Shown: positions 1 to 64,000, counted from the first letter of the stretch. The stretch: DNA of 64,000 bases from Boothiomyces macroporosus (GCA_027604185.1 JADGKB010000081.1:1-64000); one strand, 5' to 3'. Program-made: numbers and translations. The notes: a model not told the origin generated them from the letters alone.

Positions 1-50
1 ACATATTTTTTACTGTACATTTTTAAATTTATTCAGCTTTGAAACCCCCA

Positions 51-2414
51 TTACGAGAGCATCTTTACACATCGACAGTGTGGATGGTTAATCTGACAAT
101 GGTTTAGAATATTTTCTAGTTTCTGGTCAAATTCTTGGTTCATTAGTTTCTTTCGTTTAACCCACTCTTCCTCCAACCTCTCCCAGCTTCGCTGCTTGCT
201 AGAAGCTAACTCGTCCCGCATCTTTTTAAGAGTCTCCACATATTTTTCTTTTATAGCCGCAGCCGATTCTGACGATTCTTTGGACAGTAGTCTAGTCTAT
301 GGTTAAAAAAAGATACCTTTAAAGATTCAATTTTCTGTTGAGAGAGTTTTCGATATTCTTCAAACTCGGATTTAATTCTAAACACCCTAGATTCAGCATT
401 GTGAATCTTTGTATTGGTGGTGTTGACGAGCTCTTGTTCGTACTTGTAGTATTCGTCCTTTAATTTGCCAATAGCTTTCTCATAAGCCTTTGTACATTCC
501 CTTTTCAATGTGTTGGAAAGAGTTTGAAGATTTTCTGAATGCTTGTCTTCCATTTCTCGAAGTTTCATTTCCATCTCTAATTTGGTTTTAGATTGATCTT
601 GGAAATGCTTGTTTTTCAGATTCTCCATCGTTTGCGCAAAACTATCTTGACTTTGTTTCTGAATTTGAGTTTGGTAATTGTGCATCAAAAGTGGATAATT
701 CGCCAATAGATCTGGAATTGACGTAATGTCAGAAGAATTTGATTTCGACTGAACAATCTGTAGTTCCTCCAGTAATTTTTGTCTGGATACTTCTGCCTCT
801 CTTGTCAGTCGCTTAATTTCATCATCAAAAGTGCTTCGCAGAGTTTGAATTTCTATAGCATGACTGCGATTTAACGACTCTAGAGTATTTTGATGTTGCT
901 TTTCTACCTCCAATCGATCTTCAGACTCCTTGATTGTAAGCTCTTGATTAAGGGCTGAAAGTTTCTGAACTAATTCCACAACAGCTTCCACCATCTGAAG
1001 GAGGGTCCTAGAAGATAGACTCTGAGATGGCATATTAACAACTGGAGATAAAATAGATATTAATCTTCTGTGGAATTCATTAATATCCATGTTGTTGTTG
1101 ATTTGTTGTTGCAGTGCATGAACTTTGGATTGAGACTCTTGCAATTGCGCACTAATTACTTCGTTACTCTCTGACAACTTTTCATTTTCAAGTTTAAGCT
1201 CCTTTACTAGCTTTTCAAAGCCCTTTCTTTCTTTTTCATTGCTCTCTTTTGTATGCTCGACTGTATCCAGCAAAGATTCCAAATTTTTTATCCTCGCTTC
1301 ATTCTTTGCATTTGTTTCTAAAACCAACTCATTTTCCCTCTGCATTTCACTAATAATTCTCTTCTTTTCAATGTCCAATTGACTTTCATACCAAGCTTTG
1401 ATTGTTTCTTTTTGTTTCGACAGTTCCAAGTGAAGCTCATGCAAACTTTCTTCTTTTTGCGAAAGCAATTCATTTTTGATTGCAAGTATATCCAATTCTT
1501 TTTCCCGTTCAAGATTCTGTCGAATTGCAGCCATTTGAGTCAAACTCTGATTGCAAGAATCTAATTTGGATTTGAGTTGTATAATTTCCTTTTCCAAAGA
1601 CCGCTGTTTTCCTCGTTCGATATCCTAAAATAAGATTTAAACATACAATCGCATCCTGAACAGAACTTTGTAATTGATCCTGGAAATTCCCCTCCAATCT
1701 TTCAATTTTTTCGTTTTGCGATTCTATATCAAATCAAAATGTACCAATTTGATTGTAGAATTCCTTGTTTTCCTGTACTAGTCTTTCGTTTAATGATCTT
1801 AGACTAAAGCATTCATTTTTCAATTCATCTATATATCGCTGAACCTGGGTTTCTTCAGATTCCACCGGTGTGTCGTTTTCAAAATGATTTAAAACAGGCT
1901 GTATTTCGCTAGGATATTCTTCCATTTTCAATCCTAATCCATTTGTGAAATCACTGCTCATGTCTTTTGGATTTGGCAGTTTAGGTCTAAATATATTGGA
2001 GCTTTGACTTGCTTCAAAGTTCTTGCTGGTTCTGGGCTGATCACTTATAACTGATGCTCGACTTTGCTTCAGGTGATCACTTGAATTTTTTGCTGATTCA
2101 TAAATGGTGGTAGGCGAATCTTTATGATCGACTGAGCCATCGCTAAGCGATAGCGATCTTTGACCAATACCAATAGAATTTTCCAAATCCTCTTCATACT
2201 CCTTGTTTAATAAATCTAAATCTATTTGATTCAAGTCCCAAGTCTCCCTCGTTATAGTGTCGTCTCTTTCTGGTTCTTCCTGATACTGTAAATCCAGCTG
2301 GGAAATATCCAAATCCAAGGATCCTTGATCCATTTCATCCTCATTATGATGGTGCACTGGTGAGTCTTTGATGAAATCAGAGAGAAATCTCTGGTAGGAG
2401 CTGGAGTCGATCAT
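51..2414 (-). CDS. Long coiled-coil protein, four exons
   Basis: I do not recognise a specific ortholog. Exons are 2414-1745, 1723-1647, 1624-317 and 296-51; the introns are 21, 22 and 20 nt and the spliced frame is open for 766 aa. The start is the ATG at 2414; the open frame extends upstream only from a TTG. Roughly the first 180 residues are acidic, Ser-rich and probably disordered. The rest is almost continuous heptad-like coiled coil rich in E, K, Q and L. The C-terminus ends in a short His/Cys-rich tail (NHPHCRCVKMLS). Centrosomal/basal-body scaffolds have this architecture, and several flagellar genes occur in the window, so a centriolar role is possible. That is inference only; myosin-tail-like or golgin proteins would look similar. 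Confidence 0.75.
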
Positions 2415-2516
2415 TTTTTGATTGCGAAAATTTGACAAAGTGACCCATCATTTCCTTTTAACCCAGTAAAATCAAAGCACTAATCAGTGGTAGATTTCTT
2501 TTATTACATACAGGGT

Positions 2517-4014
2517 TTAAGGCTCAGGCTCTCGTTGGGCTGGTTTCCAACGCTTCCATGAACTGAACAGAATATCAATCTCTTCCAACGGAACCCCTTT
2601 GGTTTCTGGCAGCTGCAAGAATATCCAACAAAAGAAAAAGGACAGCAGCCCTCCATATAAGAAATACACACCGCCATTTGGCATATCGCGGATGAGGAGT
2701 GGGGCTATCTTTACTGATAGAATATTAAAAATCATTTCAAAAATAGAATTAACCGTTTCTGATTTAGCACGAAGCTCCTGTGGATAGATTTCGCCTGAGT
2801 TATTGATGGATTACTTGGTATAACATAATGCATTACTCCCCAGGAACATGTGTATGCAGCCATAAAAATGTATATACAGAGAATGGCAAAATAACCTCCG
2901 ATGGTTAAAACTGTACTTTGAAAATACGCAGAGTAAATTCCAATATACAAGAAAGCAAGAGCCATAATCGCGGTTCCTGTCAACATCAAAGGCCGCCTGC
3001 CTTTGGTATCAATTACCCATAAACCTGGAAGCGTCATAACCATTTTCACCAATCCTACAAACCCAGCTGCAAACAAATCAGCTGTTCGACCTTGGATACC
3101 AAGATTTTCAAACATTGTTGGCGCAAAGTAGTTGATCAAGTTTTGACCAGAGAATTGTTGAAAAACAACTAATGGAATGCCAACAGCAAGTCTGTGCAGG
3201 TTCTTTTTTGTAATAACATCTATCCATTGTGATTTGTCATGATGATCCAAAGCTTTGGATATTTCCGCTGCTTCAGTCAAAAGATCTGGGTGGTTGCCAT
3301 CTAAATCTCTGATAGTCTTCAAGGCTTCCAGTGCTTCTGGATTCCGTGCTTTTGACATCAGCCATCTGGGTGATTCTGGAACAAAGGATAGGCCAAGCAA
3401 GAGGGCTAGGCAGGGAATAACTTGAATTGCAAGTGGTAATCTAAAAGCTAACTCACCTTGTACTTGCAATGCTGCAACAAAGTAGTTGATCCAATAGGAA
3501 AGAGCTATACCGCCTGCAACCATAATCTGCTGAATACCTAGTTCAGACCAAAAGTACCAATTAGGCGGCCTCGTATATTTGTGGGAGCGATTTCCGAATT
3601 GTACATGGCTATTGCAACCATCATGATCGCCAATCCAGTTCCTGCAACAAATCTACCAATATACACACTTGCCAAATTCCAGGCAAAGATTTGAAATATC
3701 GAGCCAATCAGGAATACACTAGCGGATATAGATATGGTCTTTTTTCTACCAAGGTTATCGTTCATGTACGATAAAACAAATACCGCAGGAATAGATCCAA
3801 TCAATAGTGAACTGGCAATATTCCCCGATAAATCGGCCTGGTTATGTGGGTTTATGCCTACCATCTCTTTGAAAGAATCAACATTGAGTATTCCAGCAAT
3901 AATACCAGAATCGTATCCCCAAGTAAACCCACCTAACGAGGTGCATATTGCGATCAAGTATACTTTGGAAATCATTGAACTTTTTCTCTCCAGGAGTGGT
4001 GCATTTTCATTCAT
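2517..4014 (-). CDS. MFS sugar porter, hexose transporter type
   Basis: Predicted plasma-membrane sugar transporter of the major facilitator superfamily, 485 aa. Exons are 4014-3558, 3537-2815 and 2794-2517, separated by two 20-nt introns. Family hallmarks are visible: GGFTWGYDSGIIAG in TM1, NLGRKKT in the TM2-3 loop, the PESPRWL motif after TM6, QQFSGQN in TM7, KGRRP in the TM8-9 loop and the C-terminal PETKG. It lies 246 bp downstream of a same-strand paralog (4261-5737), so this is a tandem pair. The substrate is probably a hexose but cannot be read from the sequence. The two copies differ in intron positions. Confidence 0.93.
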
Positions 4015-4260
4015 ACTTTCACAAGAATTATTTGGAAAGTTAAAACTTGGTCGATTATGAACGGCACCCGCAAAAAAGACGGGTCTTTGTTAATAGTGGG
4101 AAATTAGCGCTTGATGGTGTTAATCTTGGTTGAGAATGCTATTGTCAGGTCAATGCCAATCACATTACGTAACACAATCTCGATCAATCTTCCCGATCTG
4201 TATCGGATGATCAAATCGGACCCTGATTCGAAAAGCTTTCAATCAACAATTCTCTTTATT

Positions 4261-5737
4261 CTATGGCTTTTCCTTGTCTTCAATATCGACCGTAGTTTTT
4301 TCCATTAATTTCTCCACTGGTTTCCATCTTTGCCAGCTATTAAACACAATATCAACTTCTTCCAACTTGAGACCTTTTGTTTCTGGGAGTGTAGCGAATA
4401 TCCATATTCCAAAGAAAGTCAAAAATCCACCATATAAAAAGTATACACCCCCGTGTGTGAGGTTGGCAATAAACACTGGTGATAATTGAGTAGATGCAAT
4501 ATTAAATACATCAGAGAAAGCAGTCACTACTTCAGATCGAGCGCGTAGATGTTGAGGATAGATTTCACCTGGGATAACATAGTGAACAATGCCCCAAGAG
4601 CATCCATAGCAAGCCATAAATATATAGATGCATGCAACGGCAATATACCCGCGTGCATCGATTTCACTACCTTGTAAATAATGTGAGTAGAACCCAATGT
4701 AAAAGAACGCAACAGCCATAATAGCGGTTGATACTAGTAATAAAGGTCTTCTTCCAACTCTATCGATCAGATAAAGACCTACAATCAAACTTGTAATTAC
4801 CAGGAAAAGTGAAAACCATCTTTACAATTCCAATCACTCCAGTTGCAAATAAATCTGCTGACTTTCCCTTGATTCCCAAATCTTTGAACATTGTAGGAGC
4901 AAAATAGTTGATCAAGTTTTGTCCTACAAATTGTTGGAAAATCAGCAGCGTTAGACCGACGTAGATTCTCTTCAAGTTCTTTGCACCAAACACTTCAGAC
5001 CATGGCCCAATTTCTTGATTCGCAATTGCCACAGCAGTACTTTCAAGTTCATTCAAAAGTTGAGGAGATGACTCTGGTAAACCTCTTACAAAAGCAAGTG
5101 ATTCTCTTGCTTCTTCAGTCTTGCCTTTTGATAGCAACCATCTAGGTGATTCTGGTATGAAATTGATACCAATCAATAGAGTGATACACGGCACTACTTG
5201 GAAGGCAAATGGGAGTCTGAATGCGGCTTCACCTTCAACATTCGTTACAGAAACTGCATAGTTGACCCAGTACGAAATGGCTATCCCGGTAGCAACCATC
5301 AATTGCTGAATTCCAATGATTCTACCTCTTATCAATGGAGGAGATATTTCAGAGTTGTAAATAGCCACTGAAATGACCAACATCGCCAAACCAAATCCAG
5401 AAATGCCTCTGCCCAAGTAAATGGAAAACAAATTCCAAGTGAATATTTGAAATATACTTCCAATTAGAAAGAACGTAGCTGAGATGGCAATAGTCTTTTT
5501 CCTTCCTAGATTGTCATTCAAGTAAGAGAGGAACAGATATGAAGGGATACCACCGTATAGCAAAGCAGAAGCAATGTTTCCACTAAGTGCAGTCTTGTTT
5601 GCAGGAGTGAATCCCATCAAATCTTGAAATGATTGCACATTCAAGATTCCAGAGATGATACCACTATCATAACCCCAAGTCAAGCCAGCAATGGAAGTAA
5701 CTAACCCAACTTTGTAAACTCTAGTCAAATCAGCCAT
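4261..5737 (-). CDS. MFS sugar porter, tandem paralog
   Basis: Sugar/H+ symporter-type MFS protein of 484 aa. Exons are 5737-4801 and 4778-4261, separated by one 22-nt intron that falls within the Gly codon of FTFPG|LYLIDRVGRRP. Motifs: GLTWGYDSGIISG (TM1), NLGRKKT, RGRIIGIQQ, PESPRWLLS, QQFVGQN, VGRRP, HYVIPGEIYP and PETKG. It is collinear with the 2517-4014 gene along its full length. It lacks both introns of that paralog and carries one at a different site, so short introns have been gained or lost since the duplication. The 960 bp upstream holds no gene. Confidence 0.93.
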
Positions 5738-6696
5738 TTTACTGATCAGGATTGACTTTTTCAGCTGATTTATATCGACTATTTTCGGGTGGTCAGGGGC
5801 ATGTTTGGAAACCTTGTGCGTTGATCACGCAAGATATTGGGTTAATTGAATACAATCTCTCATTTATTGGGAAAAATGAAATCTTATTCCGCTACGAGTT
5901 ATCACGGCAGGATATTGGTAGAGTCTAGATTCAAATAATACGTCAAATTAGCTGTTCCTGTGACCAATAAGAAGTTGTTTAGATAGATCGAAATTATTTG
6001 GTTGGCACACAAACAATGAGTTACCCAGCACTGTTGTATTCGCCATTCAACAGTGAATAATCCAAAATCTCTACAATAATCTGTTGTACAGAGTGATTAT
6101 TCAAGATTTAATTTTTGAATGGATCAAGAAGAGCAAATGGAATGCATGCTCATATTCAGTACGATTTATTCAATCCTCCACAGGAAGCAAGTGATTTCTG
6201 ATTACACAGTCTTTCAAATCACGGCTTACATTTGAACCAATCTCATCTAGAAGACTGAAGGAGTCCATTGCGGCAGACTCAGTCAGTTGATTTACTCAAT
6301 CGCTTTAATCAACTATTATTCACATTTGAATTCTCCCAAACTTAATCCAGTTCGAGAGACTTGATGACTTTAATGAAAGCCGAGTATGGCTATACAATGA
6401 ATTCTATTAAACACTCTTGCCCAATTGTCCATCTCTGCAAATCACCTGGGTTACACAAATCAATAACCTGTATGGATTAAACTGCTGTGAGCAAACAAAA
6501 AGACATTGTGTTTGGAAATGGTGTAAATGGAGCTCCGTATCATCCCCAATCAAATCATAACATTCCATACCCTCTCGTCTGTGCAAAAACACATGCTTTG
6601 AACGAAACAAGCAAGTCCCCAGGCACCCTACATTCACGCCCTGCAACAGTTCCCAGCCCAGAGGGCATATATGAAGTAAAATGCTGAAAAATAAGT
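5738..6696. other. Intergenic region without a gene
   Basis: About 960 bp between the divergently transcribed sugar porter and the 7TM gene starting at 6697. I see no convincing coding sequence. A 99-codon frame on the minus strand (6407-6706) has no family resemblance and overlaps the 7TM start. I find no tRNA, repeat array or mobile element. It probably holds the promoters of both flanking genes and is unusually long for this compact window. Confidence 0.6.
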
Positions 6697-7727
6697 ATGG
6701 TTTCAATTAGCGACGCATTCAACGCTCTACAAGAAAACCAACAGTATGCGGTTTTTGCATTGCCTTTTGGAATAGTTGCCAGTTCAATTCTGCTTTACAA
6801 GCGGAACGAATTGTTTCCTACTTCAACTGCATTTGGAAAGCTCTTGGTTGCCCTGGCAGTGCTGGATTTATTGCAGGAAAGTAATTCTTATTAATTCAGT
6901 AATATGTGTGATCAGCTTGATTGCTCAAGACTGGGGTTCTTTAATCTACCTTCAAATCATCCCAAACGACCACTTTTTTGTTTACCAAAATTTTGTATTC
7001 ATTTCCGGATTTCTTTATGATATCGCTTACCTCACTCCGTTTTACTTGGTAACATGCATTATAATGATCGCCTACTACGTGATTTGCAAGAATGGTATAT
7101 TCAACAGGGTACATTGGCTGGCGATATTGTTTGCCTCAAGTGTAGTCCCGCTAATTTACTCAATTTACTTTGATTTGTACTGCAACTATGGTATGCTCTA
7201 CCTTCTACCGGGTTTAAATTTGTAAATACTCCTAATCTAGCTATGATGTTCAGACCAAGCAGAATATTGCTTCAGCGATAATAGAAATTTCACCGTCGAT
7301 AATCATTTTCATATTTGCTGTTCTTAGTAGAATTCAGCTCCAAAAAAACTTGGAATTTGTGCCTTTGGGTAAATTTGAAGGAAAGGAACTCCGATACAAC
7401 GCTGTTGATATTCAAATGATCAACATCATTGAAGCGATTACGTTTACCAATCTACTGGTCTCCCTTCCTGATGTGGTCTTGGCCGGCATTAGTGCAAACG
7501 TTGATTTGCATGACTCGTTAATAGATGAAGCCTGGTTTCAAGGCTTGTATAACCTCCAAGCAATAACTTCCTCCACAAAAGGATTTTGGCACTTGGCTGC
7601 CATTTATATCTCTAAATACCTCACTAGACACAAAGCGAAAGAAAGTAGCCTTAACTCTGCAACCTTGGAGAACGGTCCAACAATGCCAACTATCGAGTGG
7701 CAAACAACACAAAAAGAACTTGCTTAG
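6697..7727 (+). CDS. Seven-transmembrane (GPCR-like) protein
   Basis: Predicted integral membrane protein of 330 aa with seven hydrophobic segments. Exons are 6697-6880, 6900-7221 and 7241-7727; both introns are 19 nt, among the shortest here. TM1 is near residues 20-37 and is followed by TSTAFGKLLVALAVLDLL (TM2). The last helix ends in KGFWHLAAIYISKYL. The C-terminus PTIEWQTTQKELA closely resembles the tail of the 46790-47746 protein (METIQWTISQKIDNV), so these two form a subfamily of the window's 7TM family. A receptor function is inferred from topology alone; no ligand can be suggested. The stop is 17 bp from the end of the convergent CABLES-like gene. Confidence 0.8.
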
Positions 7728-7744
7728 AATAAACATATATTACA

Positions 7745-9036
7745 TTAGGGTTCGGATTCGAAATCGTTATCCTTCATATTGGCTAATCGGTTTAAATGTG
7801 GGGCAACTTCTCTTAATGGCAGGAATAAATTGAACTCTAACGCAGAGTACACTGAAAACTCGTTTGCGTATACATCTTTACGAGAAACTTCGAGTTCCCG
7901 CTCCACAGTCTCCAACAGCTTTGAATAATCTGTTTCTTTTGGATCATTGACTTTGGCTGCCAATAATAGACAAATAGCTGGCATTAATTGAATTTACCAC
8001 CGATTAATTTTCTGTTTGCCCTATTTACAAAGTTTTTAATAATGAGCTTTTCAAGATATACGTATGCAAACGCGATACTTGACAGTTCTAGATTCTTGGT
8101 TAGTATTAAATACATTTGACAATCCAATTTTTCCTAGCGATTTTTTGAGATTGCGTATCTGAGTTAAAGTGATTGTTGCGTCAACTCCAGGATGTGTATC
8201 TTTGAAATGCTGGTTAATTTCCTTTTTCAATTCCGATGCTGTAGATGGCTGAATAATTGTCCCCAAGAATCCAGGTAAGGTGATAACGGTTTTGTTTCTT
8301 GCAGTTTTCAAATCTGGATTATCTAAAAAGTTTGGATCATAAGCATTGGTATCGGGCAGATACGACATTGACAATGAGCCAGACGGTTCCAAGTAATTCG
8401 CAAAAGACTCTGCCTGAATTAAATTTCAAGAACCTTTTTTCTCTTTACTGCATCTATCGCAGACATGGCTGACGCTAATCCCATCATTCCTAGATATGGA
8501 CCCAAGTGAGATTTACCTGGATTCTTTTTCACTTTGCGCAGTTTAACATCTTTAAGAGGTATCATTGAAAACAAGGTAACTGGCCCCTGTGTTAAATAAG
8601 TGTACTCCTGGGTAGGTAAATACTTTTAAATTATCCACCAGAGATACTTCACTGGAGCTGATGCTTCGATTCGGCGAAGAAACCAATCTAACATTAATCC
8701 AAAGTACTTTATCAGACTCTTCCTTTGTAGTTTCTGATAGTTTGAATTCCGAGAAATGCTGATATCCTCGTCTGATTTCCATACCGATTTTTCAATCTTC
8801 TCTATCGGCGATATATTTGATTCTACAGAACAAGAGATTTGATTCAAAAAGTCAATCGCTGCTTTATCTCGAAGTGAAGTGCTCTGACTATACGGTTTAA
8901 GACTGAACGATGACTGCGGGATCAATATTGGTTCGGCTGGTGTTTCTCCCTTTTCAGGGCTAGCCGTGTTGAAATCTGACGATATTGAATTTAGAAATGC
9001 TAGTGCTGCAACTTTCCGAGATGAGTCTCCGCCCAT
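7745..9036 (-). CDS. CABLES-like cyclin-fold protein
   Basis: Resembles metazoan CABLES1/2 (Cdk5 and Abl enzyme substrate), which link CDKs to kinases through a C-terminal cyclin-like box. Six exons are inferred: 9036-8785, 8758-8624, 8604-8434, 8413-8114, 8094-7998 and 7977-7745, giving 395 aa. Recognisable blocks are AALAFLNSIS near the N-terminus, AYDPNFLDNPDL, then the cyclin fold AFAYVYLEKLI, NRANRKLIGAICLLLAAK and EFSVYSALEFNLFLP. Introns are 26, 19, 20, 19 and 20 nt. The second could be 16 nt if the first CAG were used; 19 nt fits the window's size rule. It is divergent from the AGC kinase at 9218 across a 181-bp shared promoter region. The family call is fairly safe because the order of motifs matches. 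Confidence 0.8.
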
Positions 9037-9217
9037 CGATAAAAAAATTTAAAACAACTTTAAAATTTAGACTTTTTGAAATAGTCACTCTTGTGACTTT
9101 AAGTTTCCTCTAATTCTCCGTTAATGTTTCACTTGTTTCGCTGTGGGGATTTCACAAGCCTCCTGAAATGGAATGAAAAAGACAAAACCTGAAGCCACAT
9201 TGTTTTTCCCCTCTTAA

Positions 9218-10754
<1,537 letters not shown>

Positions 10755-10946
10755 TTTTAATATATTTTTGTTTTTATCGAGTTAATTTCCGTCAGGTGCC
10801 AGTGTTGACTGAAACAAATGATGTCACTTTAACTTTCTCATGGAGGCCCAGACAAAAAGACCACAAACAGCCAGACCAGTACCAAAGGAATCTTGGTGTA
10901 AAAATTTAGATATATCACGGCCGAGATCTGCCGGTACGCTTTCCTT

Positions 10947-11864
10947 ATGTTAGGTAGAAAAGTCTCGTTTCACATTCCACACGCTCCTCCGTCTGAAAAA
11001 CCTCCGGAAACAGATTCATTCATGTTGGGTAGAGTATACCCTATTCATGCTCCAAGTAGATCACCATCTGTGCCTCCGAGTGTGACCGACAGTATAGCAA
11101 CTTCAGAATGGGATGATTTCGAAGCATTACCAGAAAATCCATCTATTTTACTTCGAAAAGTAGCAAGTAATGCTTTATTAACATTGTTACCGGGAAAAGT
11201 CGTCCTGGCTCTGCAGCAAGCTTTGAACCACCTTCAGCTTCAGAACAACCTGTCAAGCTGATACAGAGGAGACCGGCTTCAGCTTCGCGACCTTTGACAT
11301 ACATTCCTTCCTACTCTATTAAAACACAATCAGTCCGATTTAATGTGGAAAAGTATAGAATTGAACAGATTACTTTAAGAAGAATTAAACATGTAATTGA
11401 ATGCAAAACAGCAAAAATAGAGCATTTGTCAATGATAGATTCACTGCAATCAAGGTAATTCAATTGCTTAATCCAGCGAATTGCCTTCAGAGTTAATACA
11501 GTCGATATTTGGCCCACAAATAACCACATTACAGGCTGTTAAAGTCGCGTTAATGAAAACGATAGAAGCGCTAAAATCACCCGCTATGCAAGCATTTAGT
11601 CAATCAGCCAAATCTAGCTATATATCACTTAATAACACTCCAGAATTAAATGAAAATATCGTCAAAACAGTGTCAAATAGATCCCAAAGCGCAAAATTCC
11701 AGAGTAAGGTTACTACTCCCCAGTCAATCCTCGACATGCTAGCGGAAGTTGAAAAGTACAATAAACGAAAGCAGAAAAAGAAGGTTGTGAATGGCAAAAT
11801 AACAATTTGCGATGATGGTGACCATAAACAAATTAAAACTAAATCTGTGATTAAAACAAAGTAA
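10947..11864 (+). CDS. Unknown protein, gene model partly unresolved
   Basis: Two open blocks belong to one gene but need splicing. The first runs from the ATG at 10947 and contains FEALPENPSILLRKVASNALL. The last (from 11477) encodes ELIQSIFGPQ and a Lys-rich tail. A clear 22-nt intron lies at 11455-11476. The other junction is uncertain; a 20-nt intron at 11252-11271 (GTC...GAG) restores frame and gives 291 aa, but its acceptor is weak. No family is recognised. The LPENPSILLR segment faintly recalls the LPETLAIPFR and LPLAIALPFR segments of two other proteins in this window (42943-43797 and 50403-51035). Confidence 0.5.
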
Positions 11865-11890
11865 TAAAACTGTATTATCTAATAATATAA

Positions 11891-13071
11891 CTATACAACA
11901 AATCTAACAGAGTGTCTTTCTTTGGCTTTTGAAAAACTTAGAAAACTTTTCACGCTGTACAGAAAAACACCAAGAGCAACATAAACGTACATGAATCTAG
12001 AGTAAACAAATTTGGATATTTGGCCAACAGCGGAACTTTTTTCACTCGACGAGGTGGAGGCGGTTGTGTCAGTTGTATCTATAGGTCTATTTCTTGCTGT
12101 GACTTGGATTAGGTCAGGATCCGACATTGTGTGTCCTGGCGATCTCGATCTATGCTCATCAATTATGAAATTCCTTCCATTGAACGTAACTGGGCCTTTA
12201 AGTGTGAGTTTTGGTTCAAGATTTCGTTTCTTTAGTCCAAAATATATAGCTACAAAGTGCAAAAGCCCAAAAGAGCCAACAAGGATTTCAGTAACTGATC
12301 TCGAAAGTGCGTCAAACGTATCAACTGTGTCCTGAGAGAGCTGTTGGTTGATGGCACTTATTATATGCCAAGTGATAGATATTACAAGCGGCAAGAAAAT
12401 AAGTACATAAACTGCGGCGAAATTTCGAACAAAATTGATCATCATGAGAGAAGCCTGGTGTTGATACACCTCTCTAAATTCAAATGTGTTTGATGAAAGT
12501 AATGATTGTCTGTATCTGGCTTGTTTTTGCAATTCCTTGTAGCAAATAAAGGAGGAAAAGGCCATCATGACAATTGAAATCCAAATGATTATCGAATCAA
12601 CTGTATCCGCAATTGCGTTTCCGCCAGCCGTGACTACGATAAGTGGGATGCTCAACACCAGGCACCCAATAGTAATCCTCTCCCAGTTGAAATTTTCAAT
12701 AGATCCGTTGAATACAATGATTTTGAATGGTATATAGCAAATTGCGAATCCAAGGAAGCATATTGTGTGGAACATGTAGTTGAATACAATCAGAAAAGCG
12801 AATTCCAAAGGGTATCGATACTGATCCAATTCCCCGCGATGAAAAATAATAATCATTAGCGAAAATAGCGATACTGGTGTTAGCGATCGATAACCTCCAA
12901 GGAAAATATCCGCAACTGCGAGAGATCTAATGAGCGAAAAGAAGGCATTCTTGGGCAATGTAATAGTTTTCTATTGTTAGCGATATTTACAGAGAAAAGA
13001 AAGCCGCCAAAAATGATTCCAATAAGGGATGAAATCAGCCCAGTCAATGAAAATCCTATTGGAATTTGCAT
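11891..13071 (-). CDS. Seven-transmembrane (GPCR-like) protein, cluster member 1
   Basis: 386-aa polytopic membrane protein. Exon 1 (13071-12991, 27 aa) is TM1; a 20-nt phase-0 intron (12971-12990) precedes exon 2 (12970-11891). Family signatures: LPKNAFFSLI after TM1, AVAD in TM2, CYIPFKIIVFNGSI at the inner end of TM3, YQHQASLMMINFVRNFA leading into TM6, and GLLHFVAIYFGLK closing TM7. The long Ser/Thr-rich tail (RSRSPGHTM; TTDTTASTSSSEKSS) looks like a phosphorylatable cytoplasmic tail. An extra hydrophobic stretch near the C-terminus (FMYVYVALGVFLY) may be an eighth segment. The start is the first in-frame ATG, immediately before TM1. Confidence 0.85.
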
Positions 13072-13351
13072 TTTTTTCTGGAGCAAAAAGGAAACCAAGC
13101 ACAGGGACTGTTCAAATCAGAAACGGTTCACAAAATCATAAGGAGAATGAGCTTCAATGGCTTTAGAGCACGGGTACTTGTCTTCATCTCCGGCACTGTA
13201 GTGCACCCATAGTCTTCTTTAGAATATTCTTCGTGTGATGACATTTTAAGGACAGCACGCAGAGATTAGAGCTGATCTCCCAATTCGAGATCCAATTTTC
13301 AGCACTGAGCTGATGTCAGTTCTTTATAGAAACCAAAAACTATAAAAACCG

Positions 13352-14420
13352 TCATTTATTCGAGGCCTGCTCATGCGAATATTCGCTAAATGATATAAAT
13401 CTATCTTGTTCATTTTTAGCTGTTGACTGACTATCTTGGACAATGCTCTTTGCCCCAACTGCTGTATTATTATCAATGTCGATAAAGGCGGCCCCTTCAG
13501 GATAAGATATAAACTGAATTCCGGTGTATAAACTTGGCGGGTCTTTTTTAATATGGACCACCTTTTCAGGCTTCTGAATTTTCAAGCCAAAGTATATGGC
13601 GATTAGATGACTAAGCCCAATGCTAGACTGGAAATAGGACTTGAAGCAGTTAATCCATGAAGTAGAAATGCCTCTTTCTAGAATGCTATCCGCGATTATA
13701 TCGACTGCGTAAGGTATTAGTAGAATAAAGTACACTCCAGCAAAATTGAAGACAAAATTCTTCATTGTGATAGATCCTTGATAGTCTTCCACTTCTTGCT
13801 CCTTGTTATTTCCATTAACTCTTGATAATCTGCTCTCCCGTTGAACATTCAACTCGCGTATGCATATCACGGAAATTGCCAACAGGCAAAGGATATCTAC
13901 CAAAATAATGGAAGGGCACAGGTACTTTCCCAATGACACATTGCTAATGTTAAAGTAAATATTACGTTTTGAATACAATTTTCACACAGAGGGTCAATAT
14001 CGCCCCGCCAGTCATACACAGCACGGCGGGAATTCCCCACCTGATGGAATCTATAGCGCCGTCATATACAATAATCTTGAGTGGTATATATGCAATGGCG
14101 ATACCAAGTAAGCAAATCACATGTAGGGCAAAGCTGTTTATGCTGCTAATGACCAATCCTAGTCCTTGATGAAAGTCAAAGCTATATTGCATTAATCTCA
14201 TTATGTTTGATACTATTAGTGATGCTGCTTCTATCAGATCAAAGACTACTAGCAGCCTGATCAACTTTGAAAAGGCGTTATTTGGAAGTTTAATGCACTG
14301 ATATTAACAACCTGTTACCAATAGAAGTGTGATTGCGCTTGTGAGCCCTACTGCTGAAAAGAATATCCCGAATATGTACATGTAAGGCGGTAACTGCGAT
14401 ATAAACGCTGTGCCTGTCAT
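13352..14420 (-). CDS. Seven-transmembrane (GPCR-like) protein, cluster member 2
   Basis: 341-aa polytopic protein. Exons: 14420-14319, 14297-13966 and 13943-13352; introns are 21 and 22 nt. The first exon is only 34 codons and encodes TM1. Signatures match the family: LPNNAFSKLI, AYIPLKIIVYDGAI (TM3 end), VEDYQGSITMKNFVFNFAGV (start of TM6) and GLSHLIAIYFGLKIQ (TM7). The intron before LPNN sits at the same site and phase as in the 11891, 15707 and 20284 genes. The C-terminal tail is polar, with no additional helix. Ligand and G-protein coupling are unknown. Confidence 0.85.
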
Positions 14421-14692
14421 TTTGAATTTCTAAATTTTTGTAAACTTGTGTCCTAAAATAGGAATCGAAAATGGTAACAGAAATCATGGGGCCTTTGGAG
14501 CGGTCAATTAGTAACACCAGCCCAAACCCCTTTTAGTACAATAGAATCGAAAAAGGAAAATGGAAAGCAAAAATGTAAAACTGATTGACATTACGAATAG
14601 CTTATGGTGGTACTTTTATTTCTGATAGTGCCATGTGTAACCGTAGGCTGAATCGCCAACCATATGACTCAAATTTGATGAAAGATGGACAC

Positions 14693-15595
14693 CTACGTCA
14701 TGGGATGGACGATCGTTTTAACATCTTCAATGTTCAATATTTGGGTACTTTGCACTCCCGCATCGATAGTTTCTACGTGTGCCATTTCAATGTGTATCGT
14801 TCTAGTTGGGATCAAGCTGTACTGTATGGCAACCGCATGCAGTAATCCCACGCAACTAAAGAATAGATACATGATAGAGATCACAATAGAAAACATGCCA
14901 GGAAATACGTTGATGTGAAGAATCATGAATGTTGGACCAAGTATTCCAAGAACCAATGCTGGTACCAGAAAAAACAGTTGTATAATTGCAAAGTTCTTTG
15001 AGAAATTAGTCATTCTTAAAGTCGCCTGTCTGAAATATTGTTCTGATTCGTTAAATAGAGTGTCATTTTGGACTTGGCGTCGATGTGCACTTTGGTTGTT
15101 TAAATAGCTGTAGCTCTTGTAGAAAAAAAGTGTTGTGAATACAAATATTGATAGAAAGAATGAAATCCAGGTGTAAATTAGCAGTTTAAACCGTGTTTCT
15201 ATTGAAACGGCTAGTATGCCTGTCCAAATCAATCCGCCCAGCATGCATACTGTTGATACAGGTAATTTCTTTATTACTGCGCCATTGAGGAATAGTATGT
15301 AGATAGGTATGAATGATATAATAAATCCCAGGAGGTTGTATGTGTGAAAGGAAAACACAATTATGGAATAAAACACCACCACATCAAAGGATTCATCTGA
15401 AGCAAAGATGTTGGCGAGAAAACTGGATACAAAGATTAGCTTGAGAGTACCTGCAATCATCAAATCAATAGTTGCGAGTGAGTTAATCAAGTCAGTGTAG
15501 ATTGTGTTTGGCAACCTCTTTTCCATTAATATCCATAGAGACCCAAATGTCCCAAGGGCCGAAGAGACAAAATAAATCAACGATATCCAGTTCAT
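14693..15595 (-). CDS. Seven-transmembrane (GPCR-like) protein, cluster member 3
   Basis: Intronless 300-aa member of the family. TM1 is followed directly by EKRLPNTIYTDLI, so the intron that splits neighbouring paralogs at this site is precisely absent. Other signatures: TIDLMIAG in TM2, SFIPIYILFLNGAV after TM3, EQYFRQATLRMTNFSKNFA before TM6, and GLLHAVAIQYSLIPT in TM7. It begins 112 bp downstream of the end (15707) of the next gene in the array. Short polar tail. The receptor role is inferred from topology only. Confidence 0.85.
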   Translation of the reverse strand: MNWISLIYFVSSALGTFGSLWILMEKRLPNTIYTDLINSLATIDLMIAGTLKLIFVSSFLANIFASDESFDVVVFYSIIVFSFHTYNLLGFIISFIPIYILFLNGAVIKKLPVSTVCMLGGLIWTGILAVSIETRFKLLIYTWISFFLSIFVFTTLFFYKSYSYLNNQSAHRRQVQNDTLFNESEQYFRQATLRMTNFSKNFAIIQLFFLVPALVLGILGPTFMILHINVFPGMFSIVISIMYLFFSCVGLLHAVAIQYSLIPTRTIHIEMAHVETIDAGVQSTQILNIEDVKTIVHPMT

Positions 15596-15706
15596 TAGAA
15601 ACGAAAATCTGTTAAGTTCGCCTGCCTGACAAGTTCAAGTTTGTGGGAGCAAAGAACTAAACAAGATCGAAACGCCAAGGAGTAGTTTACAAAAATTTAT
15701 TTACAA

Positions 15707-16666
15707 TCAACTTTTAATTTTAGCAATAGAGAGCTCTTGGATTGTGATTTGTCTTTGCCCACTGAAAAAGAACACGTCGCCATTAGCTTTCTTGTCCACT
15801 GTTATACTGGTCAAGTCAAAATCAGGAACAGTCTTTGTCGATTCGCACACATTCGATGTGAAATGCTGTGTTAGTAGACTGTAATGGACGATGAGAGCGT
15901 GGAAGAATCCATTGGCTGCCACAAGACACAGGACAATAACCAAAAAATAATTCTGGTAGAGGGTATAGTTGTCGATTTTGATTTTACTTACAACAAAGTA
16001 AGAAGCTAGTGGCAGCCCATGGATCAACGGAAAGATGGAAAAGTACTTTGCAAACTTTGCCATCTTAAAGCTAGCTGTTCGCAGGTAGTACTCTCGCATT
16101 TCAAACGTGTTTGCTGAACCGACAGATAGGTGATGCTTTCGTTTTTCCTGATCCTTTTGTAGCCCTTTCCAAGATATGATAAAGCAAATGGTCTTTGCAA
16201 TCACTATAAATCCAATAGCTGGGAACCACAGGAACATCACCAAGTTGCTTTTAAAGTAAAACGCTACCAATAAAATCAAAGTCCAGAGAAGTCCTCCTTG
16301 CAAGCAGAGCATTGTAATAGGAATCTGCTCAATGTACACCACACTCCCTCCAAACACAATAATGTAAGTTGGGATCAGAGAGATACTGAAAATCAAGAGC
16401 AAGAAAATATTGTACACGAGCATGTTGAAGAAATTGAATCCTACCAAGACGGCCTGGTTTGAAGTTACTGGTACTAATATTGTCAATACTCCGATTCCAG
16501 TTGCTAGTAAGAGGTCCGTCTGTCCAACTGCATAAATGAGCTTGGTGTAAATGTTCTTTGGCAATCGTTTTTCCTACAGTCAACGAATATTTACGTTCAA
16601 TATCCACATAGAGCCAATCACACCTAGCAGACAAGAGACCAGCAATATTATATAGAATACAGTCAT
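15707..16666 (-). CDS. Seven-transmembrane (GPCR-like) protein, cluster member 4
   Basis: 312-aa protein. Exon 1 is 16666-16595 (24 aa, TM1); a 21-nt intron lies at 16574-16594; exon 2 is 16573-15707. Signatures: EKRLPKNIYTKLIYA after TM1, QTDLLLATG in TM2, SLIPTYIIVFGGSV after TM3, REYYLRTASFKMAKFAKYFS before TM6 and GFFHALIVHYSLL in TM7. EKRLP is shared with the adjacent 14693 gene, which lacks this intron, suggesting these two are close relatives. Polar tail of about 60 residues. Confidence 0.85.
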
Positions 16667-16963
16667 TTTGTTTGGCAAAGTTTTTGACATGGGTTGGCAC
16701 AACTTGAAACTTGCAAAAAACGAGCCAGCGCTCCATCATTCTGAAATATGCATTGTCAGTTTGAAGCTGTCGATTGATATTATTGTGTAGTATTGAGCTT
16801 TTCCCTTAAACTACGCTGTGGGAGTTTCATTTGAATTCAAATCCCACTTGACAGGTAATGATTGTTGTTTCTATGATGTCCGTGTACAGCGAACCAAGCC
16901 TGTATCAATCAAAAATCGCAATAATCATTATTAGTTTATTAATATCAAAATTAAGTACAAAAA
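16667..16963. other. Short intergenic gap in the 7TM array
   Basis: About 297 bp between two same-strand 7TM genes. I see no coding sequence of its own; overlapping open frames are antisense or run into the 7TM coding region. It should contain the promoter of the 15707-16666 gene. Confidence 0.5.
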
Positions 16964-17920
16964 CTAGAGGTCTATCTGTATTTTCATGGCAGTGTCAATC
17001 TGAGTTTCGCTGCCTCTTCTTTGCGCCGCTTGTGGTACTGGCATATAGTCTTGCTGTTTTTTCAAGTCCCAGATATTTGGCATTAGTATGGTAGCACTTG
17101 ATTTTCTCCAAAGCGGTGCAGGAGAAGCAATCATGTCATCTTTGACAATCTTCCTCTGCTTTGCCTTTGCTTTCTCTCTTCTTAATCCCCAGTCTATAGC
17201 TATGCAGTGAAAGAGTCCAGAAAGACCGACTAAAACTATCCAAAGCTTACTCGGTATGCTGTGGGAGGTTGCATACACAAATTTCGAAATGTAAATCTCC
17301 ATTCCCAAGGGGATTACAAGCAAAACATGAATAATTGCAAAAGACCTAATGAAATTGATCATGATCAGGCTTGCTTGATGGTTGTGCATTTCTGTTTTAT
17401 AGTGATTGGATGCTGTTCTAAACACACTTCGCTTCTGCGATTCCCTTTTCAACACCCACCAACAAATTGCGAAATTAAATATCATCCATAGTGCTGCGCA
17501 CCAGAATACCAAGAAATTGATTAGTGTAACTAATGTTTCCGATTCGTTTCCAAATATGGCTGTAAATGTAAATGGTGCACTGAACAAACAACATGATAAT
17601 ACTATATACTTCCAGTCAATAGAGTGAATTGATCCGCCATATACAATGATATAAGATGGAATGCAGGAAATGGAAAGTCCAAGCATACACATCAAATGGA
17701 TAAAATACTCTGACAGGTTAAACAACACAGCATTGTCCGGGCTAAATTGCACAATGCTGAGCGCTGCAGAAATAGTTGAAAGTAATGCGATGGCAAAGTC
17801 CGCAATTGCAAGTATGCTGATCAGCATAGAAAACGAGTTTGTAGGTAGCTGTTTTGTGTGTAAAATCTTTGCTGCTCCCAGCATTCCGAGCGTCGACGTT
17901 ACTATAACTGCAACGTCCAT
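16964..17920 (-). CDS. Seven-transmembrane (GPCR-like) protein, cluster member 5
   Basis: Intronless 318-aa protein with seven clear hydrophobic segments. TM1 starts at the initiator Met (17920); TKQLPTNSFSMLI follows, then AIADFAIALL (TM2), SCIPSYIIVYGGSI (end of TM3), EMHNHQASLIMINFIRSFA (entering TM6) and GLFHCIAIDWGLRRE (TM7). A basic stretch (REKAKAKQRK) follows TM7 directly, as expected for an inner-face juxtamembrane region. The 297 bp between its stop and the next gene's start (16667-16963) hold no gene I can support. Confidence 0.85.
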   Translation of the reverse strand: MDVAVIVTSTLGMLGAAKILHTKQLPTNSFSMLISILAIADFAIALLSTISAALSIVQFSPDNAVLFNLSEYFIHLMCMLGLSISCIPSYIIVYGGSIHSIDWKYIVLSCCLFSAPFTFTAIFGNESETLVTLINFLVFWCAALWMIFNFAICWWVLKRESQKRSVFRTASNHYKTEMHNHQASLIMINFIRSFAIIHVLLVIPLGMEIYISKFVYATSHSIPSKLWIVLVGLSGLFHCIAIDWGLRREKAKAKQRKIVKDDMIASPAPLWRKSSATILMPNIWDLKKQQDYMPVPQAAQRRGSETQIDTAMKIQIDL

Positions 17921-17973
17921 ATTCGTCTACTGTAAAATGAAGGGAAAATTACGATTCTTTGTGAAATAAGAGG

Positions 17974-18169
17974 TCACGCCACCTTTCCCTTTTCGGAATC
18001 ACAAAGAATCATAAAAGTACAAAAACCGGAGAAATACAGAAAACAGTCCGCATAATGAACAGCGGTTCCTTTGCGGCCATAATTTTCTTTTAATTCAGTC
18101 TGTAATCTTAATTCTTTAATCGTGTCTGTGAGCTTCTGTGGAGGACGCCAAGGTACTGCCTGAAACCAC
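17974..18169 (-). CDS. Small putative single-span protein, start unresolved
   Basis: An open frame of about 65 codons ends at 17974 and encodes WRPPQKLTDTIKELRLQTEL, an amphipathic basic stretch, then one hydrophobic span (CFLYFSGFCTFMILC) and a short charged tail. No in-frame ATG is present. The frame continues upstream past a TAG (LEYPPHRFSYADLNH), so a 5' exon joined by an intron of about 27 nt (donor just after the His codon) is possible but not proven. Size and layout suit a small mitochondrial inner-membrane subunit; no family is recognised. It may not be a gene. Confidence 0.3.
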
Positions 18170-18279
18170 ACGTTCTACATCAATACATGATTTAGATCTG
18201 CATAGGAAAAACGGTGTGGTGGATATTCCAATTGTAGGATACTTTAACTTGGGGTTCCCATAATTTTCTGTTTTAAAAA

Positions 18280-19182
18280 ATGATTAGGAAGAGGATACTG
18301 CTTCTGATAGTCCTGTTACTTGCAGTGATTGGATTGGTCAGTCAAGTATCCCATTCAACAACGTGCGATAACACTATGAAGGAAGGAAAGAGAGTTGCCT
18401 ATGCTTTCTATGCAACTGACTACGATTACGGATGCAGTGCACTTGTTAATATGGAACTAATCAGAAATGTACACAATAGTGCCGTTCCATTCATATTGAT
18501 TGTCACCCCAAGTACGCCTGAATCAATTGTAAATTCGGCAAAATCCAAGTTCAATGCAATAGTAGAGCTAAATGAACCCCCAGCATTACATCCTGGTGGG
18601 TTTTACTTTTACAGCCAAGTATTAACGAAATTGCTGGTGTTCCAAATGTACAAAGATTGGGATAGGATCATCATCTTAGATTCGGATCAATTGGTGAGAA
18701 CAAACCTGGACCACTTGTTCGAGCTGCCTTCTGTAGATATTGCCATGCCAAACGGGTATTGGATGGACAAAGGAACGGCATGTAGCACTATGATAGTACT
18801 GGAGCCATCAGAAAGGATGTGGAAAAGAGTAAAACATCGGATAGATAACATACAGCCAAACGAGTATGACATGGATCTACTGAATTCAGAGTTTTCAAAA
18901 GAAATAATGCTGCTACCAGGTCGATATGCAACATTAAACAGTCATTGGGAAGGTAGAGACGTTCCGATTTGGTCCAAAAGGTTTCAAAAAAGCCTGGATA
19001 GAAACCAAGTAGATAAAGTATTAGAATATGTTTGGCAGAACGAAGTCGCCGTGCTTCATTTTACTGCGCGCGGAAAGCCATGGCACTTCCATGAGGAATT
19101 GTTAGAAGATGGCTTGCATCCACTATTTGCTGAGCAGTTCAAAATATCACAAAGATTAAGTGATCAGGTTTGTCCAAAATAA
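18280..19182 (+). CDS. GT8 (glycogenin-like) glycosyltransferase, type II membrane
   Basis: 300-aa intronless protein. A basic N-terminus and a hydrophobic segment at residues 6-22 predict a signal anchor, placing the enzyme in the Golgi or secretory lumen. The GT-A fold of family 8 is recognisable: AYAFYATDYDYGCSALV at the nucleotide-binding start, the metal-binding DxD in IIILDSDQLV, GYWMDKGTACSTMIVLEP, and a late HFTARGKPWHF. It would transfer a sugar from a nucleotide-sugar donor; the acceptor is unknown. True glycogenins are cytosolic, so the anchor argues for a cell-surface glycan role. Confidence 0.87.
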   Translation: MIRKRILLLIVLLLAVIGLVSQVSHSTTCDNTMKEGKRVAYAFYATDYDYGCSALVNMELIRNVHNSAVPFILIVTPSTPESIVNSAKSKFNAIVELNEPPALHPGGFYFYSQVLTKLLVFQMYKDWDRIIILDSDQLVRTNLDHLFELPSVDIAMPNGYWMDKGTACSTMIVLEPSERMWKRVKHRIDNIQPNEYDMDLLNSEFSKEIMLLPGRYATLNSHWEGRDVPIWSKRFQKSLDRNQVDKVLEYVWQNEVAVLHFTARGKPWHFHEELLEDGLHPLFAEQFKISQRLSDQVCPK

Positions 19183-19199
19183 ATTGATAGAATACAAAT

Positions 19200-20231
19200 T
19201 TATTCTTTAAAGTATGAGTCAATTGTATTAACTGAAAATGGAGTATCTTCTAAAAGAATTTCGTGTCCCAAGCCTTCTTTGATTACTAGACGCATAGAGG
19301 GCATCAATTCTTGAAGTTCAGACGATAATTCAGTGGGAACAGACTGATCGTGAGATCCCCATATTCCCAATATCTTATTTTGGTGGGATTTTTCAATCAT
19401 TTTAAAGTCATTTGCAAAACCACCAAATTTAAAGTTCAATATGGTAGATCTAAGTGCCCTTAGTAATCCTGGATTATATGCAAGATGTTCACTCTGGACA
19501 ATTCTAAAATTTTCCTACGATTAGTTGTCAAATACGATCCCTGTGTTGGTGATTCCAGGCATTGTTTCAAAAGGCAGACTTTGGATCATTGCTTTCTTTA
19601 CAAACAAATGTGTAAATAATTTGCCAAAGATAGGAATTCTCATCCGCTGAGCTACAGGGAGAGATTTCTGCGTTAACCTGAGTTACCTTCATAATTCCCA
19701 CCGGTGCAACCAAAGCGATTTTCTCAACATGCTCAGGAAACCGAGAAACAAATCCAGCAGTGATGGCTCCTCCAAGTGAGAAACCGATAATGTTAAATTT
19801 CTCCCATCCAGATTTCAATGCCACCATTGCTAGTTGATCAACAAACAAATCTTCATTATAAACCACGCCAGGGGAATCCGAATATCCTCTACCATATGTT
19901 TCTACTATTAATGTTACGCACCAAACGTCAGAATCCGAAACCCTCTCTCTGCTAATTGGTTGAGGAATTCTGCCATTGCGGGAGGAGGAACACCCAATCC
20001 ATGCACAAATACCACTCTAATCCCGTCTTTTGGTCCAATATAGTAGTAATGGGTCTTTCCTGTTGGAAAATCGAAATACCCGGATTCTTTCCAGTAATCT
20101 TCCCTGTAATATTTAACGCTCTTAGATGCATGCTTTAGTGAACCCAACTCCTTGGTATCTGACGGTACAATCCATTTGTATGCGAAATACGCTACTAATC
20201 CAGCAATTAGGAACTTGGACGTTGCACTCAT
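19200..20231 (-). CDS. Membrane-anchored alpha/beta hydrolase
   Basis: 323-aa hydrolase of the lipase/esterase-like alpha/beta fold. Exons: 20231-19922, 19901-19687, 19667-19536 and 19514-19200; introns are 20, 19 and 21 nt. One hydrophobic segment near residues 5-20 predicts N-terminal membrane anchoring. Motifs: oxyanion FVHGLG, TYGRGYSDSPG, nucleophile elbow GFSLGG (Ser), acid in GSHDQSVP (Asp) and the catalytic His in GLGHEI, so the triad is intact. The first intron ends at the second of two TAGs (17 and 20 nt); only the 20-nt choice gives F-E-TYGRG in frame with the usual spacing. Ends 17 bp from the convergent GT8 gene. Confidence 0.88.
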
Positions 20232-20283
20232 TTCAGATTTACCGAAAACTTTGTAAACAAAAATCTGCAAATTATTCTGTATA

Positions 20284-21248
20284 TTAAATCTCTATAATAG
20301 TTGCGGTTTTAATGTTGTCCAATTTCAAGCTAACTGGAGGTGTTGTTACGTGAGTATCCAACTCTGTGCCTAATGAAACCGTAGTCATTAGCTCTGTGGT
20401 CTTTTCTGTCATTACTTTTGTGGGAGTCTGAGGAACAGTATGCTTTCTAAATCCAAATTTCCCAGCAACTGCGTGAATTAATCCTGAAGCAGCAAATATT
20501 ATGTACAATAGCCTTACGCACAGGGAAGTCAGCCAAGGAAAGAAGGGCAGTGGGGAAAATATGAATGAATACACCCGCATTGCCACTTGAAATCCAATAG
20601 GCGTGATGATCAATACCTGACACGCGGCTGAAGCTTTTACGAATGAAGATATGATCAGGGTTCCTTGGTGATATTTTGCTTCATCAATTTCAAAGGCATG
20701 GGCTGTCATGTATCCTCTCCTTCTATTCCTTTGCTTCTTTAGCTCGTAATTCATTATCAGTGAAATAGTAATCTTTGTCACGAATGCCAGCCATATAATT
20801 ATGTAATCTACAAAGTCCAATTTGTCATAATTACTAAATTATCTTTTGGTTACCGTATTATAGCTGCAATCAAGATCGGCAGCCCTCCAACTACGCATGC
20901 GGCAGTGATGTGCTTGATATTGAACTCTTCTATGCTGCCTTGCTGAATTACTATGAAAAATGGGATATACGCTATGCAAATTCCAACAAAACTGGACAAG
21001 TATAACAGGTACTTGAATGACATTGAAAATACATAGCGCCAGGTATCATCGGTTGCAGATAATGCCGTGACTACAACGGCTATCAGAATATCCACTATAC
21101 CAAGGTAGTATAGAAGGATTTTGAAAACGTTTTTCGGTATTTTGTTTTGCTGATATTAATGCGATATTACATATATAACCCAAATCCCGCCAATGAGCCC
21201 TAATATCGACGCTGTTATCTCTGGGGATATACTCTCCAAGTCCTTCAT
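20284..21248 (-). CDS. Seven-transmembrane (GPCR-like) protein, cluster member 6
   Basis: 307-aa polytopic protein. Exons: 21248-21171 (26 aa, TM1), 21149-20854 and 20833-20284; introns are 21 and 20 nt. The first intron is at the family-conserved phase-0 site before NKIPKNVFKILL. Other signatures: GIVDILIAV in TM2, AYIPFFIVIQQGSI after TM3, EAKYHQGTLIISSFVKA before TM6 and GLIHAVAGKFGFRKH in TM7. The tail is Thr-rich. It is separated from the main 7TM run by the GT8 and hydrolase genes. Its stop is 53 bp from the hydrolase start. Confidence 0.83.
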
Positions 21249-21562
21249 TAGTTTATTTTTTGTTTGAAAAAAACAATTTTACCGCAGCGGGTGTAGATTC
21301 AAATGGTCACACTTCCAATTAGTACATGGGTTGTTGTAATGGCCGATTGAGACTTTTATTAATGTCTGTGGTATGTTGGTTCATGCGCATATTAAATTCG
21401 TAGACAATGTGCCAAAGGGTCCAGGGGATATAGATTAACTCATTGGCAATCAATTAAATTCTTTCATTTACAATTTATGGTTAATCAGTGGATGCCCTCA
21501 ACTAAAAGGCTCAGTTCGGCGGTGACGGGCCTCTCGAGTTTATAAAAAGAAAAAGCAAGAAA
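21249..21562. other. Divergent promoter region
   Basis: About 314 bp between the 5' ends of the 7TM gene at 21248 (minus) and the membrane-protein gene at 21563 (plus). No ORF or repeat is supported. It must contain both promoters. I see no recognisable regulatory motif beyond general AT-rich sequence. Confidence 0.5.
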
Positions 21563-22447
21563 ATGGAGCACTTTGAAGATATGGACGATTCAAAAACCAC
21601 CATCACAGACTGGGCCAAGGATACCGAGCAGCGAATACTAAATATCCCGCTGCCTCCCACCGAAGTAGCGTTTGGAGACCCACCACAAGCAAAAACCGTA
21701 AAGAAAGTCGACTTTGCTCCTTCACCACTTAAGCGAGAAATCAGTGAAAAACGATACTCGCAAAAGGAGCTTTACAGTTCATTTGAATCAGATTTAGAAG
21801 AACAAGAAGAGAGAAAGCGAGGAATCAAGGAATGGTATGTTGGGCACAAGAGCGATGGAAAGAAGCGCTTCTGCGGCAATCGATTGAATTTGTGCCAATT
21901 CACTTGCATCCATATATGCGTACTAATTATCGTGCTTCTTATTATCTTGATCCCAATAATTTATTTTGTGATTATTCCACATTCACTCGAAAAGTCGATA
22001 TCAAACAACTCGCTTGATGGAACCAGTCTAAAAGTTGCACTAGTTGGTCTTTCGTCGCTCAATATTTCTACCGGATTACCTGCTTACACCTTTTTACCAG
22101 GAACCGCTAATTTGGTTGGCCCTACCACGTTTGCTATCTCTGAAAAGACTGCTTCAAGCCCATTCGTAACCGTCGTTGTTCCAGATTTATTCATACCAAT
22201 CAACCAGTATTCCACCCTAAACACAACGGGAAACCTCACGCTTTTATCTTTACCAAATATTTTTACAATGTTGAATGCTGTGAATGGACAAGGCACGGAT
22301 GTAATTGTAATGTCTACCAAATGGACTATCAAACTATGGGGAATCACTTGGTATAGAGACCTGCCTTTGTCATCTTCGATTGACTTGAATTCTCCATCTG
22401 GGAAAAAGATATTCAATTCCATCACGAGTGGAATCAAAATCCCTTAA
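21563..22447 (+). CDS. Type II membrane protein, LEA_2-like lumenal domain (a)
   Basis: 294-aa single-pass protein, intronless. Residues 1-105 are polar and probably cytoplasmic. A Cys-rich border (FCGNRLNLCQFTCIH) precedes one long hydrophobic span near residues 117-140. The lumenal/extracellular part is beta-rich, with several N-x-S/T sites and segments such as GLPAYTFLPGTANLVGPTTF and VVPDLFIPINQ. The layout recalls LEA_2-type membrane-anchored proteins, but the match is structural impression only. The next gene on the same strand is a clear paralog, 125 bp downstream. Confidence 0.8.
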   Translation: MEHFEDMDDSKTTITDWAKDTEQRILNIPLPPTEVAFGDPPQAKTVKKVDFAPSPLKREISEKRYSQKELYSSFESDLEEQEERKRGIKEWYVGHKSDGKKRFCGNRLNLCQFTCIHICVLIIVLLIILIPIIYFVIIPHSLEKSISNNSLDGTSLKVALVGLSSLNISTGLPAYTFLPGTANLVGPTTFAISEKTASSPFVTVVVPDLFIPINQYSTLNTTGNLTLLSLPNIFTMLNAVNGQGTDVIVMSTKWTIKLWGITWYRDLPLSSSIDLNSPSGKKIFNSITSGIKIP

Positions 22448-22572
22448 GGAGGTATTAATAGAGAAGAAAATAAACTGTTTGTTCATTTTTAGATCAAAGG
22501 CTTGGTTCAGATGACGCTTGAGGCTCTAATTGCCCCCTGTGTTGATATGGAATAGATAAATATTTGAACCGC

Positions 22573-23421
22573 ATGAATAAAACCATGTCTGAATCAGTGG
22601 CTAACATCTATTCTGATCAATTCCCACTGGTGTTTGGAACCAGCAGTAATAGCAAGTCAAAACCTTTACCTGAGGTTACAAAAAATGATTCCTTAAAGAT
22701 GTCCCAATCTAAAGACCTACCAGAGCTGCCAAAGCAATCAATCCTCCATCCAGCAGACAAAGCACCCAAACGATTTTGTTGTGGTAGACTCTCGTGCTGT
22801 CAATTTGTTTGTTTGAATATCTGTGCCCTACTAATAGTTTTATTAGCAGTGTTAATTCCCGTATTTTATTTGGTATTGCTACCAAATGGAATCAAGGCAA
22901 GTTTTGATAACCCGCCATCACTAACGAGTACACCTAGTATATCAATCAAGAGCGTAAAATCTATACATGTAGAAGCAGGGCTGCCACCACTGTCATTTCT
23001 TCCCATAAATGCTAATCTGATAGGACCAACTAAATTTAGTGTCACTGAAGATGGTGCCCAATTCCCGTTCTTGGACTTTGTTATACCTGATTTGACTTTG
23101 CCATTAAACCAAAATTTCAATTTATCGACTGATGCCAATATTACAATCCACTCTCTACCAAATATCCTAAAGATTTTAGGCTCACTTTCGGGAATAGCCT
23201 CAACAGATGCGTTCAAGATTAATTCAAACTGGACAGTGCACTCACTAGGGGTAAACGTACTGAATAGCGCACCAGTCGAAACTCATATAGATCTTACCCC
23301 GCAAGTGGGCCAGATGTTGGTGAAGATGCTGAAATCACTAGTTAAATCTTCAATCAGCGGGTTGCTTGGCAAATATTCGAAAACAAAACTGGAAATGCTG
23401 GACAAAATTTCAATAAAATAG
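22573..23421 (+). CDS. Type II membrane protein, LEA_2-like lumenal domain (b)
   Basis: 282-aa paralog of the preceding gene, intronless. The ATGs at 22573 and 22585 (MSESVANIY) are both possible starts. Shared landmarks: the Cys-rich border RFCCGRLSCCQFVCLNIC, the hydrophobic span that follows, GLPPLSFLPINANLIGPTKF, VIPDLTLPLNQ and SLPNILKIL. The cytoplasmic N-terminal regions have diverged almost completely, while the membrane span and the lumenal fold are conserved. It ends with a Lys-rich tail absent from the first copy. Function unknown. Confidence 0.8.
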   Translation: MNKTMSESVANIYSDQFPLVFGTSSNSKSKPLPEVTKNDSLKMSQSKDLPELPKQSILHPADKAPKRFCCGRLSCCQFVCLNICALLIVLLAVLIPVFYLVLLPNGIKASFDNPPSLTSTPSISIKSVKSIHVEAGLPPLSFLPINANLIGPTKFSVTEDGAQFPFLDFVIPDLTLPLNQNFNLSTDANITIHSLPNILKILGSLSGIASTDAFKINSNWTVHSLGVNVLNSAPVETHIDLTPQVGQMLVKMLKSLVKSSISGLLGKYSKTKLEMLDKISIK

Positions 23422-23437
23422 TGTATTTAATTAATAG

Positions 23438-24127
23438 TTAAGAATAGTAAAGCTTCATGATTACTTTTGCGTCTTCAAGAGGAAATATACTTCGGCCTTG
23501 GTAAGTGATGAGATCGTAGTGACCAGCGCCATCAGCAAAGCTGAATAGTAAAAAGATTGCTCGTGTAGACAGATCTGAAGTATAAGTTGCCAACTTTTTG
23601 AACCCAGATTCTTTGTGGATAATATGTATATTTGCCCTGGTAACATGGCATATCCCACGCAGGGTATTTTCATCTCCGTACTGTTTATCTTGCGCATAAA
23701 ATTCAACCAACTGTCTCTTTGATCGGATTCGAGCAATTATCTGTTTGAGGTGCGGAGGATAATTTTCAGATCTACAAGCCAATAATGCCATTTCGAATAT
23801 CTGCGGATCATTCCAGTACTTGTCCAAGTGTCTGACTACTTTTTGACGTAACCGAACTTGCTCATAGTCTTCATCGGCTTTAGGCATATTTACAGCAAAC
23901 GCTCTGACTACAGATCTAAATTGACAGTTGCCATCTGTATCGATTTTTACAACGTCGTGTGGAATATTGGCTTCTATCCAGTGATTTCGCAGCTTCTTTT
24001 TCAGAGTTACATGTCCAGGATGAGGTGTATTTCCAGGGTATACACTGGAACTCTGCTTTGGGAGCTTTGATCGTTCCTCCGTTTCAGGTTGCAATACCAA
24101 GCTCTTCACTTTCTTTAAAAATCCCAT
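23438..24127 (-). CDS. OTU-domain cysteine protease (deubiquitinase-like)
   Basis: 229-aa intronless protein. The OTU domain occupies roughly residues 55-220. The catalytic block DTDGNCQFRSVVRAF supplies the Asp and the Cys nucleophile, and GAGHYDLITY supplies the catalytic His, so the enzyme should be active. The N-terminal 45 residues are basic and Pro/Ser-rich. Such proteins remove ubiquitin from substrates; linkage preference cannot be told. Its end lies 16 bp from the convergent membrane-protein gene. Confidence 0.9.
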   Translation of the reverse strand: MGFLKKVKSLVLQPETEERSKLPKQSSSVYPGNTPHPGHVTLKKKLRNHWIEANIPHDVVKIDTDGNCQFRSVVRAFAVNMPKADEDYEQVRLRQKVVRHLDKYWNDPQIFEMALLACRSENYPPHLKQIIARIRSKRQLVEFYAQDKQYGDENTLRGICHVTRANIHIIHKESGFKKLATYTSDLSTRAIFLLFSFADGAGHYDLITYQGRSIFPLEDAKVIMKLYYS

Positions 24128-24437
24128 ATCTACAATGTGAAGTAATGGAAAAATTCTGCAAGGGGCTTGAGCGTTTCACTTGTGGCAGAGCACAAATTTG
24201 GGGGTTTCATTAATGTCGCACAGTCTGCATTAAATTACTCGTCCGTGATCTCGTAGTTTAATCAAAGCCAAACACAATCCCAGCGTTGGCAGTGGTCTTG
24301 GTTTGATTAACAGCTTTGTGTCCGCTTTTAGCAAAGGATCACCAACTATCATTATCAGATCTAATCCGCATTCCACTTTGATAGTTTGAGCTTATCCTTG
24401 GGGACGAAAGTGAGTGAATATAATAAATAAAGGTAAT
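24128..24437. other. Intergenic region without a gene
   Basis: About 310 bp between the 5' end of the OTU gene and the 3' end of the MATE gene, both on the minus strand. I see no coding sequence, repeat or RNA gene. It should contain the OTU gene promoter and the MATE 3' end. Confidence 0.5.
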
Positions 24438-25977
24438 TTATTGCGCTTCTTGATCCAACAAGAATGTAATGTCGTCAGACGAGATATTTCTCACCAATTT
24501 TAATGCCTTTTCAACTTCAGTATCCCAATCTGTTCTCCATGAAATAATGATTACTTCGATGATTGATACGAATACCAAACCAACGGTAATACCAATCCAT
24601 AAGCCGAGCAAGCCATAATCAAATTTAAAAGCAAGTAATCCTCCAAGTGGTAAGCCAATGATGTAGTATCCAGATAGGTTAATTTGCGCACCTTTGGTTA
24701 ATAGTTACCATACCTAAATGCTGCCTTCCACACCCTCTCAAAATACCTCCTCCTGTCGCCCCAATTGAATCTGATAATTGGAAAAGCGCTGCTAATGGAA
24801 GGATGTTTGCAACAAGTCGGACTACTTCTACATCATCAGTAAACAAGTAGCCCAGCACATCCTTGAAAGAAAGAAGCAAGGTGCTGTTGATTACAGCAAA
24901 AATCAGACCAATCGCCAAACCAGTGAATGCAATATGCTTGGCAGCCCTAGCTTTTCCAGCACCTAAAGAGTTTCCAATTCTGGTGGTCGTTGCAACCGAT
25001 ATACCAAGAGGCACACAGTAGCATAAAGAACAGGTTTGCAAGACAACAGTTTGGGCTGCTAGAATATCGTCACCTAAAATACCTGCCGCTAAAGCAATTA
25101 TTTCAAACGCCCACCATTCAGAGCACATCATCAATATACCAGGAAGTCCCAGTTTAATAACAGTATAGATTTTCGGCAAGTCAAGTGCTTCTTTCCATTC
25201 CCAGCCACCATAACATTCTCCCCCATCTACAAACTTGATATACAGCATACTGAGCAATGGCAATAACGTGTTTACGATCGATGTAGCAATAGGTGCACCA
25301 TATGGACCAACTTTAAGTGGAGACCATACAAGCAGCCACTGTAAGAAGATGTTGATTGGTGATGCGATTAGTAGAATATATAAGCTCGGTCTCATAATTC
25401 CTTGGCCTTGCAAGTATCTCTGTAAACAAGAGTTGACAAGGTATGGAAATAGACCTGGAATCATAAATCTAGCAAACAGCCCAGATATCCTTGCAATTTC
25501 AGGATTCTGTCCCAACAGCAGTAATACTGGTTCGGTGAACCACCATAGAATAGCAATAGGGATCGCCAAGAAGAATTCAACGACAATCGCTCGTTGTAAA
25601 TGCTTCCCCAATGAAAACTTGTCTATTGCTCCGGTAAATGATTGAGAGCAGAGAGTATCCAATGCAGATGACATTCCAAGCCCGACGCTAAATCCAGTAA
25701 CATTACAAAACATTGTTGTTAACGCGGAAGCTGCCAAATACGTTTTGCCAATGTGACCCAATGAGAATACTGGGGCCATTGTAATTGAATAGGAGACCAG
25801 ATATGAAAACAAAACCGGCCATGCCAATTTCCCAAGCGTTTTGGATTCTTCAAAAATATGCCTTGGAGTTAAAGAAGAGTCATCTTCGTTATCAATATCT
25901 TCAACTTGCGGTAATAAAGGATCAGTTTCCAAGTGCTCCTGCTCTATGTTTAAATTTTCCTCTGAATTTTCACCCAT
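24438..25977 (-). CDS. MATE-family multidrug/toxin exporter
   Basis: 505-aa polytopic transporter. Exon 1 is 25977-24714; a 22-nt intron lies at 24692-24713; exon 2 is 24691-24438. It matches eukaryotic MATE proteins: TLGKLAWPVLFSYL (TM1), GLGMSSALDTLCSQSFTGA, CLQRYLQGQGIMRPSLY, SEWWAFEIIALAAGILG, ATTTRIGNSLGAGKARAAK and GGILRGCGRQHLGAQINLSG, with the intron splitting the Gly after HL. The tail is acidic (SSDDITFLLDQEAQ). An alternative in-frame ATG at 26040 would add 21 basic residues. Expected function: proton-coupled efflux of cationic compounds at the vacuole or plasma membrane. Confidence 0.93.
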
Positions 25978-26298
25978 TTTTTTAAACTTTTTTTTTGTTG
26001 AAACTTGGACAAACCGGAGATGTTTCATCGCTGAAATCATAAACCAAAGGGAGTAAAGATCTTTCTTGCTCTATAGAACTTATAATCGAACGCGTGAATG
26101 GTTTCGTATTGCACGTATAAGAAGCACAGCAGCTGAGTAGATTAGACTAGTGTACCACGATTGGTTTTACAAAGAACATTAGGATTAGTTACAAACACTC
26201 GCTATTGCATTTGATTTTCCATGTTTGCAAATATTCTCCTATTGTCCCATATATTTATCATTGTTTAGGTTGGGTGACATTTTTCATCAAATAATAGG

Positions 26299-27808
26299 AT
26301 GGGTGTGTCGAGTCCACAAATTGGGTATGAAAATACCACATTAGGATTGCAGACAAAGCACGATGTTGCATTACTGAACACAAAATTCACTGGTAAAAGA
26401 CAAGTGTATGTAAAGTATGAAAATTCCATTGAAAAGATTATAGTCACTCCAAACACCACTACAGAAGAGTTGGAAGCATTATTGCTTTCCATATGCGGTA
26501 TCAATAGCAGTCAGAAAGGAGACATTTCTATTACATTGTGGTCTGGCGGCAAGCAACAATATCTTGGGAATCTCCTGGAAAATACCGAAAATACTCCTTT
26601 AACAATAAAAATAAGTGACGGTAATCATTGTTAATATAGAATCTGATAGTCTAGCTGCTGCAATTAGCTCGTTAAAAATGAATATCGCGAAATTGGTATG
26701 TCAAGTTTGATGGTAGGATATGGACAAGCAAACACTGGATGGGACAGTATACGCTTCATCCTTCACCCAAAAAACTTTCAGAAATTTCAAATTTGATGAA
26801 CAAACTCTGGAAGAACTCAGGACACCAAGATTCAATAACTGGGAATTCAGCGAAAACGAACTAGTTTATTTGATCATTGAGATGTACCGAGATTTTGGAT
26901 TGCTTGAACAATTCAAGATATCTAATCAATTGATATTCAATTTTGTAAACAAAGTTAGAGAACATTATCAAAACAATGTAAGACTAGTTAATCCAGCCTT
27001 TCCACAATTTTAAACATGCCTTCTGTGTAACTCAAATGGGGTATGCTATTCTTTGCCAATCTGGAATTATTGCAGAGATGACACATTTGGAGAGAATCAT
27101 GCTTTTAACGGCATGCTTGGGCCATGGTAATACAATTGTAATCTTAGATACTGACCATCCTGGATACAATAATGCCTATCAGATTAATGCCAAAACTGAC
27201 TTGGCAATCATTTACAGTGACCAAGCACCATTAGAAAATCATCATTGCGCAATGTTATTTGCTATTCTTGGCTTACCTGAATGTAACATCTTGAGTGAAC
27301 TATCTTCTGAGGATTTCACTGTCGTAAGAAAAGGCATTATAAGGTGCATTTTAGCAACTGATATGGCCAAACATGGAGAACTACTTGGAGCATTTACAAA
27401 GATTATTCCAACTTTTTCATTGACTGACAACGAACATCGACTCCATTTATTTTCCACTGTTATCAAATGTGCTGATATTTCAACTGAAGTTCGTCCACCG
27501 CCAGTTGCAGGTAGATTTCATTAATAGAGATGTATGGGTCAACCGACTGCTAGAGGAATTCTTTTGTCAATCAGATCGAGAAAAACAGGAAGGATTGCCT
27601 ACTCTACCGTTTATGGACAGAGACAAGGTAACTAAGCCCGGTGCTCAAATAGGGTAATTTAGCTTAATGCAGATTCATTTCCTTTGTAGTTATACCATTG
27701 TACGAATCGTTGGCCAAACTTTATCCCCAAATTGAAAAGGATTTCTTGACTCCAATCAGAACATCTTTGGCTTATTACAAAAGCATTGATGTAAAACCAA
27801 ATGCTTAA
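26299..27808 (+). CDS. PDE9-like cyclic-nucleotide phosphodiesterase
   Basis: 463-aa class I phosphodiesterase most like animal PDE9A, which is cGMP-specific. Seven exons: 26299-26620, 26640-26695, 26717-26977, 26997-27126, 27148-27510, 27530-27653 and 27673-27808; introns are 19, 21, 19, 21, 19 and 19 nt. The ~100-residue N-terminal region ([14 protein letters not shown]) resembles the PDE9A N-terminus. Catalytic motifs: [22 protein letters not shown] (metal-binding His/Asp), [30 protein letters not shown] and [17 protein letters not shown]. All metal ligands appear present. The fifth intron ends in GAG at 19 nt and skips a TAG at 17 nt. The substrate (cGMP) is inferred from family resemblance. 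Confidence 0.93.
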
Positions 27809-28046
27809 AGGAATAAAATCGTGCAAGGATTTATTAAAACAATTTTTTGTGAGAAACGACACTACCCAGGTCTACACTCTTACTGTTTAATGATAATACA
27901 CCCAAGTACCCGTTCTCAAACACTGTGTAGTGGTATACAAACAAAGCCAAACAGTGGAACAGGTTATTGCGACCCTAATGTTAATATATCTTACAGACAA
28001 AACATCATACACGGTATTGTCCAATAGTAGCTGGAAATGAGTGTTT

Positions 28047-29146
28047 CTAGCTTGCTTGATTCTCAAGATACTCGTTGGTTCTAATTAGTAACATTTTACT
28101 TGGCTTTAACGAGTTGGTGAAATACTTCATTGTGAATTGGGAAGCAGTAGGGTATTTTTCATCCATGTACACACAAAACAAGTACATTAGCAATTGTGAA
28201 TCGGTGGGATAAGTTTGCTGATTAAACTTGGTACCGTAATCCGCACCACCATTCCATTTATATTGTGACAAACAACTTCCTTCAGATAAACTACGAATTC
28301 GATTCAAGATGTACTCTTTGCAGTTGAACTCTTTTAATACATTTTCAAGATATATCCGTTCGGTGACTATTGGCTCGTTTGGATACTGGTTTTTTAGATC
28401 CACTAGAGTTGGGGTTGCATTTGACTTTGGGGCTGCCAGCAACAAATGGTTCAGATTCATTTCTTTGAATTTGTTTTCAACAGCATCTATTCGTGCTATA
28501 TACTGATTCAACATTCTTGAGAGCCACTAAGTTAGTTGAACTTACTTTTCGCATATTTTCTCCCCAAACATCAAGATACTTTTCACATTGCCATTTCGCA
28601 AATGTAAACTCAACTTGTTTATATATGAATCCGTCTTCGATATTCTCTTTCTGAACTGCTAACTGGGTTGGCTTTGTTGCATGCTGGAAGGTATGTGGAA
28701 GAAAAGTCATTGGGGTCATTTCATGTTTTTGGGGAGAGAAACTGCCCTGATCTTTGGTGATTTTTGAAACAAATGAAGTGTCCTTGATCAAAGGCGACAT
28801 TGGCGATGATAAAACAAAGTATTTCCTGTTCTGTTTTGGAGGAGTATTTTCCAACATGATGGTGTTTTGCTTTATTGCTGGTTTAATTACTTGCTTTTGA
28901 TATTTGATTTCCTCTGCTTTGTAATATATGAATCTAATTAACAGGATTTTACTTGTATACTAGAGTGGCGATGTTGGATAGCGATACCAACAGGAATGTG
29001 TAGATGGCATACGAGAGGTAGGAATACGAGAAGGGCAGCAAAGCCAACAGCACTGCGAAAAATATTATTGACTGGAATAGCAATGATTTATCTCTATTCG
29101 TATACACTTTGTAATATCTTGATTTTAGCAATTCCAAGAGGGACAT
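28047..29146 (-). CDS. TMEM209: TMEM209-like nuclear-envelope protein
   Basis: 353 aa, shorter than animal TMEM209 (cytochrome b561 N-terminal family). Exons: 29146-28953, 28933-28546 and 28526-28047; both introns are 19 nt. Two hydrophobic segments near residues 22-58 form a membrane hairpin. The C-terminal domain has the family core YILNRIRSLSEGSCLSQYKW, NGGADYGTKF and PTDSQLLMYLFCVYMD. In animals the protein sits at the nuclear envelope with nucleoporins. The in-frame ATG at 29176 is an alternative start that would overlap the start codon of the divergent PHF5A gene. It ends 238 bp after the PDE gene, convergent to it. Confidence 0.85.
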
Positions 29147-29174
29147 TTTTTGATCTTTAAAAAAATAATCAGTC

Positions 29175-29521
29175 ATGGCCAGACATCATGCCGATCTTGT
29201 ATTCTGTAGGAAACAGCCTGGAATCGCAATTGGGAGGCTATGCGAAATATGCGATGGTAAATGTGTGATTTGCGACTCTCTTGTAAGACCTGCAGAGATT
29301 GTCAGAATCTGTGATGAATGTAACTATGGAAAACAACAGGGTAAATGTGTGGTATGCAATAGACCAGGTAATCAATGCTAATACCAGGAGTTTCGGATGC
29401 ATATTACTGCAAAGAATGTACACTACAGGAGCACGACAGGGATGGCTGTCCCAAAATTATCAATATGGGGAGCGCAAGGACAGATAATTACTATGAGCGG
29501 AAAAAGAATAATTTCCAATAA
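29175..29521 (+). CDS. PHF5A: PHF5A/Rds3, SF3b branch-site-recognition subunit
   Basis: 108-aa zinc-knuckle protein of the U2 snRNP SF3b complex. With SF3B1 it forms the pocket that holds the branch-point adenosine. Exons 29175-29367 and 29388-29521 flank a 20-nt intron. The [14 protein letters not shown] start and the CxxC series ([47 protein letters not shown]) match PHF5A throughout. Two oddities: residue 36, Tyr in human and yeast, is Leu here ([10 protein letters not shown]), and the basic C-terminal tail is replaced by RKKNNFQ. Tyr36 lines the branch-site pocket. It is divergent from TMEM209, starts 28 bp apart or overlapping. Confidence 0.95.
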
Positions 29522-29603
29522 TAAATATTTCACTTTATTATTTGTTGATCCATTGAGTTGTTATACCAGAAGTTTGAAATTATTTTTTAAAAAGTAATCT
29601 CAA

Positions 29604-30642
29604 ATGGACGAGTACACCAAGCATCAGTTGCAGATTCCCTACTCGAAAAATCCTTCGTATACACCGACAATCCACCCACCATCTTTTTATTATCAGCAAT
29701 CGCTTCTTCCTTCGTATCTGATACCAGTTCGAATTGACCTGGAATATGACAATGTAAAATTATCAGATTGCTTTATTTGGAATTATAACGAAGTGCTGAT
29801 TACTCCGGAAGACTTTGCGTTACAGATGCAGAAGGAGATGGATTTACCAAAAGTTTTTATTGAAATGATCGCTGGCAGTATTAGAGAGCAGGTGCTGCTG
29901 TATAGAAATGCAGTGGAGGATGATACTGTTGATACGTTTGATAATATGGTGCTAGGGGTTTATGGAGATAAAGATCAAGAAATGGAGGATACCAATCAGG
30001 ATAGGGAGAACAAAGATCAGGGGGAAAAAGAACCAAATTCATCAGAGGCTCAACAGGAGGATAAACAGGAAGAAGCGGAGGATAAACAGGAAAATAATAC
30101 AGAGGAAGACACGAACGATAAACCCGACGAGAATGATGATCAGACAAATGTAAATGAACCAGAAGAAAAGTACGAAATAAAAAAGCAAAGTGAGCCAAAG
30201 CATGGATTCGGAGATATTAGGATTGTGATTAAAGTAAATGTGGTTAACAAAAGCTGGATATTCACGTTGGATCGCTTTACTTGAAAGATCAATTTGAATG
30301 GCCATTATTTCATCAAACTATATCACCAGAGCAGTTTGCGATTCAGCTAGCGACAGAGTTGGGAATTGGGGGTACTCTTGATTAACAAAGGCGAGTTTAT
30401 ACCGTTAATAAGCGTGAATATCAGAGAGCAAGTAATCTTTGCAAGACTAAATTTCAATGCGCAGAATCAGCCCCTAGAATATTCTCGTAATCTCAGGGAT
30501 GAAGAAGACTGGGAGCCGGAATTAATATTATTGGATGATGAAGAGATTATGCAGATGGAGAAAGATCAGGAAAGATCGAGCAGGTAAATATAATTGATAT
30601 AGGCGGATGAGAAGAACTAGACAATCATTTTTAATAAATTAG
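29604..30642 (+). CDS. SNF5/SMARCB1 subunit of SWI/SNF-type remodeller
   Basis: 326-aa SNF5 family protein, a core scaffold of the SWI/SNF and RSC chromatin-remodelling complexes. Exons: 29604-30233, 30254-30371, 30391-30583 and 30603-30642; introns are 20, 19 and 19 nt. The first repeat is LIPVRIDLEYDNVKLSD with LITPEDFALQ and IREQV. The second is IRIVIKLDIHVGSL, FEWPLFHQTISPEQFA, ELGIGGEFIPLISVNIREQV. A highly acidic, low-complexity insertion of about 75 residues separates the repeats, where animal proteins have a short linker. The basic RRMRRTRQ tail is encoded by the 40-nt last exon. It could be Snf5 or Sfh1; the sequence cannot decide. Confidence 0.93.
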
Positions 30643-30675
30643 TTGTACCTACCTTATAATTTTTCACGTTTTTCA

Positions 30676-31012
30676 ATGAATCCTTCAAACCTCCAAACGT
30701 TCAACAATGAGCTCATCAAAGGTAAAAATCCAATAACGAGGTCTTGAAACTTTGAAAGAGAAGCGCCAACGAGTATCAAAAGATTTACAGGATCAGCAGC
30801 AAGTAGAGCAAGATTTAATAAGGCAAATCAGCGACTTGAATATGAAATTGGATTCAATAAAGTCTCAAATCCAAACCAAGCATGAGATTAAACAGCAGCT
30901 GGATTTGCTAATCAGAGATACTGAGCAAGCATACTTGAAGATTGTTGAGAGCTCTCAGACCCTGCTTCAAGTGCTGCAGAAAGAATCAAATAGCCTAAAG
31001 AATAGAATTTAA
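30676..31012 (+). CDS. SSNA1: SSNA1/Dip13 centriole and axoneme protein
   Basis: 105-aa single coiled coil. Exons 30676-30721 and 30741-31012 flank a 19-nt intron (GTA...CGAG). Matches SSNA1/Dip13: LQTFNNELIKGLETLKEKR at the start, QISDLNMKLDSIKSQI, IRDTEQAYLKIVESSQTLL and a short tail. The family forms fibrils at centrioles and basal bodies and stabilises or branches microtubules. It begins 33 bp after SNF5 and ends 64 bp before the C2CD3-like gene, which acts in the same organelle. Confidence 0.92.
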
Positions 31013-31076
31013 TAAAGTTTTTAAAGTTTCAAGGTTCTCTATTTGTTACCCATTAAATTTTGTCCGGAAATCAAAA

Positions 31077-34000
31077 ATGAAATCATTACCACCCTCAGTG
31101 AGTGGAAAGACGAGATGGATTCTAGACCTTAATTTCAATAGCTCCATAAAGTATGATTTCATCAAGATTCAGTGGTGGGGGTCTGCAAAGCAAACTATAA
31201 AGGAGAGAGTGTCCTACGAAATCAAAGTACTTTATACTGACGTAGTGTACTCTGGTGCAGTTTAACGAGTACCTAAAGGACTTGGATTTTGTCTTGATAG
31301 AGCTTTATGAAGGTAACCAATCCTAATATAGGCACCAAGGAAAAGAAAGAGTTGTTGGGCACCTGCGATTTTGAACCAATATTGAATCCTCCAACGACTA
31401 GATTTAACATTCCTATAATGAAAAATAAGATTAAGATCGGAAACTTGAATATTACTGCCAGAATTTCTACCAGTACTAAAATTCCAGTAGTCCAGGAATC
31501 AAAGAAAAAACCATCCCAAAATTTGAAGCAAGATAGAGAGTCAAAGAATGAACCGATGTCAAATCAAAGTGAGCCTCCTATAGAGGGTGCCAAACAGGAG
31601 GCTGATATCTTGCAGGAAGACACAGAGATGGATCATGTGTCACTTGGATTGGATGAAATCAAATATGTCACTCCAAACACCAATATTCCTCAGCCTCAGA
31701 TGCTTGAACACACTGAATTGCTATCAGTGTCTGAACCGCAGCAAATGACAGTATTGGAAAACAAAGAGAAAGATATCAACATTGATTTTGATGAATTGGA
31801 CTTTGATGCCAAGCTAAGGCAGATATATAAAGAAACAGAAATAAACCTTAAGCGCTTGGAGCTGGGAAAGTCTGTGGAAACTCTTTCCAAGCTGGACGAA
31901 GAGGAAATCAAAGAATTTCAACCACCTCAAAACGAGAACAAAGAAGAAAATAATCTTCAGTCAAAGCCTAGCAATGTGATACAAGAGTAAAATAATTTTA
32001 ATTTAGTTCTGGCACTGACACTACTCCGAATGTTTCAGATGATTCACTTTCCGATATGCTCTCGGAATTGGAATACTTTGATGTTGATAAGGATGAGGAC
32101 TTGGTGCGGATTTTAAATAGCAAGCATGGAAAGTCGCTTATTGAAGACGAATCTATTCAATCTTCTTTACCATCTGAAAAATTGGAGACGCCTAAATTAC
32201 AATTACCGCAATTTATTCATGAAAAGTTGTTGAATGTATTTGCTCTAAACATGAATATGAGTTCTTTGGAACTATCTAATGTGCAATGCCCTACTAGTAT
32301 TTGGATAGAATACGAAATTAAATCTTTGACTGAATCAAACTCTACCAGATTACAGCAAAAGGTTCCAATTCCGTATAAAACACCTAAACTGATCAAATTG
32401 AACCATCAGAAAACCCACCCTATATCCAAGTTTGACATTAATTCGGTAATTGATTTCAAAATTTATGCTATAGCAGCTAAAAAATATTCTGTCATGGGAA
32501 AAGTAAAAGAAAGTAACGATGAAATCTGGAGATGTTATTCTCAATACAAATTAGCCGACCTTGTTTATTGCACTGATTTTAAATCAAAGCAGGAGCTTTT
32601 AATTACACTGGAAGGTGGAGCCAACAAACCATGGGATGTTTATGGAACCTTGCACGTTGACTTTGAACTGCTACTACAAGGAACCCCAAAAACATTAGAG
32701 ACTGTTAAACAGGTTCCGGAGGCAACGAAAACACGATACTTTAATATCCATATATCCACCATTTCATCAGTCCAGCCACCTGTAAACCCAAGTTTGCTGT
32801 ACGTGACTTTTAAATTATTCAATGCTGAAACAATAATTAAAACTATCCCGTTGAAGCATCATCCAGATTTTAATCTGACAACTGGCCAACTCAATCCACC
32901 ACTTGATTTTGCATTTTCACACACAATTCCTGTACAGTCGATTGATGCAAAGTTTTTGGTGTTGGAAGTGCGCTGTATCGGTGTTAAAGATTCTCTCCTT
33001 GGCCTCGTTAAATTGCCTGTCTACCTCCTTACCGGGCAAGGATTTGTACAAGTTCCAGAGACGGAATATCCTATCTACGATTTGTTTGGGGGAAGTACAA
33101 ATGGATGGCTAAAAGTTGGATTGAAGCTTGGTCAATTATCCGATATTCTTCCGAAAGAACCAAAGAAAGAGGAGGCCATCATCGAAACTAAACCCCCAGT
33201 AATTGAAAACAAATCACCTCCAAAGGTAGAAATTACCAAACAAAATGTTGAATGTGTGATTCAGTTGGATATTCACCAGGCTTGTGGAATTTACGGATTA
33301 TTAAAAGCTGCTCGAGCTGTCTTTCCAGAGGTGGTTTCAATGATGGATAACCTACCAGAAGTTATCGTTCAATTTGATTTATTCCCTCCCTCAGACCCAA
33401 GTGATATAATCCAAACAGAGCCAGTATACTCGTTCATACCTGAAATTGAATACTCTGTTCAACTTGTTTTAGACAAAATAGATTCTGGATTAATCAAATG
33501 GTCAAGAACTGGAAAGTGTGAAGGCAAAATCATCTGTGGGGGTACACAAGTTGGAGACTTTTCTGTACCTGCTGATAGTTTATTTAAGGACGGCTTCTCA
33601 GGATGGGTCGAAATTATAGATGTAAATGGTGAAGCAAATGGGGGTATTTTGGTTGATATGAAGTTATTGAATTCAAATGACCTAAAAAGTATTGCAACTC
33701 AAATCCATTATGTGGATTTAGAAGTTGAAGTTGAATCTGTTGGTCAACGAGTAGTATGCTCGTTATTCAATTCAATCGGAAACGCGGATTTAGTCAATGG
33801 AAAGTGCAGTATCATGATGGAGAATGTATCGATTGAGAATACCAATCAGTGCAAATTGCGGGTACAAGTGGAGAGTGACACTGTTTGGCACGGATTTGTA
33901 GAAATTCCAGTAAAAGCTCTGTTACAAGATTGCAAAACTGTTAAAAATAGAGGAAAGTACAGTGAAATGTCTTATTCTGGATTACTCATTGATCCAGAGA

Positions 34001-36026
34001 GTATTGATTTAGGCGGGAATGGCATATCACTTGTCATACGTATGAAAACATCAGCAATTAAAAGTAATATCGACAAAAGTAAAAAGACCCATTCTGTCAC
34101 TCAGACTGAAAGAAATTTGGCCAATCCACCTAAATTACCAATCCTTGTAGAGTCCAAGTCTGCTACCCAAATTCCAATTGAAAATGGGTCTGTATTAACT
34201 GGGCCAGACAATTTGGACTTGCAAAAAATACCTGAACGGACAATTTCCAAGCCAGCACCAGAACGCACCATACCATTGTATATTACTATCGAAAAAGCAA
34301 TGAACCTCCCGCTGTTAGAAGACCCACTGGCGCAATCACTCTCTTCTCCTTTTGTGTCAAATAATATTACACAAACTGTCCCTCCTAACTGCAAAGTTGT
34401 GTTTACAGATGGAAACAAGTCATTCGAAACACCGATTATCCGGGGACAAACCAATCCAAATTGGTCACATTCTTTTCAAATTCTTATACCAAATACCCAT
34501 GAATCACTTTTGTCTTACAAAACTCTGAAAACCCTGGACTTTAAAGTTGTTTCAGTAAACGATGGAATAGAGGATTTAATCGGAACCTGCCAGGTTTCAA
34601 CGAGTTTATTGTTTTCAGGAGTATGTGAAATTTATGGGTGGTATCCCATCAAAAACAGTATAATAGTTGGACAACTTATGATTCGAGTGTATCCAGGGTC
34701 AAATTTATTGCATTGTTTACAAGAGTACGAAAATGTTGATTATGGAATCTATGACGATGTAATTCCTCAATCTATCTCCACTGAAAAGCGTTTGTTTGAA
34801 AAATCAGTTCCAGAAAACCCGCAGACTTCATTTGTTAAATCGAAAAGCAGTAATTGTTCTGTGAACAGCCTGCAATCAAAGAGTGTTCGATCAAAATCTG
34901 AACTTAAGAATGTAACAGCAGTTGTTCCAGCCTCTCAGAATGTCGATACTTGGGTGTGGGATGGTGTAAAGTGGGACCATCGGCAAGTAGATAAAATGGA
35001 GCCTGCCAATTCTAATTTGGAAGCGCCAACACCTGACCCAGTTTTCATACCTGAACTTCATGTAGATAGCTTTGGAAAGAGCATATCAGAAACTGTAAAG
35101 GATTTGGATCAACTCACTAAAAATATGATGGAACGATTGAATAACATGAACATAGATGAGCGGTTAAAAAATGTCGGCGCAAGCAATGAAAAAGATCAAT
35201 CGTTTGTTACAAATCAGGAGAAAACAATGTCTCCCCTATTGAAACTCTCTGACTTGGATGAAGAAAGTATAAATAGGCCACTTTCACCCATAATGGATTT
35301 ACTTTTAAAGGATTCTGTTCGAATTGAGAAAGAAGATTCGAAGGGTAACTGTTAACTGATATAGCACAAGCTTCAATTCAGAATGAAAAAAAAGATTTGC
35401 TCGACCAATCACCTGAAATAGTGTCAAAAGTCGCAACTAATTCTGAAAATATAGTGTTGTCAACTACTGAAAAGACTTTAAGCAAGGAAAATGCTGAAAC
35501 AGAAAAGTTTGATATAATTGGACAAAAATCTCCAGCAAAAGACACAGAGAGCACACAACTTGACGAAGCAGAGATTATTTTACCACCCTCCAATGCAATT
35601 GGAGAGATTGTTGACAAATATAAAGAGTTTGCCAAAGCGGATCACGAAGAGTTGGAGAGCGATAAAATTGCCGCAGTTAGGTCAATAATTGAAGATGAAG
35701 GTCAGTTGGACTCGAAAAATATCCAAGATCTGGTTGATATAAAGCAACCAATGAACATGGATGTTACGAGTGACTCGTTTTCAAGCAGCATTTCGCAGCC
35801 GAATTCAATGTCGTCACCGTTAAAAGAGAAGGAAAATACCCAAAAACCGCCACTGATTCCTGGCTACAAACAACTGCCCGCTGAAATCACTTTGAATTTC
35901 AAAAAGTCGACCATAAAACCAACCGATAAACTCCAAACAGAATCCACGATTGAAAGAATATTGGCGAACGTTTCCGAAGAAAGCGGAAACAGAATTCAAA
36001 AGGTTTTCAAAGAACTAAATAAATAA
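31077..36026 (+). CDS. C2CD3: C2CD3-like centriole elongation protein
   Basis: 1623-aa multi-C2-domain protein. Exons: 31077-31241, 31261-31312, 31332-31986, 32007-35344 and 35365-36026; introns are 19, 19, 20 and 20 nt. It opens with SLPPSVSGKTRWILDL and IKIQWWGSAKQ, matching the N-terminus of C2CD3. Several C2-like beta domains follow (for example around residues 580-700 and 1000-1150), interspersed with Lys/Glu/Ser-rich disordered linkers. The C-terminal 350 residues are mostly disordered. C2CD3 caps growing centrioles and is needed for distal appendages and flagella in animals. The first intron has only a weak branch-like motif, but splicing gives the in-frame LYTDFNEYLKDLDFVLIELYEG. Confidence 0.85.
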
Positions 36027-36126
36027 TTGTAATTTTCAAATTAATTGTGCCTGTCCCGTGAAAATTCCTTAATCGGTGGAAATTCGGAACAACGGTTTAA
36101 AACCTCCAAAGATTGAAAATAAAAAA

Positions 36127-37551
36127 ATGACAACGCTTTTCAACTTTATCAACGGAGAACTCTGTACTCCCAAAATCAGTGATTTCCTTGAAAGCCAGGA
36201 TGGTAGTTATGTACTGGATGCCCTCACACTCGACCCTGTATCGGTAATGTCGTCAACAGATACTGAAACTATGGACATGGCACTACAAATAGCACATTCA
36301 ATTGATGCCTCCAAGTCGTGGCAAAACAATAGAAACAAAACCGAGCTCTTTGCGAGGCTGGCAAATGAAATGGAGCCACTAATTAGTGAATTTGCCCTGG
36401 CTGATTGTCGGGATGTTGGCACACTCATGTCTACTGCAAATGGATTGAATGGGTATGGACCGTTAGTGTGCAGGAATTTGAATTACTTGGTAAAAGATAA
36501 ATGCTTTGAATGGAAAGAGTTGCTTGAAAACGGCAAAGTAGTTGGCAAAATGAAGCATGTGCCTGTCGGACCAATTGTAGTCTTGGCTCCTACTAATGCA
36601 CCTCTAGGTTCAGCATTGATTCAAGTTCTTCGAGGTTTAGCGTGTGGCAATCCTGTAATTGTTAAACCATCTCCTTGGTCACCAAATTCTTTCAATTTGC
36701 TAGCACGAGCATTCATCAAAGCAGACTTTCCCAAGGGTGTATTCCAAATTTGCCATGGAGGAATGGAAGTAGGAAAGTATTTGGTAGGCAGTCCTTTAGT
36801 GAAAGCGATTTGCTTCACTGGTTCAACCAAAGGCGGTTTCGAAATAGCGAAAAGTTGTGCTACTACATTAAAACCCATTGCGATGGAAATGAGCGGGTGC
36901 AATCCATTCATAGTACTAAAAGGGGCTGACTTGAAAAAGGCTGTTGAGACTCTTGTTCAGTCTTTAACAATGATCAATGGCCAGTATTGTTGTGGTCCTT
37001 CAAAAGTAATAGTTCACAAAGACGAACTGAATCCTTTTATCGAATTATTTAGATCTAGGGTATCGCAATTAGTATTTGGCAATCCCCAAGATGAAAATAC
37101 CACTCTAGGGCCAATATGTGTTGGGCTTTTAAAATCTCTGAAGGGGCAAATAGAGTATTTGTTGAGCAGGGATAACTCATATGCAATAACGGGTACTGAT
37201 TTGAAAATCCCAAATGTAAAAGGAACATTCATCCCACCTACTCTCATTTTTATGGATACGAATGTGTCAATGGAGCTTTTTGGACCAATCGCTACCCTAC
37301 ATTCCGTCAAATCGGTGTCGGAGGCCATCTTGCTAGCCAACCAAACAGATGCAATCCTTAAAGCTTATGTTTTTGGAAAGGTATCGGAAACTGCAATGGT
37401 GATTGAATCGGTGGAAACTTGCTGGATCGATGAAAATGAATTTGATAGGGGAACTCCAGGACTGAAGGAGCCTCACAGCTGGGGTGGTTTTAGTGGATTT
37501 GGACATGCTACTCCAGACTTTTTTGTCAAAACGGTCTACGTTCGCAATTAA
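36127..37551 (+). CDS. Aldehyde dehydrogenase superfamily enzyme
   Basis: 474-aa intronless NAD(P)-dependent aldehyde dehydrogenase. The cofactor-binding region includes GPIVVLAPTNAPLGSALIQV, NPVIVKPSPWSP and the FTGSTKGG loop. The general-base Glu is in AMEMSGCNPFIVL (the classic form is ELGGK/ELGGN) and the nucleophile Cys in NGQYCCGPSKV. Both catalytic residues are therefore present, although the Glu motif is atypical. The start is the ATG at 36127; the frame is open 17 codons upstream but without an ATG. The substrate is not predictable. It lies about 100 bp downstream of C2CD3. Confidence 0.92.
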   Translation: MTTLFNFINGELCTPKISDFLESQDGSYVLDALTLDPVSVMSSTDTETMDMALQIAHSIDASKSWQNNRNKTELFARLANEMEPLISEFALADCRDVGTLMSTANGLNGYGPLVCRNLNYLVKDKCFEWKELLENGKVVGKMKHVPVGPIVVLAPTNAPLGSALIQVLRGLACGNPVIVKPSPWSPNSFNLLARAFIKADFPKGVFQICHGGMEVGKYLVGSPLVKAICFTGSTKGGFEIAKSCATTLKPIAMEMSGCNPFIVLKGADLKKAVETLVQSLTMINGQYCCGPSKVIVHKDELNPFIELFRSRVSQLVFGNPQDENTTLGPICVGLLKSLKGQIEYLLSRDNSYAITGTDLKIPNVKGTFIPPTLIFMDTNVSMELFGPIATLHSVKSVSEAILLANQTDAILKAYVFGKVSETAMVIESVETCWIDENEFDRGTPGLKEPHSWGGFSGFGHATPDFFVKTVYVRN

Positions 37552-37742
37552 AATAAAGTCAATTTTTCCAACTATCTGGTATTCACGCTATCTTCTCAAT
37601 GGAGGACTCCAATAAATAGAAAGAAATGCTCTGAATGAAGCACACTACTATAAATACTCTTTTTTCTCATTCATCTTGAATATGTAGTTGGTATGAGAAT
37701 TTTTCCACCCGTGTATTTTCAAGCCCAAATTCCTATCTCAAA

Positions 37743-38600
37743 ATGACTCTTGCTGTGCAAGATTTGGACGCTTATTTTGTAAAGATTGGATATTCAGGAC
37801 CGCGAGAACCTACTCTTGAAACCCTTTCACAGATTCAAACTCGCCATACTCTGTCGATCCCATTTGAAAATGCCTCTGTTTTCACTGGTCATGGGTATTC
37901 CATCACTCCAGATGTTTTGAAAAGAGATATCATATATGGCGCTGCTCCAGGTACTTGTGTTCGTCAAAATTCACTTGTCATGTCTGCTCTTAAAACAATC
38001 GGGTTTATAGTGGAGCCTGTATTAGCTAGAGTCCAATGGAATATTCCTCCAGGAGTGGTAACTGGTTTATTGCACTGCGCACTCAAAATTACACTTCCAG
38101 AAGGAAATTACTTGGTGGATGTGGCATTTGGTTCTACTACAGCTGTTGTTCCAATCAAAATGGTTGATGGATTGGTACAAAAAACTCCTCATGATTTGCG
38201 CAGAATAGTTTACTTTGCTGATGGGTCTTTCGAACATCAGATTGCTTTCACATCTAATCCAGACAATTTTAAACCATTGTATAAAGTAAATCCTCTCCGT
38301 GTTGAACAAAGTGATCTTGAAGTAACAGCCTACTATGCTGCTACGTCGCCATCATTGTTTTTTGCCAACAACTTGGTTGCTTCTAGAGTTACCGAGAAGT
38401 CTCGCATCACTTTGGAAAACTGGGTTCTATCAACTCGTCATTTGGATGGTTCCAAGGAAAAACGAGTCTTGAAAGACAAGGATGAAATTCTGCACGTACT
38501 AGACACTGTATTTGGAATTCCGTGGCCAAAACTCACTCCCGTCAACTGCCCTGGATTGGAAAATCCACCTGATTTAGAAAAATCCTTTATCTTTGGATAA
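37743..38600 (+). CDS. Arylamine N-acetyltransferase
   Basis: 285-aa intronless NAT-family enzyme that transfers acetyl or another acyl group from CoA to arylamines. The Cys-His-Asp triad is visible: Cys in PGTCVRQNSLVMSAL, His in GLLHCALKI and Asp in NYLVDVAFGS. The family start DAYFVKIGY and THSIPFEN-like HTLSIPFENASVF are present. In the usual RGGxCxExN motif the first residues are AAPGTCVRQN, so Gly-Gly is replaced but the Cys is kept. Fungal NATs often detoxify xenobiotics, which would fit alongside the MATE, ABCC and P450 genes nearby. Confidence 0.92.
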   Translation: MTLAVQDLDAYFVKIGYSGPREPTLETLSQIQTRHTLSIPFENASVFTGHGYSITPDVLKRDIIYGAAPGTCVRQNSLVMSALKTIGFIVEPVLARVQWNIPPGVVTGLLHCALKITLPEGNYLVDVAFGSTTAVVPIKMVDGLVQKTPHDLRRIVYFADGSFEHQIAFTSNPDNFKPLYKVNPLRVEQSDLEVTAYYAATSPSLFFANNLVASRVTEKSRITLENWVLSTRHLDGSKEKRVLKDKDEILHVLDTVFGIPWPKLTPVNCPGLENPPDLEKSFIFG

Positions 38601-38634
38601 TACAAACTTTTTTCCCATATTTTTTTTTTAAAAA

Positions 38635-39536
38635 ATGGAAGTTGACTTGGAATATGAGAAAACAACAGCGTTAGACGCAGAGACATTTAAAAAGATTCAA
38701 CCGAAAGAGTACTTGCGCAGGTTCTTGCAGCAGGATACTAGACCGGATGGACGAGCTGTTAGTGAATCTAGGCAAATAAATGTGCATAAAAGTATTCTAG
38801 TTTAACGCAGACCCTATATCAAAGTGTGTTGGATCAGCGACTGTTAAATCTGGAAATAGTATGGTTATATGCGGAATTAAAGCGGAAATTACAACTCCAG
38901 ATCCATTGTATCCAAAGCAGGGATATTTCATCCCAAACTTGGATTTGCCTGCCATGTGCAATCCTAGATTCAAGCCTGGACCACCTCAGCAATTGACACA
39001 GTCACTCTCGGAGCAGATTAACCAGCTTTTTGAAAAGTGTAATATTTTCAACAAGGAGCAATTGGCAATTGAGAATGGAGAAGTTTGTTGGATACTATAT
39101 GCGTAATCAGTGGTAACTGTAGAGATATTGTGTGCTTGAATTATGACGGGTCGGTTATGGATATAGCTTTGTTGGCACTGTTCTCTGCCCTAAAATCCTG
39201 TATTTACTCTACTAACAAAGTGACTCTACCGCTTGTGGAGTATATAGATGGACAAGTGAAGCAAGTCGATGGTTACAGGAAATTGGAAATTGACAGGGTG
39301 ATTTCATCCACTACTTTTTGTATCTTTGACGAGTACATTTATTTGACCGTAGCAAGCTTCTACTGGATCCTACTGATGATGAGGAATTAGAAGGCTCAAT
39401 ACTAACAGTATTCGTTGACCACGAAGGACTGTTTTGCGGAATTAACACATTCGATGGGCACTTGTCAAAAGACAAGTTGGATGAATGTTTGCTGTCCGCG
39501 CAGCAACGAGCAACCAAATTAATAAAGCTTATTTAA
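38635..39536 (+). CDS. RNA exosome subunit RRP43/EXOSC8-like
   Basis: 280-aa RNase PH-fold protein of the exosome core ring. Exons: 38635-38791, 38811-39102, 39123-39332 and 39353-39536; introns are 19, 20 and 20 nt. Matches RRP43/EXOSC8: FLQQDTRPDGRAVSESRQI, GSATVKSGNSMVICGIKAEI, GYFIPNLDLPAMCNPRFKPG, WILYADIVCLNYDGSVMDIA and DPTDDEELEGSILTV. Eukaryotic members are catalytically inactive and serve as a structural RNA channel. RRP42 is a close alternative, but the GYFIPNLDLPAMCNPRF block favours RRP43. The three introns carry every reading-frame break. Confidence 0.88.
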
Positions 39537-39578
39537 GTTTAACTCAAAGTTTTCAATTCCGTTTTTTCTCAATCTTTT

Positions 39579-41963
39579 ATGGGTGCATCTGAAAGCAAAA
39601 TTGCCTTTCGAAAGCAAGTATTCAATCTATCAGAACCAGATATCAAACAGCTGGAATTATTCTACACTCTACCGGAAACCACAGAGGATATCTTCAATTT
39701 ATGTGCACATAAAGATATTAGGAGTGCGATAGAAAAGCAACCGCAGAATGTCACGTTGCTGATTGAAGCGTTGATTGACAGATTAGAGAAATTTATTAAA
39801 GAACCAGTGGAAACTAAAGAAGCTTCAAATTGCGTTCGCCTGTTGACCAGGATACTTCCATTCATATTTGAAGCACAAGGGAATTTGGAAAATAACATAT
39901 TCTGGTTAGTCAAAGGAGATACTTGTATGGGTATATTGTGCTTAATACAGGGACAAAACTTGCGCTGATAGTTTCCCAATTGTTGTTTTTGCGCGGGTTT
40001 ACCATTCCATCATCAAAACAGAATACACCACACGTTCAATATATTATCTGGCAAAAGGGAATCGGGGCTAGTACTGCTCCTCCTGCAATCAAAGAAGAAA
40101 TTGTTAATAGAATCGAGGTTATGAGGTTGCTGTTAACATTATTATCCCGTACAATGTACAGCACCCCTGGGGAATTGGCGAATAGTGAAAACTTGTGGGC
40201 AAGAGAATTTTGTATTAGGCTTGAAAGAAAGGCGGCTCTTGCTATGCTGTGTTCATTTACTAATACAATCACAAACTATGATCCAGTAGGCTGGGCAACT
40301 TTGCCTTACAACCACGTAATAGATGGCTAAACTTAGCTCTTGTTTGGTGATATAACAGAAATACTCGTTTCCCAATGCGCACAAGCACTTTCAGTCGTTT
40401 TCAACTACAAAACCAATTTGAAAAGAGAACCTAGTGCAGAGTCGTTTGACGAGTACCTTTTCGAATTAATTTAGTGATTCTAAATTTTCACTTTCACATG
40501 ACAATTTATCCTCTGCAACTTCTTCAGCTGCACCATTAGCAAACACATTCTCATTCTACTTTTCAAAGGTGTACAAGCCAGAGGACTTGGAATTCTTGGT
40601 TCAAGGGATCACAAGGCTATTGAAGAATCCGATAGATGTATATTCAATTAATCTTAGGCATCCAAAACATATTTACCAGGATCTGCAAAAGCAATCAAAT
40701 TAACTACCGATCTTTTGGTACTTGTTTGGCATTATATGGATACAAACAAGAAATTCCTTGCTCACCTTTGCCAGTCTCCAAGTGTCCTTATTTTACTGCA
40801 GTCAATTATGGTTGAAAGTTTGGACGCCCGAACTACCCCAAGCAAGCTTGGACTTTTAAGACTCAGCTGCTTTATTTTACATCGTATATCTCAAGACAGG
40901 AATTTTGGTATTAGATTGAATGAAAGCTGCGATGTGTCAATTCTTGGTCAACATGCAAAGCTCTTTCCAATTTATTCAAATGGTTGCTGGGGAGATTTGG
41001 TTTATCTGTATATCTATGTCTTGCTATCTACCAATACTTCTGCCAGACAAACAATTCTTCACCTACAAGAATCCTATCTCTCTTCAATGGCTAATGTTGC
41101 ACATTTGGTTACCAAATTCACTGCTGCAACTTCAAACAAATTGTTTAATTTGTTTCAAGTATATTCTTCGCCCCGATATCTATTATCCAGAGAACGAAAC
41201 TACACTAAATTGTTTTACTTGTTGTATATAATCGACACAATATTGCAATATCAATATGCAGGAAACTCTCAGATAGTGTACACATTCGTCAGAAATAGAG
41301 AAAAGATATTGGCACTTCGCGATATGGATTTTGAAAGGAGTATTGAACAGTTGCAAAAAATGCAGACCCAGCCATCAGAGAGTAACTTGGAAGCATCATC
41401 GAGCACCGATGCAATCGATGGAGAATCTCCAAAGTCTGTCACTGCATTAGCGACTCAGGTTAAAGAAAAGGCAGAAAGTCCAGCAAAAGATGAAAGGAAT
41501 GTCTCTGACAAGCTTCTTGGAAAGAAACCGATCGCGGCATATGAATCTTCAAGTGGCTTCACTCCCACATTCGAATGGGTAATTGCTATATTAATTTAGT
41601 ATTCCGAATGGAAATCTCGTATGCCAATTCAAGTTTTATCGACATTAGTAGAGACCCTTTCTCCTCAAGTCGAAGCATATTGCCTTCAGCACGATTTGAG
41701 TGTAGACACCAAGGTACATGCCTACCTTCAAAGCCAAACTATGGTTGGGGTATTACCACAACCACATCCAATAATTACACATTCGTTTATCTACTCGGAT
41801 AATATCCATGCATGGGTTACTGCATTCCTTTGGGTAATTATTTTTAACATAGGGATCTGTATACATGAAAAGTCTAGAAACGCAGGATCAAGAAGCGGCA
41901 AAACTATGTCCTTCAATATGGGCTGGAACTAAAGTGCAATTATTTGGTGTTTCCGTTCAATAA
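39579..41963 (+). CDS. HID1: HID1-family trafficking protein
   Basis: 753-aa HID1 family protein, which works at the Golgi/TGN in secretory-granule and vesicle sorting in animals. Exons: 39579-39930, 39951-40315, 40337-40452, 40475-40637, 40658-41578, 41600-41833 and 41853-41963; introns are 20, 21, 22, 20, 21 and 19 nt. MGASESKIAFRK fits the N-terminal myristoylation pattern of HID1. Core blocks: NCVRLLTRILPFIFE, YDPVGWATLPYNHL, WHYMDTNKKFLAHL, DRNFGIRLNES, IIDTILQYQYAGNSQIVY, FTPTFEW|YSEWKS and VGVLPQPHPII. It ends 8 bp before the convergent isomerase gene. Confidence 0.93.
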
Positions 41964-41971
41964 AGACTTGC

Positions 41972-42817
41972 TTATTTATTCTTGGTTTTAAGAGACTTTA
42001 GCAGTCCTTTTACAACAGATTGGAACTCATCCCCAGATATGCTTTCTACAACTCCTTTTAGCCCTTCAGCGCTGATTTCATTGGTAACGTTCTCTACAGA
42101 TTTAAGTTTGGCATCTAAACGAGCATTCCATGGCAGTTTCGAGTAAACACCAATAATTTCCTTGGCTTTTGAAAGTACCTCTTCTTCGCGTACAATGTGG
42201 TCCACATATCCAACATCAAGTGCATCATTGTTTGCATACATTTTCCCTTGTTGCACAGCAATGGAAGCTTTCCTGTTTCCGAGGGCGTTTCTAGCCAATT
42301 GATGGACCCATCTCGGTGGGGCCATACCAACCATGACTTCTGTGAGACCCATTGAAAATCCATTTGCAGATCCAACACGTTCATCACAAGCCAGCGACAG
42401 TACTGTTCCTCCAGCTGGCGCTGCACCCCTCACAATAGCAACAGAAGGCATAGGCACAGTTATCAATAACCTCACAACATCCTGAAACAAGCCCATGTAA
42501 CCAGTAATATGCTGTTTATACTTTTCCAAATAATCACTTGTGGTTGCTTTCCTATCTTGATCAGGCAAAAAGAATTCTGGATGGTCGACTAGAGTTTTTA
42601 AATCTAATCCTGCGGACAATACCTTTGGAAAAGCGGATTGCAGAATCAATCCTTTGATTTCGCTGTTTTTGTGAATTCCAAGTAATTCTTGGTGTAATTC
42701 ATTCAGCAGCTTTGGTTCGAGTGCGTTAACTGGCTTGTGGTTTAATGTCAGCTTATAAATTCCGTTGTTGAACTCTGTGGATATGGTCGATAGCAATCGC
42801 CTCTTCATGGATTGCAT
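41972..42817 (-). CDS. Mitochondrial delta3,delta2-enoyl-CoA isomerase-like
   Basis: 281-aa intronless crotonase-fold protein. The N-terminus MQSMKRRLLSTIST is a plausible mitochondrial targeting peptide. Family blocks: VLSAGLDLKTL (oxyanion-forming), RGAAPAGGTVLSLACDERV, and GLTEVMVGMAPP, whose Glu corresponds to the isomerase catalytic acid/base. DHIVREEEV follows. It would shift double bonds so unsaturated fatty acids can enter beta-oxidation. A hydratase in the same superfamily would need two Glu residues; I see one, which favours isomerase. Confidence 0.88.
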   Translation of the reverse strand: MQSMKRRLLSTISTEFNNGIYKLTLNHKPVNALEPKLLNELHQELLGIHKNSEIKGLILQSAFPKVLSAGLDLKTLVDHPEFFLPDQDRKATTSDYLEKYKQHITGYMGLFQDVVRLLITVPMPSVAIVRGAAPAGGTVLSLACDERVGSANGFSMGLTEVMVGMAPPRWVHQLARNALGNRKASIAVQQGKMYANNDALDVGYVDHIVREEEVLSKAKEIIGVYSKLPWNARLDAKLKSVENVTNEISAEGLKGVVESISGDEFQSVVKGLLKSLKTKNK

Positions 42818-42942
42818 TTTAGTTGATGAGAAAATTCAACGACCAAAATGAAACAGAATTTAAACGGTTGAATATTTCTACTTTGAATTTAATTCTTATC
42901 GGCGACTAATTGATCACGTCATTAATATTTTTACTCTTTACT

Positions 42943-43797
42943 ATGTGGGCAATTGACTTTTCAAACAGGCTTGACCTATCGTCAGCATTCCTCTTGGTTG
43001 TATTCTTCAGTGCGGTGATTTATGGGATAGGGGCGATATACGAATACTATGACGGCGAGAAAGCGTATTCGTTAGAGTTGAAAATTGTCCAAGAAAATAT
43101 CAAACGAATGAGAACAGAAACGGAAATGCAAGAAAGTATAATCTCGCAGAAAAGTGAATTTGGACGACTTGATTCAATGGCAGATATTCCTGAAAGCATT
43201 TCAGGAAACTGCGGGGCTGTCAAATTACAATCCAATCAAAAAGTGCAGAATCAAGATGGAGAACATCTGATAGAGAGTTGGGCTGATAAGAAGAATTTGA
43301 TATCAGAAGGGTTATTGTGTGAAAAAAAGGACAATGCAGACCCTTCAATCTCTCCACTTGCTACAAAAATGAATTCAAAGTACGATTCTACTTACGATCC
43401 TTTCCAGTTGGCTAATGCTCCGCCAAAAATTATTACCAATGCTAATCCAACCCGGCTTGCTCAAAAAACGCCTTCTGCTAGTACAGAAGCAACATCTTCC
43501 TCATCGCCTAATCGAGTAAAATCGATATTGAAAAGAAAACCGCAGATTACGAGCGATAATGTTTTAGACCATCTCCCTCTCGCTATAGCGTTACCCTTTA
43601 GAACCGCTGACGTGGTATTTGACAAAGCAACCGATGGAGCGGCATTCATAATCAAGAAAACTGTTATTAACCCAGTCACCACCATCTCATCCATATTCAA
43701 ACCCAAACGTAAATATACCACTTGCAGGCCAAATTTAAACCGCAGACAAAGTTTTAGTGATGGACAACCATATCCTAAAATGCTTCCTTCACAATAA
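42943..43797 (+). CDS. Single-pass membrane protein with LPxxxAxPFR tail domain
   Basis: 284-aa unknown protein. The first ATG in the frame is 42943. One hydrophobic segment (residues 11-33) is followed by a charged helical stretch (LELKIVQENIKRMRTETEMQ), a long Ser/Asn-rich disordered part, and a C-terminal block NVLDHLPLAIALPFRTADVV then FDKATDGAAFIIKK. The block and the overall order are shared with the 50403-51035 gene (DDLPETLAIPFRVSESLWDG), so I infer a small family. Function unknown. No intron is needed. Confidence 0.7.
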   Translation: MWAIDFSNRLDLSSAFLLVVFFSAVIYGIGAIYEYYDGEKAYSLELKIVQENIKRMRTETEMQESIISQKSEFGRLDSMADIPESISGNCGAVKLQSNQKVQNQDGEHLIESWADKKNLISEGLLCEKKDNADPSISPLATKMNSKYDSTYDPFQLANAPPKIITNANPTRLAQKTPSASTEATSSSSPNRVKSILKRKPQITSDNVLDHLPLAIALPFRTADVVFDKATDGAAFIIKKTVINPVTTISSIFKPKRKYTTCRPNLNRRQSFSDGQPYPKMLPSQ

Positions 43798-43825
43798 ATT
43801 ATTGTGTTTCAAAATCTTACCCCTC

Positions 43826-44266
43826 ATGAACAAATTCATCGCCCAAGTAGGATTCTGGCCACAACGAATTATGGGGATTTCCTTTATTATTTTTGGCATT
43901 TCCATAATGATATTTCCGAAATACGCTTGTCAAACATTTTTCACTAATGATTTCTTGAAAACTGTTACTATAGACAATCAAGTTGGAGAAGCTGCAAAAT
44001 TCCTAATGCAGTGTTTCGGAAGCCAGTCAGCTTTATGTGGAATCTTGATTTGGTGTACAAAATTTACCAAGCAAGCTTATTTGTGTCTTGGACTGGCAGT
44101 TACTCCGTTTGTAGTATTTGACTGGGTAACTTGGAGCATGGGATATATCACACCAGTCGCATTAGCCGGCGATTTTACCGGTAACTTGATTTACATTGCA
44201 CTATCAATCATAGGCTACGCTTCACTTGCAAACACAAAGGAGGATTTACCACTCGATTGTAAATAG
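43826..44266 (+). CDS. Unknown four-helix membrane protein
   Basis: 146-aa intronless protein with four hydrophobic segments near residues 14-32, 60-78, 83-104 and 115-135. The ATG at 43826 begins MNKFIAQVGFWPQRIMG. An in-frame ATG at 43757 would overlap the previous gene's end and adds a Cys/His-rich segment; I prefer the shorter form. No family is recognised with confidence. It ends 25 bp from the convergent TSNAXIP1-like gene. Confidence 0.65.
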   Translation: MNKFIAQVGFWPQRIMGISFIIFGISIMIFPKYACQTFFTNDFLKTVTIDNQVGEAAKFLMQCFGSQSALCGILIWCTKFTKQAYLCLGLAVTPFVVFDWVTWSMGYITPVALAGDFTGNLIYIALSIIGYASLANTKEDLPLDCK

Positions 44267-44290
44267 ATAATATTTATTTTTTGCAAGTTG

Positions 44291-46740
44291 TTATGCGGAT
44301 TTCTTTCCGTTGGATTCCTCTTCTTCCCCATCTTCATTATCATTAATATTCATATTTGATACATGCTGGTTAGCAAACTTTGCAGAAATCTGGGATTTCA
44401 CTTCCCAATTAGATTTGTAAGCAGTAGCTGCAACCATATAAGAAGCAATTGAAGTTAGGCGATCAACTGTGACATTGTCTTCCCCAAATTCCTTAGCTGC
44501 CAGTGCGTATCGAATAATAATTTCTTTTGTTGAAGCTGGTGGCAGGATTTTAGTCATTGCAACCGTAAAATCTTTGGCGCTTAATGTGCCTGTCAGCTGA
44601 GTATCAAATTTATCTAATGCTTTGGAAAACTAGTGTCAATTATAGGTTACGAAATCAAAATTTGGTTCCCTGCGATTGATAATCAAATAGAGAAGGTGAT
44701 CAATCACGCCTTCTTTTGTAATCTTATTCTTTGTAAAGGATATAAATTCCAGGCACATTTTTTCATACGATTCCGGCTACGTTTAATATATAGTACCCTT
44801 CTATCAGGATAAATAATTTTCAACTTTTCTTCGTAAATCCCCATATTGAATTCTCTGCTATCTGAATAGAACAAGTTCTTTACCAAATAAATGTACTTCC
44901 ACACCTCTTCTTCCTTTCCAGCCAAGTGTTGACAAAATACTGCGACGTACTACATGAAAAACTACTTACAGGGTCCGACTTTTCGATTGCTTGTAAAGAG
45001 GTAAAAAAGTCATGTATAGCCTTCATACTGAATTGTGGGAAAATGTATCTATCTTGAAAGCTCTTGTAGAAACAATCCACGAACCTTTCGATCTCTGGTC
45101 GATCTTCAGTGGAATCAAAGTCTAGTGTTTCGATTTTCCACCTTTGATCGTAAAGCTCTTGAATTATTCCCAGCACCTTTGGTATCGGCATATTTCTGTT
45201 TGATGCTGGTTTTGTACCTCCTCTTTTGTAATAAAAGTCTTTCCAGATTCTGTAAAAGTTTGCAGAGACCTAAATTAATACGAGGTACAAGTGGGTCTTC
45301 ATCTTCTGTGATTAAGGTGTGCTTTAGTAAAGCCTCTTGTTCCGTAATTTTCAAAGATGATTTGTATAGCAATGATGGTTGACTAAACTTCAAATGAGTC
45401 GTATGTGGTGGAATAGTTACATGCTTCGTTTTCAAAGGAGCGTGTGGACATAGTAGTACCCGAACTCCACATTTTTCACATTGCTCGCAAGAATCTAATA
45501 CATTAAAATCTTTTCCATTCTTTGATGTTTCGCACTATATTAGTCAGGCGTACCACTAGAGAATATTTCCTGACTGCAAAATCAGAGTAAGGATCTATAG
45601 TAGGTAGTTTTGCAATCATTTCGTTCTTTTTTTCCTGCAAATTTAATCCAGAGACATGTTTCGTCAGCAAATCTAGTTCATCTAGATACCTGGCTGATCT
45701 ATTCTTAAACTGATTGATGTGTTCGTTTAGCTAAATTAAACTTGAAACACCTCCGCATCGATTGATTTAATGGATTCAGAATTCGTACCTCCAGATAAAC
45801 CAATCATAATCTCTCTCTTTCGAAATACTTGACTGAGGTTTAAATCAAAGTCGTCCAACAAGTAATCCATCATTTCTGAGAACTGCCTTTCGATTTTCTT
45901 TGACTGAACCAAATCATACTTCAACATTCCATTGGCATCCATCTTTATATCTTTGAGTTTGATTGATTCAATCTGCGTTTTGTCCGATTTTTCTGTATTA
46001 GGGTTCTCTACCTTTTTGGTTGTCTGTGTTTGTTCCTTTAAAAACAGTAAGCTTTTCAATGACTGATTGCGCTTGAGCATGGGCAGCTTGTAACTCTCCA
46101 ATAGTTTTCAAATGCTGCTCTTCTGTTGCTGCGAAAGCAGTTTTCAACGCATCTTGTTCTGTTTTCTGAATATCAATCTGGTTCTTGTAATCCGAAATTT
46201 GAGAATTCAAATCCTCAACATACTGTTCAAAATCTGCAATCTTTTGCTTCAAGGCCAAATTGGTTCTATATAAAATCTCTAGATCGTTTTCACGAAACTT
46301 TAGTTTTTGTTGCAGTTCGTCAATGGCTTCTTTGTGAGCTGCGCTATCTTCATCCCTACAATGACATTGTATCTACCTCACTTTATTGTACCTTTCCATT
46401 AATACAAAGTATGGGACATTTTCATAAAATGGCTCTTTATCACTTGAAGTGACTATGGATGAAAATATTGAATTCTTCAAATCCTTCATAATAATTTCCA
46501 TGATTGTAGAAAACGGCCCGATTTGCTCTGCTATTCCTTGCAATACTTTGAAGCATACTTTTACCCTTTCAGAAGACGGCGAAGCTGGATGACTATCAAA
46601 CACCTCTTGGAGCTGTACGTGATATATCAGCGCTGAATCAATTTCGACGTACCTAGTGATTTGGGATTGATTTTAGTTGGATCTGGTCTACTGCTTATAA
46701 CCATTCCACCCGTACTGTCTGCATTATGATTAGCGCCCAT
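44291..46740 (-). CDS. TSNAXIP1-like coiled-coil/EF-hand-like protein
   Basis: 755-aa protein in ten exons: 46740-46653, 46632-46377, 46355-46012, 45992-45751, 45730-45554, 45534-45218, 45195-44970, 44949-44797, 44776-44651 and 44629-44291. The nine introns are 19-22 nt. The N-terminal helical domain (VQLQEVFDSHPASPSSERVK, SIFSSIVTSSDKEPFYEN, YFVLMERYNKVRDED) followed by a coiled coil (about residues 110-210) resembles the translin-associated factor X-interacting N-terminal domain. A CxxC pair (CEQCEKCGV) and C-terminal EF-hand-like helices (FSKALDKFDTQLTGTLSAKD) follow; the calcium loop is degenerate. TSNAXIP1 relatives are ciliary/sperm proteins, in keeping with DNAI2 and PACRG nearby. The family call is moderate; the exon structure is well supported. 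Confidence 0.65.
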
Positions 46741-46789
46741 AAGTCAAAATCGTGACATCACCATTTCAAGTTATAATACAGTCAATTTA

Positions 46790-47746
46790 TTATACATTGT
46801 CAATCTTCTGGGATATCGTCCATTGGATGGTTTCCATCGTTGGCGTTTCTTCCTTTGAGATTGACTGGGTGGTAACTAGCTTTTCACGAAAGTAATCACA
46901 AAAAAGTAATGCAAGCAAATGAAAGAGGCCTTTGGCGGGCAAGGTGATTATATACAATACCCAGATAAAGTATAGCGGGCTATTAATATCAGTTTCTACT
47001 TTGTAAACCAAACACAGATACTCGACTGCATAAGGCAAGCACACAAGCATATTTGAGATCGTGAGTGCTTGAATCGTAGTAAGGATTTGATATTTGGTTA
47101 CTTTGCACCTCTGATTTGAAATTTTCCAGTTATGCAAATTGATCCAGGATATTATAAAGAACGCTGAAATGGCGACTAAACAGAAGCATGCTATTGCTGT
47201 ATTGGTATAGACTGAAATGTTGAATTGTGTTTCTTCCGAAAAATTACCAAGGTATGCCAGCCAAATATCCAAGACAAAAGAAATCAGAGCAGACACCAGA
47301 GCACATGTAGCTATCAGCAATCCCGGGTTTATAGCCTTGATTTGCATTCGCAATGCAGCCAGCTGGAAGGATATTACAGACAGTGATAGTGCAATCAACA
47401 ATGACGAATATAGACTGGTATCCTGAAGGAATCCAATAATTTGAGAGGCCATCTTCAACGCAGGAAGGTTCACTTGTGAAATAGACTGTTTCAATTCTAA
47501 TAATTTGATCATCTTCAGCACCAATCCAGTGCAAAATAATATCGAGTTGCATAGATCAAATACTGCCGTGCTAGTGATTAGGATTCCGAAATGGCTATTC
47601 TGAAGAGAAAATCGTTGTCTATTCTAATTTAAGCCAACGATTACCTTTAGTAGTATAACTGAAGCAATAATGCCAAGCGATCCAAAAATCAGTCCGCATA
47701 TTCTTGAAGGGTCAACGATTGAAATCAGTTCCGCTTTCATGGACAT
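46790..47746 (-). CDS. Seven-transmembrane (GPCR-like) protein, dispersed copy
   Basis: 311-aa polytopic protein. Exon 1 is 47746-47645 (34 aa, TM1); a 21-nt phase-0 intron lies at 47624-47644; exon 2 is 47623-46790. The intron falls in the same place, relative to TM1, as in the clustered 7TM genes 25 kb away. It ends TM7 with KGLFHLLALLFCDYF and carries the METIQWTISQK tail, making it the nearest relative of the 6697-7727 gene. It lacks the IPxxII block of the cluster. It starts divergently from the dynein gene, 625 bp away. Confidence 0.8.
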
Positions 47747-48371
47747 TTTTTCAGAATCCAACCCTTTTATTGCTGTATGCAGTCAGGTCTCTATTTTCAA
47801 GGGCACATACCCAGATCAGTAGAAGGTGTGAATTGCACAAACTTGAAAATGCGATGGATTGAAAAATTCTCGGATTGGTTAGAAGCTCTATTTGAGGGCT
47901 ATTGAGATTGATTTGCTTTGATAAAGTTGTTTTGGGTGTAATAATTTCTGGGTTACCCGATTGGTTCGTGGACCTTGTTTCATCTTTGTCCTTCTAAGAG
48001 GTGTTATGATCATCAGTTTCTTTGAGATGCTAGGGAATCTGTGGCTAACCTGGAGTGTAACGACTACGGTATTGCGCTCATTATCTCATTTAAGAAACTC
48101 GGCGGAATTCAATTACAGGCTGTAATATAAAACTCATCGGCATTATTATTTGAGGAATTCAATTCTTGGATTTGATTTCCATGAAACTGCCATTAAAACT
48201 ATGAAATATGGAGCTTGAGTTTCGTCAAGACAAACCTAAGCAGAAGCGGCTTTATTTTGTGAATGATATACTCACAATAACGTTGGAAATCCATCATCAT
48301 CGACTGGTTGGCAACCAGTGCCAAGTTTCTAATCGCGTTGACGCGTTGTTAAACTTTGAAAATCTAAACAA
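47747..48371. other. Divergent promoter region
   Basis: About 625 bp between the 5' ends of a 7TM gene (minus) and DNAI2 (plus). It contains an ATG at 48208 opening a 78-codon frame that overlaps the DNAI2 start out of frame. That frame has no family resemblance, but it could act as an upstream ORF if the transcript begins that far out. I see no RNA gene or repeat. Confidence 0.5.
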
Positions 48372-50308
48372 ATGGAAATCGTATACGTCTATCAAAAAAA
48401 GCGAAAGGAATTTGGAAAGCAAGCTATGCTTTCAGATAAACTAGCTCAAATAAACTTGGATATTCCTCCGGATCCAGCTTACATAAAAAACTACACTGAA
48501 AGGAATCCAACACACACAGAAGCACAATGCAGTCCCGAAAAATCTGAACATGAAGTACTAAAAATCTAATTGCAAGGTAAATACGGAAAGTTATGTTGTC
48601 AGCAACAGAGGTATTCTACATACACAGGGTGGATGGCCAAAGGATGTAGACGCAAGTGATGTTGAACACACAATTAGATTCAGAAAAAAGATTGAAAAGG
48701 ATGAAGAGTACATGAGGGTAATTAAAAATCTTGGAGAGGTACTTGAAAGGTTAACCTAGACTATGGAACATACCATCAAACAAAACAACGCAATTGACAT
48801 TTATGAAGAGTACTTTCAGGAGACTCCTGATACAATGGCAGCCGAAGCACCGTCTGCAAAATCATTGAATGTTTACAGGTTTGGTTATTCTAATTATGAG
48901 GGATCCAAACACAATCAAGAGAGCAGCAACTTACCTATCTTGGTATCCAGAAGAAGGCCATCGTATTGCAGTAGCGTACTCGGTTTTACAATTTCAAGGA
49001 ATGCCCGCAAATATGTCGCTTGACTCTTACATCTGGGACGTTGAAAATCCAAATGCCCCAGAGCAAACCCTGACTCCACTCTCCCCACTAGTTTGCATTA
49101 AATATAACCCAAAAGATCCACATATCTTGGTTGGTGGCTCATACAACGGTTTACTATGTACCTGAAAATTAATTTTAGCTTATTGGGACACCAGGAAAGG
49201 GGCATTCCCAGTTGACTCTTCTCCACTAGAAAAAAGTCACCGAGACCCAGTTTACAATGTAGCATGGGTGCAATCAAAGTCGGGTAAGAACATTTTTATA
49301 CAGGCTGTGAATTCTTTTCAGTCTCTACTGACGGACAAGCACTATGGTGGGATATAAGAAAGCTTAGTGAACCTACAGAATCAATGCTGATTGATCCAGA
49401 AAAGAACGGAAACATTGTTGGTGGAACAGTATTAGATTTTGAAACTACTATGGTAAGCATTATCTGATTTAGCCAACTAAATTCATGATTGGTGGTGAAA
49501 ACGGATCTATTTTCATGTGCAACAAGAAAGCCAAAACACCTGGTGATAAAATCACGCATGTTTATCCAGGACATCATGGACCTGTTTATGCCTTGCAGGT
49601 AATGGAAAGCTAATGATAGCGAAATCCATTCTTCTTGAAAAACTTTTTAACTGTTGGTGACTGGAAAGCCCAAATTTGGTCAGAAGATATTAGGTCCCCA
49701 ATTATGTCTACCAAGTACAGCACTAGTTACTTGACTGACGGTTGCTGGAGTGCTACTAGACCATCAGTGTTCTTTACATCAAAAATGGATGGAAGTATTG
49801 ACATTTGGGACTACATGTTCAAACAAGTTGAACCTACATACACTGTTCAGGTAAAGTTCTTTTTAATTCTAGGTCGGAAATTCGCCGCTTCACTCTATCA
49901 AAGCACAGGAACACGGAAAGCTGTTGGCCGCTTCTGCTAGAGATGGTTCAATGACATTATTTGAACTTTCAGAAGGGCTATACAAATTGCAAAACAACGA
50001 AAAGAAAATCTTTTCTGAAGTATATTTGACTAATATAGATGCTTGAAAGAGAGGCAAAGAGAGAAAAGACTTTAGAAAGTGCTGTCAGGGAAAAGAGGAT
50101 AAAGGCAGCCCAGAAGCGTCCAAATTCTGCGTTTATGCCGTCTGGAGCGGCATTGGAAGAATTGTTAAAGCAAGCAGACGATGACTTTTTCAACTTTATT
50201 GATGATGGGAGTGGCAAAATCTCTGAGGAAGCAGCAGCTCGAGCGCGTGAATACGATATGAATGAGACTAAAGAAATTCCACAATCCCAAGAGCAAGAAC
50301 AAGCCTAA
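48372..50308 (+). CDS. DNAI2: Outer-arm dynein intermediate chain 2 (DNAI2/IC2)
   Basis: 582-aa WD-repeat protein of the axonemal outer dynein arm, needed for flagellar beating. Ten exons with nine introns of 19-22 nt: 48555-48576, 48739-48759, 48879-48900, 49158-49178, 49284-49303, 49453-49472, 49599-49619, 49851-49872 and 50020-50038. The start [17 protein letters not shown] matches the conserved DNAI2 N-terminus. Further blocks: [87 protein letters not shown] and [17 protein letters not shown]. Every intron removal restores a known family block, which makes this the best calibration set for the tiny introns here. Confidence 0.97.
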
Positions 50309-50402
50309 TATTGTTTTTAATAAATCAGTGATTTTCTTTGTCTTTATTGTTTAACAATGGCAAAATCATCCATACTTTTTCCAGCCAACAGCTAGGGATT
50401 CG

Positions 50403-51035
50403 ATGATACAGGACTACTCTCAAACTCCATTAAATATATTAGCTGGAATTGCAGTCAGTTTATTGATCTCATATATTGCCTGGCAGGTAAAACTAATTTG
50501 ACATTTGACATTAGAAACCCTATATGAATCCAACAAACTCGATTTAACCTGGAAAGAATTTGCAGAATATTTACACTCTGAAGCTCCAAAAGAAAATATC
50601 ACATCGAGACTGTCAGTAGAAGGGGTCTCCCAATTGGTACAAAGCGTCGTTGCTGAAACAGAGCAACTAGCAAATGGAATCGTATCAAAAACGCAACCAA
50701 AAATTTCAAACGATCCAATAGAGCCAGCTCACTTGCATATATTGAAAAGGGTGGCTGACATTGCCTCTAGTCCAATTAAGGGCTATGAAGAAACGAAACC
50801 AAATATGTACGTCAACAGAAGACAAAAGCCGGTTGAAATAGCAAACACAACCGATTCCATTCCAAAGATATTTAACCATGAGAAAAATCCGATTGATGAC
50901 TTACCAGAAACCCTTGCTATTCCATTTCGCGTTTCAGAGTCACTTTGGGACGGTGCGGTTAATATTGCAGCTGGCTCTATCAATTTCTTTGCACTTGCTC
51001 CCATCAGATACGGGAGGCAGATCTTGCGAAAATAA
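50403..51035 (+). CDS. Single-pass membrane protein with LPxxxAxPFR domain; 5' junction unresolved
   Basis: Relative of the 42943-43797 protein. The ATG at 50403 opens MIQDYSQTPLNILAG and a hydrophobic span (IAVSLLISYIAW), ending at a GTAAAAC donor. The main frame (from about 50511) encodes ETLYESNKLDLTWKEF, a polar middle, and the C-terminal block DDLPETLAIPFRVSESLWDG. The obvious intron (50487-50514, GT-AG, 28 nt) contains a perfect 7-bp tandem duplication (tttgaca twice) but joins the two parts out of frame. Either an unusual acceptor is used or this copy is broken or mis-sequenced. Function unknown. Confidence 0.5.
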
Positions 51036-51117
51036 ATCCCTTCTTTATTTACTATGTTGAGGTCCATTCGCGTCCAGAGAAGTTACTATAGGAAACATAT
51101 AAAAGAAGCGTCGAAAA

Positions 51118-54100
51118 ATGGAACGCCCAGAATTTGAAATAATGCGGAAAATGAAGCGGGATTCTTCAAGTCATTCAATGAAAATATATCCGGATGGCGA
51201 GGAAGAACCAAACGAGCAACCTGTTAAACCACAGCATGTTTCCAATCCATCGGAACTATTATACAATGAGGAGGAAAGAGATTCATTCCCCGCATTCCTG
51301 CCAAGTGACATTCCTCAGCAGGTGAAGGAACTTGAGACACCACTAATACCACGAGATGGTGAGCATTCGCGACGAGGGTCGGAACCGACAAAATTAGACT
51401 ATGGCAGGAAAAGTATAGATGGAGAAACTTCATTCAAGAATACCACGACCTCACGGGATGGGCAAAAGTTGTCGCTTGACCAAAAGTTATACAGGTCAAG
51501 GAGCTCTTTCAACCTTGTAGAAAAAGTGTCCTTCTCATTCATGAATGAAATAATGATTGATGGAAAAAATAGAGACATCTTGATTTCGCAATATCCTCCA
51601 ATCGAGCAAGTTGATAATTCATTACTTTTGGCCAAAGAAATAATGTCGAGATGGAATAGCGAAGTAGATAGGAAGGGCTCGTCTGCAAAGTTAGGGACTG
51701 TGTTGGTATACCTTTTTTGATTCTAGCGTAAAATATTTGGATTTCAGTTCATGCTATCAGGATTCGCGTATTTCGTTGAAACCATCTTAAAAGTATCCGA
51801 ATCTTACGTGTTTGGACTGTTGTTACAGTGGTTTCAACACTATGATACCGAAAGCTTAAACACTGGTCTTTTATACGCTGGAATTATGTCTGCGCTTGTA
51901 CTGGTACACTCTGTGCTCAATCAGTACAAGTTTTACTCTGTAATTCTTTTTGATTATAGGCTACGAGAATTGGAATGCAAGTAAGAGTCTCTTTAGTGTC
52001 TGCTATATTTGCAAAATGTATGCGTCTGCCTGTTGCAAGTGCATACTCTTCTGCACAAATACTGAGTTTAATTAGCAACGATGTGCAAAAGTTTGAAGAT
52101 GCTTCTGGCTTTCTACATTTTCTATGGCTGGGACCAATTGAAGCCTGTATTATCACCTACTTTATTTACGAGCAAATTGGAGTGGCAGCCTTTGCAGCCA
52201 TTGTAGCACTTTTCATTCTCATACCAATTCAAGCTACATTTGGCTCGACCTTTGCAAACATTCGCAAGAAAACCAACATTTTCAGGGACGACAGGATCAA
52301 GACACTTTCAGATATGATAGCGGGAATGATAGTTGTCAAAGTAAAATGTTTATAACTTAGCTTTATGCATGGGAGAAACCATTTTGTGAAAAGATTGATT
52401 CGATAAGACAAAAAGAAATTCTAAAAATCAGAAAGGCATCTATCCTGAAAGCTGTTAATGAAGCACTGTTCTTTTCATCCTCAGGTGTCTATTTATTAAC
52501 AAAGCATTCATTTCATTATCGGCATTTGTTGTTTTCAAGCTTTTAGGAGGGACGTTAGATCCATCAAGGGTACTTTAGCCTCTAAATCCCAGGTGTTTGT
52601 AACTGTTACGTATCTGCAGACAGTCAGGATGACAATGACGAATTTATTTTCCAAGGGGTATCAGTTCAATTCGGAATGTAAAATTGCTTTACAGAGAATT
52701 GAAGCACTGTTTAAATTAAAGGAGGTAAACCTAGTTACAGCTACCGACGTGGCAGATGAAGCAATAGCATATTTAAACGATCCAAAGGTCAATATTGTCA
52801 TGAAAGATGCTTGCTTTTCGTGGAAGTTTAATCAACGCAAGACTTTACAAAGCAGCGACATGGTTCTAAAAGATATAAATATAAGAATTCACAAGGGCGA
52901 GTTAGTTGGAGGTAAGTCTGTTTGATATAGTGTGTGGACCAGTAGGAGGAGGAAAAAGTTCGTTTTTGAATGCAATACTGGGGGAGTTGGAGTGCATTCA
53001 AGGAAAAATAGGGTTGAGGTCGAAAAATATAGCATATGTTTCCCAAAATCCTTGGCTCTTGGCAGGCACTATTAGAAACAACATTTTGTTTGGCAAATCC
53101 TACAAAGAAGATTGGTTTAAAGAGGTGGTGAAGGCATGCTCTCTGGATTCAGACTTTGAACATTTTCCAGACAAAGAAAATACCATAATTGGAGAAAGAG
53201 GATTGGAGTTAAGTGGAGGGCAAAGAGCGAGAATTGCCCTGGCCAGAGCAGTGTATGCTGACGCAGAGATCTACTTGTTGGATGACCCCTTGGCTGCAGT
53301 TGACCCAAAGGTTGGAAAGCATTTGTTTAGATATTGTATCAGTGGAGTTTTGAAAAAAAAGGTTAGATATGCTAATTGTAGACTGTAATTCTAGTGACGC
53401 ACTTGATTCAATACATACAGCAATGTGACACGGTGGTACTGCTAGAAGGCGGAAAGATGACTGCTACAGGAAACTATGCCAAAATATTAGGGGTTAACAC
53501 CTCAAAATTTGCATCTTCATTACGAAATCTAGCGACATCTTCCTCCATGGACAATATTCAAGCGTATGCAACAATGAATGCTTCTAAATTTCCTAAATTG
53601 GCTTCAATTGCATCATCTATGGATAAAGAATTGACCAGTGGAAAGTATGCCTCCATGGAAAAAATCAACTTTGCTGATCCATCCGACTTTACCGACTCTC
53701 AAGAATTCAGGAACTCGTTAGCTAAAAGAAGGAGTTCTGTAAAGACAGGTCAAGAAGATTTAGGAATTATTATGAAATCAGAAGAATCCGTAGCCCAGGG
53801 ATCCATGTCAATCAAATCGTATTGGGGATATTTCCGGGCAGGTTCGTCAATATTGGGAATTTTAATATTATTTTTTACCCTAATATTGGGTCAATCCTCG
53901 CTAATTGCAACAGACTGGTGGTTATCGAGTTGGTCTGCTCTCTCATCAACAGAACAGAATGACAATTATGTGCATTTGGGTATTTATATAGCACTAGGTG
54001 CGTTCACAGTCTTTATTGCTGTTACTCGAGCAATATCGTTCTTTTTAATTTGCTTGTCTGCATCTGAAGTTATGTTCAAAACCATGACAAACAGAGTATT

Positions 54101-55689
54101 TCACGCACCTATCTACTTTTTCCAAAGTAATCCCCAAGGTAGAATAATGAAGTAAAATTGACTTGACATAGCCGCTTTACCAAAGACATTAGTCTGACGG
54201 ATGAAAACTTGCCCCAAACATTCTTTGATTTGGTTCAACGATCGTTCATGATTATTGGCACACTCGTCATCGCTGCAATCGTAGTTCCATATGTTCTTAT
54301 AGTTATACCATTTTTGATGGTTATATTTATGTACTTTAGAAAAAGCTACATTGGCTCCGCCAGACAGATGAAAAGAATGGATGCAATAACAAGGTCACCA
54401 ATGTAATTAATACTTTACAATAGATTTTCATTCTTTACAACTTCTATCGACGGTAAAGCAGTAATTAGGGCATATCGAATGAGAGAAAGGTTTGAAAACG
54501 AAGTATGCCGGCTGCAAAATGACAATACTAGAGTGTATTTTTCATATTCATGCGCTGGAAGGTGGTTGGGCATTCGCTTGGATATGCTTGCTGCAGTATT
54601 CTTTACTGGCATAGTATTTTTCTGTGTGTGTTTGAACAGCTCTCTGGGCTTTTCTCCATCAGCAATGGGATTGCTAATTAGTTATATTCTACAACTTATA
54701 GGGCTTCTGCAATGGACTGTTAGACAAAGCGGTGAAGTGGAAAATTTGATGGTATCAACCGAAAGGTAACGATTAGTTTAACATCAGAATCCTGGAATAT
54801 ATGGAGCTACCTCAAGAAAAGGTTCAAAAAGACAAGGAAGTGCCGGAACATTGGCCAACTGCGGGACACATTGTGTTGAACGATTTGTCAATGCGATACT
54901 CCAATTCCGCTGGACTAGTGCTCAAAAACCTCAATTATGATATCCCTGGAGGGAAAAAGGTGGGAATAGTTGGTCGCACAGGTGCAGGAAAGAGCTCGTT
55001 CATCAATGCTTTATTCAGATTGAATGAACCATTAATTCCAGGCTCAATTATGATTGACAACGTCAGCACAAGTGATATGAATCTTCAAACATTGCGGTCT
55101 AGAATTGCCATCATTCCACAAGAGCCTTTCTGCTTTAAAGGAAGCGTCAGATTTAACATTGATCCGCTTGGGAAATACAGCGACAAAGAATTGTGGGATA
55201 CATTGGGGATGGTAGAATTGAGGGAAGTTGTAAAAGATTTGAAGGGACAACTTGATCACGAAATTTCCGAGAACGGGGGTAATTTATCAGTTGGGGAGCG
55301 TCAATTGATATGTTTAGCTAGAGCTATCCTAAAGAAATCAAAACTCATCGTCATGGATGAAGCTACTTCCTCTATTGATGTAACCACTGATCAAATTATT
55401 CATGAAATTGTAAGCGAAGGCGAAGGTGGTGCCTTTGCAAACTCTACAGTTTTAACTATTGCTCATAGACTTCAAACTATCATAGATTACGACATTATTC
55501 TGTTTTTGGACCAAGGAGAACTTGTCGAAGCAGGTTTTATACGTTTTAATTTTAGGCTCCCCATATGAACTAATTTCAAAAGACGTTCGCGATCCAGATG
55601 CCAGGTTTGCCAGATTGGTAAACGAGCTTGACGTTGAAACCCGACAATCTTTAATTGAGAAAGTAATGTTCAAGATGAGCCGTCACTGA
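51118..55689 (+). CDS. ABCC/MRP-type ABC transporter
   Basis: 1447-aa full-length exporter with two membrane domains and two nucleotide-binding domains. Twelve exons with eleven introns of 19-23 nt (51706-51726, 51940-51959, 52341-52360, 52485-52504, 52570-52592, 52912-52930, 53362-53381, 54152-54171, 54403-54423, 54766-54787, 55533-55554). NBD1: Walker A GPVGGGKSS, Q-loop YVSQNPWLLAGTIRNNILFG, signature LSGGQRARIALARA, Walker B IYLLDDPLAAVD. NBD2: Walker A GRTGAGKSS, signature LSVGERQLICLARA, Walker B LIVMDEATSSID, H-loop IAHRLQT. The second signature starts LSVGE, as is usual for C subfamily NBD2. The long N-terminal cytoplasmic region replaces the extra TMD0 of some MRPs. Likely exports organic anions or conjugates. 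Confidence 0.96.
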
Positions 55690-55775
55690 AAAATATTCAT
55701 GAAGCTTTATGATTTCCAATATAATATGAAGCAAAGGAATTTATTTTCAAGTTTATATATTCTCAATAACCAATA

Positions 55776-56622
55776 TCAAACACGGGACAATACGGATTCA
55801 TATGTAGGAACCATATACTTGATATTTATGAAGGCATCTTCGCCTCCTGTCAACTCAAATTTCTCTAAAGTTTCTTGAATTAGATCACCAATGTTTTCCC
55901 GTTTTTGTTGAGAATAGTAGATTCCATCGCCAAGGTTCACTTTGTTAGCGCGATATTACCATTCTTGTTTTTAAATAGATTAAAAATTGGAAGGATTTGG
56001 CGGTAATATGGAACCAATGCCTCACCTACCATGTCTGCTGATTCCACCAAATGCTGTAGCACTTTCAGTGTAGTCGTGATGACATGAATATTACGTGTAT
56101 TGAGAGCTTCTAACTATCAATCGAATATTACTCTTGATTGGAATAATAAGTTGTGGAACTACAGGCAAAATTTTGCTTCCTCCTTTATCTAAAAGATCGT
56201 GAATGCCTTGCCTCGCGAGAAAAGCGTAAGGCTCGTCAGTTTCACACAACCCAGAAAAGAAAAGTGGTAGATAGTGATGGTAATCTAATTTTTCGATATC
56301 GACCTAGAATTAAACACGTATTACCTTCCAGTTAATCTTGTTTCCTTTGGCATCGTGATTTACAGAAATCGGAAAGTCCCCGCGGTCGTACAGCTTTCTG
56401 AAACCTATTCGTTATAGTATGGTTACTAGTTTTTTCTTTGTGGTTATCTCCGAAAATGTTATCCTCTAGCTGTTAAATAGACTGAATACTTGCTACTGTG
56501 GCAGTTTTTCTTGGAGTGAATGCTCCAGCTTTTGGCGGATGCGATCCAGGAGCTGCAAAATAACCTCCTGCTCCTGCTATTTTTAATTTATCACCGTTTG
56601 GATGAAGCACTTTGTGAGACAT
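55776..56622 (-). CDS. PACRG: PACRG, axonemal inner-junction protein
   Basis: 245-aa Parkin co-regulated gene product, which joins the A and B tubules of flagellar doublet microtubules. Exons: 56622-56490, 56465-56427, 56404-56325, 56303-56132, 56109-55960 and 55939-55776. Introns are 24 (alternatively 27), 22, 21, 22 and 20 nt. Matches: [97 protein letters not shown] and [12 protein letters not shown]. In the 56110-56131 intron a TAG at 18 nt is skipped for one at 22 nt, which restores the KALNTRN block. No single long ORF exposes this gene because its exons are so short. Confidence 0.95.
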
Positions 56623-56794
56623 TGTCGTGAATTTAGAAAAAAGTATAATGACATCCTGATGAGGACTACGTCACCCAGCTATCGCCATTATTCTAAAGCT
56701 GCAGCAGACTGGCGATAGGTAGCCTGATTGAATTTAGACATAGCCATTTGACTTTGTACAAAATCAAACTACCCGCCACCTTTTCTTCACCAAA

Positions 56795-57525
56795 ATGTCC
56801 AACAGACCATCTTCAAGAGCTTCCACAGAACAAAACGGACCAAGCTCCACAGGAGGAGCCACAACAATCAAACCAGTACAAGTTAAACTAGTTTTGCTTG
56901 GAGAAGCGGCAGTCGGAAAATCCTCTATTGTTCTACGATTTGTAAACGGCGAGTTCCAAGACAACAAAGAGCCTACTATCGGAGCAGCTTTCCTCACGCA
57001 AAAATGTAAACTTGACGACAAGATTATTAAATTTGAAATTTGGGATACAGCAGGTCAAGAAAGATTCCACTCGCTCGCCCCAATGTATTACCGTAATGCT
57101 CAAGCAGCCGTAGTTGTTTATGACATTACCAAATCAGTATATTTCTACTAATATAGGCGTCTTTAGAAAAGGCGAAAGCTTGGGTAAAGGAGCTTCAAAG
57201 ACAAGCAAACCCAAATATTGTTATTGCCCTTGTCGGAAATAAACTGGATTTACAAGCTAACCGAGAAGTAACTTCTGAAGAAGCAGAAGAGTACGCAAAA
57301 GAATCTGGATTATTATTCTTGGAGGCTTCCGCTAAAACTGGAGAATCGGTTGGTGAAATTTTCACTGATATTGGTAATACCGTATTTGACTTAGCTAAAA
57401 AAATCCCTCTAGAAAACCTTGCCCAAACTAGATCTCGCACTGGATTGAACAATCAAGCTGGAAATGGAAGGGTGGATTTAAATAGCGGACCGGCTGAAGC
57501 ACAACCAGGCAACTGTGCCTGTTAA
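56795..57525 (+). CDS. Rab5-type small GTPase
   Basis: 236-aa early-endosome Rab GTPase. Exons 56795-57136 and 57157-57525 flank a 20-nt intron. GTP-binding motifs: GEAAVGKSS (G1), [11 protein letters not shown] with the effector Thr (typical of Rab5), [18 protein letters not shown] (G3, catalytic Gln retained), GNKLDL (G4) and EASAKTG (G5). The C-terminus ends in CAC, a double-geranylgeranyl site. A Ser/Thr-rich N-terminal extension of about 28 residues precedes the GTPase fold. It recruits endosomal fusion machinery when GTP-bound. Confidence 0.95.
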
Positions 57526-57575
57526 TTTCTTTTTGTGGATAAATAAGTATCAGTTTAAATTTTTGATTTTCTTTA

Positions 57576-59177
57576 CTATAAAGCTTTTGGAATGAGTTTC
57601 ACTGAAACCTTTTCAGTTGGTTTGGATAAGCCCAACAACATACTAGTCAAGGTATAATCAGGCTTGGCAAATTCCAAGTCGTACTTGCATAAAATGATTG
57701 CCGAAAGCATTTTGATTTGCAAGCTTGCAAATTTCATTCCGGTACAGACGTGTTTACCTAATTTTAACTTGCAAATACCTAATCCGAAACCAGAAAACAT
57801 ATGAGGGGCTCTGGCACCTCCAACGCATTTTCCATTCTCATCCAAAAATCTGGAAGGGTTGAAAACGTAAGGATCTGGGTTGATTTTATCATCAAAGTGA
57901 ACCAACCCTTGCATATTTAGTACTAGTGCGTCATTTGGAATCACTCGGTTTTCACTAACAACGATTTCTTTGGTAGATTTCCTAAATGTCCAACCAGTTG
58001 AGCCAATGCGAACAGTTTCCAAAAGACAAGCATCCAAGATATCCACATTTTCGACTAGATCTGCAGGAATAGATTCGCATTTACGTCCAGGTTCTAATAG
58101 ATCATTATCTTTGAGGAATCTTACCAATGGTTGCAACGCATCTTCCACTTGCTTCTTTATATCAGGATGAGCGTTAAGGTGAATCAACAAAGTCACAGTT
58201 GCAATGTACTGATTCAAGACTGCAGCATCCAGTAGAGCGGCAGTTGTGGAAACAGCATTGCTGATTTGAATTGTTTGAGTAATCGGGTCATAGGCTTCTC
58301 GGATAATGCAAGAAACAAGATCTTGTCCATCCCTATCCTTTTTGGTGGTCATAGAATCTAGCTCCTCTTTGTGAGCAGTAACATAATTTACAATAATATC
58401 TTCCAAGGTAGAAGTGAATTTATGATAAATACGTTCTCTTTCATTGACTAATGCCGGCAAGTTTGGGAAAGCCATATGCCACGGGTTTTTGTTCATCATT
58501 GTTTCCACATCGGCTTCTCTGACACCTTCAATTAGCAATTGCTGTTGCTCTGGCGTTGCACAGTATTCTGTAAAACTTCTGATCGCCATCGTTGATACAG
58601 TATTGTAATTGAAGCTAAGCAAGTCATCAATTTCACTTTGCTGTGCGAGCTTTTCAGTAATGGTTGGAAGTAATATTCTTCCGGCCCATTCAGACAGTCT
58701 TGCTGGCTTTAAAAGGCGAGTAAGTACAGATACAGATTCGATCACTTTGATTGGTTTTTCTTTGAACACTTTTGATCTAATATTTCCAAGAAGCCATTCG
58801 TACCCCTTTTCGAGATTTAATCCAGAGTGGGAATAGAACAGCTTATTCCCGTCTGCATTTTTCAAAATGTATCCGCTGAAAATAGGGAAGCAGGTCAATT
58901 TGATCAAAACTTCGTCCTTGTAGTTTGGTTCAAGCAGTTTGTGAGCCAAAGCTGTTTTAAGATCTGGGTGTTTTCCCATGTTGTAAATTACTGACCACAA
59001 GTTAACCGTTGGAATAGCGTTAGATCTCTTGGCTTTCAAGATCACCACTAAACTGACTAGTACAATACTGAGGGCGGTGGTTACTTTATGTTCTGAAGTC
59101 AGTTCCAAAAGATTTTTAATTCCATGTTCAGCGTTGTGCGCGATTTCCTTCCAGATTTCCATTTGGTAAAATTTCAT
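57576..59177 (-). CDS. Cytochrome P450 monooxygenase
   Basis: 526-aa microsomal P450. An N-terminal hydrophobic segment (ALSIVLVSLVVILKA) follows a soluble leader from the ATG at 59177. The ExxR motif is LLETVR and the heme-binding loop reads FSGFGLGKHVCTG once a 21-nt intron (57758-57778) is removed. Without splicing the frame stays open and inserts seven residues into this loop, so an ORF caller would miss the intron. The I-helix lacks a canonical AGxDTT (TTAALLDAAVLNQY), as in the CYP7/CYP8-like clan, where atypical oxygen chemistry occurs. The first 55 bp of coding sequence and the promoter are inside the 114-bp repeat also found at 61830-61943. Confidence 0.92.
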   Translation of the reverse strand: MKFYQMEIWKEIAHNAEHGIKNLLELTSEHKVTTALSIVLVSLVVILKAKRSNAIPTVNLWSVIYNMGKHPDLKTALAHKLLEPNYKDEVLIKLTCFPIFSGYILKNADGNKLFYSHSGLNLEKGYEWLLGNIRSKVFKEKPIKVIESVSVLTRLLKPARLSEWAGRILLPTITEKLAQQSEIDDLLSFNYNTVSTMAIRSFTEYCATPEQQQLLIEGVREADVETMMNKNPWHMAFPNLPALVNERERIYHKFTSTLEDIIVNYVTAHKEELDSMTTKKDRDGQDLVSCIIREAYDPITQTIQISNAVSTTAALLDAAVLNQYIATVTLLIHLNAHPDIKKQVEDALQPLVRFLKDNDLLEPGRKCESIPADLVENVDILDACLLETVRIGSTGWTFRKSTKEIVVSENRVIPNDALVLNMQGLVHFDDKINPDPYVFNPSRFLDENGKCVGGARAPHMFSGFGLGICKLKLGKHVCTGMKFASLQIKMLSAIILCKYDLEFAKPDYTLTSMLLGLSKPTEKVSVKLIPKAL

Positions 59178-59236
59178 GTGACCAAATTGAATGTCATTTA
59201 ACAAACAGTGGATAAATTAGATAGCAATTGCCACCA
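59123..59236 (-). repeat. 114-bp direct repeat, copy 1 (P450 5' end)
   Basis: This segment spans the first 18 codons of the P450 gene and about 59 bp upstream. It recurs at 61830-61943 in the same orientation with three base differences that I can see. The two copies enclose about 2.6 kb carrying three genes. It probably marks a local duplication. Confidence 0.95.
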
Positions 59237-59419
59237 GCCTGACATTTTCCAATAAAATACGACGCATCTTCAAGTTTGACCAATTTATATGATCAAATAT
59301 TCATAGAGCAAATTTTGTATGTTTGCAATTTTTGACGCCACCAAATTTATTTTTGTTTTGTTCTATTGTTCTAATTGTTAACGCCACTAAAATTTACTCA
59401 CAAATTTCTTCCTTTTTAG

Positions 59420-59788
59420 ATGACAGAACTTTCTAAAGTCCCCATTCCATTTGCAGAAGAAAAGAATTATCATCCATTTGTCAATATTCTGGAAATACAG
59501 GAAACAAGTAACAATTTACTAAATGTAGTCAAACAAAGAATTATTAGTGAATCAAAAACTCTTCAACAAAATTCTGTAACAAATGTCTACCTAAGACCTT
59601 CAAATCATTTATTAGAAGTTTTTATTCTGGTTGATCATAAATTGAAGGATGAAGAAGCCAAGTTTTGGTGTCGTTTTATTTGCAAAATTGAATCTGGGTT
59701 GGATAATGTTGTTGACGTTTGTGTTGGAAATGAAGATTTATGGAAAAGATCAGCAAGGAGAATTGGTTGGGTTAATTTAGTTTTTTAA
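59420..59788 (+). CDS. Unknown 122-aa soluble protein
   Basis: Intronless AT-rich frame beginning MTELSKVPIPFAEEKNYHPF. It appears soluble and mixed alpha/beta, with a hydrophobic strand pattern at LLEVFILVDHKL and FWCRFICKIESGLDNVVDV. No family recognised. It converges with the HEPN-like gene, the two stops being 12 bp apart, and both look more AT-rich than neighbouring genes. Both lie between the two 114-bp direct repeats. A link to the neighbouring HEPN-like gene is conceivable but unproven. Confidence 0.6.
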   Translation: MTELSKVPIPFAEEKNYHPFVNILEIQETSNNLLNVVKQRIISESKTLQQNSVTNVYLRPSNHLLEVFILVDHKLKDEEAKFWCRFICKIESGLDNVVDVCVGNEDLWKRSARRIGWVNLVF

Positions 59789-59800
59789 TATGTAAATCTT

Positions 59801-60226
59801 TTAATAACATTGGTCTTGAAAATAGTTATTAATGCTTCGTGTAACAATAATTCTTAATTCTTCCAAATCTCCTATACATTGATCAATTCCTTGTTCTAAT
59901 GTGAGAGTTGTAATTGTGTTATCTTCATCTTCTAACATTATTGAAGGATCCAAAACATCATAAAAAGATCCTGGATTATGACTGATTTGATTTCGAACCA
60001 TTCTAAAATAGCAAGTCCAGTTATACCAATCAACAAAATGATTGTCTTTAAAATTTCGTTTCTGAAGTTTCTTTACTAATTCCCCAATGGAAATTAAAAA
60101 GTGATATGGTATATGCCTAAATTCTATATCTTCTTTCCAATTTCTTCCATTAATATCTATATTTAAAATTAGAATACTATTCAAATAATTAGAAATCATC
60201 ATTCGAATACGGTCTGATGGTCGCAT
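59801..60226 (-). CDS. HEPN-like (possible RNase-fold) protein
   Basis: 142-aa intronless, helical protein; the first ATG in the frame is 60226. The segment YFRMVRNQISHNPGSFYDV contains an R-x4-H motif (RNQISH) in the setting typical of HEPN domains, many of which are ribonucleases in bacterial toxin or defence systems and in eukaryotic RNA-surveillance proteins. Long flanking helices and the acidic stretch that follows fit that fold. This is a motif-level assignment: R-x4-H alone is short, and some HEPN domains are non-catalytic. The AT-rich base use and lack of introns contrast with most genes here and could reflect transfer. Confidence 0.5.
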   Translation of the reverse strand: MRPSDRIRMMISNYLNSILILNIDINGRNWKEDIEFRHIPYHFLISIGELVKKLQKRNFKDNHFVDWYNWTCYFRMVRNQISHNPGSFYDVLDPSIMLEDEDNTITTLTLEQGIDQCIGDLEELRIIVTRSINNYFQDQCY

Positions 60227-60318
60227 TTCACAATAAATAGTAAACAAATAATTATTAATAAATTGGTAAAATATCAATTGGTTTCAAAAGTTTTGATTTT
60301 GACTCTTTTTTCCCCAAA

Positions 60319-61509
60319 ATGTCGGTAGAGAACGACACCTACCAAAGGCAACCACCAGCTAACAGTGATGAAAAAGTAACTCGAGATACTACAGAATACA
60401 CCCCTCAGGCAGAACACCTTCAAAACTCACCAGTTACCAAAATATCCCCAACCAAAGGTGAATTTCCTGATACCACTGGAGCTGAAGCAGAGTTCAAAGA
60501 CATTTGTAACAAGCTCAAAGGGCCTGTTCAAATGGTGTTGAAGAAACCTATTATTTGGAGCAAGAAAGACCCACTTCACTTTTGGCAATCACTTGCATTT
60601 ATTCTCAGAAGTGAAGAACTCACCTGCATTGCCGTTTCTTCGTTTGTGGACACTCTGGGCCTAAACAAGTTGTATATTGCCTCCAACGACCCAATGACCG
60701 ATTCTCAACAGCAAGAAATCACCGAAATTATCAATCTGTTCTTGGATTTGAAACCAATGAATGAAATCGCTTCGAAACTCCTTCCTCGTCATTGGTCATA
60801 TATCACCAAACAGTTCAAGAAAATTAATCTTGCTCAACTGGAATCGTTTTCTCAAGAGTTTCCTAGTCAATTGTCAAATGCAGTTGGGGCAATGTTTTAC
60901 AGCAAAACTTTTTCAATGGATAATATTGGTGCATTGATGGATTTGATAACAGAAAACAGAAAGGTTCTTTGTGCAATGAAGGACGGCACTACACAAGATA
61001 CTTCTGAGACAACCAGAAAATTGGCAGCTCATTTATTGAAAATGATTAAGCTATCTGAAGAGATTAGTTTTATATGGAAAAAGGTGCAAAGTCATCAACA
61101 AGACGAATCACTCAAATCTTTGGAAAAACAATTTCAGTTTGTGTCACTCAACTGCCACGCTGAATTAGCTCTCTTAAAGACTGCCAAGGATTGCTGTAAA
61201 TCCAAAACCCTTTATATTGGAGTATCAAAACGGCCTTGTTATTGCTGCTCCTTGTTTTTCAAAGCAATAACAGAAAACGCTGGAACGGATTTCCAAATTT
61301 CTATTGTAACAACGCACGGAAAGCTTTATGCCAACTGGGCTAGAATTGTTAATTGCTTTGAAACGGAATTCAACCAAGTCTGGGCAAAAGTGATTGAAGA
61401 TAAATCAACTCTTGAAAAGCACCTACTGCAGCAAACTGATGACAATTCATCGGTGTCTGGAAGTAGTTCAGATGAGGATAATGTAGCAAAGATAAAATAC
61501 AGCAAATAA
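60319..61509 (+). CDS. OTT_1508-like nucleic-acid deaminase domain protein
   Basis: 396-aa intronless protein. The C-terminal third holds a zinc-dependent deaminase core: SLNCHAELALLKTAKD supplies the His and catalytic Glu (HAE), and SKRPCYCCSLFFKAI supplies the PCxxC zinc ligands, followed by VTTHGKLYANW. This arrangement matches the OTT_1508-like deaminases that are multiplied in many fungi. The N-terminal 250 residues are helical, with a Thr/Pro-rich start. Such enzymes deaminate cytosine or adenine in nucleic acids; the target is unknown. It stands between the HEPN-like gene and repeat copy 2. Confidence 0.85.
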   Translation: MSVENDTYQRQPPANSDEKVTRDTTEYTPQAEHLQNSPVTKISPTKGEFPDTTGAEAEFKDICNKLKGPVQMVLKKPIIWSKKDPLHFWQSLAFILRSEELTCIAVSSFVDTLGLNKLYIASNDPMTDSQQQEITEIINLFLDLKPMNEIASKLLPRHWSYITKQFKKINLAQLESFSQEFPSQLSNAVGAMFYSKTFSMDNIGALMDLITENRKVLCAMKDGTTQDTSETTRKLAAHLLKMIKLSEEISFIWKKVQSHQQDESLKSLEKQFQFVSLNCHAELALLKTAKDCCKSKTLYIGVSKRPCYCCSLFFKAITENAGTDFQISIVTTHGKLYANWARIVNCFETEFNQVWAKVIEDKSTLEKHLLQQTDDNSSVSGSSSDEDNVAKIKYSK

Positions 61510-61829
61510 TCAACTTTATATTACTCTTAAGCCAAATCTGACACATAAGCCTTCTTTAGTTCGACCTTCTAGCCACCAGTTTGTATAAACCAATAAATTG
61601 AATTATATTGCCTTTCTCTGATAAGTGGTTGCATATGACGTAAAAGATTTAGCAGGAATTTTTAGCTGTGGGTTGGCCATTGGTTTATTTGAGATGGAAT
61701 TTATATTTGTAAACCAATGCTACAATGTTAACATTTAGATACTGCCTCAAAAATGTAATAAAATAAAAACTGCTTCATTAAGCAAGACATCTGTGATGGG
61801 ATATCGTTCGGTGCCTAATATATACTACT

Positions 61830-61943
61830 CATGTTCAGCATTGTGCGCGATTTCCTTCCAGATTTCCATTTGGTAGAATTTCATGTGACTAAATTGAATG
61901 TCATTTAACAAACAGTGGATAAATTAGATAGCAATTGCCACCA
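61830..61943 (-). pseudogene. 114-bp direct repeat copy 2: truncated P450 5' fragment
   Basis: Near-identical to 59123-59236 (three differences seen). On the minus strand it retains the P450 start codon and 18 codons (MKFYQMEIWKEIAHNAEH), then diverges; the frame hits a TAG one codon after the breakpoint. It therefore cannot encode the enzyme. It is a remnant of a duplicated P450 gene, or one end of a rearrangement whose other end is the intact gene. Confidence 0.9.
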
Positions 61944-62138
61944 TATTTGCCCAGAATGATAGAAAATAAATCAATACTTTTGGACTGTTAATCTATTTTG
62001 TGATATTTTTATAGCTTACGAGAATTTGCCCCGCTAACTTGAACTTGGCAATTCAACTGGTAAAACACCACCATTCAACGTCATAAGAATTCAATCGGAC
62101 ATTTCTATTGCCATTATCGGACATTAAAAGTTCAACGT

Positions 62139-62191
62139 ATGCTGTGGCGCATAAAAGAGTGATGACACCAATGACTCACCACCAAAGATAA
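62139..62191 (+). promoter_or_regulatory. Two tiny upstream ORFs and a Gcn4/AP-1 site before the bZIP gene
   Basis: uORF1 (62139-62162) has seven codons. Its stop overlaps the start of uORF2 (62162-62191, nine codons) as TGATG. Inside uORF2 lies TGACTCA (62172-62178), the site bound by Gcn4/AP-1-type bZIP factors. Either the region is transcribed leader, giving GCN4/ATF4-style translational control, or it is promoter, giving autoregulation. The transcript start is unknown, so both are inference. Confidence 0.4.
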
Positions 62192-62413
62192 AAGGCAAGA
62201 AATTTCTGTTGATCTACGTTCCATCTGGAGTTTCTTTCATCCCAAAAGAAACTTTTAAATTAGTTGAAAGAGAATCTACTTGTCTGACAACTATTAACTA
62301 AGCGCCAAACTACGCTCTCTCTCGAACTGCTGCACAACTCTCTTCCAAGGAAGATAAAAATTAACTCTTTAAACCTTCAAGATAGCCAATTTGTCTCCTC
62401 TAGCGAAATTAGA

Positions 62414-62966
62414 ATGCCAGAATCTGCCTTTTCCAACTCCACCTACACACATCCAAGACTCTCAGGCCGTCCCACCAGACAACCCAATAGATAATCATCT
62501 ACTGTCCTTTGAAGAATTTTTTAACGACCCGTTTGCAACAAACACCTATTCACTTGACGATTTCCTTAACGAACAACCAATCACTGCAGAGAATTTATTT
62601 GGGTACTCTCCTTCCACTATTGCAGCTTCCCCATTACAGTCCATCAGCACTCCAGCGCCATCCATTGTAAATACTCCACTGCAAAAACCAAGAAAGAGAA
62701 AATCAATAGTAGGACAAAAGAAACGTAAAGAACAAACCCTAAATCACGAGCAATTACTTGCCGATATCGAAGAAAAGCGAAAACGAAATACTGACAGTGC
62801 ACGAAGATCCCGTGAAAGAAAAGCTTTGAGAGTTTTAGAACTAGAACGCCAGCTAGCCGCGTCTGAAAACCAGAGAAAGATTATCCAACAGCAACTCGAT
62901 CAACTGATTGCTGAAAAGAAAGCATGGCAACTACGAGACAGTATGTTGCCTACTGAACTATTATAA
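62414..62966 (+). CDS. Gcn4-like bZIP transcription factor
   Basis: 176-aa bZIP protein. Exon 1 (62414-62468) starts at the only suitable ATG (MPESAFSNSTY); a 22-nt intron lies at 62469-62490; exon 2 is 62491-62966. The unspliced long frame has no ATG before the zipper, so the intron is required. The acidic, aromatic N-terminus (SFEEFFNDPF, YSLDDFLNEQ) looks like an activation domain. The basic region RNTDSARRSRERKALR has the NxxxARRSR pattern of Gcn4, followed by leucines in LELERQLAASENQRKIIQQQ at heptad spacing. It probably controls amino-acid or stress-response genes. Confidence 0.88.
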
Positions 62967-63062
62967 TTTTGAAAAAATATAAAAATTTGAACTATCTTTG
63001 AATTAATAGTTTAATTTCCACTCCGACGGCCGCTACATGAACCGCAATTAAAAAATCTTTAC

Positions 63063-64000
63063 ATGAAAGATAAATCATCAAGCACTTCATCCAGCAGGAA
63101 ATCAACCATTTTCACTGTCCAACTGGCTGCAATTTCAGCGGTCTTGTTCGTGATCATTTTCGCATCCAGACCAGACTATGCAGGAATTTTAAAACAGGTG
63201 TTTAAGAAATCTTCCAACCCCGTTCCTTCAACAGAAAATGTCATTCAGCACCTAAAGAACCTTGAAAAACTCGCAGCAAAACATGATAACTCTCGATCAG
63301 TGGCAAATGGCCACGCAGCTTCTGTTGATTACGTTCTAACAGAACTTGGAAAATTAAACGAAACGTTCACCTACTATACGCAAGAGGTATCAGTTAATGT
63401 CCAAGTTGACGAAGAACCGCCATTCTTTCTCATCAAAACCTCAAAAACTACCAACATCACTTTTAAACCAAGATTAGAAGTTGCTACCTACCCTGGTTCT
63501 GGCTCTGTGGTTTTGGAAAAAGTTCCAGTTATTTTTGTTAGTGCGTGCAGTGTCAATCAAGTTTTCGAAAAGGATTGGATTGCTGCTATCGATACTTCGC
63601 TATCGTTACCTTGCACAGTATGTCAAAGGTTTGTTGAAGCCATTGATGCCGGTGCAAGAGGAGTTGTTCTTTACAATCAGCCTGGTAATACCAAAGGTTA
63701 TCCTCATGCATTGCCTCCACAGCCAGGTCGTTGTGGAAGAGACCCAGAAAATCACAAAAAGATTCGTACAATTGGCGCAGTCCAGCTTTCTGATTACGCA
63801 GCATTCCAGTTTCTATCACAATACGCCAGCTACCCTGACACCAAAGCAAGCTTGACTGTTGCAAGTGTTTATAGAGAATACATCTCGAAAAACGTAATTG
63901 CAGACTCTATTCAAGGCGATCCTGATTCAATCGTAGTCTTTGGATCCCACCTTGACTCTGTACCAGCTGGACCCGGAGTTAATGATGACGGCTCTGGTGC
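63063..64000 (+). CDS. M28-family zinc metallopeptidase with PA domain (cut by window end)
   Basis: Open from the ATG at 63063 to the window end (312 codons so far), with no intron needed. A single N-terminal hydrophobic segment (LAAISAVLFVIIFA) predicts a signal anchor. A PA-type protease-associated region spans roughly residues 120-255 (VVLYNQPGNTKGYPHALPPQ). The M28 core begins at VVFGSHLDSVPAGPGVNDDG, giving the first zinc-binding His and Asp. It is probably a secreted or vacuolar aminopeptidase. The C-terminal half lies outside the window. Confidence 0.9.
   Translation, partial: MKDKSSSTSSSRKSTIFTVQLAAISAVLFVIIFASRPDYAGILKQVFKKSSNPVPSTENVIQHLKNLEKLAAKHDNSRSVANGHAASVDYVLTELGKLNETFTYYTQEVSVNVQVDEEPPFFLIKTSKTTNITFKPRLEVATYPGSGSVVLEKVPVIFVSACSVNQVFEKDWIAAIDTSLSLPCTVCQRFVEAIDAGARGVVLYNQPGNTKGYPHALPPQPGRCGRDPENHKKIRTIGAVQLSDYAAFQFLSQYASYPDTKASLTVASVYREYISKNVIADSIQGDPDSIVVFGSHLDSVPAGPGVNDDGSG

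Follow-up and report, generated by a model that had tools for sequence, protein, structure and literature searches.

Genes of the chytrid Boothiomyces macroporosus in one 64,000-nt stretch of DNA (GCA_027604185.1, JADGKB010000081.1:1-64000; hereafter, the window) raise the question of whether they are really interrupted by introns of 19–23 nt, and what would remove introns of that size. An earlier note on this DNA had claimed about 90 such introns in a fungal-type nuclear genome, a description that suits the organism, a soil isolate obtained on pollen with relatives in public databases.

Intron lengths in the window and the sampled genome

Gene models of the window, which include a length prior, comprise 40 genes, 29 of them carrying 99 introns, and 96 of the 99 are 19–23 nt long, in keeping with the claim (Table 1). 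There are 23, 32, 24 and 16 introns at 19, 20, 21 and 22 nt, and one each at 23, 24, 57 and 77 nt. Lengths elsewhere in the genome, proposed as a check, show no centre well above 23 nt: in 200 kb sampled across 19 further contigs (genome size 15.2 Mb), 299 of 305 modelled introns were 19–23 nt. Altogether, 395 of 404 modelled introns in the 264-kb sample have this length, at a density of ~1.9 per kb of coding sequence, and the pattern is present in 21 of 21 stretches; extrapolation gives some 20,000 Boothiomyces introns. Nearly all introns modelled in the sample fall in one class below ~25 nt, as in an ultrashort-intron genome, and B. macroporosus genes appear to be interrupted by introns close to the lower limit known in any organism.

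Several items of the earlier note need correction. The CABLES-like gene was modelled with five introns of 19–20 nt and none of 26 nt, and no 28-nt intron occurs among the models. For PACRG, where 24 or 27 nt had been suggested, the model has 24 nt, at a site in an unconserved stretch and by the gene model alone. A proposed intron at 62469–62490 (GTCCC...) is a weak candidate, with an odd donor and no evident branch motif. Seven of the 404 modelled introns are 52–102 nt long; the two in the window (57 nt, 50458–50514; 77 nt, 11167–11243) were modelled with no homology support seen.

Table 1 Modelled introns and genes of the window, with the basis of each placement.
Feature	Length (nt)	Position	Strand	Basis
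CABLES-like cyclin-domain gene		7745–9036	-	gene model
CABLES-like introns	19–20	8688–8707, 8587–8605, 8414–8433, 8095–8113, 7978–7997	-	gene model
Protein kinase gene		9218–10754	+	gene model
Protein kinase introns	20–22	9690–9709, 9778–9798, 10031–10052, 10334–10355	+	gene model
Membrane-protein family common phase-0 intron	20	12971–12990	-	immediately precedes x-x-(L/I)P stretch; three fellow members alike
Same	21	14298–14318	-	family comparison
Same	21	16574–16594	-	family comparison
Same	21	21150–21170	-	family comparison
Phase-0 intron, similar place, distant possible family member	21	47624–47644	-	17–21% identity, membership uncertain
PDE9-like intron 1	19	26621–26639	+	gene model alone
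PDE9-like intron 2	21	26696–26716	+	gene model alone
PDE9-like intron 3	19	26978–26996	+	junction within gap-free alignment, PDE9A chain 2yy2
PDE9-like intron 4	21	27127–27147	+	alignment, 2yy2
PDE9-like intron 5	19	27511–27529	+	alignment, 2yy2
PDE9-like intron 6	19	27654–27672	+	alignment, 2yy2
RRP43-like exosome intron 1	19	38792–38810	+	RRP43 alignment unbroken at junction
RRP43-like intron 2	20	39103–39122	+	RRP43 alignment
RRP43-like intron 3	21	39200–39220	+	RRP43 alignment
RRP43-like intron 4	20	39333–39352	+	RRP43 alignment; gap ~5 residues downstream
HID1 intron 1	20	39931–39950	+	homology choice
HID1 intron 2	21	40316–40336	+	homology choice
HID1 intron 3	22	40453–40474	+	homology choice, narrow margin (7798 vs 7791)
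HID1 intron 4	20	40638–40657	+	homology choice
HID1 intron 5	21	41579–41599	+	homology choice
HID1 intron 6	19	41834–41852	+	homology choice
TSNAXIP1-like intron 1	20	46633–46652	-	homology choice
TSNAXIP1-like intron 2	21	46356–46376	-	homology choice
TSNAXIP1-like intron 3	19	45993–46011	-	homology choice; deposited protein P0137 continuous, like model
TSNAXIP1-like intron 4	20	45731–45750	-	homology choice; P0137 agrees
TSNAXIP1-like intron 5	19	45535–45553	-	homology choice, narrow margin (5520 vs 5509); P0137 agrees
TSNAXIP1-like intron 6	19	45270–45288	-	homology choice; P0137 agrees
TSNAXIP1-like intron 7	20	44950–44969	-	homology choice; P0137 agrees
TSNAXIP1-like intron 8	20	44777–44796	-	homology choice
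TSNAXIP1-like intron 9	21	44630–44650	-	homology choice
DNAI2 intron 1	22	48555–48576	+	homology top choice
DNAI2 intron 2	21	48739–48759	+	homology choice
DNAI2 intron 3	22	48879–48900	+	homology choice
DNAI2 intron 4	21	49158–49178	+	homology choice; deposited Globomyces protein lacks residues here
DNAI2 intron 5	20	49284–49303	+	homology choice; deposited Kappamyces protein lacks residues around site
DNAI2 intron 6	20	49453–49472	+	homology choice
DNAI2 intron 7	21	49599–49619	+	homology choice
DNAI2 intron 8	22	49851–49872	+	homology choice
DNAI2 intron 9	19	50020–50038	+	homology choice
ABCC intron 1	21	51706–51726	+	ABCC4 alignment; 3-residue gap adjoins junction
ABCC intron 2	20	51940–51959	+	unbroken alignment, ABCC4 chain 8bjf
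ABCC intron 3	20	52341–52360	+	alignment, 8bjf
ABCC intron 4	20	52485–52504	+	alignment, 8bjf
ABCC intron 5	23	52570–52592	+	alignment, 8bjf
ABCC intron 6	19	52912–52930	+	alignment, 8bjf
ABCC intron 7	20	53362–53381	+	alignment, 8bjf
ABCC intron 8	20	54152–54171	+	alignment, 8bjf
ABCC intron 9	21	54403–54423	+	alignment, 8bjf
ABCC intron 10	22	54766–54787	+	gene model
ABCC intron 11	22	55534–55555	+	gene model
PACRG intron 1	24	56466–56489	-	gene model alone; N-terminus beyond alignment
PACRG intron 2	22	56405–56426	-	gap-free alignment, PACRG chain 7rro
PACRG intron 3	21	56304–56324	-	alignment, 7rro
PACRG intron 4	22	56110–56131	-	alignment, 7rro
PACRG intron 5	20	55940–55959	-	alignment, 7rro
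Rab-like GTPase gene		56795–57525	+	introns 57137–57156 and 57374–57394, gene model
Remaining modelled introns		spread over 51–62966	.	gene models

Every gene model presupposes GT-AG ends, and we also examined the 264-kb sample with a motif-free scan for GT..AG joins of 12–120 nt that restore a reading frame, alongside five control dinucleotide pairs. Joins numbered 22, 67, 30 and 15 at 19, 20, 21 and 22 nt, exceeding all five control pairs (at most 12 at each of these lengths), as expected of the GT-AG termini of U2-type introns; the 12 joins at 23 nt equalled the highest control. Above 25 nt there was no clear excess, 31 nt showing only a slight one (14 versus at most 11). Under a flat length prior, a gene finder whose splice motifs were seeded with the 19–22-nt joins placed 245 of 339 introns at 19–23 nt and none at 17, 18, 24 or 25 nt, compared with 4–6 at 19–23 nt under four decoy signal sets. 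It placed 94 introns above 25 nt, fewer than the 148–202 found with decoy signals, and therefore gave no surplus of long introns. A genome search for donor, branch and acceptor motifs at any spacing gave 225 matches. Of the first 100 (contigs C1–C33), 74 were 20–23 nt long, against a chance share of 16% for 19–23 nt; the total hardly exceeded the backwards control (200), and the striking part is the length concentration only.

Homology gave the same lengths. For 24 introns of DNAI2, HID1 and the TSNAXIP1-like gene, we compared every open GT-AG pair whose two ends lay within 60 nt (186 candidates overall), keeping each gene's remaining introns fixed, and homology alone chose a 19–22-nt splice in 24 of 24. 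Protein alignments pass through splice junctions in DNAI2, PDE9, PACRG, RRP43 and ABCC, and the Pfam Cyclin_N match on the spliced CABLES-like protein (residues 265–371) runs across two junctions.

Splice signals and splicing machinery

The intron consensus is GTAATT...YTRAY...TAG, and among modelled introns the donor, TRAY motif and TAG, CAG or AAG ends are as the earlier note described them. The donor +5 position is G in only 19% of introns, a weak match to U1. The putative branch A lies at about position 14–16, mostly 6–7 nt from the 3' end, and before position 14 in none of the 74 pattern matches of 20–23 nt within the first 100 of 225. Strict TRAY occurs in 333 of 396 modelled introns, with A at -6/-7 in 282, counts that are partly built in because the motif models were seeded from 19–22-nt joins; it is absent from 63 of the 396 and from 5 of the 24 homology-tested introns. 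Frame-restoring joins, taken without any motif model, had TRAY with its A at -6/-7 in 91 of 134 cases at 19–22 nt versus 78 of 871 at 61–120 nt. The motif near the 3' end matches U2 GUAGUA, as in U2-type introns.

The three major snRNAs sought were all found, with canonical recognition sequences in U1 (ACTTACCTG), U2 (GTAGTA) and U6 (ACAGAGA). Two U2 genes and one U6 gene scored above cut-off, and the single U1 match, with a canonical 5' end, scored 68.8 bits, 0.7 below the Rfam cut-off of 69.5. U1 and U2 genes cover their Rfam models end to end. All six splicing proteins sought (SF1, U2AF65, Slu7, Prp18, Cwc25 and Isy1) were found, U2AF65 with a match of 230.7 bits, below its NCBIfam cut-off of 310.3. 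The first five have modelled introns of 19–24 nt in their own genes; the Isy1 model contains a 46-nt intron and its start is uncertain. The first 14 residues of Cwc25 match a CWC25 homolog in the PDB, and the glycine plug is intact.

The U12-type donor is ATATCCTT or GTATCCTT, which the donor consensus of GTAATT (397 introns) does not match; a U12 snRNA search had no match in the genome, and matched no control genome either. Ciliate internal eliminated sequences are TA-bounded and removed from DNA, and they do not fit either, the segments running GTA...AG with a branch motif.

Proposed explanation and its alternatives

We propose, with high confidence, that these are U2-type GT-AG introns shrunk genome-wide to a common minimum of ~20 nt, which the major spliceosome excises by intron definition. 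The GTAATT donor would be read by U1 and then U6, and YTRAY would pair with U2, placing the branch A at ~14–16 and hence giving a lariat loop of ~14–16 nt. The 3' end would follow ~5–6 nt past the branch A, with no space between for a polypyrimidine tract. The helices formed at the 5' splice site and at the branch, packed end to end, may set the 19-nt floor, and deletion pressure together with worse recognition of longer introns may set the ceiling.

Many segments shift the frame or contain stops, and repeated blocks do occur in the assembly, as would suit frames broken by assembly errors or by indels in decaying genes. We consider that origin scarcely credible: recurrent lengths, GTA starts and a branch motif are not expected of it, the pattern's presence in every sampled stretch opposes it, and spliced proteins align across the junctions to animal PDB proteins and, for DNAI2, to a Batrachochytrium protein that is 79% identical. 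Retention in mRNA, with ribosome bypassing or frameshifting at translation, has an almost negligible probability, given that GT..AG ends and a TRAY whose distance to the 3' end hardly varies suit recognition by a spliceosome, whose canonical snRNAs and splicing factors are in the genome.

A mixed population, in which many normal fungal introns of 50–250 nt escaped our methods, would fit the seven modelled introns of 52–102 nt and the 46-nt intron of Isy1. It is very improbable in view of the flat-prior counts below decoy level, the joins above 25 nt and the 24 homology-tested introns; a few long introns may occur, as may introns of untranslated regions or of more than 250 nt. High uniformity of length would also suit recent insertions of a fixed-size element like introners, which lie in near-identical copies at many sites, rather than shrunken old introns. 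This origin is unlikely, since the deposited Terramyces, Globomyces and Kappamyces proteins have gaps or unusual ends that coincide with several of the intron sites, suggesting older shared introns, and since four paralogues of a membrane-protein family (22–30% identity) retain a phase-0 intron of 20–21 nt at one site.

Comparison with other systems and reach

Such introns are rare but known, as had been said of ciliates and nucleomorphs; they occur in heterotrich ciliates, nucleomorphs and also mikrocytids, which we compare here. Chlorarachniophyte nucleomorph introns (18–21 nt in Bigelowiella natans, 18–24 nt including Gymnochlora) resemble those of Boothiomyces in GT-AG ends, AT-richness and a near-equal size range, and intron number is high in both (~3 versus 1.9 per kb of coding sequence)(PMC6461891, PMC4035089). 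However, the nucleomorph is what remains of an endosymbiont's nucleus, and its U1 and U5 are shrunken; in Boothiomyces the nucleus is fungal and the U1 and U2 genes match Rfam end to end. A branch motif, not obvious in nucleomorph introns, is a clear YTRAY in Boothiomyces. The heterotrich Stentor coeruleus, with introns of 15–16 nt, shares with Boothiomyces a GUAAUU-like donor, a near-constant branch A site and a tail of 5 nt; it too is free-living, and its U1 and U2 have canonical motifs (PMC9505925). Its loop is shorter (branch A at 10–11 versus ~14–16), its introns lack a strong branch consensus and its Cwc25 lacks the glycine plug that is intact in Boothiomyces (PMC9505925). A reduced spliceosome is of the nucleomorph and mikrocytid type and is not known from Stentor.

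Mikrocytos mackini introns, at 16–17 nt, likewise form a single very narrow size class, but this mikrocytid parasite has 224 introns, against ~400 in our 264-kb Boothiomyces sample alone, and only 17–19 of its spliceosomal proteins were found, against six of six sought here (PMC10245619). Microsporidia, which are fungal relatives, also have short introns but, in the same source, few or none of them and a reduced spliceosome (PMC10245619). Paramecium and Nyctotherus have many introns in a single narrow class, as in Boothiomyces, but longer (~25 nt; 25–45 nt in Paramecium), and lengths of 3n are under pressure there, whereas 21 nt is the second commonest length in the Boothiomyces models (PMC5014332).

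A limited literature search found no ultrashort-intron genome in fungi, and as far as it shows B. macroporosus would be the first case of a genome-wide ultrashort-intron class described in a fungus, or in any opisthokont. Chances seem evenly balanced that a branch of Rhizophydiales, including at least Boothiomyces and Terramyces and perhaps Globomyces and Kappamyces, pressed nearly all its introns to ~20 nt with splicing machinery neither reduced nor visibly altered. If so, branching through a 14-nt loop lies within reach of a standard fungal spliceosome whose Cwc25 plug is intact, and ultrashort introns do not require reduced machinery. It becomes testable what the smallest intron is that an ordinary spliceosome takes, whether branching factors must change for tiny introns, as has been suggested for Stentor, and by what route thousands of introns shrink together in one fungal lineage.

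Deposited gene models use some tiny introns and mis-splice others. Shared exons of a deposited B. macroporosus protein are identical to our model, and model HK103_007050 agrees at 5 of 9 introns; P0137 is missing the TSNAXIP1-like exon that introns 8 and 9 flank, and the deposited Kappamyces DNAI2 protein is missing precisely the exon flanked by DNAI2 introns 8 and 9. For HID1, none of the six modelled introns is used exactly in the deposited model, which joins the intron 2 donor to the intron 4 acceptor and reads through intron 5 to a stop after VIAILI. Both compared B. macroporosus models lose exons or residues or end early at tiny introns, and the protein sets of the clade therefore probably hold errors of this kind.

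Intron lengths in the window and the sampled genome

The short-intron observation is right, and it is general within the sampled part of the genome. From the sequence alone, the earlier note had counted roughly 90 introns across some 29 genes, nearly all of 19–23 nt; our models arrived at much the same picture, with introns in 29 of 40 modelled genes and 96 of the 99 predicted introns at 19–23 nt. There were 23 introns of 19 nt, 32 of 20 nt, 24 of 21 nt and 16 of 22 nt, with one each at 23, 24, 57 and 77 nt, and no homology support was seen for the two longest. Outside the window, which covers bases 1–64,000 of contig C81, we modelled twenty 10-kb stretches on 19 contigs, placed at round coordinates irrespective of content, in the assembly of 15,203,306 bases and 216 contigs. 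Of the 305 introns that the length-prior models predicted there, 299 were 19–23 nt long, one was 24 nt and five were 52–102 nt; introns were present in all 21 stretches sampled. Window and sample together, the 404 introns amount to 1.9 per kb across 212.7 kb of modelled coding sequence, which by extrapolation to 15.2 Mb suggests about 23,000 introns genome-wide; the mean given for two Chytridiomycota in a survey of fungal genomes is 3.93 per kb (PMC8476143). Introns were 71% A+T and coding sequence 60%.

The coding model was derived from long open frames, the donor and acceptor models were seeded with frame-restoring joins of 19–22 nt starting GTA, and the final gene models include a length prior. 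A gene finder with cheap gene starts split genes apart and was discarded, and an expectation-maximization run with a loose intron penalty, which drifted to false introns of all lengths, was replaced.

Four tests were free of the length prior. In the first, we scanned GT..AG joins of 12–120 nt that rejoined sequence of coding potential on either side into a long open frame, imposing no splice motif (a cruder version was also run on the window alone). Joins numbered 22, 67, 30, 15 and 12 at 19, 20, 21, 22 and 23 nt, whereas none of five control dinucleotide pairs exceeded 12 at these lengths; because the count at 23 nt equals the highest control, the excess is confined to 19–22 nt. Above 25 nt no clear excess appeared (31 nt, 14 joins versus 11 or fewer in controls). 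The second test, a gene finder with a flat length prior over 12–250 nt, predicted 49, 109, 52, 27 and 8 introns at 19–23 nt, none at 17, 18, 24 or 25 nt, and 94 above 25 nt. Four decoy sets of false splice signals gave 4–6 introns at 19–23 nt and 148–202 above 25 nt, so the longer predictions lie at or below the false-join level.

The third test covered nine introns in DNAI2, six in HID1 and nine in a TSNAXIP1-like gene. Every open GT-AG choice of 8–150 nt with both ends within 60 nt, plus no splice (186 candidates), was evaluated with the rest of the gene's introns fixed, and the whole protein was scored by its match to three to five relatives belonging to other genera. The choice of 19–22 nt was best in 24 of 24 introns, two of them by narrow margins (7 points for HID1 intron 3 and 11 for intron 5 of the TSNAXIP1-like gene). 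Scoring over a 60-residue window, which agreed in 18 of 24, favoured models that dropped residues and was set aside for whole-protein scoring. In the fourth test, the genome was searched for GTAAT...TTAAC...TAG with free spacing and a total length of 16–48 nt. The 225 matches are no enrichment by themselves, since the backwards pattern gave 200, and the evidence therefore lies in the spacing only: 74 of the first 100 matches (contigs C1–C33) measured 20–23 nt, and chance puts 16 at 19–23 nt. As a check for a Paramecium-like loss of lengths divisible by three, we noted that 21 nt was not visibly depleted; in-frame stops occurred in 69 of 94 introns of such lengths versus 177 of 302 others, with the reservation that the gene finder would miss stopless introns of lengths divisible by three.

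Homology across junctions and deposited gene models

Removing the introns yielded proteins that aligned across their junctions. Spliced DNAI2 matched the DNAI2 chain 8j07 with 696 bits through all nine junctions, and RRP43 was continuous through all four. Alignment was gap-free over residues 144–456 of PDE9 against PDE9A, spanning four of six junctions, and over residues 49–242 of PACRG (four of five). Of nine ABCC junctions in the part of the ABCC4 alignment considered, eight were continuous and one adjoined a three-residue gap; two further junctions lie outside that part. Pfam domains were found in nine of nine spliced proteins in one set and three of nine in a second, the six without a match belonging to the membrane-protein family described below.

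The public annotation already implies tiny introns in part, and other models in it are broken by them, as a partly agreeing TSNAXIP1-like model and a mis-spliced HID1 illustrate. The deposited TSNAXIP1-like protein HK103_007050 and our model agree on five of the nine junctions and disagree on four; its Terramyces counterpart is continuous through all nine. The deposited Boothiomyces macroporosus HID1, HK103_007047, is 100% identical over its best local match, which covers 41% of the query, and its other shared exons are identical by eye. It uses none of the six introns exactly: it lacks seven residues following intron 1, splices donor 2 to acceptor 4 with the loss of two exons, and continues into intron 5 as far as a stop (VIAILI*). 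Terramyces HID1 has the identical two-exon gap and a similarly short end. No Boothiomyces DNAI2 appeared among the deposited matches listed in a size-limited search, which may hide a fragment. After Boothiomyces, the next-closest deposited proteins were from Terramyces, Globomyces and Kappamyces. Deposited DNAI2 lacks residues at intron site 4 in Globomyces and, in Kappamyces, around site 5 together with precisely the exon between sites 8 and 9. These gaps hint that the same introns, perhaps of the same length class, may occur in both genera.

Intron anatomy and the splicing machinery

The signals that the earlier note had described, GTA starts, a TAAY/TRAY motif and TAG, CAG or AAG ends, were borne out. 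Donors (n = 397) had G at −1 in 49%, then GT followed by A in 94%, A in 59%, T in 42% and T in 54%; 3' ends (n = 396) were TAG in 261, CAG in 72, AAG in 56 and GAG in 7. Strict TRAY was present in 333 of 396 modelled introns, compared with 36% of shuffled interiors; the motif A stood at −6 in 143 introns and at −7 in another 139. As the TRAY stretch falls within the acceptor model, we repeated the branch count on the motif-free joins, where the A of a TRAY lay at −6/−7 in 91 of 134 joins of 19–22 nt and 5 of 12 at 23 nt, versus 4 of 38 (24–30 nt), 46 of 308 (31–60 nt) and 78 of 871 (61–120 nt). Among the 24 homology-tested introns, 19 had strict TRAY, 17 of them at −6/−7, with A at intron position 14–18. 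The motif A of modelled introns stood mostly at position 14 or 15 at 19–20 nt, shifting to 15–17 as length grew, and in the 20–23-nt pattern matches listed it never preceded position 14, although the pattern permitted position 10. A T-rich stretch lies upstream of the branch motif, not downstream.

This spacing suggests a packing arrangement. Some 14–16 nt would separate the 5' splice site from the branch A, the donor helix (the first ~6 bases) and branch helix (~7 bases) would fill nearly all of the intron up to that A, and the intron would end 5–6 nt beyond it, so that the machinery would read the whole intron as a single compact unit. The abrupt lower bounds, 19 nt for length and position 14 for the branch, suggest a packing limit.

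Genome searches recovered two U2 genes, one U1 and one U6, with the recognition sequences GTAGTA (U2), ATACTTACCTG (U1) and ACAGAGA (U6); a U12 search matched nothing in the genome and also nothing in the control. SF1 has an N-terminal KRKTRWG motif and a KH region that aligned to SF1 chains, and U2AF65 has a KLNYWD motif and two RRMs that aligned to U2AF65 chains. Introns modelled in the splicing-factor genes measured 19–24 nt, apart from a 46-nt one in Isy1.

Two kinds of loss from this machinery were weighed. Because the branch lies so near the 3' end, we considered loss of Slu7, Prp18 or U2AF65, and in yeast Slu7 and Prp18 are less important when the 3' site is close to the branch. All three are present, which rules this out; Boothiomyces retains both Slu7 and Prp18. 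The other was a lost Cwc25 plug, as described for Stentor, which has introns of 15–16 nt and canonical U1 and U2 (PMC9505925). It is ruled out by the intact Cwc25 N-terminus, identical over 14 residues to the CWC25 homolog chain 5yzg. The same paper singles out the Isy1 N-terminus as the other branching-factor end (PMC9505925). Isy1 was found, with an ambiguous gene start in our model; an error in the sequence or a start that the model missed is more probable than a single-base exon.

Locations of individual features
Feature	Contig or stretch	Position	Strand	Observation
U2 gene (L029)	C80	60682–60874		most of 5' half common to both U2 genes; 3' half differs
U2 gene (L030)	C178	9607–9797		as for L029
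Isy1 start	C39 (stretch L050, 1434–2313)	~29.87–30.75 kb		modelled only as two 20-nt introns flanking a single-base exon
Membrane-span models (eight)	window	6697–21248 and 46790–47746		~270–390 aa, mostly tandem
Membrane-span model	window	14693–15526	−	begins where paralogues carry the shared phase-0 intron
bZIP-like gene (named by eye), proposed 22-nt intron	window	62469–62490		starts GTCCC, without clear branch motif; weakest of the set

Other lineages, a gene family and duplicated blocks

Boothiomyces is a new lineage with a known but rare kind of genome. In published accounts, introns are 18–21 nt in the B. natans nucleomorph, where U1 and U5 are shrunken and the branch motif is not clear (PMC6461891), 18–24 nt in chlorarachniophyte nucleomorphs (PMC4035089), 16–17 nt in mikrocytids with 17–19 spliceosomal proteins (PMC10245619), and 25–45 nt in Paramecium (PMC5014332). 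In Stentor the branch A lies at 10–11 (PMC9505925), compared with a putative ~14–16 in Boothiomyces. A 2025 paper counts a Trichomonas intron of 23 nt as one of the shortest known, with Stentor and B. natans as the only comparable cases (PMC12316389), and a survey of 644 fungal genomes gives a 63-nt mean as an example of short introns (PMC8476143). Our literature search, which covered few subscription journals and perhaps not the genome paper, gave no report, among the papers listed, that we recognised as describing such introns in any fungus, chytrids included. The lineage stands out for being fungal, for its thousands of introns by extrapolation, and for splicing factors that look ordinary where checked. 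B. macroporosus belongs to the chytrid order Rhizophydiales, family Terramycetaceae. It is recorded from soil and pine pollen (PMC11210171).

Eight models in the window resemble one diverged multi-membrane-span family (17–30% identity, with the most distant members at 6.7 and 46.8 kb), and a Pfam search of six of them gave no match. Four paralogues at 22–30% identity carry a phase-0 intron at one common site, of 20, 21, 21 and 21 nt, so intron length seems, from these sequences, to have been kept through deep divergence; a more distant possible member has a 21-nt phase-0 intron at a similar place. One model probably lacks its upstream exon, since its start coincides with the shared intron site.

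Search matches also recurred across the assembly at fixed spacings within contigs: 45,067 nt (twice) in C20, 42,184 in C36, 21,618 in C3, 42,596 in C2, 53,656 in C10 and 17,982 in C69. Others recurred between contigs, C1 with C173 and C49 with C100, the latter two both containing Cwc25. These recurrences mark large duplications, genuine or produced by the assembly.
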